A DNA stretch of 64,000 nucleotides from Protonemura montana (taxonomy: Eukaryota; Arthropoda; Insecta; Plecoptera; Nemouridae), in assembly GCA_947568835.1 (NCBI GenBank), contig OX387604.1, positions 26,875,076 to 26,939,075 on the forward strand. The letters are read 5' to 3'. Of the stretch, positions 1 to 64,000 are shown piece by piece. Made by a program: the position numbers and the translations under genes. The notes under the pieces are model-generated. The model worked only from the letters and a program-made list of their open reading frames with translations. It did no database searches and had not been told where the DNA came from. The stretch's first letter is position 1; each line of letters begins with the position of its first letter.

Positions 1-1268
1 CGGGAACTCTGAAATGCAACTCCAAGGCTTTCGAAAAACTGGCCTCGACTTGTTTTTCTTGAAAGTTTCTTTCTCGTGTGTTTTATTCTCTAACATCTTA
101 CAATAAGATTTGTCCCAACAACGAAATGTTGATTGATTCCCGAACGTTTCTTCTGGAGAGAGAATTATTCGGGATAAGTTTGAAGGTGAAGTAGCAGATT
201 TACAGTTTGTGCTAATTTCTAGAGTAAATTAAGCCGCAGGTGAATTCTGCATTGCAGATGTTGGGAGGTCCTAGGTTCGATACTAGTGACCTGCTTTCTG
301 GCGACGATTTTACAAATATTTCCTAAAATCATGAAAAAGTGATTGAATTAAAGGGGTTGTCTAAAAAAAAGTTATTTCTGGAATTTTTTAAGCAATCGAT
401 TTTTTAAGTAACTTACGGGAGAGTTTTTTTACTTCTACGGTTGTGTTTTTCAGAAGTTATTTTTGCTATTTTCAATAAGTTTTATTCTTTTATCGACTTT
501 ATATTTGCTGTTCATATTGCATTGTAATCTTGTTATTACTGCTTTTAAGTAGAACCGTTACTAGTGCATTTATACCCTGAATTTTACCTCGAAATTGTGC
601 TAAAAATAGGATGTTTAAAACAAGTTATAAGGAAAGGATATCAACCTGTAGCTGATTATAAATTTACATTCTTTCCTCCCAACATCTTCGTGATAACAGG
701 ATTCTTGAATAGGTGAAATCATCAGAGGGACATTTCCCATTTAAAATACATTTTCCCCAACATTTTATATCCATTCCTGAGTTTAGAATACTTCCTAGCT
801 TAACACGAGTTCTTTACAACTTTGACAGTCTAAATCATAGTACAGTCTTTGTGCATTCAAACTATGCATATTGCATTCTTTTGAAATCACACGGAAGTTA
901 TTTAAAAAAAAAGTAGGAATTTAATCTATCGCTCAGAGCAATGTCCGGATTTCAAGAAAAAAATTTCCATTTCCTTAAAAATCTTAATTTCTATCATTTA
1001 AATTATAATCGGTATGATCCCTGTTTTTATTTTTGGATGAAAACTACGAATATGATAGTTTGATGAAATATTATTTAAATTGCATACGCTTGCAATGCGC
1101 GGGATCCAGGTTCGAATCCCAGTTTGGGCATCAATTTTTGAGACGTTTCTAAATAATAAAATCATAGTATTTATCTATAAAAGAAGTAATTTCTTTAATT
1201 CAGATCAAAGTGAACAGGCATATCAAATGCAGGTCGAATCCAGACCCAAATCTCGACCTTCCCACGTA
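1..1268. other. Intron sequence upstream of the first visible Yellow-like exon
   Basis: AT-rich sequence with no exon I can support. It is inferred to be intronic because the exon at 1852 begins in the middle of a conserved domain, behind a splice acceptor. A tRNA-like stretch near 1083-1130 carries a B-box-like GGTTCGAATCC followed by a tRNA-Lys-like 3' end. I read it as a decayed tRNA-derived SINE rather than a tRNA gene. Confidence 0.5.
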
Positions 1269-1767
1269 CCGAACAGTTTAGAGTGATGGAAACACTGAAG
1301 TTAAGCAACACTGCGCTGAGTCAGGTATTGGATGGGTGACCATCATACACATGACCAGTTCTGTTCGGGAGAGAGGTTGGAGGGATGAAAGTTAAGCAAC
1401 ACTGCGCTGGGTCAGGTATTGGATGGGTGACCATCATACACATGACCAGTTCTGTTCGGGAGAGAGGTTGGAGGGATGAAAGTTAGTACAGCAACTTCAC
1501 TCGCCTTGCTTATCAACCTCTCGACAGCATGGATTTGTGGAGGAATCCTGTTGTTCGCGTTGTACTGTCCTTCGGAAGGGACGTTAAGCCGGTGGTCCCC
1601 TTGGTCTTCGACAGGAGTAGGCTACGTGCCGGCACCGGGTTTCCCCTCCTCCCTTCTAGGCTAGGTTAGATTCATCATCATCCACTCATTCACCGACGCC
1701 ATTAGACCAGTGCCGCATGACCAGATGTCAAAACAGTGCTATGTTAAACACCACAAATAATAATAAA
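1269..1767 (+). mobile_element. 5S-headed SINE copy 1 (two promoter units)
   Basis: The copy begins with a diverged form of the family head (CCGAACAGTTTAG). It then has two tandem 91-bp 5S-like units, with GTTAAGC at 1300 and 1391 and the transition GTTAGTAC at 1482. The SINE body follows and the copy ends in an ACACCACAAATAATAATAA-type tail. It lies in the intron just upstream of the Yellow-like exon at 1852, in the sense orientation of that gene. The family is described under the copy at 62861. Confidence 0.85.
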
Positions 1768-1851
1768 CCTTCCCACTTGAAGGCAAACAAACACAAATGG
1801 TTTCCAGATCTCATCGATCCACGCTGATAATGTTGGTTATATTTGTTACAG

Positions 1852-2156
1852 GTGTTCTAGCCCTCGCTCTGTCACCTAAAGAAGGCAACAAGGATCGAAC
1901 CCTGTACTTTCACAGTCTTGCAGGCGACAAGGAATCTTACGTGTCAACATCAGTTCTTCGAAATAAAACCAACTTTGAGAACGGTGGGAATTTGGTTCCT
2001 CGCAAGTTCTTCACTGCTCCTGGTGTTCGGGAAGGTCAAGCTGCTACTATGTCAATGGATGAAAATGGAGTTCTTTTCTTCAGTGTTCTGCCCAAGCTTT
2101 CCATTAATTGCTGGAATACGGCCAGCAAGGAGTACAACAAGAACACCATTGTCCAG
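1852..2156 (+). CDS. Yellow/MRJP-like protein, internal exon (partial gene)
   Basis: This exon encodes about 101 residues of the C-terminal half of a Yellow/major royal jelly protein domain, a beta-propeller family usually secreted. Seen: family-like blocks LALSP, RTLYFHSLAG, STSVLRN, DENGVLFFSVLP and INCWNT, in the usual order. The acceptor TATTTGTTACAG precedes 1852 and the donor CAG|GTACGT follows 2156. The exon starts in phase 1 (Gly codon split G|GT) and ends in phase 0. The N-terminal domain must lie upstream of the window. In arthropods the family acts in cuticle pigmentation and behaviour, and MRJPs are nutritive. No enzymatic function can be read here. The same frame stops at 2177 if the donor is ignored, so splicing is required. 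The family call is firm; the specific role is unknown. Confidence 0.9.
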
Positions 2157-2193
2157 GTACGTGCCGAATTCATTTGATTTTTGAGGAAATATC

Positions 2194-5100
2194 TAGCCAT
2201 GGAGCCCCAATAACTTCTAGCCATGGAGTCCCAATAACTTCTAGCCATGGAGTCCCAATAACTTCTAGCCATGGAGCCCCAATAACTTCTAGCCATGGAG
2301 CCCCAATAACTTCTAGCCATGCCCCAATAACTTCTAGCCATGGAGCCCCAATAACTTCTAGCCATGGAGCCCCAATAACTTCTAGCCATGCCCCAATAAC
2401 TTCTAGCCATGGAGCCCCAATAACTTCTAGCCATGGAGCCCCAATAACTTCTAGCCATGGAGCCCCAATAACTTCTAGCCATGGAGCCCCAATAACTTCT
2501 AGCCATGGAGCCCCAATAACTTCTAGCCATGCCCCAATAACTTCTAGCCATGGAGCCCTAATAACTTCTAGCCATGGAGCCCCAATAACTTCTAGCCATG
2601 CCCCAATAACTTCTAGCCATGGAGCCCTAATAACTTCTAGCCATGGAGCCCCAATAACTTCTAGCCATGGAGTCCCAATAACTTCTAGCCATGGAGCCCC
2701 AATAACTTCTAGCCATGCCCCAATAACTTCTAGCCATGCCCCAATAACTTCTAGCCATGGAGCCCCAATAACTTCTAGCCATGGAGCCCCAATAACTTCT
2801 AGCCATGCCCCAATAACTTCTAGCCATGGAGCCCCAATAACTTCTAGCCATGGAGCCCCAATAACTTCTAGCCATGCCCCAATAACTTCAAGCCATGGAG
2901 CCCCAATAACTTCTAGCCATGGAGCCCCAATAACTTCTAGCCATGCCCCAATAACTTCTAGCCATGGAGCCCCAATAACTTCTAGCCATGGAGCCCCAAT
3001 AACTTCTAGCCATGGAGTCCCAATAACTTCTAGCCATGGAGTCCCAATAACTTCTAGCCATGGAGCCCCAATAACTTCTAGCCATGGAGCCCCAATAACT
3101 TCTAGCCATGCCCCAATAACTTCTAGCCATGGAGCCCCAATAACTTCTAGCCATGGAGCCCCAATAACTTCTAGCCATGCCCCAATAACTTCTAGCCATG
3201 GAGCCCCAATAACTTCTAGCCATGGAGCCCCAATAACTTCTAGCCATGGAGCCCCAATAACTTCTAGCCATGGAGCCCCAATAACTTCTAGCCATGGAGC
3301 CCCAATAACTTCTAGCCATGCCCCAATAACTTCTAGCCATGGAGCCCTAATAACTTCTAGCCATGGAGCCCCAATAACTTCTAGCCATGCCCCAATAACT
3401 TCTAGCCATGGAGCCCTAATAACTTCTAGCCATGGAGCCCCAATAACTTCTAGCCATGGAGTCCCAATAACTTCTAGCCATGGAGCCCCAATAACTTCTA
3501 GCCATGCCCCAATAACTTCTAGCCATGCCCCAATAACTTCTAGCCATGGAGCCCCAATAACTTCTAGCCATGGAGCCCCAATAACTTCTAGCCATGCCCC
3601 AATAACTTCTAGCCATGGAGCCCCAATAACTTCTAGCCATGGAGCCCCAATAACTTCTAGCCATGCCCCAATAACTTCAAGCCATGGAGCCCCAATAACT
3701 TCTAGCCATGGAGCCCCAATAACTTCTAGCCATGCCCCAATAACTTCTAGCCATGGAGCCCCAATAACTTCTAGCCATGGAGTCCCAATAACTTCTAGCC
3801 ATGGAGTCCCAATAACTTCTAGCCATGGAGCCCCAATAACTTCTAGCCATGGAGCCCCAATAACTTCTAGCCATGCCCCAATAACTTCTAGCCATGGAGC
3901 CCCAATAACTTCTAGCCATGGAGCCCCAATAACTTCTAGCCATGCCCCAATAACTTCTAGCCATGGAGCCCCAATAACTTCTAGCCATGGAGCCCCAATA
4001 ACTTCTAGCCATGGAGCCCCAATAACTTCTAGCCATGGAGCCCCAATAACTTCTAGCCATGGAGCCCCAATAACTTCTAGCCATGCCCCAATAACTTCTA
4101 GCCATGGAGCCCTAATAACTTCTAGCCATGGAGCCCCAATAACTTCTAGCCATGCCCCAATAACTTCTAGCCATGGAGCCCTAATAACTTCTAGCCATGG
4201 AGCCCCAATAACTTCTAGCCATGGAGTCCCAATAACTTCTAGCCATGGAGCCCCAATAACTTCTAGCCATGCCCCAATAACTTCTAGCCATGCCCCAATA
4301 ACTTCTAGCCATGGAGCCCCAATAACTTCTAGCCATGGAGCCCCAATAACTTCTAGCCATGCCCCAATAACTTCTAGCCATGGAGCCCCAATAACTTCTA
4401 GCCATGGAGCCCCAATAACTTCTAGCCATGCCCCAATAACTTCAAGCCATGGAGCCCCAATAACTTCTAGCCATGGAGCCCCAATAACTTCTAGCCATGC
4501 CCCAATAACTTCTAGCCATGGAGCCCCAATAACTTCTAGCCATGGAGCCCCAATAACTTCTAGCCATGGAGCCCCAATAACTTCTAGCCATGCCCCAATA
4601 ACTTCTAGCCATGGAGCCCCAATAACTTCTAGCCATGCCCCAATAACTTCTAGCCATGGAGCCCCAATAACTTTTAGCCATGCCCCAATAACTTCTAGCC
4701 ATGGAGCCCCAATAACTTCTAGCCATGCCCCAATAACTTCTAGCCATGGAGCCCCAATAACTTCTAGCCATGCCCCAATAACTTCTAGCCATGGAGCCCC
4801 AATAACTTCTAGCCATGCCCCAGGAACTTCTAGCCATGGAGCCCCAATAACTTCTAGCCATGGAGTCCCAATAACTTCTAGCCATGGAGCCCCAATAACT
4901 TCTAGCCATGGAGCCCCAATAACTTCTAGCCATGGAGCCCCAATAACTTCTAGCCATGGAGCCCCAATAACTTCTAGCCATGGAGCCCCAATAACTTCTA
5001 GCCATGGAGCCCCAATAACTTCTAGCCATGGAGTCCCAATAACTTCTAGCCATGGAGCCCCAATAACTTCTAGCCATGGAGCCCCAATAACTTCTAGCCA

Positions 5101-5807
5101 TGGAGCCCCAATAACTTCTAGCCATGGAGCCCCAATAACTTCTAGCCATGGAGCCCCAATAACTTCTAGCCATGGAGCCCCAATAACTTCTAGCCATGGA
5201 GTCCCAATAACTTCTAGCCATGGAGCCCCAATAACTTCTAGCCATGCCCCAATAACTTCTAGCCATGCCCCAATAACTTCTAGCCATGGAGTCCCAATAA
5301 CTTCTAGCCATGGAGCCCCAATAACTTCTAGCCATGGAGTCCCAATAACTTCTAGCCATGGAGCCCCAATAACTTCTAGCCATGCCCCAATAACTTCTAG
5401 CCATGGAGCCCCAATAACTTCTAGCCATGGAGCCCCAATAACTTCTAGCCATGGAGCCCCAATAACTTCTAGCCATGGAGCCCCAATAACTTCTAGCCAT
5501 GGAGCCCCAATAACTTCTAGCCATGGAGCCCCAATAACTTCTAGCCATGCCCCAATAACTTCTAGCCATGCCCCAATAACTTCTAGCCATGGAGTCCCAA
5601 TAACTTCTAGCCATGCCCCAATAACTTCTAGCCATGCCCCAATAACTTCTAGCCATGGAGTCCCAATAACTTCTAGCCATGCCCCAATAACTTCTAGCCA
5701 TCGAGCCCCAATAACTTCTAGCCATGGAGCCCCAATAACTTCTAGCCATGCCCCAATAACTTCTAGCCATGCCCCAATAACTTCTAGCCATGGAGTCCCA
5801 ATAACTT
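2194..5807. repeat. 24/21-bp minisatellite, about 155 units, with higher-order structure
   Basis: The long unit reads TAGCCATGGAGCCCCAATAA plus CTTC (24 bp). A short variant lacks three bases (GGA), giving 21 bp. GTC-for-GCC and CTA-for-CCA variants are interspersed. Both unit lengths are multiples of three, so the array is open in frames on both strands without being coding. A block of about 0.77-0.79 kb is repeated three times: the rare variant TTCAAGCC occurs at 2887, 3676 and 4441, that is 789 and 765 bp apart. Confidence 0.97.
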
Positions 5808-5945
5808 GACTCTTATGGCTCTAGCCCCAATAACTTGACTCTTATGCCTCTAGCCCCAATAACTTGACTCTTATGCCTCTAGCCCCAATAACTTGACTCT
5901 TATGGCTCTAGCCCCAATAACTTGACTCTTATGCCTCTAGTCCCA
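5808..5945. repeat. 29-bp tandem repeat, nearly five copies
   Basis: The unit starts GACTCTTATGGCTCTAGCCC and ends CAATAACTT. It shares the CTAGCCCCAATAACTT core with the large array that it abuts, so it probably arose from that array by acquiring a GACTCTTATG insertion and re-expanding. Confidence 0.9.
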
Positions 5946-6089
5946 GCTTTAGCTGGACATTGCCTAACTTTTCCTCACCATGGGTGTCAATGAACGAAGA
6001 TTTGTGACCAATAATAAATAAAAATAATTTTGATCAAGCGTAGAGCATGAACTGAAAGTATCTAGCTTCTGACTAACCTTTCAGACTGC

Positions 6090-6240
6090 AGATGAACTTT
6101 TCCAGTACATCTAGGTCATTTTCCAGTACCTGCAGGGCATTTTCCAGTGCATGCAGGGCATTTTCCAGTACATGCAGGGCATTTTCCAGTACATGCAGGG
6201 CATTTTCCAGTACATGCAGGGCATTTTCCAGTACCTGATG
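6090..6240. repeat. 21-bp tandem repeat, about seven copies
   Basis: The units read TTTTCCAGTACATGCAGGGC plus A, with CTGCAGG and CATCTAGG variants at the left end. A 70-codon minus-strand reading frame across it (repeated LENALHV) is a product of the 21-bp period. Confidence 0.9.
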
Positions 6241-6784
6241 GACTTTTCCTGGCATGCCTCTCAGATTCAGTTTTGCTGGATGCATCGCACTAACAATTTA
6301 TATTCACTTTTATAAACGCAACCATTGAGTGAAGAACTGACTTTCATTTCAGTGTCAGTGAATATTTCAAGCATTCACGACAAATGCACGCACTGAAGTT
6401 AAGAATAAGATAATTATAACGGGGATGCCACGACCAAGAAAAAGATGAATGGAGAATAGAAATATATATATCTGGAAGAAATGAGAGAAAATTGTCGAGA
6501 GATACTTACCCCTTCCATTCTTCTCCCATAAATATGCAGAGAAATTTTCGTTTTCTTAAAGTAACCCCAAAGGAAATGTGGTTAAAGGTTTTTAACTGCC
6601 CGGCAGCTTGTACCGAATCACAGTGTTTACTTTTCATTTAAAGCAAATGTTCACAAGCAAGAAAGTCAAGGTTAGGGTAAAGGAAGGTCTAGAAAAAAAT
6701 AAATATCAGTGTTAAATTGAAAAATTTTGGTTTATGTGGAAAAGGGGGGAGGAGAATTGTCAATGCTTATATCCGCTGTCGTTC

Positions 6785-7215
6785 AAAAGGGCAAAATTGA
6801 GAAGCTCTGTCAGGCGATCTCAGCATCTTCATGGCTTCTAAACGTTGAATCTACCATTGAACCTCCTATGCTAGGCCATGATATACCCGTGGTAACATAA
6901 GATAGCAGAATTGAGAAGCTCTGTCAGGTGATCTCAGCATCTCCATGGCTACCAAACGTTGAATCTAACATTGAACCTCCTATGCTAGGCCATGATATAC
7001 CCGTGGTAACATAAGATAGCAGAATTGAGAAGCTCTGTCAGGCAATCTCAGCATCTCCATGGCTACCAAAAGTTGAATTTACCTTTGAATCTCGTATGCT
7101 AGGCCATGATATACCCGTGGTAACATAAGATAGCAGAATTGAGAAGCTCTGTCAGGCGATCTCAGCATCTCCATGGCTACCAAAAGTTTAATTTACCTTT
7201 GAATCTCGTATGCTT
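6785..7215. repeat. 115-bp tandem repeat, locus A (about 3.7 copies)
   Basis: Each unit contains AGAATTGAGAAGCTCTGTCA, then a segment around CATCTCCATGGCTACCAAA, and ends CATGATATACCCGTGGTAAC. AGAATTGAG recurs at 6906, 7021 and 7135. The same family forms a second array at 29725-30290, beyond the end of this gene. Confidence 0.9.
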
Positions 7216-7736
7216 GTTAGTGTTCCTTTGTTTTCATCTTGGTAATGATTATGATTATCTTAGATAAAGTCTCGGTACCGCGTAGTCCCGTACATCGTTG
7301 AACGCCGGGTAAAAGTCGTTAGTTTCATTTGGAATATTTGGAAAGCTGTATGTTTGTGTCCATAACACATGTCGTAAACATTTAGGGTAAAGAGCAAGGT
7401 CTAGGGTTAGGTTTAGGTTTAGGTTGGTTTAGGTTAGGTTTGGGAATCTTACCGCAACTAACGGAATGTGTCTTCATTTAAAAACACAGATAATTCAGGG
7501 TAGCTATTTTTGCATATGGATGGATTTCTACATGTCGGTGGAAGACCTAAGGGTGCTTAACTTCAAGTATGTGACATTCCAGATAGCAACAAATACCAAT
7601 CGTAGCAGACGACGCAACGAACAAAGAAATTAGCTCCCTGTTCGATTCGACCATTATAAAAACAATCAAATCAATCAAACTTTTAATTATTAAGAAGAGA
7701 AATGAAAACCATGTTTCTTTTGTTGAATATTTACAG

Positions 7737-7917
7737 GTTGACCAAGATCCAGAAGCTTTCCAATTCATCAGCGGGGTGAAGGTGACAAAGAACAAACAAG
7801 GCATTCAAGAACTCTGGACCCTTTCTTCTCGTTTCCAAAGACATATGTTAGGCGGAGTCGATCCTAAAGACGTCAACTACCGCGTTATGAAGGCTCCCAT
7901 CGAATCGCTTACCAAAG
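7737..7917 (+). CDS. Yellow/MRJP-like protein, penultimate exon
   Basis: This exon encodes the conserved C-terminal end of the MRJP/Yellow domain. Seen: VDQDPEAFQFISGVKV, then QELWTLSSRFQ, a variant of the family motif LWVLSSRLQ, then DVNYRVMKAPIESL, matching the family's 'vNfRi..apv' ending. The acceptor is ATATTTACAG before 7737. The donor is ACCAAAG|GTAAGAAG after 7917. The exon enters in phase 0, matching the preceding exon, and leaves in phase 1. Its length is 181 nt. These matched phases and the continuous domain make the two-exon join secure. Confidence 0.92.
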
Positions 7918-8354
7918 GTAAGAAGCATTCTTTTTAACGTGATAAACACGACCACCCTGCTCAAAATGTGTTCCTATTTAGTAAATCAGGCCATTAACAT
8001 TAGCTGTTTCACCATTTTGCTAAACTTTCATAAATAGACTAAAACTACCATCGGACCTAAACTGGCATGGCTAATTCTGGGAGGAAATTAATATATTTAC
8101 TTGCTATCATTAATTTATTTTTTAGCAAACAAATGTAATAATTCTTTAACTTATTGAAAATAACGACAAGATCCTGCAATGTCCATTCGAGGGTCAGCTC
8201 TCTGTGATCAAATGTCCTGTAAAGAACGTATTTCATAAAATGAGATATTTTGAAAGGGATGACAACAAAAGTGATATGAATTGGTAGAAACTTAATTATT
8301 TTATTTGGAATACAAATACTAAAACTTTGTTTCTGTTTGAACGTTTGCTGCCAG
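7918..8354 (+). other. Last intron of the Yellow-like gene (phase 1)
   Basis: A 437-bp intron from GTAAGAAGC to TTTGCTGCCAG. It is AT-rich and unique in sequence. Minus-strand open frames here have no recognisable content. Confidence 0.85.
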
Positions 8355-8611
8355 GTACGAGTTGCCATGTGACTCGCAAATCTGGCTCCGGATCTGGCTC
8401 TGGATCTGGCTCTGGATCTGGAACTGGCTCTGGAACTGGCTCTGGAACTGGCTCTGGCTCTGGAACTGGGTCTGGCTCTGGAACTGGCTCTGGAGGAAGC
8501 GGGGGTGGCCGCCCTGGAGGCGGCAACCGTCCTACCATTACTTTCCCAGACAATTCTGGAACTGGAAGTAGGCCATCAGGAAACAAACCAGGAGGGACTT
8601 ATTCTGGATAA
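8355..8611 (+). CDS. Yellow/MRJP-like protein, terminal exon with Gly/Ser/Thr tail
   Basis: The exon starts by completing the Gly codon G|GT, reads TSCHVTRK, then enters a low-complexity tail of SG and TG dipeptides (about 8383-8500). A Gly/Pro/Asn-rich end with TITFPDNSG and PGGTYSG follows, before the TAA at 8609-8611. It contributes 85 residues. The family domain ends in the previous exon, so this tail is a lineage-specific extension. It is disordered and possibly adhesive, structural or glycosylated; that is inference from composition only. The DNA is a hexamer-type GGATCT/GGAACT/GGCTCT repeat, so tail length may vary between alleles. Confidence 0.88.
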
Positions 8612-9242
8612 CTCTGACTAAACTTGGATAGTTTGAAGGAGGATACTTTGAATTCAACGAATATTTGTTGTTATTTTTAAATCTATTCATAGCTAATAAG
8701 GCTATAGAAGGTTCATTCTACGCTCTCACTTTGTATGAGGAAAGGAAACAAATACAAGATTTGCAATCCACATTGTGTCCGGTGTTACTTTATTTACCCT
8801 GGGTCGTCTAGTCAAGCTGGTCAAACTGGGCTTTCAAGAACTTATCTTGAATGCACCTGATAAAACATTTGATTATTTTGTTTTTAATGCGAGGTCAGTA
8901 ATTAAATGCTCCAAAATTGTTTGATTATACGATCAGAATTCATCGCCTAATTTATTTTTGAAATTGATTAAAATCAGAAAATAGATAATAATAAGAAAAT
9001 ATCAAAAGCCCACGAAAGATAAAGGTGAAGAAAAATTCTGTGAAAAGTCCGCTTAACCCTTTCGCAGTTCATTTATTTTTACAAGATTTACGTGTTTTTT
9101 TTTTGTGAAAATATTTTGTAACGATTGTAAAAATGGTTAAATATATGTTTTTAATTAATATTGAGCAGAGCTGTGAAATAAACTAATGGGATTATTACCA
9201 TCCCACTGATGCACTCTAGTCAAAAATATACATCCCAATAAA
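8612..9242 (+). other. Probable 3' UTR and poly(A) signals of the Yellow-like gene
   Basis: Non-coding AT-rich sequence follows the stop. Canonical AATAAA hexamers occur at 9177-9182 and 9237-9242. A weaker GATAAA lies near 8870. Which one is used cannot be told from sequence. Confidence 0.5.
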
Positions 9243-9427
9243 GTTGCACAGCATTTAGAATCGTTGAAAACCGTATTCCTACTAATCACGAAAGGATTAA
9301 AGAATTTAAAACAAAATAATAACAGAATATTACTTACATTGCGATAGAAAAGTCAGTTGAAACGAATAATTCAAAAATCAACCGTACGAACCGATGTTAT
9401 TGCAAAAGTAGCTAAGTGCCACTCCCA

Positions 9428-9441
9428 CCGCTAGGTGGACC
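9428..9441 (+). promoter_or_regulatory. CTCF-like motif between the two genes
   Basis: CCGCTAGGTGGACC agrees at 11 of 14 positions with the bilaterian CTCF core (CCASYAGRKGGCRS). It lies between the Yellow-like 3' end and the promoter of the next gene, where an insulator would be plausible. A single imperfect match is weak evidence. Confidence 0.25.
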
Positions 9442-9542
9442 AGTAGTCGCTTGTGAGCGCTGCAGTCGCTCAGCTAGCGTGTATGTGCCATTAGGGGTGG
9501 AGAGTTCGAACAGGACGGACATTGGCGGTATGCTCCTCGAAA

Positions 9543-9548
9543 TATAAA
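9543..9548 (+). promoter_or_regulatory. Candidate TATA box of the second gene
   Basis: TATAAA in CTCGAAATATAAACAAAG, about 240 bp before the start codon. If it is used, transcription would begin near 9573 and leave a 5' UTR of about 210 nt. AT-rich sequence makes chance TATA boxes common. Confidence 0.3.
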
Positions 9549-9784
9549 CAAAGATAAAGCGCGCTTAAATTCTAAAACATCAATATCGTGTTATTTGAGT
9601 GTTTCGATAATACTTGCAAACATCTCGCAAGTGTATTACTTGCAGTTGATTTGAGTGGTCAGTGATTGTGTACCTGGGCTCTGGCCCTTTGTGTTTTTTA
9701 GGAAAAAACTACTAATCTTGTGGGTGTGGAATCGGTGGTCATTTGGATTTCGGATTGTTTTTGATTCTGAAAAGGATTGAAGAA

Positions 9785-9842
9785 ATGGAAGACTGTAAAA
9801 TGATTGGATACATTCTCGTCGTGATCTGCGCTTCGTTATACG
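9785..9842 (+). CDS. Signal-peptide first exon of a second gene (partial)
   Basis: The ATG lies in a good context (G at -3, G at +4). It encodes MEDCKMIGYILVVICASLY, then a first base G before the donor G|GTAAATG at 9843. An in-frame TAA at 9713-9715 with no ATG in between makes this the first possible start. The peptide has a short polar start followed by a hydrophobic core (MIGYILVVICASLY), as in a secretory signal. A phase-1 intron right after the signal is typical of secreted and cell-surface proteins built from phase-1 modules (for example immunoglobulin, EGF or fibronectin type III). No downstream exon is identifiable, so the product is unknown. The gene is head-to-tail with the Yellow-like gene. 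Confidence 0.55.
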
Positions 9843-12800
9843 GTAAATGAGTTTATTATTTTATTTGATTCAAAATCAGTTTTACAATTTTTGAAGTGCT
9901 GTAAAATATTTTGATGTTTGTAGCTTGAGACTATTTGGGGATTGCGATTCGCTAAAAATGACACCACATAACCACATAAAGCTAGTTTAGACGTCAATGC
10001 ATGTAGTTTAACGCGTCTGTACTTTATTGTAATAAATACCAATTATGAATGCCTCGATCTCCATTCTAGTAAAACATCGGATTTTGTACCTGTACCGGTA
10101 TTCAAATACTCTATGTTCAGTGAGAATCTGAGTCCACGCTTAAAACGGTAGAAAAATGTTAACCTTTTTATATAATTGAGGCAGGCAATTATTTCAAAAC
10201 ATAACCTGCAGGTATTTTCTTGCTCGGTAAACTAACTATGCAAGTAGATACATTCAGTTTGATTTATGTTCAAGCTTGTCTTTAGCACACATACTCTTGT
10301 AATATTTTTCCCTTATCAGTAAAATCCCATTCTCATCTAATCTTTCGAAAATAAACCTTATCAAATGTTTTATATCTGACAATAAGGATTAGGAAATAGA
10401 AAATTAAGGTGCTGCCTAATGAATTGTATTATTTCTTGGTAGTTAGACAAATCTAACTGCAGCTGTAAGGTTCAGGTGGTAGTTTCCGCGAAGTACATTA
10501 AAAGTCGTGCAAAATTAGCAGCAAAAGACAGGATGTAACAAATGAAAGCAATGCAACTTATTGACCTTAGACTAATTAAACAGTTGATCTGCTTTCAGTT
10601 CACGACATTTTTAACAAGAGGTTATTTTGACCTGATGACGACGAGTCAGTTAAAAAAGTGAAAAGACATATGTCATCTTAGATCCACCGCATTGAAATAT
10701 TGGCGTGGCAGGTAACCAGAAGATCCCACTAATAAACGAGTCTTTTCAAATACATCTCGGGTACATAAAGATATTGTTGGATGATGTCATCAAAAGTAGA
10801 CCAACAGTATTCGAAAACGCATCTGATTTTTTCAAAAATCGGTGTCAAGATTTCGTTTATTTCCACTAAAGCTCAAATAATTCGCACTAGTCAAAGCATT
10901 TGACACCAACATATTTTCGTTTCTCTTTCCTCTTGGCAGTAATCAGGTAGTCTACAATAACATTTGACCAGCGTTGAGATGAGCTGGAGATGAAAGTTTG
11001 CTTGTGTAGGCACTAGGCAAGCAGGTGGTAGGTAGGCTCCGTATAGTTCACGAACCTTCCTTTTTCAACCTTGGCAATGGAGAGTACCCAATCATTAGAA
11101 CGCACGCCCATTCTGCTAGCCATCTTAAAAACATTTGTGTCCAAAATGTACAATAGCTTTGTAATTATGGCCGACCTTTGTTGGAAGTACCATGACAGAT
11201 GGGGTGCCATAAGAAATAATAGTCAAGTCAACCCTAAAGTTGGTCTTAAATAACTACAATTGAGAGTTTGTTGTACTAACTCGGCATGTGTATGTTTTTT
11301 GCTTTTTGCAATAACAGAATATAAATCACGATTACTAGTTGTTTAGCTCATTATTGAAGTAAACATAATATGGAGGTAGAATACAATCGTATGTTCGCTA
11401 TATCATCAAAACATTTCATATGCAACGCAATGTTTTCGGCAAATAGGTGGACTTAAATCGTAGTCGGCAGTTTGATGTTTTTAATAGGTTAAGCTGACAT
11501 ATCATTTAGGCGGACCAGCGTGACACCCTCATACATTTAATAATTCATAACAGTGAGCAATATCTTTGTTAAATGTTGACGTCATTGTTCATATGACGCA
11601 AGCGAAGAGACATGTTCGATGGTTGAAGGATCCTACTTGCTCAAGAGATATTGGTGGTGATCTTTATCAATGCTTTTACTTACTTGGTAATTTCGCAGGA
11701 AAATAGATAAATCATATGAGCCTATTTCTTCCGAAACTATACTAAATGAAGCTAGAAGAATCGCCATCGAGCGTAGAAAAGCACACTACTGGTATTGGGT
11801 GCACTAAAAATAGGTGGCTATGCCAGGTAAAACTTGAGGATTGAACCAAAGATTGAACGCTGGGGTGACCGTGAACACCTGGTTCACTTCGAAAGACGTG
11901 CGAACAATGGATTAAGCGACGGATTTGTTGAAAACTAGATGATTTCGAATGCTTCCGGTGTAAAAACTAGGTTCTTGGATCATTCAAGTCTTTTTCTCAT
12001 AGAGTCAATGATAACAATACCGTATATACCATCTGGAACAAATCCTTACAATTCTCTGTGGAGTCAAGACTTCGAGTTACTGAACTATGCTTCAGAGTTT
12101 AGACTATGATTCGAAAGAAAGTTGACTTTTTTTTTTTTTCACTCCATGCGGGAGCCCTGTGTAATATCAGCCTACCGCTTTGCAACTGCTTCTATGCATC
12201 TTGATCGTCCCATTCTTTTACTTAGTGTCAGTAAACACAGTTTAATTCCTGAATAAAGCGATAAACACGACGTTGATAATCAAACAGAACATTTGACTCT
12301 ACTTTTATAACGCCATAAGACAGACTTCCTAACTTGACTTACTATCTTTTAAAAGTGAGCTTTTAATTATATTGAAAGTCCCAACCTATTAGTGGTTTAA
12401 ATATATACTCTTCTAGGTGGGTGGACGCACTTAAGAACACTTGTCGAGAATGTGCCGCTTGCAGTGTACATTAAATTACTCAATTTGTAAATGCTAAGTA
12501 GGAAATTATTAGACGTAATTTCTTTTTTCTTGCCAATTGCAGAAAACTACTTAAATAAACCGTCTTTTTACGAAATATACCAATTAATCATTTAGTCAGC
12601 GACTATCGTTAGAGAGGTGTGAGAATTAAAGCGTGCCCCTGTGGGTCGATCTTGGCCAGGCACCCCGACCAATCTTGACAGGCCTAACAGGGTCCCAACC
12701 CAACAGAGTAAAATAATTGGTGAGCGAGTTATCTTTTAGCCGCACACCTGCCCGTGCAGCGCGCTCATAAATCGCTCAATCTTCTATTGTCTTATCCAAT

Positions 12801-14443
12801 TGAGGGCGGATGTTTTCTTCTTGACTCACACAATAACCTTTCTTTGGGCGGGAAGCAGCCCGGCCATTTTTTTCTCGAAGATGCTGGCGGACTTTCTGTC
12901 GGTTCAAGGGCATGTATCACTTTTTATTTCGCGATACACTTTCAGCTAGTTAGGTTGTAAAGGCTGCCATTTTGCCGGCTCATTATATTGGGTACTCAAT
13001 TGTCCTAAAGAGAAGCGTTTTTACAGTTACTTATCTCTGTGATATTGCACTCAAACGTGTGGTTTTTGTGAACATATGTATAAAACTCTTCCAAAAATAA
13101 TGATATGTGTAAACGTTAGGGATGTTTATCATAAAATAACATGGGTTGCAAGCTGGAGGTACATGTATTTCCAACGCTTATAGCACAAGCACCAGACGAA
13201 CACTGTTTACGCGTGGGGCATTTGTGAAACAGTGACTTTCATGCCACGAACGAAACCGAGAGAGATAGAAACTGAGTATAGTCAAAGGGAAATGATGCCA
13301 ATGAAGGGTTTCAAAAAGCTATGTCATTGGTGGGATAGAAATTGTTAGTAACATTGTTTCCCGTTTCATAGATGGTCACTATCAGAGTTCTGTACCACCG
13401 ATAAAGCTAAGTGCAATTCCCACTGAAACATTAGCATTCGTCTCCAGTCTCACAAAGCAACGATATCGAAGACACCTTTAGTTTATAATTTCACAGAGGA
13501 CACCACATCTAGCGGGGCAATACGCTAACAGAATAAGAACACTAGACGAGAAAAGGCAACGGTTACATTCAATTTACATAGTGTTTATTTCTCTTAACAA
13601 CCTCCTTTAGCTGTCATACCTCTTCGTCGCTTTCATACCTCCTGGTGCAATGGCCGAGATGAGTCAAATATTTACCCTGTATTTCTTGCACAAAGGACCT
13701 CGGTTCATGCGTTGGTGCTAGGCACTCAGAACTGGGTTATATTCCTGTCCAATAATTACTTAAATTACAAGCAAAGTGATGTGAGAGTTGGGTTGCTGGT
13801 AAGTTTCCAGTTATGATGGAGTGCAGTAGGTACCTATGTCTACCTGTTAATAATGTCTAAGCCAATACTTACCTACCGGTACCTAACTGTGCTTGTGAAT
13901 TGAAATTCTGGCTCGTTGTGCACTTTGTATTGTATTCAAGGTGCGTTGCTTCTGTGCACTTTTGAGTGTTTGCTTCAGAAGTGCGTTATTCCATTATTGG
14001 TTGCCCCCTAAATTTTCTCTTTCAAACCAGCTTTCAAAGGACTGCGGCTGAAATTTATAAAAATAGATCTTACGGAAATAGACCCAGAGAAATCAATATT
14101 AACTTTGTGGATGATAAATTTACCTGTAGGAATGAACAGTGTTTTGAAAACTAGTTGAACATCTAAGCAGTAGCACTGTTAATAAGTGGTGGCTTATTGA
14201 ATATATATCAGTGGTAAATAAGCCAGCTACACTTTGTTCTTTCTAATTATGAAAACGAAATGGCCGGCAAACATTTTCACCTGAAAAAAGTGACTGCTTG
14301 AAATAAGAAATAATCCGAAGTGAGCACCGGAAACAATGGTAGCGTGTTGCTGGGCAGAGGGGGAAAACGCTTGAATTAATAACAATTATATTCCGATAAG
14401 GGTTAGGGTAGAAGCAGAAGCCAGCCGCCGTACCTAGCGACCG
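9843..14443. other. Unique sequence, nothing recognised
   Basis: AT-rich single-copy sequence. No exon, RNA gene or element is supportable. Short open frames on both strands are at chance length. Confidence 0.5.
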
Positions 14444-14485
14444 ACAAACAAACAAACAAACACACAAACAAATAAACAAACACAC
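14444..14485. repeat. (AAAC)n simple repeat
   Basis: ACAAACAAACAAACACACAA-type run with one AAAT interruption. Confidence 0.85.
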
Positions 14486-14853
14486 GGACGTACTGTTCGA
14501 TGTGCAGTCGTGTGAAACGCATTGGATCAAAACAGTGTCAAAGAACACTTTGAATGTTTTGTTAACTAACATATCGACAGGAGTGTTTTATTGATAGACA
14601 CCCAATTAAAAATTGCTTACGTAGTGCATCTTACTTACAAATAATCCATTCAATGTGGTACCTTAGATAATGATCACCAATTGGTGAAGTTACTTCTCTT
14701 ATGGAACTTTACCTACAAAATGCTAGTGGGTGCTTGTCTGCTCTCAGTACTTATTCTTAAGATAGATAAGATTCCCATCTGAGATGCCTCAGGGGGAGCA
14801 TGAGCACTCTGAAAACCCCACGTTTTATTGACGTATTTTATCTTTCACTATAG

Positions 14854-14862
14854 CCACGATCG
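14854..14862 (+). CDS. Possible 9-nt microexon of the second gene
   Basis: CCACGATCG lies between a strong acceptor (ATCTTTCACTATAG, pyrimidine-rich from 14835) and a strong donor (GTAAGAAA at 14863). Joined to the phase-1 end of the signal exon it adds Ala-Thr-Ile and leaves phase 1 again, with no stop. The sites are good on both sides, but a 9-nt exon has no coding signal of its own, and chance pairing of splice motifs is possible. Confidence 0.25.
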
Positions 14863-16127
14863 GTAAGAAACAGCACTCCGTTCCTCGAGATGCGCAGATT
14901 GAATTTCCGGCTAAAGTGAATGCCAACTGGCACTCGAAGGATAATCAATTGTCGAGTGTAGCTGAAACATCTAGGTGTTTATTGTTTAGTATTGGACATG
15001 GAGTTTGTAGTCAGTGACGAGACGGAAGTGTCTACTGGCTAGAGGTGTCATTTTAGTGGCGTCGGGTCAGGTCATGCTTGGCTAGCTGCCCCTGCCTCCT
15101 CCTCCGCCGCTGGTGGCTGCAGGGCATCGGAGCATGACCCCCGTACGCATGGCATGCTTTGTTGTATGAAACCTACTGGCTAGTGGACGAGTTGCGAGGG
15201 TCCCCTTTGCTTGTTACCTATAAAAGTACGAGGGGATGGTTTATGTAGATAGCGGTGACTAACTTGCGGCTAGACATGGGGAAGTGACGGCTGTTTGATC
15301 GCGATATTTAGTCATATTAGAAATTGGAAGGACATTTTTTTAAGCCTGGAAGTCATTCGCTATCAAGTGATGCTAGTGAAGTGTAAGAAATGGGACTTCC
15401 TTTGCAAGTTACTGAAGTTTTGATAATGTTTTTTGATTTTTCTCTATCAGAAAACCAACACAGTAATACCAACGAAAAACAAAATAATTATACAACATTT
15501 GATCATAGTTTCTTTGTCTAATGACATCTTGAATTGGACATAATCACTATGTTGGAAATAACCGTTTGTCTAGCTCACTTTTGTGGAATTTCAAACGAGA
15601 GTTTCGGTGCAAGATAAGGTCGATACCATACGTAAGCTCACTGAATCCTGAATCCATGCGAGAGTCCTGAACGTCACGTCCACCAGCAATGCTAGGTGAC
15701 CCGCTACCCTATATCAGATGTAAAACCTGTTTCTAGGTATAAACTTGCCCTGTTTCAACTTTCAATGCTATTTCCTGTCCCCATCGGTTTATGTTGCAGA
15801 CTCCACATTGTCTTTAGTCAAGACTTTCTTTTCACAAATATATACAGAGAATGATGAGAATTAATTTTGTATCAGACTGTAGTATCAATGAATGAATAAC
15901 AGAGTTCTCATTGCTCTAATTTGTTACTTAATTTGTGAAAATAGAAGCCTGATCATTTATTTGAGTGCAAGTTCAATGCAAATAATGCACGAAAATAATA
16001 GATAGTTGATTTATTCATCCATAGCCTGGCCGATGGTTTCAATTCTGCTAAATTCAATTTATTAGTTACACGCACATGTATCATGTGTGTGTAATCTTAT
16101 CTGACGCAGTAACGCATGCCACCAAGT
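14863..16127. other. Unique sequence, nothing recognised
   Basis: Contains a moderately GC-rich patch near 15060-15140 but no supportable exon or element. Confidence 0.45.
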
Positions 16128-16562
16128 TCAACCCTGCAAACTTACTTCAAACTTACTTCAAACTTACTCCAAACTTACTGCAAACTTACTCCAAACTTAC
16201 TGCAAACTTACTCCAAACTTACTCCAAACTTACTTCAAACTTACTGCAAACTTACTGCAAACTTACTTCAAACTTACTCCAAACTTACTGCAAACTTACT
16301 TCAAACTTACTGCAAACTTACTCCAAACTTACTCCAAACTTACTTCAAACTTACTGCAAACTTACTGCAAACTTACTTCAAACTTACTACAAACTTACTC
16401 CAAACTTACTTCAAACTTACTTCAAACTTACTGCAAACTTACTCCAAACTTACTTCAAACTTACTGCAAACTTACTTCAAACTTACTTCAAACTTACTTC
16501 AAACTTAATTCAAACTTACTGCAAACTTACTTCAAACTTAATTCAAACTTACTGCAAACTTA
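16128..16562. repeat. 11-bp minisatellite (AAACTTACTNC), about 39 units
   Basis: The units are AAACTTACTTC, AAACTTACTCC and AAACTTACTGC. Read as the variant base, GCCTGGT occurs twice, ten units (110 bp) apart, so blocks as well as single units were duplicated. The last few units include AAACTTAATTC variants. Two overlapping plus-strand open frames (LLQTYFKLT-like) are by-products of the repeat. Confidence 0.95.
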
Positions 16563-16762
16563 TTATTTTAATCTGACTTCTTTCTTACTCTAAAAGAATC
16601 CCACATAAGCATTTATAATTTTTAGAATGTCACATTTCTCGCCTGATAACCCGGTTCTGCGGAAGTTCGCAATGCCCTGATTTCAAAATTATTGGTGCAG
16701 TACAAAATATTGGTTGGAAGTAACAAATCGCTAGGCAATACTTTCTCTGCAAGCCGGCTACC

Positions 16763-16812
16763 CCTATTTTACACAAGATTTTACACAAGATTTTACACAA
16801 GATTTTACACCA
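16763..16812. repeat. 12-bp tandem repeat, four copies
   Basis: TTTTACACAAGA repeated, the last copy diverging to TTTTACACCAGT. Confidence 0.9.
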
Positions 16813-19800
16813 GTACATGACATTATTTTAGAACAGTAATCTCGGCTGGTACAGTCGTTCGATACAATATCAAGAACCCACAGAATATTTGCATTCCATT
16901 AATCTTGTCAGAGTCGAGTTTAACAAAATAACCTGACCACGATTGTATAAACTAAATAAATGAACCTGGATGATAATGAACTCATCTAAATGCGTTATTA
17001 CTACCTTTTTAATTTGATGATCTTGCTTCATATCAACCCAATCAATTGCCTGCTAGTTTATAATTTAATAATATGTATCTAGATCTACTTCAAAGAGCAA
17101 ACCCCTTCAAATCACACATTTTTTCCCCTTGTTATTACCGAAATTATTCTTACCAATTACAATTTTAATAACAACCGTTACTACGGGCACAAATATCATC
17201 GCGATTTGAAAGTAGCAATCCTTTAAAAACAGCCTCTGGTTTCAGTTATTCCAAAATCATTTGAATCATTGTCGGTTATTTCAGTAGGTTCAGCATCAAA
17301 TAAGTTGTTCTTGTTTTCAAGTTGATTTTAACCTCATCAACTCATCTTGCTCCTCCTCGCGGAGTACTGGTACATTCACAGGTGAGGCTTCTCTCACTTT
17401 CTCCAAGCTGGACCACTTTCTAAGATCGAAGCGGCATCGCAAGATGTCTGTTTCACCGGATATCTTTCCAGCCCGGCACATACTAATCACAGTCACTAAA
17501 GAATAGCCCCGGAAAATTAGCATTTCTAAAAATGCATCGATGCAATGTTTGCATTTGTTATTGTGTTGCAAATAAAATTGCACTAGAAGTTCTAGGTCTG
17601 TACGTTTGCATCTACTATTTGAATTTGCTATTCGGTATATTATTGTAACTTTGAAGGTTGTTCAAATAAGGCTTCCTAACGGTTTCGTAGACTAGCTCGG
17701 GTTGAAGCTGGTATATAGCAGCTAAAAGGGAAGGGAAAACATGGCTTGTTCATCTTCTATCATAGGATGAAATTAGTACACATCAGTTAGCTTATTGTGT
17801 TGAAATATTGTACGGAGAGTTGCAAGCAAACTAACTTCAACACACTCAAAGTGCATCTTGCATTGTGTCTCCCTTCCCCCAACCCCTCCTCTCTCACCGT
17901 CTCGATCACCACGCACCTAGGTTGAATGGCCCGAATAATTAGGTGCATGGGTACTTCCGCCAACGCAATTAGCACCTTTGTCGATACGAATACTCGCCGG
18001 ACGGGGATTCGATTAGACGGCCGAAGATGGCCCAATTTTATACATGTAAGGAAGCGACTGTTTACCGTCACATTCGATAAGAATTCGGTGAGAAAGCGGT
18101 AAATAACCAAGCCGATTAGATACTTATGACTTATATTCCGCGTTCTTTACATTTTTTTTTATTTCGCATAGTACTACTTTGTGTTACGTGCAGGCGGCCA
18201 TGCGAGTTTTTTCATGACAATGAACTCTTTAAAAATCGTTTAAACAGAATTATTCGAGTTGGTACGTGACTTGGTCCTCTTTTGTGTTGGTAACAGTGGA
18301 TATCAAGTCGCTGGAGATGAAAGGATGTTTGGATGCCAGGTGACATGCGTTAGGGAATAAGGACAGTGGGGTAACGCGTGGTCCAGCCGTGGCCAACACG
18401 GGATTAATCACTATCTGAACGCATTTCAAATGTTAATTGATGTAATCACATGTGTAACGGTTATTGGTGACGTTTGGGGCCAGATTTCCGGCGACGTGTG
18501 TTTTCAGGGATAAGCCAGATCATTCGAGTGTGACTCAGAGTCAATTTGCATCGGATTTTTCGCTAAAGAAAGTCGACTTTTGAGGTAATTTCATTTATTA
18601 GATGTATTTTTACTGGCTGCACCGCTCTGACGACTTGTCACTCGGGTAATTATGCCGAGGAGAAATCTCAATGAGCCTCCTCCGAGTTATCGGTGGGAAA
18701 ACTGCCAATTATTATGGGAAATGAACGGAAAAAGAGTTTTTTTTTTCTCTTCAGTAGTGTGGAAAAGACGGAAATAAATATAATTCTATTCTGATTTCTA
18801 ATTATATTCATTCAATTTATGTGCGGTCATTTATGCAATAGCGCATGGTTTCCTTTTTTTGATCGAAACATCAACATTTGGCAAACATAGGACAGTGCGT
18901 AGATTCGGTGATAATAGCTTCAAGATTGTAGCATATGTTCAATCGAAGCTACAATCCAATATAGGCCAGAAAGTGCGATAAGCAAACATGATTCATGTTT
19001 GCCTGAATTGCACTCTGAGATAACAACATATCCGTGATAACTACTTATCCATGATAATTACAGAGCCATGCTGATCTTGCTTTGCACACTTACTACTATT
19101 TGCTCAAATTATTATACACATTTTGAAATTCCGTGACATCTTCATTAACCTTTGTTGCAAGTTTGGCTACTTTCAAATTTCAACATCCAAGCGGCTTTTC
19201 TGTCAGTTCAGTGAGTGGGAAGGCGTCATCATCCGCTACCTCAGCACTGGGCCAGTAAACTGCATGTTTAACATGCACTGAAGACACTCGAATGCATGCG
19301 CTAATAAAATGCAATAGACCGGACCCAATTTTCCCGATTGCCCCGCCTCGTCGCACGACTTTACAATTATCGGCCACTCGGCCTCTTTATGTCTAACAAT
19401 ATTCAGACCACAAATTTGAGTAAAATCTTTGGGCAATGAATTGCGAAGCCAAACCACAACATTACCACGAAATAGAGTGCAACGAAAATGTGACAGACAT
19501 CAGTCGGGCTGCCCGTCCAGTCAACGTAGTTTAGCTCTGGTCTTCACCAGTGGCGCACTGACATGCTAATCCATGTGCCAACTTCCATGGGAAGCGACTT
19601 GTGATGTCTTAGTTTCGCTCGATACGATGAACTTCTCTTATTAAATTTTATGTCGTGCGTTTCGTGTATTAAAACTGATATCAACTTAGATAAACGACGT
19701 GGGCCGCATGGGATATAATAAATTTCAACTACAGTTATGATATGAGGCTCGTACCGAATTCTGTCCTCGTTTGCCAAATTTAAATGTCAGTCTTCGGCTT

Positions 19801-22800
19801 ATCTCCCGGGGCTGAAACAAGCTTTGTAGCGTAGCTAAAGCGTGATAACAAGCAACCAGTTCATGGTTTCTTCTCAACCTTTAGTTTCAAGTTTCAACCA
19901 TATCAATAAAAATATAACAATGTATTGTGAGATTCGAATTTCTACCCTGTTCTTGAAACATATTATTCAACTTCGATCTGAACGTCGGCGTGAAGCAAAT
20001 TTTTACAACGCTTACACTCATCTTTCGCATAATTTTAACAGATATTGTCCCGCTATTTCTTAAAGGCTTCAGGAAGAACGCGTTTTGTATAAATTCACCG
20101 AGGGACTTACTAAATATTCACAACGCATCTCATTCCCTGTCGCTAGTTCCACCACTGGACTGCACAGTTTGTGATCGGAGGTAGGTTGCGTTTAGTCACA
20201 CCAGCCAGTCTTCTATTTTGCGGATTGCCGCCAACCGTTACCAAAATTTATCGGTGCGTCTCGGGCAGTTCACCGTTTGACTTGTAGGAGCAACGCTTGC
20301 CACGTATGGGGCACCCGAGCCGGCCCCCACAAAGTTCGGCCCCACGAGGGACCGGTGCCCACACACACACCGAAAATAGTCACCTCTTAACGGGACGGCC
20401 CGTGCCGAATTCATTTTGCGGAAACGGTGTTAGCTGTAGCGTTCAATCATGAACGCAATCGGTGTGTGTTGATTTTGCTATTTGATTTTTTTATATCTTA
20501 ATCTCCATGTAAAACATCCGTTTGTGTGCTTTTTTGGTCTGGTTTTCATGTTCGGAATAACCTTTGTGTTTTGAACCACACATAACCTTGTAAGAATGAA
20601 GCAACCCAAACCTGTAAGTAAACAGAAGAACTAACCACCCCATAAATTACATGTGAGCTCTCAATTTGTCAGTTATTTAGCGTGGCTTGTTTTATATTCG
20701 ACCCATCCACAGCTTCTAGCCCAAGGAACGTTTATTATCGACACTTTGTTGGTTCTAGATGCCATTACAATATTTCCTTGGCGTGTAATAGGATCACAAA
20801 ATACGTGTCTTTTTCCACTGCAATCGCTGTGTGCTCTATTATTCTGAGCTTCCTGCTCAAAACGCATCGTATTTGAGTTGAGAGATGGTGAATCTTCGTG
20901 CAACGGTCATTTTGCACCTTACGCAACTTTGCTGGGAGTGCAGAATTAACAAACACTTGATTATTTCTGACAAGACAAGATGAATTCATGTAAGCATGTG
21001 CGTAGGTGGTTAAATCAAAGTCCAACCTGGCTACGGAAATGTACAAACATACTTCGGCAAATTAGTGCTAGGCATGTTTCGTGGCACGATACTAAAACAT
21101 GAGACCTGATTGTAAATAAATATATGCTTGTAAAATGACATTATTAAACCATAGTAAAACTAATTTATGTAAATGCAGTCTAGTTGGGATGGTTTAAGAC
21201 TAGGTATGACTCTGATTTCTCACGCTCTGTAGCTATTCAGTGTTGGTATCGATAGCTAAAGATCTACGCCACTGAACCATGCTCCGAAGACAGGTGATGC
21301 CTGGCTCAGTGCTAGCCACTCGAGCGTGCCAAGATAGGTGCAGTTCGATCTTGTTTTACACAGAACACACGTATATTTATATTACTGCATTCTGTGACTC
21401 ATTTTATTCTCTTTTGTCTTACGAATCATGCAGTCGTGCAGAAGAAACCATTATGATGGCGAAGTCTCAACCGTAGGAAACAAAAAAAAAAGTTGGTTGC
21501 TTAAATAATATCACTAATTATTGTGTCTCGCAGGCTGAATAATAGGTAGGTCATCGTTTCTTAGAATCTATCCCTGACCAGCTTCCTTGGTTTGTGTGAG
21601 CGCCATGTCTTTCTTTAAGATTGTCTTGTCGAGGAATTTGCATCTAAGTCGGTTCCCACACGAAATTGCTGCAATTAGGCCTTTTTGCGATATTTGTTTT
21701 CCTACATCACTATTTATGACCAAAGTTACCGAAAGAATTTGTAATTTCTCGATATTTTTCCCCCAGTGTTTTATCCAATACAATCCCATAGTCTGAAGGT
21801 CAACAACAGTGAAAATTTTCCCCAAAGTTATATCTAAATCAAGGTTTCTCTTTGGTATTATTTGAGTAACTAAAACATAAGACCACCCTACTAGCATCAC
21901 TCAATTATTTGGGTTTACATTTCATTATTTCTCAACAGCTTTACCATAGCAGTTTCTGAATGAATCTTTCATTTCCTTCATCGTCACGCATTACGTGCTC
22001 TGCCATTATCTTGCCGAGTGCATCGCTTGCAGTTCCTTTTCACTGCAGTTTTATCTGCAGCTAAAGTCAGTTTGTGTGAGCCAGTTTGACCTGCTTTACT
22101 GGAGTTATATTAAACAGCGCTGCGTATCGCCACACAAGAACCAGTTGAGTACGGCATGTTAACAACCCCAAATATTAGAATGAGCGGCCATCTTGTTTAG
22201 ATGCTTCTTGCTATTAGGTAATACACAACCCTTGAAAGTAACTATAGTTGAACCAACGGAGGTAGTTGAAATGCATACTTGCCGAGGTGTATGCATCATG
22301 GTGTTGTCATCAGTTTAGTAATGACTTGCAATTGCATCAGGTAACTCGATCTCACATAAGCATTCAACTGTGTAGGCGTTGCCGCATATATCTCCGTACC
22401 TCTGTGTGTGTCACCTTCGGCCCCACCCAGTCGCACGAAGCGGGCCGCGAATTTGTGTCAAAAGTCTTGCTAGGAAACGGGAAGAACAAGATCAACATAA
22501 GTTTAATAACTTCAATTGTTGAAGCGATGTGTTAGGAACTTATGGAATGAATTAAAAGTGAAGGTAAAAGTTGAAACAGGTAATTTTGTTGATGCATGCT
22601 ACAGCTGGTAATAGCGTATTTTATTTTCAGTATTTTTTATGTTGCGCAAAACGTCATCATAATTCAAACAGTAAAATTGAAGAATTGTTATGATGGTTCA
22701 GCCTCTAAACTTACACAATCTTGCAAAGCGTCTCTTGGTAATCTCGCCTTTCAAGTAAAATAAATCTGCTAATCTCATTCTCATTGAAATGAATACCTTT

Positions 22801-23370
22801 CGGCATCGCCATAGTTGACAATGCAGATTTGAATAATCCTGCGAATTCAAATGATTTGACGACACCTATTGTTCGCTGCCCCTAATTTGTGGCTAACGGT
22901 GGAACTTGGTCGCTAATCAATGTTTAACGGGTTATCACAAGGCCTAATTGACATTAACAATTAAGGGTCATACGATGAATTCAGCAGAGCTTTTGCTCTG
23001 AAACAACGAGTTGGTGGGAGGTTTGTTTGTTTTTGATGTTTCGAAGCACTTTGAACCTTGTTAGTGACGAGGACCCGCATACCTTTTATCACCTGTTGGA
23101 CGCAACTCGGCGCACAAACACAACTCGAGACAAGAAAGTTGGGCAAGACAACGAGTTTACCTAGAAGTTGTAATTCATTTAAACCGTCTTAATTGTTAAC
23201 AATAACATTTAACCGCTGATTCAAATTAGGGAGATGTCTATAACATAAATTCATAATGTTGCAATACTTATGATGGTAGCGATATACCCAAATAAACAAA
23301 TACACTTTACTAGTTCTAATAATTATTATTGTCATGATTGACCGTTATGGTGTGAGACATTTCAGTGGTA
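16813..23370. other. Long unique stretch, nothing firmly recognised
   Basis: About 6.5 kb with no SINE or array. A minus-strand open frame at 17317-17583 has a protein-like composition but no family I recognise. A GC-rich patch at about 20270-20410 has no obvious gene. No splice-bounded exon could be supported. Confidence 0.4.
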
Positions 23371-23450
23371 AATACATATAAACACATATAAATACTTATA
23401 AATACATATAAATACATATAAATACATATAAATACATATAAATACATTTA
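23371..23450. repeat. 10-bp tandem repeat (ATACATATAA)
   Basis: About eight copies of AATACATATA with minor variation at the left edge (AACACATATA, AATACTTATA). Confidence 0.9.
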
Positions 23451-23770
23451 CACTAATTAACACATTACTCCTGTGTGCTCTTTTACATTTCAAATCATAT
23501 GGTAAGAAGTTAAATAATTTAATTCCATAGAAAATAGGTCCTTTATTTGAAACATCGGTCGGTCTTTAGGTAATACACAATACTTACAGCGTACAAATAG
23601 TTGAATACATGTAAAGGCAAGGCAGTGGTACAATTGTATATTTCTGAAATAATGCTTTTGTAGAGTCCTTAATGTACGCCTGGATCAGTGGGGTAGAAGC
23701 TAGCATTCGCCAAATATTTTATTGCTCTTTTTTGACATCAAAACAATTTGATGGCCAGGGATGATTGACC

Positions 23771-23804
23771 CCACAATACAATACAATATAATACAATACA
23801 ATAA
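23771..23804. repeat. (AATAC)n simple repeat
   Basis: CACAATACAATACAATATAA-like pentamer run. Confidence 0.85.
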
Positions 23805-24065
23805 GCTAGCATAAACAGAAGAGAAGTAGGCTAGTTTAGCAGTATTAAAAATTGCATATTTTAAGCACTATTTTAATTAATTATCAGCCGGATGATATTT
23901 TCTATGCAACATTTATGATATGTTTATCCCATTTTAATCAATTGTCTATAATAACAAGAACACAAGCATCCACGTGTCCTAGCAGTTGTACAGTTCTGTT
24001 CAGGAATACATTTACCACAGATTTTACAGGTCAATAACAAGCAATCAATACAAATTTATTGTCTG

Positions 24066-24359
24066 CTAAAACCTAGATGGCACAAATCTCAAATTCATCT
24101 TCAACACGACTAGTATTTCTATGTTTTTTTTGTCTTTATTCTGATATTTGTCTGTAAAATTGAGGTAAATGCCGGCACCCTCACCTCTACTAATATTCAT
24201 TCCAGCAAGTGCAAGTTCGAGGCAATCCAATTTATTTACCAGGATTCTAATGTTCACATTTAAAAGTGTGATTCTGGTGTTTTCTAATTTGTTATTATTC
24301 TTCATGCGCGCTTTTCCTTGCTGGGATTCCTCATCACTCCGACCCATTGATCTAAACAA
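24066..24359 (-). pseudogene. Possible LINE endonuclease-region relic
   Basis: A 97-codon minus-strand frame contains TLLNVNIRILVNKLDCLELA and, after a gap, GEGAGIYLN. These resemble the start of the endonuclease domain of CR1/L2-like LINE proteins (an 'N-RSL-NKLD' block) and the later 'GGGVGIY' block with the middle missing. The similarity is from memory of family patterns and is modest. If right, it is a short, internally deleted relic. Confidence 0.3.
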
Positions 24360-24692
24360 GTATTTTCTTTCCTTTTATTTGCCACTAAACATTTCAACAA
24401 CTTTCGTTTGACCAAAAATTAACCTTTTTTCTATTCCAGTTAGGTTTTGAGGATTCGTTTTTTGGCAAAACTGTATGATCGCCATTCCCTTTAGTTTAAG
24501 CTTTGTTTTATTTCTGTTCATTCCCTTATGTTAAAAAGCTTGTGTCATTTTAGTCAAGCCTAGAAAATAGCCTGGACCACTTTGTCACTTTTGGACTAAT
24601 GTTTGTCCCTTTGATGCAAGCATGCGAAGTTCCCTTCGCTCTGTGGATGATTTTAGCTAACACTTGCTTTGCTTTAAGTAGAAGTTCAGTCA

Positions 24693-25227
24693 CCGAACGG
24701 TTTGGCGTGGCGTGGTGGAAACACCGGTTCTAGTGAGATCACCAAAGTTAAGCAACACTACGCTGAATCAGCAGTTGGATGGGTGACCATCATACACATG
24801 ACCAGTTCTGTTCGGGAGAGAGGTTGGAGGGATGAAAAGTTAAGCAACACTGCGCTGGGTCAGGAGTTGGATGGGTGACCATCATACACATGACCAGTTC
24901 TGTTCGGGAGAGAGGTTGGAGGGATGAAAGTTAGTAAAGCAACTTCACTCGCCTTGCTTATCAACCTCTCGACAGCATGGATTTGTAGAGGAATCCTGTT
25001 GTTCGCGTTGTACCGTCCTTCGGAAGGGACGTTAAGCCGGTGGTCCCCTTGGTCTTCGACAGGAGTAAGCTACGTGCCGGCACCGGGTTTCCCCTCCTCC
25101 CTTCTAGTCTAGATTAGGTTCATCCTCATCCTCATCATCATCCACTCATTCACCGACGCCATTAGACCAGTGCCGCATGGCCAGATGTCAAAACAGTGCG
25201 TAGTTAAACACCACAAATACAAATAAT
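24693..25227 (+). mobile_element. 5S-headed SINE copy 2 (two promoter units)
   Basis: The head starts CCGAACGGTTTGGCGTGG, where GGCGTGGCGTGG is a small local duplication. Two 91-bp units follow, the second spelled AAAAGTTAAGC. The body has an expanded CATCCTCATCCTCATCATCA run, and the 3' end is ACACCACAAATACAAATAA. Confidence 0.9.
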
Positions 25228-25963
25228 CTGACACCCCGTAAGTTAAAACTATGCATTCATAGAAAATCGTTTATAATGAATCACCATATGATGGAACATT
25301 TGAGGACCAATGAAATAGTATTGGGCATGTGGGTAGTGACCCCCTTTTAATATTCGTGATGTATCAAGATCTGCGGTCCCACATTGCACCCGATTAATCT
25401 TCCGTGAAACTGCATCTTGATCAAACACGTAGCACCAACCAATGAAACACGTAGCACCAACCGATCTCCCACGACTCATGCCAGCAATGACACGTTCCAC
25501 AAAGCCGACAAATATTGTTTTCATAATGCGTCACGTATTCCTTGACAGTCTAGTGCAGAGGTATTGTCAAAGTATTGTGCAATATTACCTGCGTATCAAT
25601 ACGATAATCCAGTGTGTTGCAAGATTAGTGCAATGCATGTTACTTTCTACTTCAGTAGATGAATATTCGGATATTCATGTTCCGATCATTGCTTTGTTAA
25701 TTGTGCTGATTTAATGCGTTATTAATAAGAACATTAGTATTTCATCTCCGAGGTATATCGACAGTTTTCGCCTCACGGTTCTGAAATGAATGAGCTATGA
25801 ACAATTTAATTTTTGCTACCAAGCTCAGGACCATTATTTATTTCTTAACAGGTCTTGATTTCCGTTACAATCATACAACCAAAACCGGCTTCGAAAAATA
25901 CATACAGAAATTTCAAAAAGATGTGCAACATTTCGCATTGTGGTTGTGAATTGATAATGTAAA

Positions 25964-26005
25964 CTTGTAACCTATACCCAGGTACAATATTTTACTAATA
26001 TTAAA
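25964..26005. repeat. Isolated left part of the 82-bp satellite
   Basis: ACTTGTAACCTATACCCAGG and the following bases match the 82-bp units found at 26526-26815, on the other side of a SINE. The array appears to have been split by that insertion. Confidence 0.75.
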
Positions 26006-26525
26006 CCGAACGGTTTGGCGTGTTGGAAACACCGGTTCTCGTTAGATCACCGAAGTTAAGCAACACTGCGCTGAGTCAGGTATTGAATGGGTGGCCATTA
26101 TATACATGACCAGTTCTGTTCGGGAGAGAGGTTGGAGGGATGAAAGTTAAGCAACACTGCGCTGAGTCAGGTATTGGATGGGTGACCATCATTCACATGA
26201 CCAGTTCTGTTCAGGAGAGAGGTTGGAGGGATGAAAGTTAGTACAGCAAGTTCCCTCGTCTTGCTTATCAACCTCTCGACAGCATGGATTTGTGGAGGAA
26301 TCCTGTTGTTCGCGTTGTACCGTCCTTCGGAAGGGACGTTAAGCCGGTGGTCCCTTGGTGCTCTTCGACAGGAGTAGGCTTCGTGCCGGCACCGGGTTTC
26401 CCCTCCTCCCTTCTAGGCTAGGTTAGGTTCATCATCATCCACTCATTCACCGACGCCATTAGACCAGTGCCGCATGACCAGATGCCAAAACAGTGCGTCG
26501 TTAAACATCACAAAATAAATTATAA
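26006..26525 (+). mobile_element. 5S-headed SINE copy 3 (two promoter units), inside a satellite
   Basis: Complete head, two 91-bp units, body and ACATCACAAAATAAAT tail. The body carries a GGTCCCTTGGTGCTCTTCGA variant also seen in the copy at 62861, so these two are closer relatives. It interrupts the 82-bp satellite. Confidence 0.9.
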
Positions 26526-26815
26526 TACTACAATGAAACTGAGGACTGAATTATTGCACCACTATTTGATGATCTAAACTTGTAGCCTATACCCAGGTAC
26601 AATATGTTACTAATATCTAACATAAAACTGAATTATTGCACCACTATTTGATGATCTAAACTTGTAGCCTATACCCAGGTACAATATGTTACTAATATCT
26701 AACATAAAACTGAATTATTGCACCACTATTTGATGATCTAAACTTGTAACCTATACCCAGGTACAATATGTTACTAATATCTAACATAGAACTGAATTAT
26801 TGCACCACTATTTGA
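26526..26815. repeat. 82-bp satellite, about 3.5 copies
   Basis: GATCTAAACTTGTAGCC recurs at 26571, 26653 and 26735, exactly 82 bp apart. Each unit also carries CTGAATTATTGCACCACTAT. The copies are nearly identical. Confidence 0.95.
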
Positions 26816-26887
26816 TGCCAGTTTTGCATGACTAAGATTGTGTTTGCTTAGAATTCGTTTGTCATCTTGGTATTCTATATATCTTAC

Positions 26888-26914
26888 TATATATATATAT
26901 ATATATATATATAT
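26888..26914. repeat. (TA)n microsatellite
   Basis: An uninterrupted run of TA dinucleotides just before the LINE fragment. Confidence 0.95.
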
Positions 26915-26937
26915 GTAGACTCTTAATCTTTATAAAA

Positions 26938-27195
26938 TCAAATATTAATAACTTTAAAAAGACTAGCGAGGTGCATTCGTATGAAACGCGACAAAAGCAC
27001 AATCTTTATGCAATGAAACAAACGTTTACTCAATGCCAGAACCTAGAACATTATTCCAGACAACTGCTATATAATGGCTTACCTGAGGAGGTTAAGACAT
27101 TAAATTTGTTACAATTTAAGACTACACTTCGACAGATTCTTACTCAAAATATATTTTATAGCATTCAAGAATTTAAATTACATTTTGGTATTTAA
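26938..27195 (+). pseudogene. Non-LTR retrotransposon (LINE) reverse-transcriptase ORF, C-terminal fragment
   Basis: The frame reads TSEVHSYETRQKHNLYAM, then LLYNGLPEEVKTL, then FKTTLRQIL, ending TAA. This is the characteristic end of LINE reverse-transcriptase polyproteins: a 'VHSYNTR' block, then 'WNSLP..i', then 'FK..lk..L'. The codon at 26971 is GTG (Val), so 26971 is not a true start, and the frame continues upstream to about 26938. The reverse-transcriptase core is absent, as expected of a 5'-truncated insertion. The clade is not assignable from this piece. Confidence 0.75.
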
Positions 27196-27450
27196 TTTGT
27201 AATGATTGTATATATATATTTACTTTATTTTTATATTTCTGTTTAACCATGTCTTGCACATCATTTTTGATTTTAAAGACAATAAAGATTACTAACTTAC
27301 TCTGCACTGGATCTGAAACTGAGATATCTAACAATGTTCCAAGTTGTGTCAGTAATTTAAAACTGATGCTGAGTTTATTGTGTTCTTTCTTCGGGGATTT
27401 TTGTGCACAGGAAATTGGAAACGATCTCCCAATGAACTCATACTTATATT

Positions 27451-27480
27451 TGTGTTTTTCACTTGTTTCAGGTAAGAAAG
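27451..27480 (+). promoter_or_regulatory. Candidate recursive splice site 1 (junction 27471|27472)
   Basis: A pyrimidine tract (15 of 19 bases, 27451-27469) leads to CAG directly joined to GTAAGAAAG. Acceptor and donor thus abut with no exon between. Possible branch adenines lie at 27446 or 27440, 25-31 nt upstream. It is 17,629 bp from the end of the signal-peptide exon. Confidence 0.5.
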
Positions 27481-28193
27481 TAGGCGTGTGCAGAGTTGAA
27501 CAATGCTTGGGTGCAAGTCGGGGTCCACGGTGAGTCAGAGAAACCCAATCCCGGGCTCGGGTTCTAGCTCGGGTTCTAGCTCGGGTTGCAGGGCTGGTCT
27601 TCGACTTTTTCCCTCGGAACTATTGGTACCTATGTCCTGGTCGTAGGCCCCACAAACTGAAGCTAAAATAAGTGCACGTGGCAGGTTGCAAGGACGAAAG
27701 GGTGAAAGGGCTGACCCAGGATCGATGGTTTGAGCTTTCTGTGCTGGACAACTGTTAATAATTCAACGCCACGCTGCACAAAAGAGCGAACCAAGCTAAC
27801 GCCGCGACGCCGCGACGCCGCGGAAACGTCTCTCGAATCAACTAACCAGCACTTTTCATCCCAACAGTCATTTTCATTTCACCATGTTTTCATTTTCCGC
27901 TCGCGCACAAAGCTGGAGAGAAAATTATCTCGTTTCGCATGCAACCGAATTTTAATGTCGCTTTTTCCTCGTCTATTTTTTGATATTTTTTTTTTATTCT
28001 GGCGAACCCCCCTCCTCCTCCCCCCCCCCCTCACTGTGCTTTGTCCACGGTTTGAACGCTGTTCCGAATCTCCTCATTTGTACAAATTGAATCTATTAAC
28101 AGAGCTCGTTAGCTTAGATTATTCCTTTTCTAACGATTTGCCTTTTCAACGGATCATCCCTGGCCAACACAGATAACCGAGCAAAGATTCCAA

Positions 28194-28266
28194 TCATTGA
28201 AAGATGTCATGGATTCCAATGATTGAACGATGTCATGGATTCCAATGATTGAACGATGTCATGGAT
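28194..28266. repeat. 26-bp tandem repeat, about three copies
   Basis: The unit is GATTCCAATGATTGAACGAT plus GTCATG. Confidence 0.9.
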
Positions 28267-28696
28267 CTCTCAATGACAGAATCTCTATCAATGAATCTGT
28301 TTTTATGAGATGTTCGACAGCTCAGGTTTCTTGAGGTAAGACAAATCAAGATTCCTCCAAAGTTCGTTGTAAAAAATCATGTTCAACATCGCGTCTTCAA
28401 ACGTTGAAACTCGCTTCTTTGCGTTCACCCTCACCATTCCATCGCCGTCATTTTATTGTAGGTTTCAACTCCAAATTAATCTTAATTCGTCCACTTTCCG
28501 TCCTCCGCTTCACCAGCCTCTTCCCAGCATCTCACCAGCCTCTTCCCAGCATCTCACCAGCATCTCACCAGCTCTCTGGAGCTTTCTTTGAAAGTCTCTT
28601 TCCCACTTTCCATCTCGCTCCTTCTTTCCTTGTTCACAGGTGCAAAGCTCTCATGAGAAGTCCTGGATTGGCGAAATATTCATCTCCTGCCTTCAC

Positions 28697-29188
28697 TTTG
28701 TCCTCACTTTGCCCTCACTTTGCCCTCACTTTGCTCTCACTTTGCTCTCACTTTGCTCTCACTTTGCCCTCACTTTGCTCTCACTTTGCTCTCACTTTGC
28801 CCTCACTTTGCCCTCACTTTGCTCTCACTTTGCTCTCACTTTGCCCTCACTTTGCTCTCACTTTGCCCTCACTTTGCTCTCACTTTGCTCTCACTTTGCT
28901 CTCACTTTGCTCTCACTTTGCCCTCACTTTGCTCTCACTTTGCCCTCACTTTGCTCTCACTTTGCCCTCACTTTGCTCTCACTTTGCCCTCACTTTGCCC
29001 TCACTTTGCTCTCACTTTGCCCTCACTTTGCTCTCACTTTGCTCTCACTTTGCTCTCACTTTGCCCTCACTTTGCTCTCACTTTGCCCTCACTTTGCTCT
29101 CACTTTGCTCTCACTTTGCCCTCACTTTGCTCTCACTTTGCCCTCACTTTGCTCTCACTTTGCTCTCACTTTGCTCTCACTTTGCCCC
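28697..29188. repeat. 11-bp minisatellite (CTCACTTTGCY), about 45 units
   Basis: Alternating CTCACTTTGCC and CTCACTTTGCT units. All three plus-strand frames stay open through it and spell permutations of SLCSHFALTL, a consequence of an 11-bp unit without stops. Confidence 0.97.
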
Positions 29189-29205
29189 CGCTAGCTACTT
29201 TCTTC

Positions 29206-29232
29206 TTAATAATAATAATAATAATAATAATT
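29206..29232. repeat. (AAT)n microsatellite
   Basis: AATAATAATAATAATAATAA run at the right edge of the 11-bp array. Confidence 0.95.
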
Positions 29233-29724
29233 TATTGTCGGTTTTTGTGCTTAGGGATATATAGACATGTTGTCATGTTGTTCACATATCTAACACAAAT
29301 AGTATGTTACTTTGATGTTATTCTCTGACAAAACCTAAACCCACCTGAGATCGGAAGTTAAGTTATGTACATTTCCGTTAAAAAAAACATCGGCGTAGAG
29401 TAAGAAGGAAAGAATCTTGGCCCAGACCCCGACATCTTCACACGCTAGAAGAAGAATGTGGTTAAAAAAACACGTGCATGTAATTTAAACATGTCGTTTA
29501 TAATTGCAACTAAAGCTGCACATTTGCTCTCGGCAATAATTTCTTAGCTCGTGGTCAGCTCAATCTGAAGCAACATTCGAGTTACAAATGAAATGCACGT
29601 GAGGTAAAGTGGAACTAAGCAAATTAAGCCGCCAGCTGTGAACTTGGACAAATCTACAATTCCGGTTCGATACATTGAGATACTGAAACCAAGTCGCAAG
29701 CGACGCGCGATCTCATTTAAACCC

Positions 29725-30290
29725 GTGGTTACATCAGATAGCAGAATTGAGAAGCTCTGTCAGGCGATCTCAGCATCTCCATGGCTACCAAATGTTGAAT
29801 CTACCTTTGAACCTCCTATGCTAGGCCATGATATACCCTTTGTAACATAAGATAGCAGAATTGAGCAGCTCTGTCAGGCGATCTCAGCATCTCCATGGCT
29901 ACCAAACGTTGAATCTAACATTGAACCTCCTATGCTAGGTCATGATATACCCGTGCTAACATAAGATAGCAGAATTGAGAAGCTCTGTCAGGCGATCTCA
30001 GCATCTCCATGGCTACTAAACGTTGAATCTACCATTGAACCTCCTATGCTAGGCCATGATATACCCGTGGTAACATAAGATAGCAGAATTGAGAAGCTCT
30101 GTCAGGCGATCTCAGCATCTCCATGGCTACCAAATGTTGAATCTGACATTGAACCTCCTATGCTAGGCCATGATATACCCGTGCTAACATAAGATATCAG
30201 AATTGAGAAGCTCTGTCAGGCGATCTCAGCATCTCCATGGCTACCAAACATTGAATCTACCATTGAATCTCCTATGCCAGGCCTATAGGT
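29725..30290. repeat. 115-bp tandem repeat, locus B (about five copies)
   Basis: The same unit as at 6785-7215 (AGAATTGAGAAGCTCTGTCA, CCATGGCTACCAAA, CATGATATACCCGTG). Copies here include GTGCTAAC and GTGGTAAC variants. One copy (about 29865) has GAGCAGCTC instead of GAGAAGCTC. Confidence 0.93.
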
Positions 30291-32094
30291 ACCTAAAATG
30301 GTACCCATGGTCTTACGGGTACCATTATCTTACCACACAAACGATAAGTAGGCAATCGCGTGTCGATAGAAAAATAGCAATTTCTGTTAAATTTCGCAAA
30401 GATTCGAAACGATTTCCTGTTGGTGAGAAACAGAGACGAGTATCCCACCGCGTCTGACCTCCCCGGGTCATTATACCTTTGTGTGACGTCACACTTGAGT
30501 GGATCTTTGAAACTGCATTGATGAAACCGTTGCATCAAATGGCAGCGTTAGACGTTGCTTGCAGTGGCAAGGTAACCAGGCATTGGAGGGGGTAAATCAG
30601 CGAGGATTGTTCAGTGACTCGTACTCCAGGTTATAGTCTAGTCCCGTATTGTAATGATGTCTTTTGGTACAAACGGTTTGGAGAGAAAATGAGATCCATT
30701 TTCTAGGTGAGCTACGATGCATCCCTTTTTAGTTATGACTATTTTACCTTTGAGCGGAATAACAATTCTGTGAAACGGCTCCAAATGCCGCTGTTTGGAA
30801 CGAAAATAATTGAAATCTGAAGGAAAAGCTTGAGTTAACTTCAATATGACTTCACTACATTCCAGCTCTGAAGTTATTTTAGTTGAAACACTTTGCTGAC
30901 CAGAATTGCAAAGGGGTTTTACACAATTGTACTCACACCTATGATTTGTGTTTCGCTAAGGTAAATTACCACCGATTTACCTCTAATCACGGCCGATGAA
31001 ACGGTAAACGTATACGCATGTAGCGTCTTAAGTATGACTTTCTTGGCCGAATGGCGTCTCGTCTTGCAGCTTGTCAATCTAGTTCTAGTAACAGGACATG
31101 TATTGTGTTGCGGCGTCGCTGAAAGCGTCCAATTTTCGACGCTGGGCGTCGGTCGCCGGACCTCTTCAAAGCCGCTGAAAGTTGGAATGAAATGAAAACA
31201 AGAGTCTGTCGCTTTTGGCTCTAGTTTTGGTCACAAAGACTGAGGTTTTGAGTTCAGATACGTTTGATCCTGCGATGGGCCACGTGGAGGGGGAAGGGGT
31301 GTCTGGAGGGCACACGTTCTCACCAAACGAAGCACTTTAAAGGAGCAAGCAGTGAAAGAAGTTGTTGTTTGATTTTCAGGAAATAATGGCATGAATAGCA
31401 GCCATCAGAGAAGTCAGATGCTTGTTATTGCCGTCTGATATTTGATAGTAAAACATGTGTACCGTGCCTTAATGGGACAAATATTTCACGGGATTCTTTC
31501 TGATTTACATCTGAGTTGCATTGAAGTTGTATTTTAATTGAAATGTTATCCCTATTGTTGACTTGACCGGCTTGTTGTCTTGTTTCTTTGTTTGAATTTG
31601 TCAACCTCACCATCAGGTTTATCTTCCCTGAATTTATCAAAGAAAGACTCGGATGCACAAGATGGTACGAAATGTCGCTATTTCCTTACCGAAAATCCAC
31701 CAGCTAGAATTTGTCAAAAAAGTTTGGGAAAACTATTAAAATGCAACCTTCCCTTTTCCAATTCACCCCGTACGATAGTATTCCAAATGAGATTTTCCCT
31801 GAACGTACCTTTTTCCCCCATTTTCCCCCATTTTCCCGTACTGTTTCACTATGTAGCTTCCTTGGGAGATGAATGCATGACATGCCCCCACCACCCCATG
31901 TCGTCTACGCTCGTTTCTCAGCCAAAGCCAATCTTAGCAGAATTGGTCATCCTGAAAGAACCCGTTTGCTCCTAGAGATGGAAGAAGTCGAATATCCGGT
32001 AAGATCCTGGGAAGGGTCCTTGAGAATACCGGACTTAACAGGTAGTACCTTGGACAGTAAGAAATCTTGTTCTACTGTCTGTTTTCTCAGTAAC
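30291..32094. other. Unique sequence, nothing firmly recognised
   Basis: Includes TTTTCCCCCA repeats near 31811-31840 and several chance-length frames. An AG|GTGAG junction at 30706 has only a short pyrimidine tract. Confidence 0.4.
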
Positions 32095-32145
32095 CCTGTA
32101 CCCAACCCTGCACCCAACCCTGCACCCAACCCTGCTCCCAACAAA
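32095..32145. repeat. 12-bp tandem repeat (CCCAACCCTGCA)
   Basis: Four copies. The minus strand spells a GAGLGAGLG-like frame by chance. Confidence 0.9.
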
Positions 32146-32194
32146 ACCATGGCGGCCAAAATCTAAACGGTATTTTTTACTCTAACCTACAAGC

Positions 32195-32692
32195 ACTCGT
32201 GAGATCACCGAAGTTAAGCAACACTGCGCTGAGTCAGGTATTGGATGGGTGACCATCATACACATGACCAGCTCTGTTCGGGAGAGAGGTTGGAGGGATG
32301 AAAGTTAAGCAACACTGCGCTGGGTCAGGAATTGGATGGGTGACCATCATACACATGACCAGTTCTGTTCGGGAGAGAGGTTGGAGGGATGAAAGTTAGT
32401 ACAGCAACTTCACTCGCCTTGCTTATCAACCTCTCAACAGCATGGATTTGTGGAGGAATCCTGTTGTTCGCGTTGTACCGTCCTTCGGAAGAGACGTTAA
32501 GCCGGTGGTCTCCTTGGTCTTCGACAGAAGTAGGCTACGTGCAGGCACCGGGTTTCCCCTCCTCCCTTCTAGGCTAGGTTAGGTTCATCATCATCCTCAT
32601 CCTCATCATCATCCACTCATTCACCGGCGCCATTAGACCAGTGTTGCATGGCCAGATGTCAAAACAGCGCGTCGTTAAACACCAAAAATAAA
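32195..32692 (+). mobile_element. 5S-headed SINE copy 4 (two promoter units, head truncated)
   Basis: Starts at GTGAGATCACCGAAGTTAAG without the GAACGG head, then two 91-bp units, the full body and an ACACCAAAAATAAATC tail. Confidence 0.9.
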
Positions 32693-32974
32693 TCAATCGT
32701 AAAATTTCGCAAAAAAAAAACCGCGAAATGCTCGAAGTAATCCACACTTTTCTAATCTAGGTTCGCCCATTCGCTTGAAATTGTCGCTTGCGTAGGGCGT
32801 GAGATGATAGTGCGTCTGTACGATCCTTCAGCTGCATCTTAGACTCATCCCCCACTCCACCCCCACCACGCCCTTGTTCAGTGCACCCCATGCGTATATC
32901 GACGCCCGCGTGGGGGGTAACCATGACGATATGTAAGATTCGAGGGGTGCTTGTTCATTACATCTGCTTGCCGT

Positions 32975-33602
32975 ATGGGTTTGCCGTATTTTCACGGCTA
33001 GCGAGTGTTTTTTTGTTGGGTTTGCCGTATTTTCACGGCTAGCGAGTGTTTTTTTGTTGGGTTTGCCGTATTTTCACGGCTAGCGAGTGTTTTTTTGTTG
33101 GGTTTGCCGTATTTTCACGGCTAGCGAGTGTTTTCTTGTTGGGTTTGCCGTATTTTCACGGCTAGCGAGTTTTTTTGTTGGATTTGCCGTATTTTCACGG
33201 CTAGCGAGTGTTTTTTTGTTGGGTTTGCCGTATTTTCACGGCTAGCGAGTGTTTTCTTGTTGGGTTTGCCGTATTTTCACGGCTAGCGAGTTTTTTTGTT
33301 GGATTTGCCGTATTTTCACGGCTAGCGAGTGTTTTTTTGTTGGGTTTGCCGTATTTTCACGGCTAGCGAGTGTTTTTTTGTTGGATTTGCCGTATTTTCA
33401 CGGCTAGCGAGTGTTTTTTTGTTGGGTTTGCCGTATTTTCACGGCTAGCGAGTGTTTTTTTGTTGGATTTGCCGTATTTTTACGGCTAGCGAGTGTTTTT
33501 TTGTTGGGTTTGCCGTATTTTCACGGCTAGCGAGTGTTTTTTTGTTGGGTTTGCCGTATTTTCACGGCTAGCGAGTGTTTTTTTGTTGGGTTTGCCGTAT
33601 TT
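32975..33602. repeat. 41-bp minisatellite with an internal hairpin, about 15 units
   Basis: The unit contains TTGCCGTATTTTCACGGCTA, then GCGAGTG, a T5-T7 run, and TTGGG or TTGGA. GCCGT and ACGGC form a 5-bp inverted repeat around ATTTTC in every unit. The 41-bp period is exact in most copies; variants lack GTG or have TTTTCTT. One copy has a T in place of the loop C (near 33481). Confidence 0.96.
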
Positions 33603-33714
33603 TGGAAGGGTGGACATGGAACTCCGATATCGGCAGTTAGAATGGGAATGGCCTCATTAAGCTTTTATATTACGAATCATTTGTCAAGCAAGTCTGCGGA
33701 GAGGGGGGAGGGGG

Positions 33715-33735
33715 TGGGCAGGGGGGGGGGGGGGA
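33715..33735. repeat. Poly(G) tract
   Basis: A run of about thirteen G between CAG and AT, within a wider G-rich stretch (33700-33760). Confidence 0.9.
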
Positions 33736-34325
33736 TGGGTTGGAGAAGTCTGGGGTGCGAGATGGTAATTTTTCTAATGTCAATATCAAAATGTGACACC
33801 CTCGATTATGCGAATATGACTACACGCGTTGGTCGAATTGGCGAGGGAGTTTCTTGGGGCTGCGTACGCGGCGTTGTCCTTTTTTTTTCTTCAAAAAATA
33901 CATTTTTCCCTGTCGCAAATGTAAAAAAAATAAGATGTATCATCTTGTCAGCGGTGACAGCAACTGCGCCGGATCACGTGATCATCTTCATCCTCATCAT
34001 CATCCTCATCATCATCCCAGCCGGGCCCTAATCGTTCGAAACACTTTACAGCGTTTTATAATCAATTTTGAATGCCAAGCAAACTTTAAGAGGAAAGCTG
34101 TAAAGGAAAGTGTGCGTTGAGTTTCCTCACTTTCCTCTCGTGCTTTTCACCGTTTTCCCCGCTACCTTACGATCTCCGCTCTGGACCATTTATCTTGGTC
34201 GAAACGAACGACTTAAACCCTAAACGATCTCAGATGCCGAACCGATGCACAATCCAACCAAAGATAACCACGTGATCTTAAACTGTAGACCACAGGAAGA
34301 AATCTCTTTATCTATATTTACAATT

Positions 34326-35125
34326 TATATTTATTTTTGGTGTTTAACGACGCGCTGTTTTGACATCTGGCCATGCGGCACTGGTCTAATGGCGTCGGTG
34401 AATGAGTGGATGATGATGAGGATGATGATGAACCTAATCTAGCCTAGAAGGGAGGAGGGGAAACCCGGTGCTGGCACGTAGCCTACTCCTGTCGAAGACC
34501 AAGGGGACCACCAGCTTAACGTCCCTTCCGAAGGACGGTACAACGCGAACAACAGGATTCCTCCACAGATCCATGCTGTCGAGAGGTTGATAAGCAAGGC
34601 GAGTGAAGTTGCTGTACTAACTTTCATCCCTCCAACCTCTCTCCCGAACAAAACTGGTCATGTGTATGATGGTCACCTATCCAGTACCTGACTCAGCGCA
34701 GTGTTGCTTAACTTTCATCCCTCTAACCTCTCTCCCGAACAGAACTGGCCATGTGTATGATGGTCACCTATCCAATACCTGACCCAGCGCAGTGTTGCTT
34801 AACTTTCATCCCTCCAACCTCTCTCCCGAACAGAACTGGCCATGTGTATGATGGTCACCCATCCAACACCTGACTCAGCGCAGTGTTGCTTAACTTTCAT
34901 CCCTCTAACCTCTCTCCCGAACAGAACTGGTCATGTGTATGATGGTCACTCATCTAATACCTGACTCAGCGCAGTGTTGCTTAACTTTCATCCCTCTAAC
35001 CTCTCTCCCGAACAGAACTGGTCATGTGTATGATGGTCACTCATCTAATACCTGACTCAGCGCAGTGTTGCTTAACTTCTGTGATCTAATGAGAACCGGT
35101 TTTACCAACACGCCAAACTGTTCGG
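34326..35125 (-). mobile_element. 5S-headed SINE copy 5 (five promoter units)
   Basis: Reverse orientation. On the plus strand CAGTGTTGCTTAACTT appears five times between 34700 and 35080, about 91 bp apart, giving five tandem 5S-like units. This is the most of any copy here. The variant CTCTAACC is shared by several of its units but not by most other copies, so the extra units were probably amplified within this copy. The head is CCGAACAGTTTGGCGTGTTG. Confidence 0.92.
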
Positions 35126-35396
35126 TCCTTCAGAAAAAGCATTTGCGAAGGTTCAGCTAATAGCATCAGCTGCTTTGCTGGGAATTTTGAACAAAGTAAG
35201 GGACTTTAGATTGAAAGCACTTTTCCGTTATTGATAGAGTTGAACAGAGTTGAACAGAGTTGAACACAGTTACACCCGGTGCCGCAAAAGATGACTCATT
35301 TCTCCAATTGATCTCATTAGAATATCTTGACAGAGAATTGTAGTGGTAAGAGGTTAAATATGTATAGTGATTGGTGAAGTCAGTTTTAAAGATAGA

Positions 35397-35836
35397 CCAA
35401 ACGGTTTGGTGTGTTGGTAAAACCGGTTCTCATTAGATCACAGAAGTTAAGCAACACTGCGCTGGGTCAGGTATTGGATGGGTGACCATCATACACATGA
35501 TCAGTTCTGTTCGGGAGAGAGGTTGGAGGGATGAAAGTAAGTACAGCAACTCCACTCGCCTTGCTTATCAACCTCTCGACAGCATGGATTTGTGGAGGAA
35601 TCCTGTTGTTCGCGTTGTACCGTCCTTCGGAAGGGACGTTAAGCCGGTGGTCCCCTTGGTCTTCGACAGGAGTAGGCTACGTGCCGGCACCGGGTTTCCC
35701 CTCCTCCTTTCTAGTCTAGATTAGGTTCATCATCATCCTCATCATCATCATCATCCACTCATTCACCGACGCCATTAGACCAGTGCCGCATGACCAATTG
35801 TCAAAACAGTGCTAAATTAAACACAACAAATAAATA
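35397..35836 (+). mobile_element. 5S-headed SINE copy 6 (one promoter unit)
   Basis: Head CCAAACGGTTTGGTGTGTTG, one 91-bp unit, body and a GCTAAATTAAACACAACAAA tail. It faces copy 5 head to head across 270 bp. Confidence 0.92.
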
Positions 35837-36054
35837 GCAAAAAGCTTCCCCATTCCCCAACGAAACGATATCACACAAAATAACCAAATAAAACTTACCA
35901 TCATTTTCATCAACGATAAACCTGAGATACAATAATTATTATTAGCAGAGATTCCTCTCTGAATATAAAAAGGACAGCGATTGATTAGTATTTAATAAGT
36001 AGAAGAAATCTTCAATATTTAGGCGCTTTATTTTATAATAGACTCCACTCAGAT

Positions 36055-36290
36055 TCAGACTCATGTCTACTTGATGTAAACTTAGCACTAGTTTTAACAA
36101 AAACTATTTCAACTGGGTTTTGAATGCTAAGTGAAGAACAACTAAATTTCCCAACGTTTCTTAACTTGTACCTGTTACTTCTTCAAGGGTAAGAGCAGTC
36201 CTGACAATTTTCCAATAACAAAAGAACCACACATAATTATAACAATTACCAAGTTCAAGCTTCCTAAATGCATCTAAATAAAATAATCAG
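36055..36290 (-). mobile_element. Dispersed element with a hammerhead-like core, copy A
   Basis: About 235 bp shared with 54393-54800. Read on the minus strand it contains TTGAAGAAGTAAC, AGGTACAA, GTTAAGAAACGTTGGG. This is the layout of a short hammerhead ribozyme core (CUGANGA, stem II, GAAAC) as carried by Penelope-like elements. The first core base is U where C is required and one stem pair is lost, so self-cleavage is unlikely. The family is not identified. Confidence 0.5.
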
Positions 36291-36835
36291 GGTCAATAAC
36301 TAAAAAACTAACGTATTTTGTATTTTTCGAAATAAAGTTATTTAATAACCAATTGTTTTTAAATTATTGATGCATTTTTAGAAAAGCAGAAACGCACGTG
36401 TGACAGCTGGTGTAAAAACGATAGAATTTTGTGAATCTGTATTTTAAATTTTACTTAATTTTAGTTTTTAGCATTTTCATCGCTTGTAAAAATAAATACT
36501 GTTTTAGTTTTTTCACAAAAAGTCACAGAACGGCTTACAATGAAATGTATAAATATATATAAAAAAAAAAAAATGGATTTAACCACATGATTTGAATTGC
36601 AATTGCAACAAAATGTAATAAATTTTTTTTTATTTAAGTTTTAATTATTGGTCTTTTTTACACGAAGCGAAGTTCGGGTTACGCCGCTCATCCAGTTAAC
36701 CTCTACAATATTGCAAGTTAGATAAGAAAATATTATCTCGTTTGTTAGTTCAGAATCAGAAAATGAATTACTTGTTGATCGGGTGCTGTCGTGGGTGGCA
36801 GGGGACGAGAGATGGGAAACTTTGTCTTGCATTGA

Positions 36836-36882
36836 TGGGTTGGGGTGGGATTGGGTGGGGTTGGGTGGGATTGGGTGGCACC
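36836..36882. repeat. GGGATTGGGTGG-type short tandem repeat
   Basis: About four copies of TTGGGTGGGA or TTGGGTGGGG. Confidence 0.8.
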
Positions 36883-37020
36883 CTCAACTTCTGACGCAAG
36901 CTTATATTGGTAAAGCTAAAATTATTTCGCCCCGTCAAAGTTAGCTGAGTTTCCGTGACTTAATATCTTTACCTTTATGTGGAAACTTTTGAGAAAACAT
37001 GCAATGAGATTTTTAAATAA

Positions 37021-37065
37021 CCTTACCTTGACTTACCTTACCTTACCTTACCTTACCTTACCTTA
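37021..37065. repeat. (CCTTA)n simple repeat
   Basis: CCTTACCTTACCTTACCTTA, the left copies imperfect. Confidence 0.9.
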
Positions 37066-37067
37066 AA

Positions 37068-37452
37068 AGTTGTTAACACGTTGATTAGTGTCCATGTTTT
37101 AACGGGCATTTTAAGTTGTTAACACGTTGATTAGTGTCCATGTTTTAACGGGCATGTTAAGTTGTTAACAAGTTGATTAGTGTCCATATTTTAACGGGCA
37201 TGTTAAGTTGTTAACAAGTTGATTAGTGTCCATATTTTAACGGGCATGTTAAGCTGTTAACACGTTGATTAGTGTCCATGTTTTAACGGGCATGTTAAGT
37301 TGTTAACAAGTTGATTAGTGTCCATATTTTAACGGGCATGTTAAGTTGTTAACAAGTTGATTAGTGTCCATATTTTAACGGGCATGTTAAGCTGTTAACA
37401 CGTTGATTAGTGTCCATGTTTTAACGGGCATGTTAAGTTGTTAACAAGTTAA
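37068..37452. repeat. 46-bp minisatellite, about 8.3 units
   Basis: The unit begins GTTGTTAACACGTTGATTAG, followed by TGTCCATGTTTTAACGGGCA and TGTTAA. Two types exist: ACACG with CCATGTT, and ACAAG with CCATATT. Their order is A A B B A B B A, a three-unit (138 bp) higher-order repeat for most of the array. Confidence 0.95.
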
Positions 37453-37574
37453 ACGCAATTTGAATTGCATATAAACTTAGGAATTGAAATGATGAGTAGA
37501 TTGCAGGGAATATTGTGCGTGAAATAAGTGAACTGAATCTTAGTTACAGCCTCGAGGGTCGCTCAACTTCAAGG

Positions 37575-38036
37575 GTCGGGGCAGGGAAAGGTTCAGGACA
37601 GAGAAAGGGTCGGGACATGGAAAGGGTCGGGGCATGGAAAGGGTCGGACAGGGAAAGGGTCGGGACAGGGAAAGGGTCGGGACATGGAAAGGGTCGGGGC
37701 ATGGAAAGGGTCGGACAGGGAAAGGTTCGGGGCAGGGAAAGGGTCGGACAGGGAAGGGTCGGGCAGGAAAAGGGTCGGGACAGGGAAAGGGTCGGGACAG
37801 GGAAAGGGTCGGGGCATGGAAAGGGTCGGGCAGGAAAAGGGTCGGGCAGGGAAAGGGTCGGGGCATGGAAAGGGTCGGACAGGGAAAGGTTCGGGGCAGG
37901 GAAAGGGTCGGACAGGGAAGGGTCGGGCAGGAAAAACGTCGGGACAGGAAAAGGGTCGGGACAGGGAAAGGGTCGGGGCATGGAAAGGGTCGGGCAGGAA
38001 AAGGGTCGGGCAGGGAAAGGGTCGGGGCAGGGTAAG
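37575..38036. repeat. G-rich 16-18-bp minisatellite (quadruplex-prone)
   Basis: Units of the type GGGACAGGGAAAGGGTC, with GGGGCATGGAAAGGGTC and GGGCAGGAAAAGGGTC variants. The plus strand holds many G3-runs spaced by 2-3 bases (GGGTCGGGACAGGGAAAGGG), which fits the standard G-quadruplex pattern. A segment of about 165-170 bp containing AGGGAAAGGTTCGGGGCA is repeated, giving a higher-order period. Long open frames on both strands are by-products. Confidence 0.95.
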
Positions 38037-38340
38037 GGTGTTAATATTGGTTAGGGGTGGAAATTTGTGGTTTCACAGGAAGGGGAAGGGGGAGGGGATG
38101 AGTTTTTGATACTTTTTGAACGAGGGTTCAGTGGGTTGTGGGTGCAGTGGGTGCAAGAAGTTGTACAACGCGAAGTTTCGGTGATCGAATTTCGCGATGT
38201 TTTCTAGATTTCGTGATCTTGTGAAACTGGCCGATGCAAGAAATGTTTTCCAAACTTTCCGAATCTGATCGCGAGTGGTTTTACGCAAATCACATGCCAT
38301 CATTGATATGACCTGGATCACTCGGAATAAAACACTTCTA

Positions 38341-38525
38341 CCTCGCTCCACCCCCACCCACCCCCACCCTCAGGCATCCCCACCCACCTCCACCCACCTC
38401 CACCCACCCCCAGACCACCCCCACCCACCCCCACCCACCCCCACCCCCAGGCCACCCCCACTCACCCCCACCCACCTCCACCCACCCCCACCCCCAGGCC
38501 ACCCCCAGGCCACCTCCACCCACAC
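38341..38525. repeat. C-rich (CCACCCCCA)n repeat
   Basis: CACCCCCACCCACC-type tract with AGGCCACCCCCA interruptions. It is pyrimidine-rich on the plus strand, opposite in polarity to the G-rich array 300 bp upstream. Confidence 0.93.
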
Positions 38526-38636
38526 AGCTTAACCTACTTTTTTGTTTTCCCGAAATCGCAATCGCATTCTATCCGCGATGTCGGAAAAACATCTTTCATC
38601 GCGTCGTATTATTTCCTGGGAATACATTTTTTATGA

Positions 38637-38915
38637 AGGTGAGACGGTGAGACGGTGAGATGGTGAGATGGTGAGATGGTGAGATGGTGAGATGGTGAGA
38701 CGGTGAGATGGTGAGATGGTGAGATGGTGAGACGGTGAGATGGTGAGACGGTGAGATGGTGAGATGGTGAGATGGTGAGATGGTGAGATGGTGAGATGGT
38801 GAGATGGTGAGATGGTGAGATGGTGAGATGGTGAGACGGTGAGACGGTGAGATGGTGAGACGGTGAGACGGTGAGATGGTGAGACGGTGAGACGGTGAGA
38901 CGGTGAGAAGGTGAG
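38637..38915. repeat. 8-bp repeat (GAGAYGGT), about 34 units
   Basis: GAGATGGT and GAGACGGT units, ending with GAGAAGGT. Purine-rich on the plus strand. Confidence 0.96.
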
Positions 38916-39002
38916 AAGTAAGAACAACGCAATATTGGCTGAACTGAGCGAGAACTCGCCTGTCGGCAAATTAGGCAAATGAGAGTCAGTGCGTTCTGTA
39001 GG

Positions 39003-39034
39003 AGCTTGGAGGAGGAGGAGGAGGAGGAGGAGAA
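39003..39034. repeat. (GGA)n microsatellite
   Basis: GGAGGAGGAGGAGGAGGAGG run. Confidence 0.93.
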
Positions 39035-39129
39035 GAGCGAGACGAGGATGAACGAGGAGATAAAGAGAATTAAGCGCCACGGACGCAGCATAAAAGAGCA
39101 ACTCTCTTTTAGTAACCATGGGGATGAAG

Positions 39130-39548
39130 ACATAAAAACTGCGTAAAACAGCGTAAAACAGACATAAAAACTGCATAAAAACTGCGTGAAACTGCGTAAA
39201 AACTGCGTGAAACTGCGTGAAACTGCGTAAAACAGCGTAAAAACTGCATAGAAACTGCGTAACACTGCGTAAAACTGCGTAAAACTGCGTGAAAACTGCG
39301 TGAAAACTGCGTAAAAACTGCGTAAAAACTGCGTAAAAACTGCGTAAAAACTGCGTAAAAACTGCGTAAAAACTGCGTAAAAACTGCGTGAAACTGCGTA
39401 AAAACTGCGTAAAAACTGCGTAAAAACTGCGTAAAAACTGCGTAAAAACTGCGTGAAACTGCGTAAAAACTGCGTAAAAACTGCGTAAAAACTGCGTAAA
39501 AACTGCGTAAAAACTGCGTAAAACTGCGTAAAAACTGCGTTTAACAGC
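39130..39548. repeat. 10-12-bp minisatellite (AAAAACTGCGT)
   Basis: Units AAAAACTGCGT, GAAACTGCGT and AAAACAGCGT alternate at the left. The right half is homogeneous AAAAACTGCGT (11 bp). Minus-strand frames repeating FYAVFTQFLRS run through it by chance. Confidence 0.95.
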
Positions 39549-39974
39549 GTTATAAAGGCGCTGAGTGGGGAACTGTAAAACAGGGGCTGAGCGCTGAGCG
39601 GATAAAAAAGCCTGTAACTTTTTCCCTGCGAAGCGAAGCAACTTTTGGTCAACTTTTTCACGAGCGATGAAAGGGCAGTCATTTGTAGGGCGAACCAAAA
39701 TACAATTTTCAAACTCCTCTTTTTCAGTTTGCGAAAAAAAAAACAAGCTGACACGTGCGCTACAAAAAGCCAGGAAACGCTTGTAATCTACGCATTCTGA
39801 AAACAAGAACAGTGATTGGCTAAAAGTAAATTAAACAATTGACTATCGCAAGTTTCTTTAGTTTTACTGTGCAGCTGAGCTTTGCCAGCCTCTTAGCGAT
39901 GAAGTATTTCAGTGGATCCATAGGGGGACGTTGCTGTAAAGACGCGATGCACAATTGCCTCAATCTCCCCTGCT

Positions 39975-40030
39975 ACATCCACCCCCAACCTCCCCCAACC
40001 ACCCCCAACCACCCCCAACCACCCCCTTCC
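39975..40030. repeat. (CCCCCAACCA)n short repeat
   Basis: About four copies, then CCATCCCCTT repeats. Confidence 0.85.
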
Positions 40031-40414
40031 ATCCCCTTCCATCCCCCCCATCGAACACAATATCGAGGATCTATGTAGATGTAATCCACCGATAGTAGCA
40101 TTGGGTGCTACTCCATTAACCCGCGTATAAACCGGCTTCCACACTCTTAATCATGAGGAAAATTGGCTTGCATTGCACGCGTTCCAAGGAAACAGATCTC
40201 AACCCCGCATTGGAGGCGCTGCTTCTACGTAGGTTCATTTTAACAAGCAATAATGTACACTTTGGACAGCCCTGGAGACGTATTTCCGCTTTCAAAACCA
40301 TATTGGTGTACAGCGTTAAAGTGAACTTAGCCGCTAAACGCAGTGGTGTTGACTGCCCTGTAAAGCTGGACAAATCCAGAAACACCACTTGCGTTGGCTG
40401 AAAGATTCAGACTA

Positions 40415-40813
40415 CCGAGCTACCTAGCTACATAGCTACCTAGCTACCTAGCTACCTAGCTACCTAGCTACCTAGCTACCTAGCTACCTAGCTACATAGC
40501 TACCTAGCTACCTAGCTACATAGCTACATAGCTACCTAGCTACCTAGATACCTAGCTACCTAGCTACATAGCTACCTAGCTACCTAGCTACCTAGCTACC
40601 TAGCTACATAGCTACATAGCTACATAGCTACCTAGCTACCTAGCTACCTAGCTACATAGCTACCTAGCTACCTAGCTACCTAGCTACCTAGCTACATAGC
40701 TACTTAGCTACCTAGCTACCTAGCTACCTAGCTACCTAGCTACATAGCTACCTAGCTACATAGCTACCTAGCTACCTAGCTACCTAGCTACCTAGCTACC
40801 TAGCTACCTAGCT
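40415..40813. repeat. 8-bp repeat (CTAGCTAC), about 49 units
   Basis: CTAGCTAC and ATAGCTAC units, with one AGATAC variant near 40546. Each unit holds the palindrome TAGCTA. Confidence 0.97.
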
Positions 40814-40868
40814 GGAGTTGGAACGTTTCAACTCATTTCGAAAGTAACCATGGGTTATCTGAATGGTT

Positions 40869-40901
40869 TGCTGCATTGCTGCATTGCTGCATTGCTGCAT
40901 T
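40869..40901. repeat. 8-bp repeat (GCTGCATT), four copies
   Basis: TTGCTGCATTGCTGCATTGC run. Confidence 0.9.
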
Positions 40902-42948
40902 GTGAACCTCTGGCTTGTTCAATCTCTTGCACCAGATTGATGCACTTTTCAACAACTATTTCCACGATAAGGAAACATTTCTGTGGGGTTTAGTTGATGT
41001 GTTGTACAGGTATAACCTCGGGGCCCCCGTTGCTTTGCCCCTGTGGCTAAATCTCATCAACCTAAACAGTTCTAGGCAAAATACTGTCACTTGAATTCAA
41101 CCTCAACCCATCTCAGGAGCCACCCTTGGTTTTCTGCTCACTTGAGCGGTTTTGACAAGGTGGTTGCTTTAACGGTTTTGTTAATTCCTAATCATCAAAT
41201 AGCGTCCTACCTTTGATCTTGCGCGACACCAAAGGTTGTAATGCATTTATTGCGTTCAAACCCCGTTGGTGAGCTACATAATTAGAAGAGCACAAACTAC
41301 ACCCAATAAATGTGCTTCAAGTGATCAAAGGCATCATTACATTTTAATCATGTTTATGAAAAGTATTTCGCATTTCCTGGCGAACACATTCCGATATGTA
41401 ATTGCTTCTCGACATGAATATCACGTTGTTTCTGGTTGTCTGCATTTTCTGCGCTCGGTGTCCCATTTAAGTAGACCAAGAATTTAATAATAACTCGGTA
41501 GTCTCTGTATTTGTACAGCTCAACGAACTCGAAACACAAATATTGTTGCTTGAATATCAAGCATGTAATGAACAAATGCACAATAAATTGGAAAAAAAAT
41601 GAAAACCTAATAATTTAGATATATATTCGTACGGTTATTACAATAATTCCATATGTTTGAATGCTATTTTTGGTATTCATGGAATGTACAATATTTTCCG
41701 CTGTTAAATTTCCGTACTTCGTTTCCTACTTTTGTTTGCCATCGGTTATTTTACTGCTAATATTGTGTTACATCTTCTTTTTGCGGTCTCACCAAAAAAC
41801 CGTTAAAATTTACCTGGTTTAGCCAAAAAACGGCAAAATCCCCAAATGCCAAAGAAGAAGTCTAGTGTGGTCTGTAACCTAATCTTGACTTTATCTTCAG
41901 AAAGATGTGGCGTTAGCTTCATAGCTAACTGGAGGGCATTCAATGCGTAAAAAAACAGTGCAAAACAATGCTTTTTAAACAATATTTTCAAAGCAGGAAC
42001 CAAACCTAACCTCAAAATTTGTTATAGATTTTTCGAGATTGTCCCCTTCTCACCGTGCGTCAAAACTCGTGTCATTAAACATTCATTTCTACATCCTTCC
42101 TTCGTGGTCCTGCGGTTGCATATGTCCTGTTATGTTGTGGTTGATCCTGAATAGTTGATCCTTGGTTATGAAATATTCTCTCATTGCATGAGCTGTACTT
42201 GTGTTTTACTCGTTATTGGTTAGTTTAGTTATTTCTGTGCAGAAGTTAAGCACCTTGTGGGTTGGGATATAGGAGCGCCAAACGTATAAGTACAAATGTT
42301 TCTAGCTTCTAGGATGCAGGATCATCTGAAGATTATCCTGGATAAACCTGGATGAACTATCTGCAGTGATTCCAGTATATTTGTGGCATATTATGTTTAT
42401 ATTTCTCATTTTGTGATTGGTATCCGCGTTGAAAATAACGTTAATGAATGAAAGTTTCCTCTGGTAAGTCGGTATCTATGGTAAAATGAACACAGATACT
42501 GATATTTTGACCTGATATTTGCTTTTAATCTCCAAGCAAAGCTTGGCTTTCATTTGCTTTCGAAGCTTCAGAAGCGTACTTTGAAATCTGTATCTGAAAT
42601 TATGCTGTTGTAATAACTGGGAGATTAGAGCTTCCAATGAACTTCATTATATTATTTTAATAAACTTGAAAATCTACCCCAATATCCCCTTGGGGTGGAA
42701 GGACGTTTTTTCGTTCGCCGTTTCATATTTTCCCATTTGTAAATTGCGATCATCAGCGTGAAATTGAATCGAAGGAAACAATTGATTGTGAACATTTATG
42801 ACTTTACGCCTCCACATTTCATCCAGTTTTTATTTTATTAAATTCTTTATTAACAACTCTCCGAACAAATGTAACTCGAACATAATTATCATCGGCATCA
42901 ATTGACGAGCAAACGAATGTTTGATAAAGTTCAATTTTGATTGTTTTT
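40902..42948. other. Unique sequence, nothing recognised
   Basis: AT-rich and single-copy, with no splice-bounded exon or element visible. Confidence 0.45.
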
Positions 42949-43008
42949 AGACTCATGTCTACTTGATGTAACCTTAGCACTAGTTTTAACAAAAACTATT
43001 TCAACTTT
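42949..43008 (-). mobile_element. Dispersed element, fragment B
   Basis: 60 bp matching the outer end of the elements at 36055 and 54800 (ACTCATGTCTACTTGATGTA, then ACAAAAACTATTTCAACT). The hammerhead-like part is missing. Confidence 0.6.
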
Positions 43009-43482
43009 GTTGTAAGTTAAATTTTGTTAGGGATGTAAATGCACGAGCATTGAATGAGCATGGGGTGAAGATGAGCCGGGGTGGCGTCGGATATTCCTCT
43101 GGGGACGCGTTATATTGGGGGAGGGGGGGAGGAGGGGGCTTATTGTGTCATATTCCCCCTTGGGGTGGGGGGCACACGAGGGGGTGGGGTTGAGTGACGT
43201 CATCACTACATCAAGCTGGGGCAAGGCACATCAGCAAGGCACTGGCCCAGACGAACGTCAAATAAATGTACCATTTGTCTGAATTGCGTATTTGTCTTGT
43301 GCATTTATATGACAATTTTATTAAAACAAAGAAAACGTTCGATTGGTGTTTTTTTCTTTCTTCAATTTCATTTGTTTTTGCTTCGCCGGGTTTCGGGACC
43401 ATTATTTTGAATACGCGAGCACTGTTTTTTTTTAAATGTCAATCCTGAATGCCTGTCGAAGACAATGCGTGTGGGTGGTAGG

Positions 43483-43618
43483 TTCTGGGCAGGGTGCGTG
43501 GCAGGGTGCAGGGCAGGACAGGGTCCAGGGCAGGGTGTACGGCAGGGTGTACGGCAGGGTGCACGGCAGGGTGTAGGGCAGGGTGCAGGACAGGGTGCAG
43601 GGCAGGGTGCAGGGGGAG
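43483..43618. repeat. 12-bp G-rich repeat (GGCAGGGTGYAC)
   Basis: About eleven imperfect copies of GGCAGGGTGCAG or GGCAGGGTGTAC. Confidence 0.92.
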
Positions 43619-43704
43619 GGGGCACTGGTTATGTAACGCTCTACGCTGCTGCGGGCCCAGCTTGTGATCGATACCTACGCATAGCACCGTCTTTGGAAAA
43701 TGTT

Positions 43705-43742
43705 CTAACAATTATCTTTTCTTTCTGTTTCAGGTGAGTTTT
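43705..43742 (+). promoter_or_regulatory. Candidate recursive splice site 2 (junction 43733|43734)
   Basis: The strongest of the three. A branch-point-like TTCTAAC has its A at 43708, 25 nt from the junction. Next comes a tract with 17 of 19 pyrimidines (43713-43731), then CAG joined directly to GTGAGTTTTG. It lies 16,262 bp from site 1. Confidence 0.55.
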
Positions 43743-44365
43743 GATTCCGCTTCGCTGCAAAGAGTGAGTTGTAAATCCCATGCTGAGCCTCGTCCAGATC
43801 GTCGTGTTACTGGGCAGTAAAATCCCTGCCTTGATTTGCTGGCTTACACCTGAAAGCCCGATAAAACAGCTTAGACCTGTAATCAAGGCTCATGCCATCT
43901 TACCTTTGATTTATCTAAGTCACGTGTGCTACTGTCTTCTCTCCGTGCAGTTTCTTGAAAGCACGCATTGTGTTTCGCTAAGATCCTTGCTAAGTTGTGA
44001 TTACTGTCTTATGAAATCAAATAATACGATCTTGTCCCTGGATTCAGCTTCAAGTTCTATTCGATGACATCATCAAATGTTAAGCGCTTGATTTACGCTC
44101 TCGATATTTTCGAGGGTTGCTTTTAGGGGTGTAATGGTGGCAGTGTTAGGGGTTGGTGTTAGGCGAGTCATTGATGGAGATCTTATTGCTAACCACGCTG
44201 TTTGACTCTTGATAGGGAAGAAAGCAGGGCGAGATCTGACGGCTCTCGGCGGTGAAAGTAGTACATTTTCAGGGCATCTGGGGTCTGGAGTCTGGGGTCT
44301 GGAGTCTGAGGTTTGAAATAAAAGAGTGCGTAGATCATGGCTTCCATCCTACCGATCATTTCAGT

Positions 44366-44982
44366 TATTATTATTTTTGTGGTGTTTAACTACGCACTGT
44401 TTTGACATCTGGCCATGCGGCACTGGTCTAATGGCGTCGGTCAATGAGTGGATGATGATGAGGATGATGATGAACCAAACCTAGTCTAGAAGGGAGGGGA
44501 AATCCGGTGCCGGCACGTAGCCTACTCCTGTCGAAGACCAAGGGGACCACCGGCTTAACGTCCCTTCCGAAGGACGGTACAACGCGAACAACAGGATTCC
44601 TCCACAAATCCATGCTGTTGAGAGGTTGATAAGCAAGGCGAGTGAAGTTGCTGTACTAACTTTCATCCCTCCAACCTCTCTCCCGAACAGAACTGGTCAT
44701 GTGTATGATGGTCAACCATCTAATACCTGACCCAGCGCAGTGTTGCTTAACTTTCATCCCCCCAGCCTCTCCCCCGAACAGAACTGGTCATGTGTATGAT
44801 GGTCAACCATCTAATACCTGACCCAGCGCAGTGTTGCTTAACTTTCATGCCTCCAACCTATCTCCCGAACAGAACTGGTCATGTGTTTGATGGTCACCCA
44901 TCCAATACCTGACTCAGCGCAGTGTCGCTTAACTTCGGTGATCTAACGAGAACCGGTGTTTCCAACACGACAAACCGTTCGG
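44366..44982 (-). mobile_element. 5S-headed SINE copy 7 (three promoter units)
   Basis: Reverse orientation. Three units are marked by CAGTGTTGCTTAAC twice and CAGTGTCGCTTAAC once (44737-44935). The tail is on the left (TTTTTGTGGTGTTTAACTAC), and the head ends GTTCGG at 44982. Confidence 0.92.
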
Positions 44983-47883
44983 TCCGATCAGTTCAGATTT
45001 TGAATGCAAACTTGTGCTCTTTCCAGGCGATTCTATTGTTCTCTTGGTTGCAGTCAATATCTGGCAAGGAAAGTTGTTTAATCCAGTTTTTGACTACATT
45101 TATAATACATATTTTTTAAAGATGTTTATCTTGTGCGGCTACCGAATTATGTTGAGGTCGCATGATGGTTAAAATCCGACCTAGTTTCGGTGAAATGCCA
45201 TCGAAGTGAACCCTCGTTTTCACCACAATAACCCGAGTCATAATGGGCCGGACTTTTTGGGATTGAATCATTTTCATTGTGATAAATCGATGGACATTCA
45301 TCATTGTTGTAAATGGTTTCTGTTGTTGTGAGAGTGAATGGTATTTACCTACGTTATAAACTACGTCCCATGCCAGGCAAGCTTATATATTTATTTTCTT
45401 TCCCTCGATATTCACGTGAAGACATACTTTTTTTCTATTTATCGATGCCCTCTGGATCGTATTATTATTATTATTATTATTTTTGTGTAACTTGTTCATT
45501 TTTGTCCCCAAAAATACTGTGGCTCGTTCAATGGGAAGGTATAGAAATTGACCAACATTTGACCGGAAATATACGATTAAGAGAGAATCACGGGTAGAAA
45601 CATTTCAATGACTTTCAAACGGATACAATAATCCGTTTTAACTCCAGTCTAAACACAGAAGACCCTCGCGAAGGGACAACGACATCCTACACCAAACCCG
45701 AACCAAGGGCGAAATACACATAACAGCCAACTAACTCTAACATCGTACATTTGCATATCTATGCTTTATTAAACGCTGTCTTTCAATCCTGAAAGCGGTG
45801 GGAGTTTTTTTCACCCATTCATCGAACCAGCTAAGGGTGGTACAGTAAAGTCCTTGTATTTAGAACGTTAAATTCGCCACCCCTTTTGAAATATCAGCCT
45901 TGTGCAACCCTTCATCCAGACCAGAATCGAACGGTCGAACTGAAATCATTGACTTAGCTCCCGTTTGCCAGGCTGTACACCCTTGCCCCAAAGAGATTTA
46001 GTTTGGGACATATAGTTAAAGGGGTGTTAGTATTCTAAACCGATTTCAACTGAGAATGTTTTCGAAGGGTTGGTACATGTTGACCTATTATTATTACTAC
46101 TATGGGAACATCGAGCGGGTATTCATAATAAGTGTCTAAGCTTCTCTTTATGAAGCTTCTTTTGTACCCGATGTATCTGTGTTTTTTTGTTTAGTTTAAT
46201 GTGTGGAAAGATCACGTGCTTGGAAGGGAAAATGTAGCAGAGTGTGCTTCGCTGTTGCTATGGGATTTCTAGCTGATTTTTATATTCGCTAGAGAGAAGC
46301 GATCAGTTTGGTCTGGCAAAGACTGGACGCTTTGCCACGTGTTATAAATCTTTGAAGGTCACAGAGGGGTTTCCTTTTCTCTCTTAGATGCTGTTGTCCA
46401 ATCATCTCCAGATTCCGCTCGCCAACAGCCTTTGATAGACTATTCTCAGAGACAAATTACTTTACCCGTGTGGTCAATCATTGCTACTCAATAACAAGCT
46501 AATGAATCAACCCCTGGGGCGGTCACTTTAACGGTATGTTTTCAAAATAATAAACTCGCAGCTTTGTCGCCATGAAAGATCGGGTCGGTTGAATCGGTTG
46601 ACTCGGTTAATCCGAATCTGATTTGCGACCTATTGTTGCTAAAACAGCTGAAATGGTTTGCAATATACAAGTTGGGTTCTTATAAAATAGCGACAATGTC
46701 GGTGAAATATTATATGATCACCCAATTGTGTAGTCGTACATAATCATACTATGATTTATCAAAAGCTCCCCAGTTTTCATCATTCTTATTGACTGAACGA
46801 GAAATGTAGCACATTGACAATAACCTCGTCGTCTATTCTTCTCGATTCCCTTTGTTTAGCAAACTGGAAGTTTCAATTCCGTGTCACAGCTAAAAGTTTG
46901 CGCACAAAGCTCGGTGAAACTTTTCAATTATTATTCATTGGTCACAAAGTAATATTTCATCCCTATTTTGTGTCAGAACTTCGCCCCTAAGCGTGATCTA
47001 ATAATCACCTTCGACACTAATCGAACAATATTCGGGGATAACCATCTTTATTTCCGGAACAGCCCCCCTGTCAAAAATTGTTTGGACTCATGCTGCGATA
47101 TTCACGGGACTTCCGGTTCAGATCGGAAGCTACCCTTATGAAAATCTACTTTTGTAAATATATAGTAAAATTAAGTTTACTCCAAAAAAACTGCAGTAAA
47201 GTATAGTATTGTTAGAGAAAGGTAAAGTAACAAAAGTAATCTTTAGTAAAGTATATTTAACAAAGTAAAGTATACTGTAGTTTTGCACCTGGATGGTTCT
47301 GGGACAGATTTCATCGCTTCGTTCCAAGGGATTCCAAGGGGATTATCAAACTAAAGCAGAGCTATAAGCTTCAATCCAGGTTGATTATTACCTGAGACTA
47401 TTTTATTTAATTCCTCGTAAAGCCGGCACTAATCATTAACTCTTCGCTAAAACCTCTTGGCTACCGAACTTTGTTCTGTCCACCAAAATCATGATAAGAA
47501 AAAAAGCGTGAAAAACATCGACTCTTTGATTATATATTTTTTCATGTAGTTTTATATTCGAAATGAAAATAGCAAATCTTCAGCCAGGACATATGCATAT
47601 TATGGAACAAGACGAAGTTACAAAAAGCAAATGTCATTTATAAGAAAGTACCTTCATATGCAAGCTGACTATTTTACAATGCTCTGAATCAGAACTGAAA
47701 GATAAGAATGCATGTGGTTTTAAACAAAGATTATCTTATTAATATTGTTTTTACAACATTGACAAGTTAATCACCCATACAATTGCAAAATGTGACAAAT
47801 ATGACAATTCCTTAGAACACAAAGTGTTTCTGTGGAAAAAAAACATACAAATACAAACAAAATATACAAAAATCGGCAGGTCC
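44983..47883. other. Unique sequence, nothing firmly recognised
   Basis: Contains a short (ATT)n run near 45461-45482 and AGTAAAGTATA-like low complexity at 47160-47275. No exon is supportable. Confidence 0.45.
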
Positions 47884-48412
47884 TTCAGCTCCTGCAGCTC
47901 CTGCAGCTTCTGCAGCTCCTGCAGCTCCTTCAGCTCCTTCAGCTCCTGCAGCTCCTGCAGCTCCTTCAGCTCCTGCAGCTCCTTCAGCTCCTGCAGCTCC
48001 TTCAGCTCCTGCAGCTTCTGCAGCTCCTGCAGCTCCTTCAGCTCCTTCAGCTCCTGCAGCTCCTGCAGCTCCTTCAGCTCCTGCAGCTCCTTCAGCTTCT
48101 GCAGCTCCTGCAGCTCCTGCAGCTCCTTCAGCTCCTTCAGCTCCTGCAGCTCCTGCAGCTCTTTCAGCTCCTGCAGCTCCTTCAGCTTCTGCAGCTCCTG
48201 TAGCTCCTGCAGCTCCTTCAGCTTCTGCAGCTCCTGCAGCTCCTGCAGCTCCTTCAGCTCCTGCAGCTCCTTCAGCTCCTGCAGCTCCTTCAGCTCCTTC
48301 AGCTCCTGCAGCTCCTGCAGCTCCTGCAGCTCCTGCAGCTCCTTCAGCTCCTTCAGCTCCTGCAGCTCCTTCTGGTTCTTCAGCTCCTGCAGCTCCTGCA
48401 GCTCCTTCAGGT
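47884..48412. repeat. 9-bp minisatellite (CTCCTGCAG/CTCCTTCAG), about 58 units
   Basis: Alternating CAGCTCCTG and CAGCTCCTT units. The unit is a multiple of three without stops, so plus-strand frames SSCSSFSS and LLQLLQLL are open throughout. Confidence 0.97.
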
Positions 48413-48689
48413 TAACAAGAGCTCTGCAATCCTAACAGAAAATGAATCGAATGGTCCACGAATGACGTTTAAAACGCGTCACTTTGCGTTGTTCACCCCT
48501 TTATAAAGTGGCTCCATTGAAACACTATCGAGTTAACATTGATTACCACCAGGAGATGATATCGTGTGGGAACTTGATAAATAGTTCCTGACCGTTTCAC
48601 TTGCATATATAATAGAACTCAGTTTCAACTTTGATTTGTCCCTCATTGGGACTGAGATTCAATTGAAAGGGACCGACCAACATGGCGAC

Positions 48690-49530
48690 CTTTACAACTA
48701 AAGGAAACTAGGACTGCCATCCTACAACTGAAGGAAACTAGGACTGTCATCCTACAACTGAAGGAAACTAGGACTGTCATCCTACAACTGAAGGAAACCA
48801 GGACTGTCATCCTACAACTGAAGGAAACTAGGACTGTCATCCTACAACTGAAGGAAACTAGGACTGTCATCCTACAACTGAAGGAAACTAGGACTGTCAT
48901 CCTACAACTAAAGGAAACTAGGACTGCCATCCTACAACTGAAGGAAACTAGGACTGTCATCCTACAACTGAAGGAAACTAGGACTGTCATCCTACAACTG
49001 AAGGAAACTAGGACTGTCATCCTACAACTGAAGGAAACTAGGACTGCCATCCTACAACTGAAGGAAACTAGGACTGCCATCCTACAACTGAAGGAAACTA
49101 GGACTGTCATCCTACAACTGAAGGAAACTAGGACTGTCATCCTACAACTGAAGGAAACTATGACTGTCATCCTACAACTGAAGGAAACTAGGACTGTCAT
49201 CCTACAACTGAAGGAAACTAGGACTGTCATCCTACAACTGAAGGAAACTAGGACTGCCATCCTACAACTGAAGGAAACTAGGACTGTCATCCTACAACTG
49301 AAGGAAACCAGGACTGCCATCCTACAACTGAAGGAAACTAGGACTGTCATCCTACAACTGAAGGAAACTAGGACTGCCATCCTACAACTGAAGGAAACTA
49401 GGACTGTCATCCTACAACTGAAGGAAACTAGGACTGCCATCCTACAACTGAAGGAAACTAGGACTGTCATCCTACAACTGAAGGAAACTAGGACTGCCAT
49501 CCTACAACTGAAGGAAACTAGGACTGTCAT
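48690..49530. repeat. 30-bp minisatellite, about 28 units
   Basis: The unit begins CCTACAACTGAAGGAAACTA and ends GGACTGTCAT or GGACTGCCAT. The two types are irregular on the left and strictly alternate from about 49231 onwards, a 60-bp dimeric repeat. A 295-codon minus-strand frame across it is a consequence of the 30-bp period. Confidence 0.97.
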
Positions 49531-49560
49531 CTATATTGACATGTATATTGAGGTAGTTTA

Positions 49561-49914
49561 TTGAACGGTTTGCCGTGTTGGAAACACCGGTTCTCGCTAG
49601 ATCACCGAAGTTAAGCAACACTTCGCTGAGTCAGGTATTAGATGGGTGACCATCATACACATGACCAGTTCTGTTCGGGAGAGAGGTTGGAAGGATGAAA
49701 GTTAGTACTGCAACTTCACTCGCCTTGCTTATCAACCTCTCGACAGCATGGATTTGTGGAGGAATCCTGTTGTTCGCGTTGTACCGTCCTTCGGAAGGGA
49801 CGTTAAGCCGGTGGTCCCCTTGGTCTTCGACAGGAGTAGGCTACGTGCCAGCACCGGGTTTCCCCTCCCTTCTAGGCTAGGTTAAGTTCGTCATCATCCT
49901 CATCATCATCCACT
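49561..49914 (+). mobile_element. 5S-headed SINE copy 8 (one promoter unit, 3' end lost)
   Basis: Head TTGAACGGTTTGCCGTGTTG, one unit, then body up to CATCATCATCCACT, where it switches directly into the AGCAAGGTGCCAT array. The CATTCACCGACG segment and tail are missing. Confidence 0.9.
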
Positions 49915-50908
49915 TGCCATAGCAAGGTGCCATAGCAAGGTGCCATAGCAAGATGCCATAGCAAGGTGGCATAGCAAGGTGCATAGCAAGGTGGCATAGC
50001 AAGGTGGCATAGCAAGGTGGCATAGCAAGGTGCCATAGCAAGGTGCCATAGCAAGGTGGCATAGCAAGGTGCCATAGCAAGGTGCATAGCAAGGTGCATA
50101 GCAAGGTGCATAGCAAGGTGCTATAGCAAGGTGCCATAGCAAGGTGGCATAGCAAGGTGCCATAGCAAGGTGCCATAGCAAGGTGCCATAGCAAGGTGGC
50201 ATAGCAAGGTGGCATAGCAAGGTGCTATAGCAAGGTGCCATAGCAAGGTGCCATAGCAAGGTGGCATAGCAAGGTGGCATAGCAAGGTGCATAGCAAGGT
50301 GGCATAGCAAGGTGCATAGCAAGGTGGCATAGCAAGGTGGCATAGCAAGGTCCATAGCAAGGTGGCATAGCAAGGTGGCATAGCAAGGTGCATAGCAAGG
50401 TGCCATAGCAAGGTGGCATAGCAAGGTGGCATAGCAAGGTGCCATAGCAAGGTGCCATAGCAAGGTGCATAGCAAGGTGCCATAGCAAGGTGCCATAGCA
50501 AGGTGCCATAGCAAGGTGCATAGCAAGGTGCATAGCAAGGTGGCATAGCAAGGATAGCAAGGTGCATAGCAAGGTGGCATAGCCAGGTGCATAGCAAGGT
50601 GCCATAGCAAGGTGCATAGCAAGGTGCCATAGCAAGGTGGCATAGCAAGGTGGCATAGCAAGGATAGCAAGGTGCATAGCAAGGTGGCATAGCCAGGTGG
50701 CATAGCAAGGTGCCATAGCAAGGTGCCATAGCAAGGTGCATAGCAAGGTGCTATAGCAAGGTGCCATAGCAAGGTGCCATAGCAAGGTGCCATAGCAAGG
50801 TGGCATAGCAAGGTGCCATAGCAAGGTGCCATAGCCAGGTGCTATAGCAAGGTGCCATAGCAAGGTGCCATAGCAAGGTGCCATAGCCAGGTGCCATAGC
50901 AAGGTGCT
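49915..50908. repeat. 11-13-bp minisatellite (ATAGCAAGGTGCC), about 80 units
   Basis: Units ATAGCAAGGTGCC, ATAGCAAGGTGGC and the shorter ATAGCAAGGTGC, with occasional AGCCAGG and AAGGATAGCAAGG variants. A block containing AAGGATAGCAAGGTGC recurs at about 50552 and 50662. Unit lengths vary, so minus-strand open frames of several hundred codons are by-products. Confidence 0.96.
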
Positions 50909-51039
50909 ATTTTGTTGGGATTTCTTGAGGGAATTGTTTTGCCCAAACGTGACTTGTTGATGATCACCAGTTGAGGTGTAATCGAGTTTGTCGCTTTAAG
51001 ACGTGAACTATTAACTGCATTGTGGCGTGGCAAGGAAAT

Positions 51040-51090
51040 TGAGGGGGGGTCAGGGGGGATCAGGGGGGGTCAGGGGGGGTCAGGGGGGCT
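51040..51090. repeat. (GGGGGGTCA)n short repeat
   Basis: Five or six copies of GGGGGGTCAG or GGGGGGATCA. A (CCCCA)n tract follows at 51138-51165. Confidence 0.9.
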
Positions 51091-51274
51091 GGTCGATACT
51101 GTCCGTGCTACCACGGTGCAAATCTAGCTCCCACCTCCCACCCCACCCCACCCCACCCCACCCCAACCCAACCCAACCACCAGCACGCACGATCGACAAG
51201 GTCACGACAGCGAGTAAACATTACAAGTTATTTTCTTACTTCAAGGCTAGAGAATAATATCGGTGAAAAAAAAT

Positions 51275-51390
51275 AAGCAAAGTAAGCAACATAAGCAATG
51301 TAAGCAATGTAAGCAATGTAAGCAAAGTAAGCAATGTAAGCAAAGTAAGCAATGTAAGCAATGTAAGCAATGTGAGCAATGTAAGCAACA
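51275..51390. repeat. 9-bp repeat (GTAAGCAAT)
   Basis: About thirteen copies of GTAAGCAAT, GTAAGCAAA and GTGAGCAAT. Confidence 0.93.
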
Positions 51391-51511
51391 TCTGGATCTG
51401 TTTGGTTTTTGTTGCTTCCTGGCGCTTTTTTTTGTGTGAATATTTGAAGCAAGTCGTAGAAAAGTTAATCTGCTCGAAATATTTGCTTACACTTGTTCAC
51501 GCTTCGCAATC

Positions 51512-51530
51512 CATCCCCCCCCCCCCCCCT
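51512..51530. repeat. Poly(C) tract
   Basis: An uninterrupted C run preceding TGCCC. Confidence 0.85.
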
Positions 51531-51763
51531 GCCCTTTAGCGCCCCGCCCCCAATGCGGCGTACTTCACCATTGTTTTACGAGTGCATGGGTGAGATGTTC
51601 ATGCATTTTCCATGCTTCTTGGTTTTTCCAAGCAAACCACGAACCCCCTCCCCTCCCCTCTCTACCCCCTCTCCCCCCCACCCATCCGTCTTTGTGAAAC
51701 GCGCCAAACATTTCTAAAGAGTGGATTTCTACTCGGCCGGATTTATCGCGGTTTTTGACAAAG

Positions 51764-52110
51764 TGAGCCGATACTCACCTGCAGGTGCCGATACTCACCT
51801 GCAGGTGCCGATATTCGCCTGCAGGTGCTGATATTCACCTGCAGGTGCTGATACTCACCTGCAGGTGCCGATACTCACCTGCAGGTGCCGATATTTACCT
51901 GCAGGTGCCGATATTCACATGCAGGTGCCGATATCCACCTGCAGGACCGATACTCACCTTCAGGAGCCGATAGTCACCTGCAGGTGCCGATATTCACCTG
52001 CAGGTGCTGATATTCACCTACAGGTGCTGATATATACCCGCCAGATGCCAATATTTACCCACCAGGTGGAAAATTTACCCACCAGGTGCAAAATTTACCC
52101 ACCAGGTGCT
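51764..52110. repeat. 20-bp minisatellite built on the palindrome CACCTGCAGGTG
   Basis: Unit GCCGATACTCACCTGCAGGT, about 17 copies, degenerating to the right into CCCACCAGGTG. About seven units keep the perfect 12-bp palindrome, which contains the E-boxes CACCTG and CAGGTG. Confidence 0.95.
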
Positions 52111-52791
52111 GATCTGAATCTAATGACGCCAGTTTGTGTGTAAATTGGGTCGTGTTTTATATATTTCTGTATATTTCTCTTCGAAGCGTAAAATGGGAGC
52201 TTTTTTAAAACTTTCGTGTTTTACTCTGAAGAAAATTCGACTCAGATATTGATTTTCTTGGTCGTTTCGCCGGCTGTTTTCCGTCGCACACGAGGTGCAC
52301 GAGCTTAGGTTCGATATTTCGGTGGAAGTTCACGCAAAACTGCCCCCCCCCCCCTCTCTTTTCAAGCTTTCAAACCACGTGACCTGATGCCCACCCTCCT
52401 TGCAACCACCTCACCACAAACTCAATATTTACACAATTTCCATTCGTTCAATATCGATCTCGATCAGCCAATAGCATCAGGGATAATCTTGCCAGACAAA
52501 TTCTTGTTTTATAATTCTTCATTTTGATAGTCACATCTGATAATCTGAGAAACTGGTGAAATGTTTGTAAAATTTGTGAAATTATTCTTGTAAAATAATC
52601 CCTATGTTCATGTTCTAATGTTCTAAAAGCAATAAGAGTTTTAGATCTTCACAGAACTTTTTTTCAAAAGCTAGTTCATTGTCAGTGGAATTGATCGGAG
52701 TGGATTGACTTTCCTAGTTTTCTCCTGGCTGCAGTTTTAAATACCTTGGTCCATTGTTGGCTCCCAAATCCCAGCTGCAAGGCATATTCTT

Positions 52792-53002
52792 CTTGTACCG
52801 TCCTTCGGAAGGGATGTTAAGCCGGTGGTCCCCTTGGTCTTCGACAGGAGTAGGCTACGTACCGGCATCGGGTTTCCCCTACCTTCTAGGCTAGGTTAGG
52901 TTCATCATCATCATCCACTCATTCACCGACGCCATTAGACCAGTGCCGCATGGCCAGATGTCAAAACAGTGCGTCGTTAAACACAACAAATAATAATAAT
53001 AA
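52792..53002 (+). mobile_element. 5S-headed SINE copy 9 (5'-truncated, no promoter unit)
   Basis: Only the 3' body from TTGTACCGTCCTTCGGAAGG to the ACACAACAAATAATAATAAT tail. It is followed by AACCAAGCAACGCTGGT, which also follows copy 10. Confidence 0.88.
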
Positions 53003-53061
53003 CCAAGCAACGCTGGTGCAGTCCTAGTGTTGATATCTTATACCATGACACCAAGCAACGA

Positions 53062-53773
53062 CCGAACGGTTTGCCGTGTTGGAAACACCGGTTCTAGTTA
53101 GATCACTGAAGTTAAGAAACACTGCGCTGAGTCAGGTATTGAATGGGTGACCATCATACACATGACCAGTTCTGTTCGAGAGAGAGGTTGGAGGGATGAA
53201 AGTTAAGCATCACTGCGCTGGGTCAGGTATTGAATGGGTGGCCATCATACACATGACGAGTTCTGTTCGGGAGAGAGGTTGGAGGGATGAAAGTTAAGCA
53301 ACACTGCGCTGGGTCAGGTATTGAATGGGTGGCTATCATACACATGACCAGTTCTGTTCGGGAGAGAGGTTGGAGGCATGGAAGTTAAGCAACACTGCGC
53401 TGGGTCAGGTATTAGATGGTTGACCATCATACACATGACCAGTTCTGTTCGGGAGAGAGGTTGGAGGGATGAAAGTTAGTACAGCAACTTCACTCGCCTT
53501 GCTTATCAACCTCTTGACAGCATGGATTTGTGGAGGAATCCTGTTGTTCGCGTTGTACCGTTCTTCGGAAGGGACGTTAAGCCGGTGGTCTCCTTGGTCT
53601 TCGACTGGAGTAGGCTACGTGCCGGCACCGGGTTTCCCCTCCTCCCTTCTAGGCTAGGTTAGGTTCATCCTCATCATCATCCACTCATTCACCGACGCCA
53701 TTAGACCAGTGCCGCATGACCAGATGTCAAAACAGTGCTAAGTTAAACACCACAAATAATAATAATAATAATA
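53062..53773 (+). mobile_element. 5S-headed SINE copy 10 (four promoter units)
   Basis: Head CCGAACGGTTTGCCGTGTTG, then four 91-bp units (GTTAAG at 53112, 53203, 53295 and 53385), body and (AAT)n tail. Confidence 0.92.
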
Positions 53774-53805
53774 ACCAAGCAACGCTGGTTTAGTCCTGGT
53801 GCTGA

Positions 53806-53823
53806 TACCCCCCCCCCCCCCCC
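53806..53823. repeat. Poly(C) tract
   Basis: A C run following GCTGATA. Confidence 0.85.
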
Positions 53824-54149
53824 TCCGTTGCTTGTCGGCGTCCATTTTGTAGTTAAGCTAAATTTCAAATTGCGACAAAAGATCAATTCGTACAAAAAGT
53901 CTGATTCCTCACATAAAAGCCAATGAGGCTTTGAGGGAAAAATTAATCCGCTAATTTTGTGAAGAACTCGTCTTATTCTTTTTATCCAACAAGGAATCGT
54001 TACTAAAATGTGAAATGTACAGAATAGAGATAATATTTCCACTAATTTGATACACGCGTCCTCAATTTAGATTCGGAATTTCGGATTTACACAATTCAAT
54101 TGAAAGTCCAATGGAACGTGTGATCGGTCCAAATCAACTGCCCATTGTC

Positions 54150-54203
54150 AGGTGCATTCAGGATCATTGCAGTGCATTCAGGTGCATTCAGGTGCATTTG
54201 GAT
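54150..54203. repeat. 10-bp short repeat (GTGCATTCAG)
   Basis: Four copies, partly spaced. Confidence 0.8.
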
Positions 54204-54392
54204 GCAGTTGAATGATGCTACGCGGTGACGTAGAGTAATCAGAGAATTGGGTCAGAAATGCATTCCAGCTCATTTGCTGGCCAACATTGCAGGAAATCAA
54301 TTACCTGATGCGTTCCATTAATGCAAAGCACGTGCCAATGATGGAACCAATCTGGCCAGAGTGAAAAGCCATTAATTAATAATAATTATAAT

Positions 54393-54800
54393 AACAAAAA
54401 CTATTTCAACTGGGTTTTGAATGCTAAAGTAAAGAACAACTAAATTTCCCGACGTTTCGTAACTTGTACCTGTTACTTCTTCAAGGGTTAGAGCAGTCCT
54501 GACAATTTTCCAATAACAAAAGAACCACACAAAATTATAACCAAGTTCAAGCTTCCTAAATGCATCTAAATAAAATAATAATAACAATTTTGACCCAAAT
54601 TATTTTATTTAGATGTATTTAGGATACTTGAACTAGGTGGAAAATTATCAGGACTGCTCTTACCCTTGAAGAAGTAACAGGTACAAGTTACAAAACGTTG
54701 GGAAATTTAGTTGTTCTTCACTAAGCATTCAAAACCTAGTTGAAATAGTTTTTGTTAAAACTAGTGCTAAATTTACATCAAGTAGACATGAGTCTAAAAA
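54393..54800. mobile_element. Inverted pair of the hammerhead-like dispersed element
   Basis: The left arm (54393 to about 54580) and the right arm (about 54597-54800) are reverse complements with scattered differences. The right arm is longer and includes the outer end CATCAAGTAGACATGAGTCT. On the minus strand the left arm reads GTAAC, AGGTACAA, GTTACGAAACGTCGGG, preceded by TTGAAGA. This is a full 5-bp stem and intact GAAAC, but U in place of the first core C. Confidence 0.65.
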
Positions 54801-55671
54801 CAATAATGATGATAATTAGTTTCTTCTACTTATTTGCCAGCTAAGCGTCAATAGAGTAAAATCATTTCTCTATCAGTTATTTTTTCAACATATTTAAAAA
54901 CAGCAAGTTCTTTAATTTTAGAGCTTTTCTTCAGGTTCTAAGGTAAAACATTCCATAGTTTGTGTCCCATTCTCAGAAGTTTTTCTCTGTATATTTAAGA
55001 TTGGTCTGGTGCTTCTCAACTCTTCTGTTCTTTCCTCTCTTCGTGGGATTGTCGTAAAACACATAGAAAATCAAGGTACAATTTAAGGATGAAAAGTTGA
55101 GAGAGAAGAGAAAGAATGGGATGGGGGAGGTACCGTGCTGCATTGGAGCGGAGAACGAGACCAACACTCGGTGATTATTTTCCCGGAACAACGATCATAA
55201 AGAGAAAACTTCTCCCGGAGGAAAATTGCTTTTCTTTTATTTTCCTTTAAATGGGGACTAGCAATTTTGTAAAGCTACGCTGCGTTTTGTATATCAATAG
55301 CGAATTAAAAGAGATTCTAGCAAGGCTTCCTGCTCGGAGTTTTTACTTCTGATAAACGGCATAATCAGTGGCCACAATCTGTTATTTCAAATTTTGATAA
55401 CAATTATTCTCTGTGTGTTTGGATGGATTTAAAATAGCCGCGAGCCTCGTAGGAAAGTGGCCCTTCATGAAAGCGACATCAAAACAGTTCGTGAGTTTCT
55501 ACGCTCACATTATATTATTGACATTTTCCATTTCCTTGCTCGGTATTTTTGTCGGTGTAGACAACGCTGCGTAATTTCTTTACACACGCAACTGCGAGCT
55601 GGAGGCGAAGCATTGCGTGCATCCACGCACGTCTGCCGTCCAGACATCGAGACAATTTCAAAACTTAATAC

Positions 55672-56258
55672 AAGCCAAGCACAAGGCAAGCACAAGCCAA
55701 GCGCAAGCCAAACACAAGCCAAGCCAAGCACAAGCACAAGCACAAGCCAAGCACAAGCCAAGCACAAGCCAAGCACAAGCACAAGCACAAGCACAAGCCA
55801 AGCACAAGCCAAGCACAAGCCAAGCCAAGCACAAGCACAAGCCAAGCACAAGCAGAGCACAAGCCAAGCACAAGCCAAGCCAAGCACAAGCCAAGCACAA
55901 GCACAAGCACAAGCCAAGCACAAGCCAAGCACAAGCCAAGCCAAGCACAAGCACAAGCACAAGCCAAGCGCAAGCCAAGCACAGCACAGCACAGCACAAG
56001 CACAAGCACAAGCACAAGCACAGCACAAGCCAAGCACAAGCCAAGCCAAGCCAAGCACAAGCCAAGCACAAGCCAAGCACAAGCCAAGCCAAGCACAGCA
56101 CAAGCACAAGCACAAGCACAGCACAAGCCAAGCACAAGCCAAGCACAAGCCAAGCACAAGCACAAGCACAGCACAAGCACAAGCACAAGCCAAGCCCAGC
56201 ACAAACACAAACACAAGCACAAGCCCAGCACAAGCACAAGCCAAGCACAAGCCCAGCA
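55672..56258. repeat. (CAAGCA/CAAGC) low-complexity minisatellite
   Basis: Irregular mixture of ACAAGC, CAAGCC and AGCACAGC. All six frames tend to be open, spelling KHKPSTSQA on plus and LVLGLCLACA on minus. I do not treat any of these as genes. Confidence 0.95.
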
Positions 56259-56261
56259 CGA

Positions 56262-56309
56262 CTACCACTCGACTATCACTCGACTATCACTCGACTATCA
56301 CTCGATTAT
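56262..56309. repeat. 11-bp repeat (GACTATCACTC), four copies
   Basis: CGACTATCACTCGACTATCA run. Confidence 0.9.
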
Positions 56310-58221
56310 TAAGGTGATATTCGTTCCAAGCCCACGAAAGCTACAAACACACAATGCGTGTAAATGAACTGGAGATTATTTTCCTCCAACTTTGCAAGGT
56401 TTATTACTATTCTATGTTCGGTGGCCGTTTTACTGTCTTGCGCTTCTCAATCAGGTGACTTGTAAGATCTTGATAGATCTTGATAGATGGTGAGCTACTC
56501 GAAGAAAGTGCACCGATTTCCTAATTCACGGATTATGTTTCGCACAACGAACACAATGAACAAATGAAGTTTTTAATTTAATCTGGATTAAGTTAATCCT
56601 AGCTTTCATCGTTGCTTTATTCGGGGTTTGTTTTATGAAAATGTCTTTTCTTTTTAGCTGATAATACTTCTCCAGTTTCTTTTCACAAAAAACGTCTTCC
56701 AATCGCAATTGTCGACATTACTTGGATAAAGAAAAACACGGAAGAAAATCCTCGTTGTTCGAGTTTAGCCAGTAATTGCACTGGGCTGTAATTTCTGACA
56801 GTGGCGCTATCTCTTGTTTGTGGTACTAATGTTTGTGCCGTCGAACCAACATGTCTCCCTAATACGGCACAACCATCTGATGATAAAGTTAATTATTCAC
56901 CTGCAAGCATTTACATATCAATACCATACATGAAACATTGAGGCTGAACCAGGAAATCAATATGCATATCATGGTCATGATATGGTTTTGCACCCCAAAA
57001 AGGTTGTCGCCTAGAAAGGTATATATTGCGTGCTTCAAAATTTCGATTTACCAAACGTCAAAGCATATCCCATGTTCCTCGACAATATTTGAAAACTCGC
57101 TCGAATTCGAACTCATTTTAACGGTCATTTCAACTGTAGTCGCCAGCCTGGCGCCCTCATGCAGGCAAACAATTAACTAAGTTACTTTTTTTTGAACGCT
57201 TCTCTTTCAGGGCATTGTACTTTCAGTTTAAATAATTTAACTGTGCCCACCCCCTAGCCTCGTTGTCCAGTTCGGTGTCGTTTTCCCTGGAAGCAGCGTC
57301 GTGCATGAGGAATAAAGGCGTGGCAAGTGATTGCGTACAGCGCAACGCGACTGACTTGCGTGGTAACCATGACAACCCACGGACACACAAGGGTTAATCG
57401 TGATTTCCATGTAGCCTGTTGCATGACTTAGGTTGCGTCTGTTTTTTTTCTATTTATTATTTATGAAAATGAAAGGGTGAATTTGAAGGCGGTGAAATGA
57501 TAGTGGTTCCAGTCCCAGCTTTGCTGGGTCTGTCATATGGATTGTAGATGGAAATTGGGAGCAACGTTTGTTTATGGTCGATGGTTTTGGGATGAGAGGC
57601 AGATCGATCGAAACCTACAAACACATTTGTTGTTCTTTTTGTCTTTAATACAAAATTGAGTGAATTTTCAAGTCCTGCTCGGATATATATTCACGATTTC
57701 CTAGTTTTCTATGCGGTCCATCATCTTAATGAATTCTACAAAGCGAGTTACCGAGATAACGAGGTACCTGCGAATCCAGGTCAAACGATCGCTACGGCAC
57801 AGTGCAGCTGGGTACGGGACGCAACGGGAAGCAACGGGGCTAGCGCTGCCACAACCACATCCAGCATCCGAGCTCAGTTCTCCATCCCTGCATCCCTGTA
57901 TCCCTGATCCCTTCCGCAACCCACTGCAACAAACTCGCCCAAAAACTCGCCCAAAAACCCGCACCCCAGTTTCAATTCGACCCATTCCTATATAGAATTA
58001 GATAGATTTGTCTATTTGCTAGAAAGTTGACGCTTCGGCTTCTGCTGGCATCATCCGTAATTCAACATATTTTCCCCACTTTTCCCTCGTGCGATCTTTC
58101 CCATAAGAGTATACGTGTTTCAAATCCCAATCATTGGGATTCGCGCGTGACGTTCCCTAGTAACGTGCGTCCGTCCCTTGAGCTTGCAGTGTGAGTTTTC
58201 ACCTTCCCACCCGAGCTCTGA
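56310..58221. other. Unique sequence, nothing firmly recognised
   Basis: Several open frames of 60-94 codons, none with a recognisable family or matching splice sites. Confidence 0.4.
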
Positions 58222-58262
58222 GCGGTATCACACGGTATCACGCGGTATCACGCGGTATCATG
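58222..58262. repeat. 10-bp repeat (GGTATCACRC), four copies
   Basis: GGTATCACACGGTATCACGC run. Confidence 0.88.
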
Positions 58263-59733
58263 CTACGTCAAAACTGTTGATGGTGGATTGTTTAAGAGAA
58301 GCGATCGATATAATCCACCCACCGGGCCAGCGAGCAGCCTATAACCCCGGGGCTGCCCTGTTTTCCCACTTTTCCTTCCCAGTTTTCCTTCCCTGCGGCC
58401 TACCGCCCCAAAAACACACTTTGCCAATTTCGCAAAGCATCATTCTGCATTGTGACCCTTTGCTAGCTGCCGGTGAATGAGTACGCTTGCATTTCGGTAA
58501 GAGCTCCAGGGAGTGAGGGAGCGGGGTTCGGGACGGGGTGCGGACGGGTCCTGTGTTTTGCTGGGCCGAATGGAGGACGCACAGAACTGTGCCAACTCGA
58601 TGGTTAGCTATCGATCGGTGCGTATGCTTGGGGAAATGGTGCGTAGGAGCGACGATCATGCGTGGACCGACCCTCCGATACTTGCCTCGCCAGAGTTCAG
58701 CTCGGTGAATTCTTTTACAATATCTCGGTTCGATTCTCGGTGAGAAGGAATTAAGATGGGACCGCGTTGTTGTTGTTTGCATCTGAGCTGATGCTATGTT
58801 CGACATGACAGTTCTGATCTCCGGGACAGTCATAATATTGACTGTTTGCATTCTGCATTCCGATCAACAGGAGGTCTATTATTGGTGACGCGAGCCGCCT
58901 CTTCGTGGCTTCGAGCAGCGCTAACTTTAGGATGGAATAAATCATAATTAATATTTGCGGTTCTGGAAGGTCTATCCTTAATTAGCGATATTAATTCTAA
59001 TAACTATAGCGGATCCACAAGGAACGAGCAAAGGTTACACTGCTCTCCACGAAATATCACCTCAATGCAATCTGTTTTCCTATTTTCTTCTCATGATTAT
59101 TTTTGCAAAACATCCTGATTTTCAGGAGCGCTAGATTTTAGGTTTCTAGTTTAATTGGATGCCATTTCTGGACCCTGAAAATGTGGGTCTGCCCTCATGG
59201 TTGCCGCGACCATTCGTCAAGTCCAGTCGGGCGCTTGGGGCGGAATAATATTTTGGAACGCGCCCAAAATAATCCGTGGGGTGCAGGAAACCCTGATTTC
59301 CTCTCACATCGACAATATCGCGAATTATTAAATATCAGAGTTGGTCACAGGTCCGACCGTCTGTCATCTATTTGACAATTCTTTGACAGATCTCCGATTA
59401 TTTAATAACATTGGGACATCCATGATAAAATGTCTCAACTCTCAAGGATTTCCTTCTGACATACGCTTTATTTCGAAAGATTGTAGCTACAGATAAACAA
59501 AAAATGCACAAAATAATTACCATCCTAATGATAGTTTGCCCAAAGAACGCGCTATTTTGCATGTTTTCTCGACTTCTAGAACTTTCGTTAAGTCAAACAG
59601 AAGTTCCCAACTTGACTTTTAAGTTTTGTGTACAATACGCGTTAGTCGGACCTCGAAGCTTTTAGAATATGTCACCTCAGACTCCAATACTCAACTTGAA
59701 GTTCATCATTCGAGCCACTAGCAACCTGTGTTA

Positions 59734-59788
59734 GGCCAAATTCAAGTCAAATTCAAGTCAAATTCAAGCCAAATTCAAGCCAAATTAC
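59734..59788. repeat. 11-bp repeat (AAATTCAAGTC), five copies
   Basis: CAAATTCAAGTC and CAAATTCAAGCC units. Confidence 0.9.
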
Positions 59789-59893
59789 TAAAATGATAAA
59801 ATACTAAACATTGAGTTTTCTAGAAAAACTGAGGAACAATTGTATACAACTGGGTTTATTTCTGAAACAGTGAAATGATTTTTGTTCCTCCTG

Positions 59894-59942
59894 ACCGCTT
59901 CTGGCACTTCTGGCACTTCTGCCACTTCTGGCACTTCTGGCC
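59894..59942. repeat. 9/10-bp repeat (TCTGGCACT)
   Basis: Five copies of CTTCTGGCA or CTTCTGCCA. Confidence 0.85.
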
Positions 59943-60555
59943 AGGCTATGACTTGTTCAAACCCTTGAATTCCAGCTCCACACTTGGAACAAATTGCTAA
60001 ACATTCCATGCGATCTCTTGACAAATTGTTGTGATGTATCCGGTTCGCTCTGCCAATAAGACATGTTGTTGACTTCGTAAACATCTTATCCCACAAGCCC
60101 AAGGAGTATTTGTAGTGTATTACATTGGCCACACATCCCTGACTTCGCAGCCCAAGGGAGACTACTAGTCTTACAGGCTTTGCAGATCTTCTTCCAGATA
60201 AAAGTAGGATCTAAGACATTGTGTTTATCCCCCTCAGCAACACATAGTCCATTACTTGAAAGAAATGCATTCATTAGCTCAACTTCAAACACACTACACG
60301 ACAGGAGCGATCTTTTAATCAACTTCAATTAGTGCTACTTACCAGAACTGATTTCATAATTCCCATGGCGTGGCTCAGGCTCATGGACTAACATGGAAAG
60401 ATTTTTATTAACATTCATTGCCGGGTGAAATGATTCACGGAAATATCTTCTTCACGATTAGTCCAATTAAGTCGATAATTGCCCCCAAAAAAATCTTCGC
60501 TTTTATCTTTGACTTGTGATTTTTGAGACTTAAAATTGTTCGCGACGTTTTCATG

Positions 60556-60594
60556 TAGTAACGTTGTTTTTCTTGTGTATTTAGGTAAGATGAA
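60556..60594 (+). promoter_or_regulatory. Candidate recursive splice site 3 (junction 60584|60585)
   Basis: A branch-like TAGTAAC has its A at 60561, 23 nt from the junction. A tract of 15 pyrimidines in 19 bases follows, then TAG joined directly to GTAAGATG. It lies 16,851 bp from site 2. Confidence 0.48.
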
Positions 60595-60609
60595 CAGGCG
60601 TCTGACTGG

Positions 60610-60692
60610 AGCCTGGAGGTCCTGGAGCCTGTAGCCTGGAGGTCCTGGAGCCAGTAGCCGGGAGCCAGTAGCCTGGAGCCAGTAGCCTGGTT
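60610..60692. repeat. GCCTGGAGGTCCTGGAGCC-type short repeat
   Basis: Two GAGGTCCTGGAGCC copies, then three AGTAGCCTGGAGCC-like 14-mers. Confidence 0.85.
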
Positions 60693-62314
60693 TAGTCGAG
60701 CAAGGGCCGTCCTGTGACCAGAATTCTGTCTCCAAAGTTCTATCCACACCTGCGATAAGTAACCAAGTTCTGTGATACAGAAACCCTGCACAAGTTTAGC
60801 CAGCTTTGTGGGGTTAATGTTGCCAATAGCCACCTGGTTAACGAGAAGTGGACTCGCACCTGTTATGAGGATATAATTGCCTGAAGCGTTCTCCACTCGT
60901 GAGGGTGCACCTACCTTTTCCGGGGGGTCGGGAGGGTGGCGCGGAGGGGGGAGTGGCAGAGCCTTGGCACAGGAAACCGGAAGTACTCGTGTTCATTTGT
61001 TTGCCACTTGCATAGCAAATCCATTCCTGGCATCACATGAAGCTAGTGGTCACGCGAAACCTCTGGACACGTGCAATTGTCGAGGGGTGCGCAAATTCAC
61101 ATGCCCCTTTGAAGTGAAAAGGAGTGGAGAGTGATATTTGGTAAAAAGTTCCAGATGTTCGATCAGATTGTACCTGTCCACTGCTTGGCATGTCGATTGT
61201 TGCTTTCTTTGCTGCGACAATGTGTGTCAATTTGTCTGGAATTCATGTTAAATATGACTTGACAAACTCAGGATGCTATCATTCCAATAGGGTTTAAATT
61301 ACCAGATCAAATCAACATTTTAACTCCACTTAACAGAACCTAATTTTGAAAAAATGCACCAAGCTGTTTTACACATCTTTATTGAAACCAGGTTTTTGGC
61401 CTGGAACCGAATCACATGCGGTTTTTTCCATACAAATGATCATCAAGTGTCAAGCAATCTCGCACCGCTCCAAACTGCATAGGCTACCTCATGCAATGGG
61501 CACCGTTTGTCGAGAAGAGAGAACCTGGCCATGAACATTCGCTTGCTCCTCGCTGGGAGGGTGGTTTTCCTGGGATTATCTCGCATCCTCTTGAATATCA
61601 CGGGCATTTTACTCATGGTAGTCTTCCGGATTTTCAAAGAAGGCCGACGTGGAGGCTTCCTTTCTTCCTCGACCCCCTTACGGAATACCTGCAACGATTT
61701 TTGAATTCGTTAGATCTATTTTGAGGTTAAATGATCCACAATGACTACCCCTATGATTAGACAAATTTTACTTACTTTAGTTATTGTACGCGTTATACAC
61801 ATGATGAGTATAACTATGGCTACCTCACGGAAAGCTACCCAATTCATAAACCACATATTGAATGAGAAAATACAAACAATATCGCTCAGCCAGTCAATTA
61901 ATCAACAACACTAATTTGTATTGAAATCGCAGGCACGGTTGAAATATGTCTGTGTCTCTCAAGTAATGGCGGACGTTAGTGTTGCCATAGCAACCCCTCA
62001 GCCAATCAATTGCTTTTGCACATTTGTAAAGTTAAGGGAGCTTAGGCTCCATTATTTGAATTTAAATTTCTGTCAAGTTTCTAATATAACCGTCTTTTTC
62101 AATAAGTTTGTATTGTTACCCGTCCCTAGATACCGATTGTTATGATTATTTGTAATTCTTGTGAATTCGCATATCCATTTTTACTACAAAACAGAAGCCG
62201 CAAGCTGTTTTTGAGTTCTAGAATCTCCGCTTTTCTTGCGTCCGAGTTATGATATATTCTTGTGCGAATAGCCGAAAGCGAAGGTCTGCTAATGGGACCA
62301 TTTGGCCGTGGCGA

Positions 62315-62317
<3 letters not shown>
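60693..62317. other. Unique sequence, nothing firmly recognised
   Basis: Overlapping frames at 61443-61724 on both strands have no recognisable content. Confidence 0.4.

Positions 62318-62346
<29 letters not shown>
62318..62346. repeat. (GACGCC)n short repeat
   Basis: Five copies of GACGCC. Confidence 0.9.
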
Positions 62347-62849
62347 TCTTAAGTTTCATATCATCTATCACTCTTGAGAGAGTTTGGTCAAATGTGACAT
62401 GCTGTCACCGTCATACTGGGCAGCAGAGGAATGGCGGAAAGTTAGAACTCTTGTTTGAAGTATCTCATTTAGCTGCCTTTATTCCAGAAGCCAACCAATG
62501 AAATAATATTCAGAATATATTTTGAGCAAACAGAATGTTTTTCTCAATTGCTTTATTGAGTTGCCTGACAATGCTTTGAAAATACAATTGAATTAGTAGC
62601 AAAAGTTGCCTCACTGAGTGTGGGAAATCTGATCCTGCAGGGTCAACATTCAATTCTTAAATGCATTGTAATGCACACAAAAATGCAATTTTTTTGGTCA
62701 AATCTGAAAGTTAATAATATTCGCTGATTAAGAATTCTCCAAAAATAATTTGAAGTAAAATAGCAATTAGACTAACGCGGTTTAACGCGATTTTTGTAAG
62801 TGAAACAAAGTTTGGAATTTCCGTACTTCACTATCAGTCATGGCTAAAG

Positions 62850-62860
62850 ATAGGAAAATC
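62850..62860 (+). repeat. Target-site duplication, left copy
   Basis: ATAGGAAAATC immediately before the SINE head. The identical 11-mer is at 63296-63306, after the tail. Confidence 0.85.
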
Positions 62861-63295
62861 CGAACGGTTTGGCGTGTTGGAAACACCGGTTCTCGTTAGA
62901 TCACCGAAGTTAAGCAACACTGCGCTGAGTCAGGTATTGAATGGGTGACCATCATACACATGACCAGTTCTGTTCAGGAGAGAGGTTGGAGGGATGAAAG
63001 TTAGTACAACAACTTCACTCGCCTTACTTATCAACCTCTCGACAGCATGGATTTGTGGAGGAATCCTGTTGTTCGCGTTGTACCGTCCTTCGGAAGGGAC
63101 GTGAAGCCGGTGGTCCCCTTGGTGCTCTTCGACAGGAGTAGGCTACGTGCCGGCACCGGGTTTCCCCTCCTCCCTTCTAGGCTAGGTTAGGTTCATCATC
63201 ATCCTCATCATCATCCACTCATTCACCGACGCCATAAGACCAGTGCCGCAGGGCCAGTTGTCAAAACAGTGCGTCGTTAAACACCACAAATAATA
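62861..63295 (+). mobile_element. 5S-rRNA-headed SINE copy 11, full length (reference copy)
   Basis: A non-autonomous retrotransposon. The first 90 or so bases resemble 5S rRNA: CTCGTTAGATCACCGAAGTT, AAGCAACACTGCGCTGAG and TTGGATGGGTGACC-type segments (here TTGAATGGGTGACC) align with the A box, intermediate element and C box of the 5S internal Pol III promoter. The head is followed by CATACACATGACCAGTTCTG, an AGGTTGGAGGGATGAAAGTT link, a body (TTGTACCGTCCTTCGGAAGG, ATCATCATCC, ATTCACCGACGCC), and a tail GTTAAACACCACAAATAATA. One promoter unit. An 11-bp target-site duplication flanks it exactly, marking both ends and showing insertion by target-primed reverse transcription. It belongs to the SINE3 (5S-derived) class by its head; the family name is unknown to me. 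Confidence 0.95.
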
Positions 63296-63306
63296 ATAGG
63301 AAAATC
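63296..63306 (+). repeat. Target-site duplication, right copy
   Basis: ATAGGAAAATC following the (AAT)n tail, identical to 62850-62860. Confidence 0.85.
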
Positions 63307-64000
63307 AATTTGTACAGAACATAATCCACATTTGCCGCTAAGTTACTAGCCTAAAAGCAAGTCAGCCTGAACCCGGAGCTGGAAACTACTGAATACACGG
63401 CCTATGATCGAGATTGAAAATAATTCCAAAGACGATATTCTGTGGAATGTTGTGATTGGTTTGTGGTCCAAATTTGCAATTACTTGGTAATGGTTTTTGC
63501 CAATTGTTCAGTATTTGTATTGATTACACATATAACCAATACCTGCACGTCACTCAAAACCCAGTGTTTTAAATGCAAGTTGCAAGTTGCATCTGTTGTG
63601 ATAATGAAACTGTATAATCTCACCTTCTTTGATCCTTTCTCGACCACCGTCATTTTTATTTAGTTTCCAATCAAAAAAGTTCGTTATCTGTGTTTGAGTC
63701 GGATCGATTTCTCGAATAAAAAATACAGAAATTGCAAAAACCTCGACATTTTATTCTAGTTGAATATCAAACAGTAAACTATGAGATGGTTTCACGTCCC
63801 CTTATAAATTGCATTTGGATGCAACACCTTTTAAAGCCAATCGAACAGATTTTCTCTGTCTTTACTGTCTTTTCTCTGATCTCAACTTTATAGTGACAGA
63901 AGTATATGAAACAGATCGGCAACCATGAAAGCAGCCATGAAGTCATGAAGTCATGAAGTCATTCAATTCCTTGTAACTACAGTACATACAATTCCTTGTA
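63307..64000. other. Unique sequence, nothing recognised
   Basis: AT-rich. A small ATGAAGTC repeat lies near 63937-63961. Confidence 0.45.

Follow-up and report, generated by a model that had tools for sequence, protein, structure and literature searches.

Our analysis confirmed three AG|GTRAG junctions in Protonemura montana which, judged from their sequence, are probably zero-nucleotide ratchet points through which the 57-kb first intron of a Fasciclin-3 (Fas3) orthologue would be removed in four steps. We class this intron as a well-supported prediction of a new case of a mechanism known in flies and predicted in other insects. A preliminary description of this DNA (the window, a stretch of 64,000 nt) had proposed a recursively spliced giant intron, and as a prediction this is supported by the ranks of the sites, by the host intron and by a genome-wide signature. 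The junctions lie exactly where they had been placed, at 27471|27472, 43733|43734 and 60584|60585, and at all three a strong acceptor abuts a strong donor. The features are listed here with scores from weight matrices that were not trained on P. montana, and are to be read accordingly.

9785..9842, + strand: coding part of exon 1, signal peptide; 58 nt, phase 1 end, in-frame join to exon 2
9843..64000, + strand: intron 1, portion within the window; downstream DNA places the intron end at 67200
9843..9848, + strand: exon 1 donor ACG|GTAAAT; weak, score 2.8
27452..27477, + strand: predicted ratchet point 1, pyrimidine tract-CAG|GTAAGA; score 9.5, sole genome match itself
27472..27529, + strand: predicted cryptic RS-exon of site 1; 58 nt, closing donor ACG|GTGAGT at 27530, frame-shifting if retained
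43703..43709, + strand: branch-point-like TTCTAAC of site 2; branch A at 43708
43714..43739, + strand: predicted ratchet point 2, pyrimidine tract-CAG|GTGAGT; score 13.0, the strongest, sole genome match itself
43734..43763, + strand: possible RS-exon following site 2; length 30 nt, donor AGA|GTGAGT weak (score 2.4), stop codon if retained
60565..60590, + strand: predicted ratchet point 3, pyrimidine tract-TAG|GTAAGA; score 8.2, the weakest, sole genome match itself

Matrix scoring of every AG|GT site on both strands of a 264-kb region placed 43733 (13.0), 27471 (9.5) and 60584 (8.2) at ranks 1 to 3, above the minus strand and above shuffled sequence, with all three on the coding strand of a single intron. 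The next-best sites score 7.2 on the plus strand (at -4486) and 6.5 on the minus strand (at 27083 and 83832), in agreement with the earlier remark that the minus strand holds no comparable junction. The AG-free stretches measure 61 nt at site 1, 49 nt at site 2 and 26 nt at site 3. A branch point had also been noted at each site; this holds for site 2, where TTCTAAC is equalled by 1% of the 125 YAG|GT sites in the intron, and not for sites 1 and 3, whose branch points are ordinary (equalled by 38% and 46% of the same sites) and were dropped as evidence. Each site with its flanks matches only itself genome-wide, in searches that pass over simple repeats and very common words, and a repeat origin is not supported. 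Coding exons at the sites are not supported either: reading through from exon 1 meets a stop after 19, 2 and 15 codons at sites 1, 2 and 3, respectively. By sequence, splicing at the sites would regenerate a donor and keep the exon junction in frame.

The intron lies in a gene which, from its sequence features, is an orthologue of Fas3, an insect cell-adhesion gene. The signal-peptide exon reported upstream joins, in frame, an exon at 67201-67389, beyond the 64,000-nt window, and therefore intron 1 on the plus strand measures 57,358 bp and ends at 67200. From the sequence, exons 1-4 are in frame around it, and the phase is consistent across this 57-kb first intron. Searching with tblastn and Drosophila Fas3, using an approximate query sequence that may differ from the database entry, gave five collinear matches (E 2e-6 to 3e-5), with the transmembrane exon 61.5% identical to the query. 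We found a signal peptide, Ig domains, one transmembrane segment followed by FARATGRWCF, and collinear exons; with Pfam, I-set was above the cut-off and Ig_3, in the first piece, below it. The tblastn-based gene reconstruction did not recover the one or more Fas3 exons lying between 72.7 and 78.8 kb. Three open reading frames of the intron were scanned with Pfam for nested genes, and zero were above the cut-off. Among the literature matches listed, none links Fas3 to recursive splicing by its title.

The short motif by itself is not enriched, as had been stated, since 5.5 copies of AGGTRAG are expected per strand: the plus strand of 9843-64000 contains 8, with 6 outside tandem arrays (revising the earlier count of 5), and the minus strand 17, with 5 outside arrays. 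Full sites are far rarer in shuffled introns (300 for each of Markov orders 1-4), where sites scoring at least 8.2 averaged 0.10, 0.15, 0.21 and 0.33 per intron, and three or more occurred in 0, 0, 1 and 3 of the 300 shuffles, for a Poisson P of 0.0002-0.0046. The steps described as 17.6, 16.3 and 16.9 kb measure 17,629, 16,262 and 16,851 bp, followed by 6,616 bp to exon 2, and place the sites at 31, 59 and 88% along the intron. Their reported regularity holds for the first three gaps alone (P = 0.0013, post hoc). The final step is 6.6 kb, and therefore the spacing is uneven overall: evenness of all four gaps gives P = 0.048 and the largest gap P = 0.012.

Based on these sites, we infer an order of splicing in which exon 1 would first be joined to the acceptor at 27471, regenerating a donor (exon 1|GTAAGA) that would then be spliced in turn to 43733, to 60584 and, in the final step, to the genuine acceptor of exon 2 at 67200, leaving 0 intronic bases and an unaltered exon 1/exon 2 junction. 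The acceptors would probably be recognised by exon definition via short cryptic RS-exons, and the stronger ratchet donor would then lead to their removal. An RS-exon donor is strong only at site 1 (+58), where it scores 6.2 against 7.2 for the ratchet donor, and a donor of at least 6 in the same range occurs at 2.3% of 3000 random positions; the donor of site 2 (+30) is weak, and at site 3 no donor above 2 was found 15-300 nt downstream. In the genome, 14 of 28 ratchet-like sites are followed 15-135 nt downstream by a donor at which a short cryptic exon would end; the controls gave 0, 0 and 1 of 28. These 28 sites comprise 19 of the 22 strict-motif places that are not poly-T and 9 others. Among the first 20 (17 strict places and 3 close partners), 8 have an RS-exon donor of at least 5, as do 6 of the 8 added later, which were chosen because they are clustered or fall within the Hox cluster. 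In two pairs of these sites the tracts are similar over 24 and 36 nt.

Our genome-wide search found the strict composite motif 24 times, against 4 in the reversed control, a 6-fold excess, and looser versions of the motif 111 against 33 and 49 against 10 times, with reversed controls that retain any repeats. A scrambled donor gave only 39 against 21, and with one mismatch allowed the excess drops to 267 against 179. T-only, repeat-like tracts make up 25 of the 100 places listed among the 111 looser-motif places. Neighbouring sites no more than 100 kb apart are on the same strand in 11 of 12 pairs among the places listed (shuffle P 0.003), as is 1 of 3 further pairs 100-200 kb apart. This test covers the places listed, with 100 of the 111 and 100 of the 267 listed; 137 places were entered, leaving out one-mismatch places with a broken AGGTRAG core, and 98 were kept after 27 T-only tracts and 12 of the CC-rich TCTAGG type had been dropped. 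In addition, one ratchet-like site lies near the midpoint of the long Ubx intron. The motif excess, the strand clustering, the RS-exon donors and the Ubx site support, at the level of sequence, recursive splicing in this genome.

The alternative with most weight, although we consider it unlikely, is that the working ratchet points are sites 1 and 2, or just site 2, with site 3 resembling one by chance 6.6 kb upstream of exon 2. Site 3 has the lowest score and the shortest AG-free stretch, has no RS-exon donor, and is of a kind expected 0.10-0.33 times per intron; against this, it outranks every AG|GT of the 264 kb bar sites 1 and 2, it extends the 16-18-kb spacing, and a strong RS-exon donor is also missing at 14 of 28 other ratchet-like sites. 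That all three are unused look-alikes within a long intron is highly improbable: AGGTRAG density is that of chance and the region was chosen post hoc, but the Poisson values above are low, the opposite strand of the intron holds no equally good site, and the same signal occurs elsewhere in the genome with a structure of its own (strand clustering and RS-exon donors).

An equally small chance attaches to the sites being acceptors of ordinary alternative or poison cassette exons that start with GTRAG, with no recursion. The good donor at +58 of site 1, and the 19-codon open frame there after exon 1, would fit such an exon, but inclusion of the 58-nt exon would put exon 2 out of frame, the 30-nt exon contains a stop, the exon end is missing at site 3, and every site begins with a full donor, which at sites 1 and 2 beats the downstream donor. 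We retain zero-nucleotide recursive splicing at three ratchet points as the preferred reading.

Recursive splicing is documented by RNA in Drosophila and in mammals (PMC6110457, PMC8605326), by sequence only in other insects (PMC2773006). In Drosophila, zero-nucleotide recursive splicing occurs at intronic ratchet points of Ubx, kuz and Ten-m (PMC6110457, PMC8605326), and introns >40 kb mostly have ratchet sites, with first introns enriched (PMC6110457). The Fas3 intron of P. montana, another insect and a case predicted from sequence alone, resembles these in its juxtaposed acceptors and donors, its position as a first intron >40 kb, its several sites, the zero bases that would be left in the mRNA, and the predicted short frame-shifting RS-exon with a weaker donor at site 1. 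It differs in step size, 16-18 kb where fly segments average 9.1 kb, and in site placement, at 31, 59 and 88%, whereas in flies the first site of three is found at ~25%. Enrichment of ratchet-point sites in large introns of mosquito, honey bee, beetle and sea urchin was found by comparing site counts in introns >50 kb with complementary strands (PMC2773006); our evidence is likewise sequence-only and from a non-Drosophila insect, whereas our analysis assigns individual sites to a gene and also tests for RS-exon donors and for clustering by strand. Large vertebrate introns have ratchet-point site ratios of only 0.9-1.5 (PMC2773006), and mammals, as summarised in PMC8605326, express many RS-exons and have few intronic ratchet points that are fully suppressed. 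The predicted competition between ratchet donor and RS-exon donor is shared with vertebrates, but the P. montana Fas3 intron gives no sign of an expressed RS-exon.

The Ubx site offers the cleanest comparison, because recursive splicing was first described at Ubx (PMC8605326). We tentatively suggest, at somewhat less than even confidence, that RS-exon recursive splicing is a genome-wide route for long introns in P. montana, with ratchet points dividing introns evenly (Fas3 by three 16-18-kb steps, Ubx near the midpoint). If so, recursive splicing as known from flies, including the RS-exon step and the use at Ubx, would predate drosophilids, and selection would act on step size. With three ratchet points predicted in a named gene, one can test directly whether other insects share the fly mechanism and its exon-definition step. 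The motif excess, strand clustering and RS-exon donors are visible in the P. montana genome without RNA.

The three zero-length AG|GT junctions under study (candidate ratchet points) lie in intron 1 of a Fasciclin-3 (Fas3) orthologue, and recursive, i.e., stepwise, removal of this intron is a well-supported prediction that we regard as very probably correct. Using a Drosophila Fas3 sequence as the query, we found five collinear exons at 67.2, 68.0, 72.6, 79.6 and 80.6 kb (window coordinates), with the TM exon showing 61.5% identity to the query, on the 29.6-Mb contig that carries the window (assembly of 258 Mb, 34 contigs). Exon 1 occupies 9785-9842 and ends in phase 1; from it a single open frame runs through exon 2 (67201-67389) to exons 3 and 4, and Pfam places I-set above cut-off on the later exons and Ig_3 below cut-off on the earlier ones. 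The signal-peptide exon of the preliminary description is exon 1 of this gene. Since exon 1 ends at 9842 and joins exon 2 at 67201, intron 1 is 57,358 bp long, ending 3.2 kb past the window. Upstream, Fas3 is adjoined by exons of a yellow/MRJP-family gene (locus L021:8949-9455 and window 7587-7934, +; Pfam MRJP 135 and 41 bits), and an open frame of Ser/Gly-rich repeats occupies 8288-8611.

The junctions are located exactly where they had been described:
27471|27472, +, site 1
43733|43734, +, site 2
60584|60585, +, site 3

A simple generic matrix for an acceptor immediately followed by a donor gives these sites scores of 9.5, 13.0 and 8.2, respectively. When the window was extended by 40 kb on its upstream side and 160 kb on its downstream side (264 kb in total), no other AG|GT on either strand scored as high. 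The best minus-strand AG|GT in this region scores 6.5, in agreement with the earlier observation that this strand holds no comparable junction. Equally good junctions were also rare in shuffled sequence: in 300 Markov-shuffled introns for each of orders 1 to 4, the mean number of sites scoring at least 8.2 was 0.10, 0.15, 0.21 and 0.33 per intron, and three or more occurred in 0, 0, 1 and 3 introns. AGGTRAG by itself shows no enrichment, as previously stated, and a genome search with each of the three sites returned no match besides the site itself.

As ratchet points, we trust site 2 most, then site 1, and site 3 least. Site 2 has a GTGAGT donor, an AG-free stretch of 49 nt and the branch point TTCTAAC, with only a weak downstream donor at 30 nt. 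At site 1, the AG-free stretch is 61 nt, and a donor 58 nt downstream scores 6.2 vs 7.2 for the ratchet donor; this is the anatomy of a predicted cryptic RS-exon, i.e., a short exon between ratchet acceptor and downstream donor, and its 58 nt would shift the frame if retained. Site 3 has a GTAAGA donor and the weakest acceptor of the three, with no donor scoring above 2 within 300 nt downstream. Of the branch points proposed earlier, that of site 2 stands out, and those of sites 1 and 3 are ordinary, being equalled or bettered by 38% and 46% of 125 YAG|GT sites. The sites fall at 31, 59 and 88% of intron 1, in steps of 17,629, 16,262, 16,851 and 6,616 bp. The regular spacing noted before is seen in the first three steps (P = 0.0013, a post hoc test of these gaps alone) and is weaker once the short fourth is counted (all four gaps, P = 0.048; largest gap, P = 0.012).

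Four tests outside the window suggest that recursive splicing is in use in this genome. A strict pattern, a pyrimidine tract followed by YAG|GTRAGT, occurs at 24 places vs 4 for the reversed pattern, and two looser versions at 111 vs 33 and 49 vs 10; a scrambled-donor control (GTRAG to GARTG) gave 39 vs 21 reversed, and allowing one mismatch weakened the excess to 267 vs 179. Part of the looser-pattern excess comes from repeat-like copies of T(12+)AGGTAAG, possibly poly-A tails in reverse orientation; this family accounts for 25 of the 100 places listed out of 111 and for 2 of the 24 strict places. This family imitates a ratchet point, e.g., at C1:31263466, C12:928260-931346 and C15:11113228-11116305, and was excluded from the strand-clustering counts. 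Among the matches listed, 98 sites remained after removal of 39 repeat-like ones, and adjacent pairs of these shared a strand in 11 of 12 cases when less than 100 kb apart (strand-shuffle P = 0.003), in 1 of 3 when the distance was 100-200 kb, and in 34 of 72 when it was larger. Same-strand trios are present at C1:12035643, 12046257 and 12061498 (+; gaps 10.6 and 15.2 kb) and at C2:21856379, 21877557 and 21900707 (+; gaps of about 21 and 23 kb). A donor scoring at least 5 lies 15-135 nt downstream in 14 of 28 ratchet-like sites read, vs 0, 0 and 1 of 28 in equal-size upstream, further downstream and antisense ranges; 8 of the 28 were chosen for their position in clusters or in the Hox cluster, and the other 20 have such a donor in 8 cases. 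RS-exons closed by these donors would measure 49-118 nt, and in 12 of the 14 the length is not divisible by three.

The Hox cluster shares the contig of the window (C16), with 10 of 10 homeobox matches on the minus strand at 2.27-3.33 Mb, and contains two of these sites:
C16:3080812-3081069, Ubx exon 1 match, 62% identical
C16:3036267-3036288, -, strict ratchet-like site, donor at +52 (loci L051, L047)
C16:2992482-2992652, homeobox within the minus-strand series, which we take to be that of Ubx from its sequence
C16:2966693-2966713, -, ratchet-like site, donor at +71 (locus L050)

The strict site is flanked by the Ubx exon 1 match at 44.5 kb and the homeobox at 43.6 kb, both distances being measured to the matches themselves. 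The second lies between Ubx and Antp, in the Antp sense, and the Antp homeobox follows 181 kb downstream of it. The presence of Antp and Ubx in one cluster speaks against D. melanogaster as the source, and the Fas3, MRJP and Hox genes together point to an insect.

In Drosophila, a high-confidence recursive site is present in 63% of introns above 40 kb, with first introns overrepresented, and a typical segment is about 9-15 kb; fly introns with three sites have the first near 25% of the intron, whereas here it is at 31% (fly data, PMC6110457). Fly ratchet points have been linked to cryptic RS-exons, about 50 nt in length, with donors that lose out in competition (PMC8605326), and enrichment of ratchet-point sites in large introns, from sequence, is already published for mosquito, bee, beetle and sea urchin (PMC2773006). 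The kind of phenomenon is therefore already known. Our search of the main text of openly available papers found neither recursive splicing of Fas3 intron 1 nor a Ubx recursive site in a non-Drosophila insect.

The region is also rich in repeats, and tandem-repeat masking covered 50,431 of the 264,000 bases. Eight 5S rRNA matches (Rfam) occur in the window, at 24697, 26005, 35397, 49561, 53062 and 62859 (+) and at 35006 and 44863 (-), several of which continue into tandem arrays with a 91-bp unit starting inside the 5S-like part; they represent a 5S-derived interspersed element. Minisatellites are very numerous (2192-5807, 47876-48410, 48693-49531, 49915-50907 and others), and one 114-bp tandem unit is common to 6791-7214 and 29721-30283, 22 kb apart.
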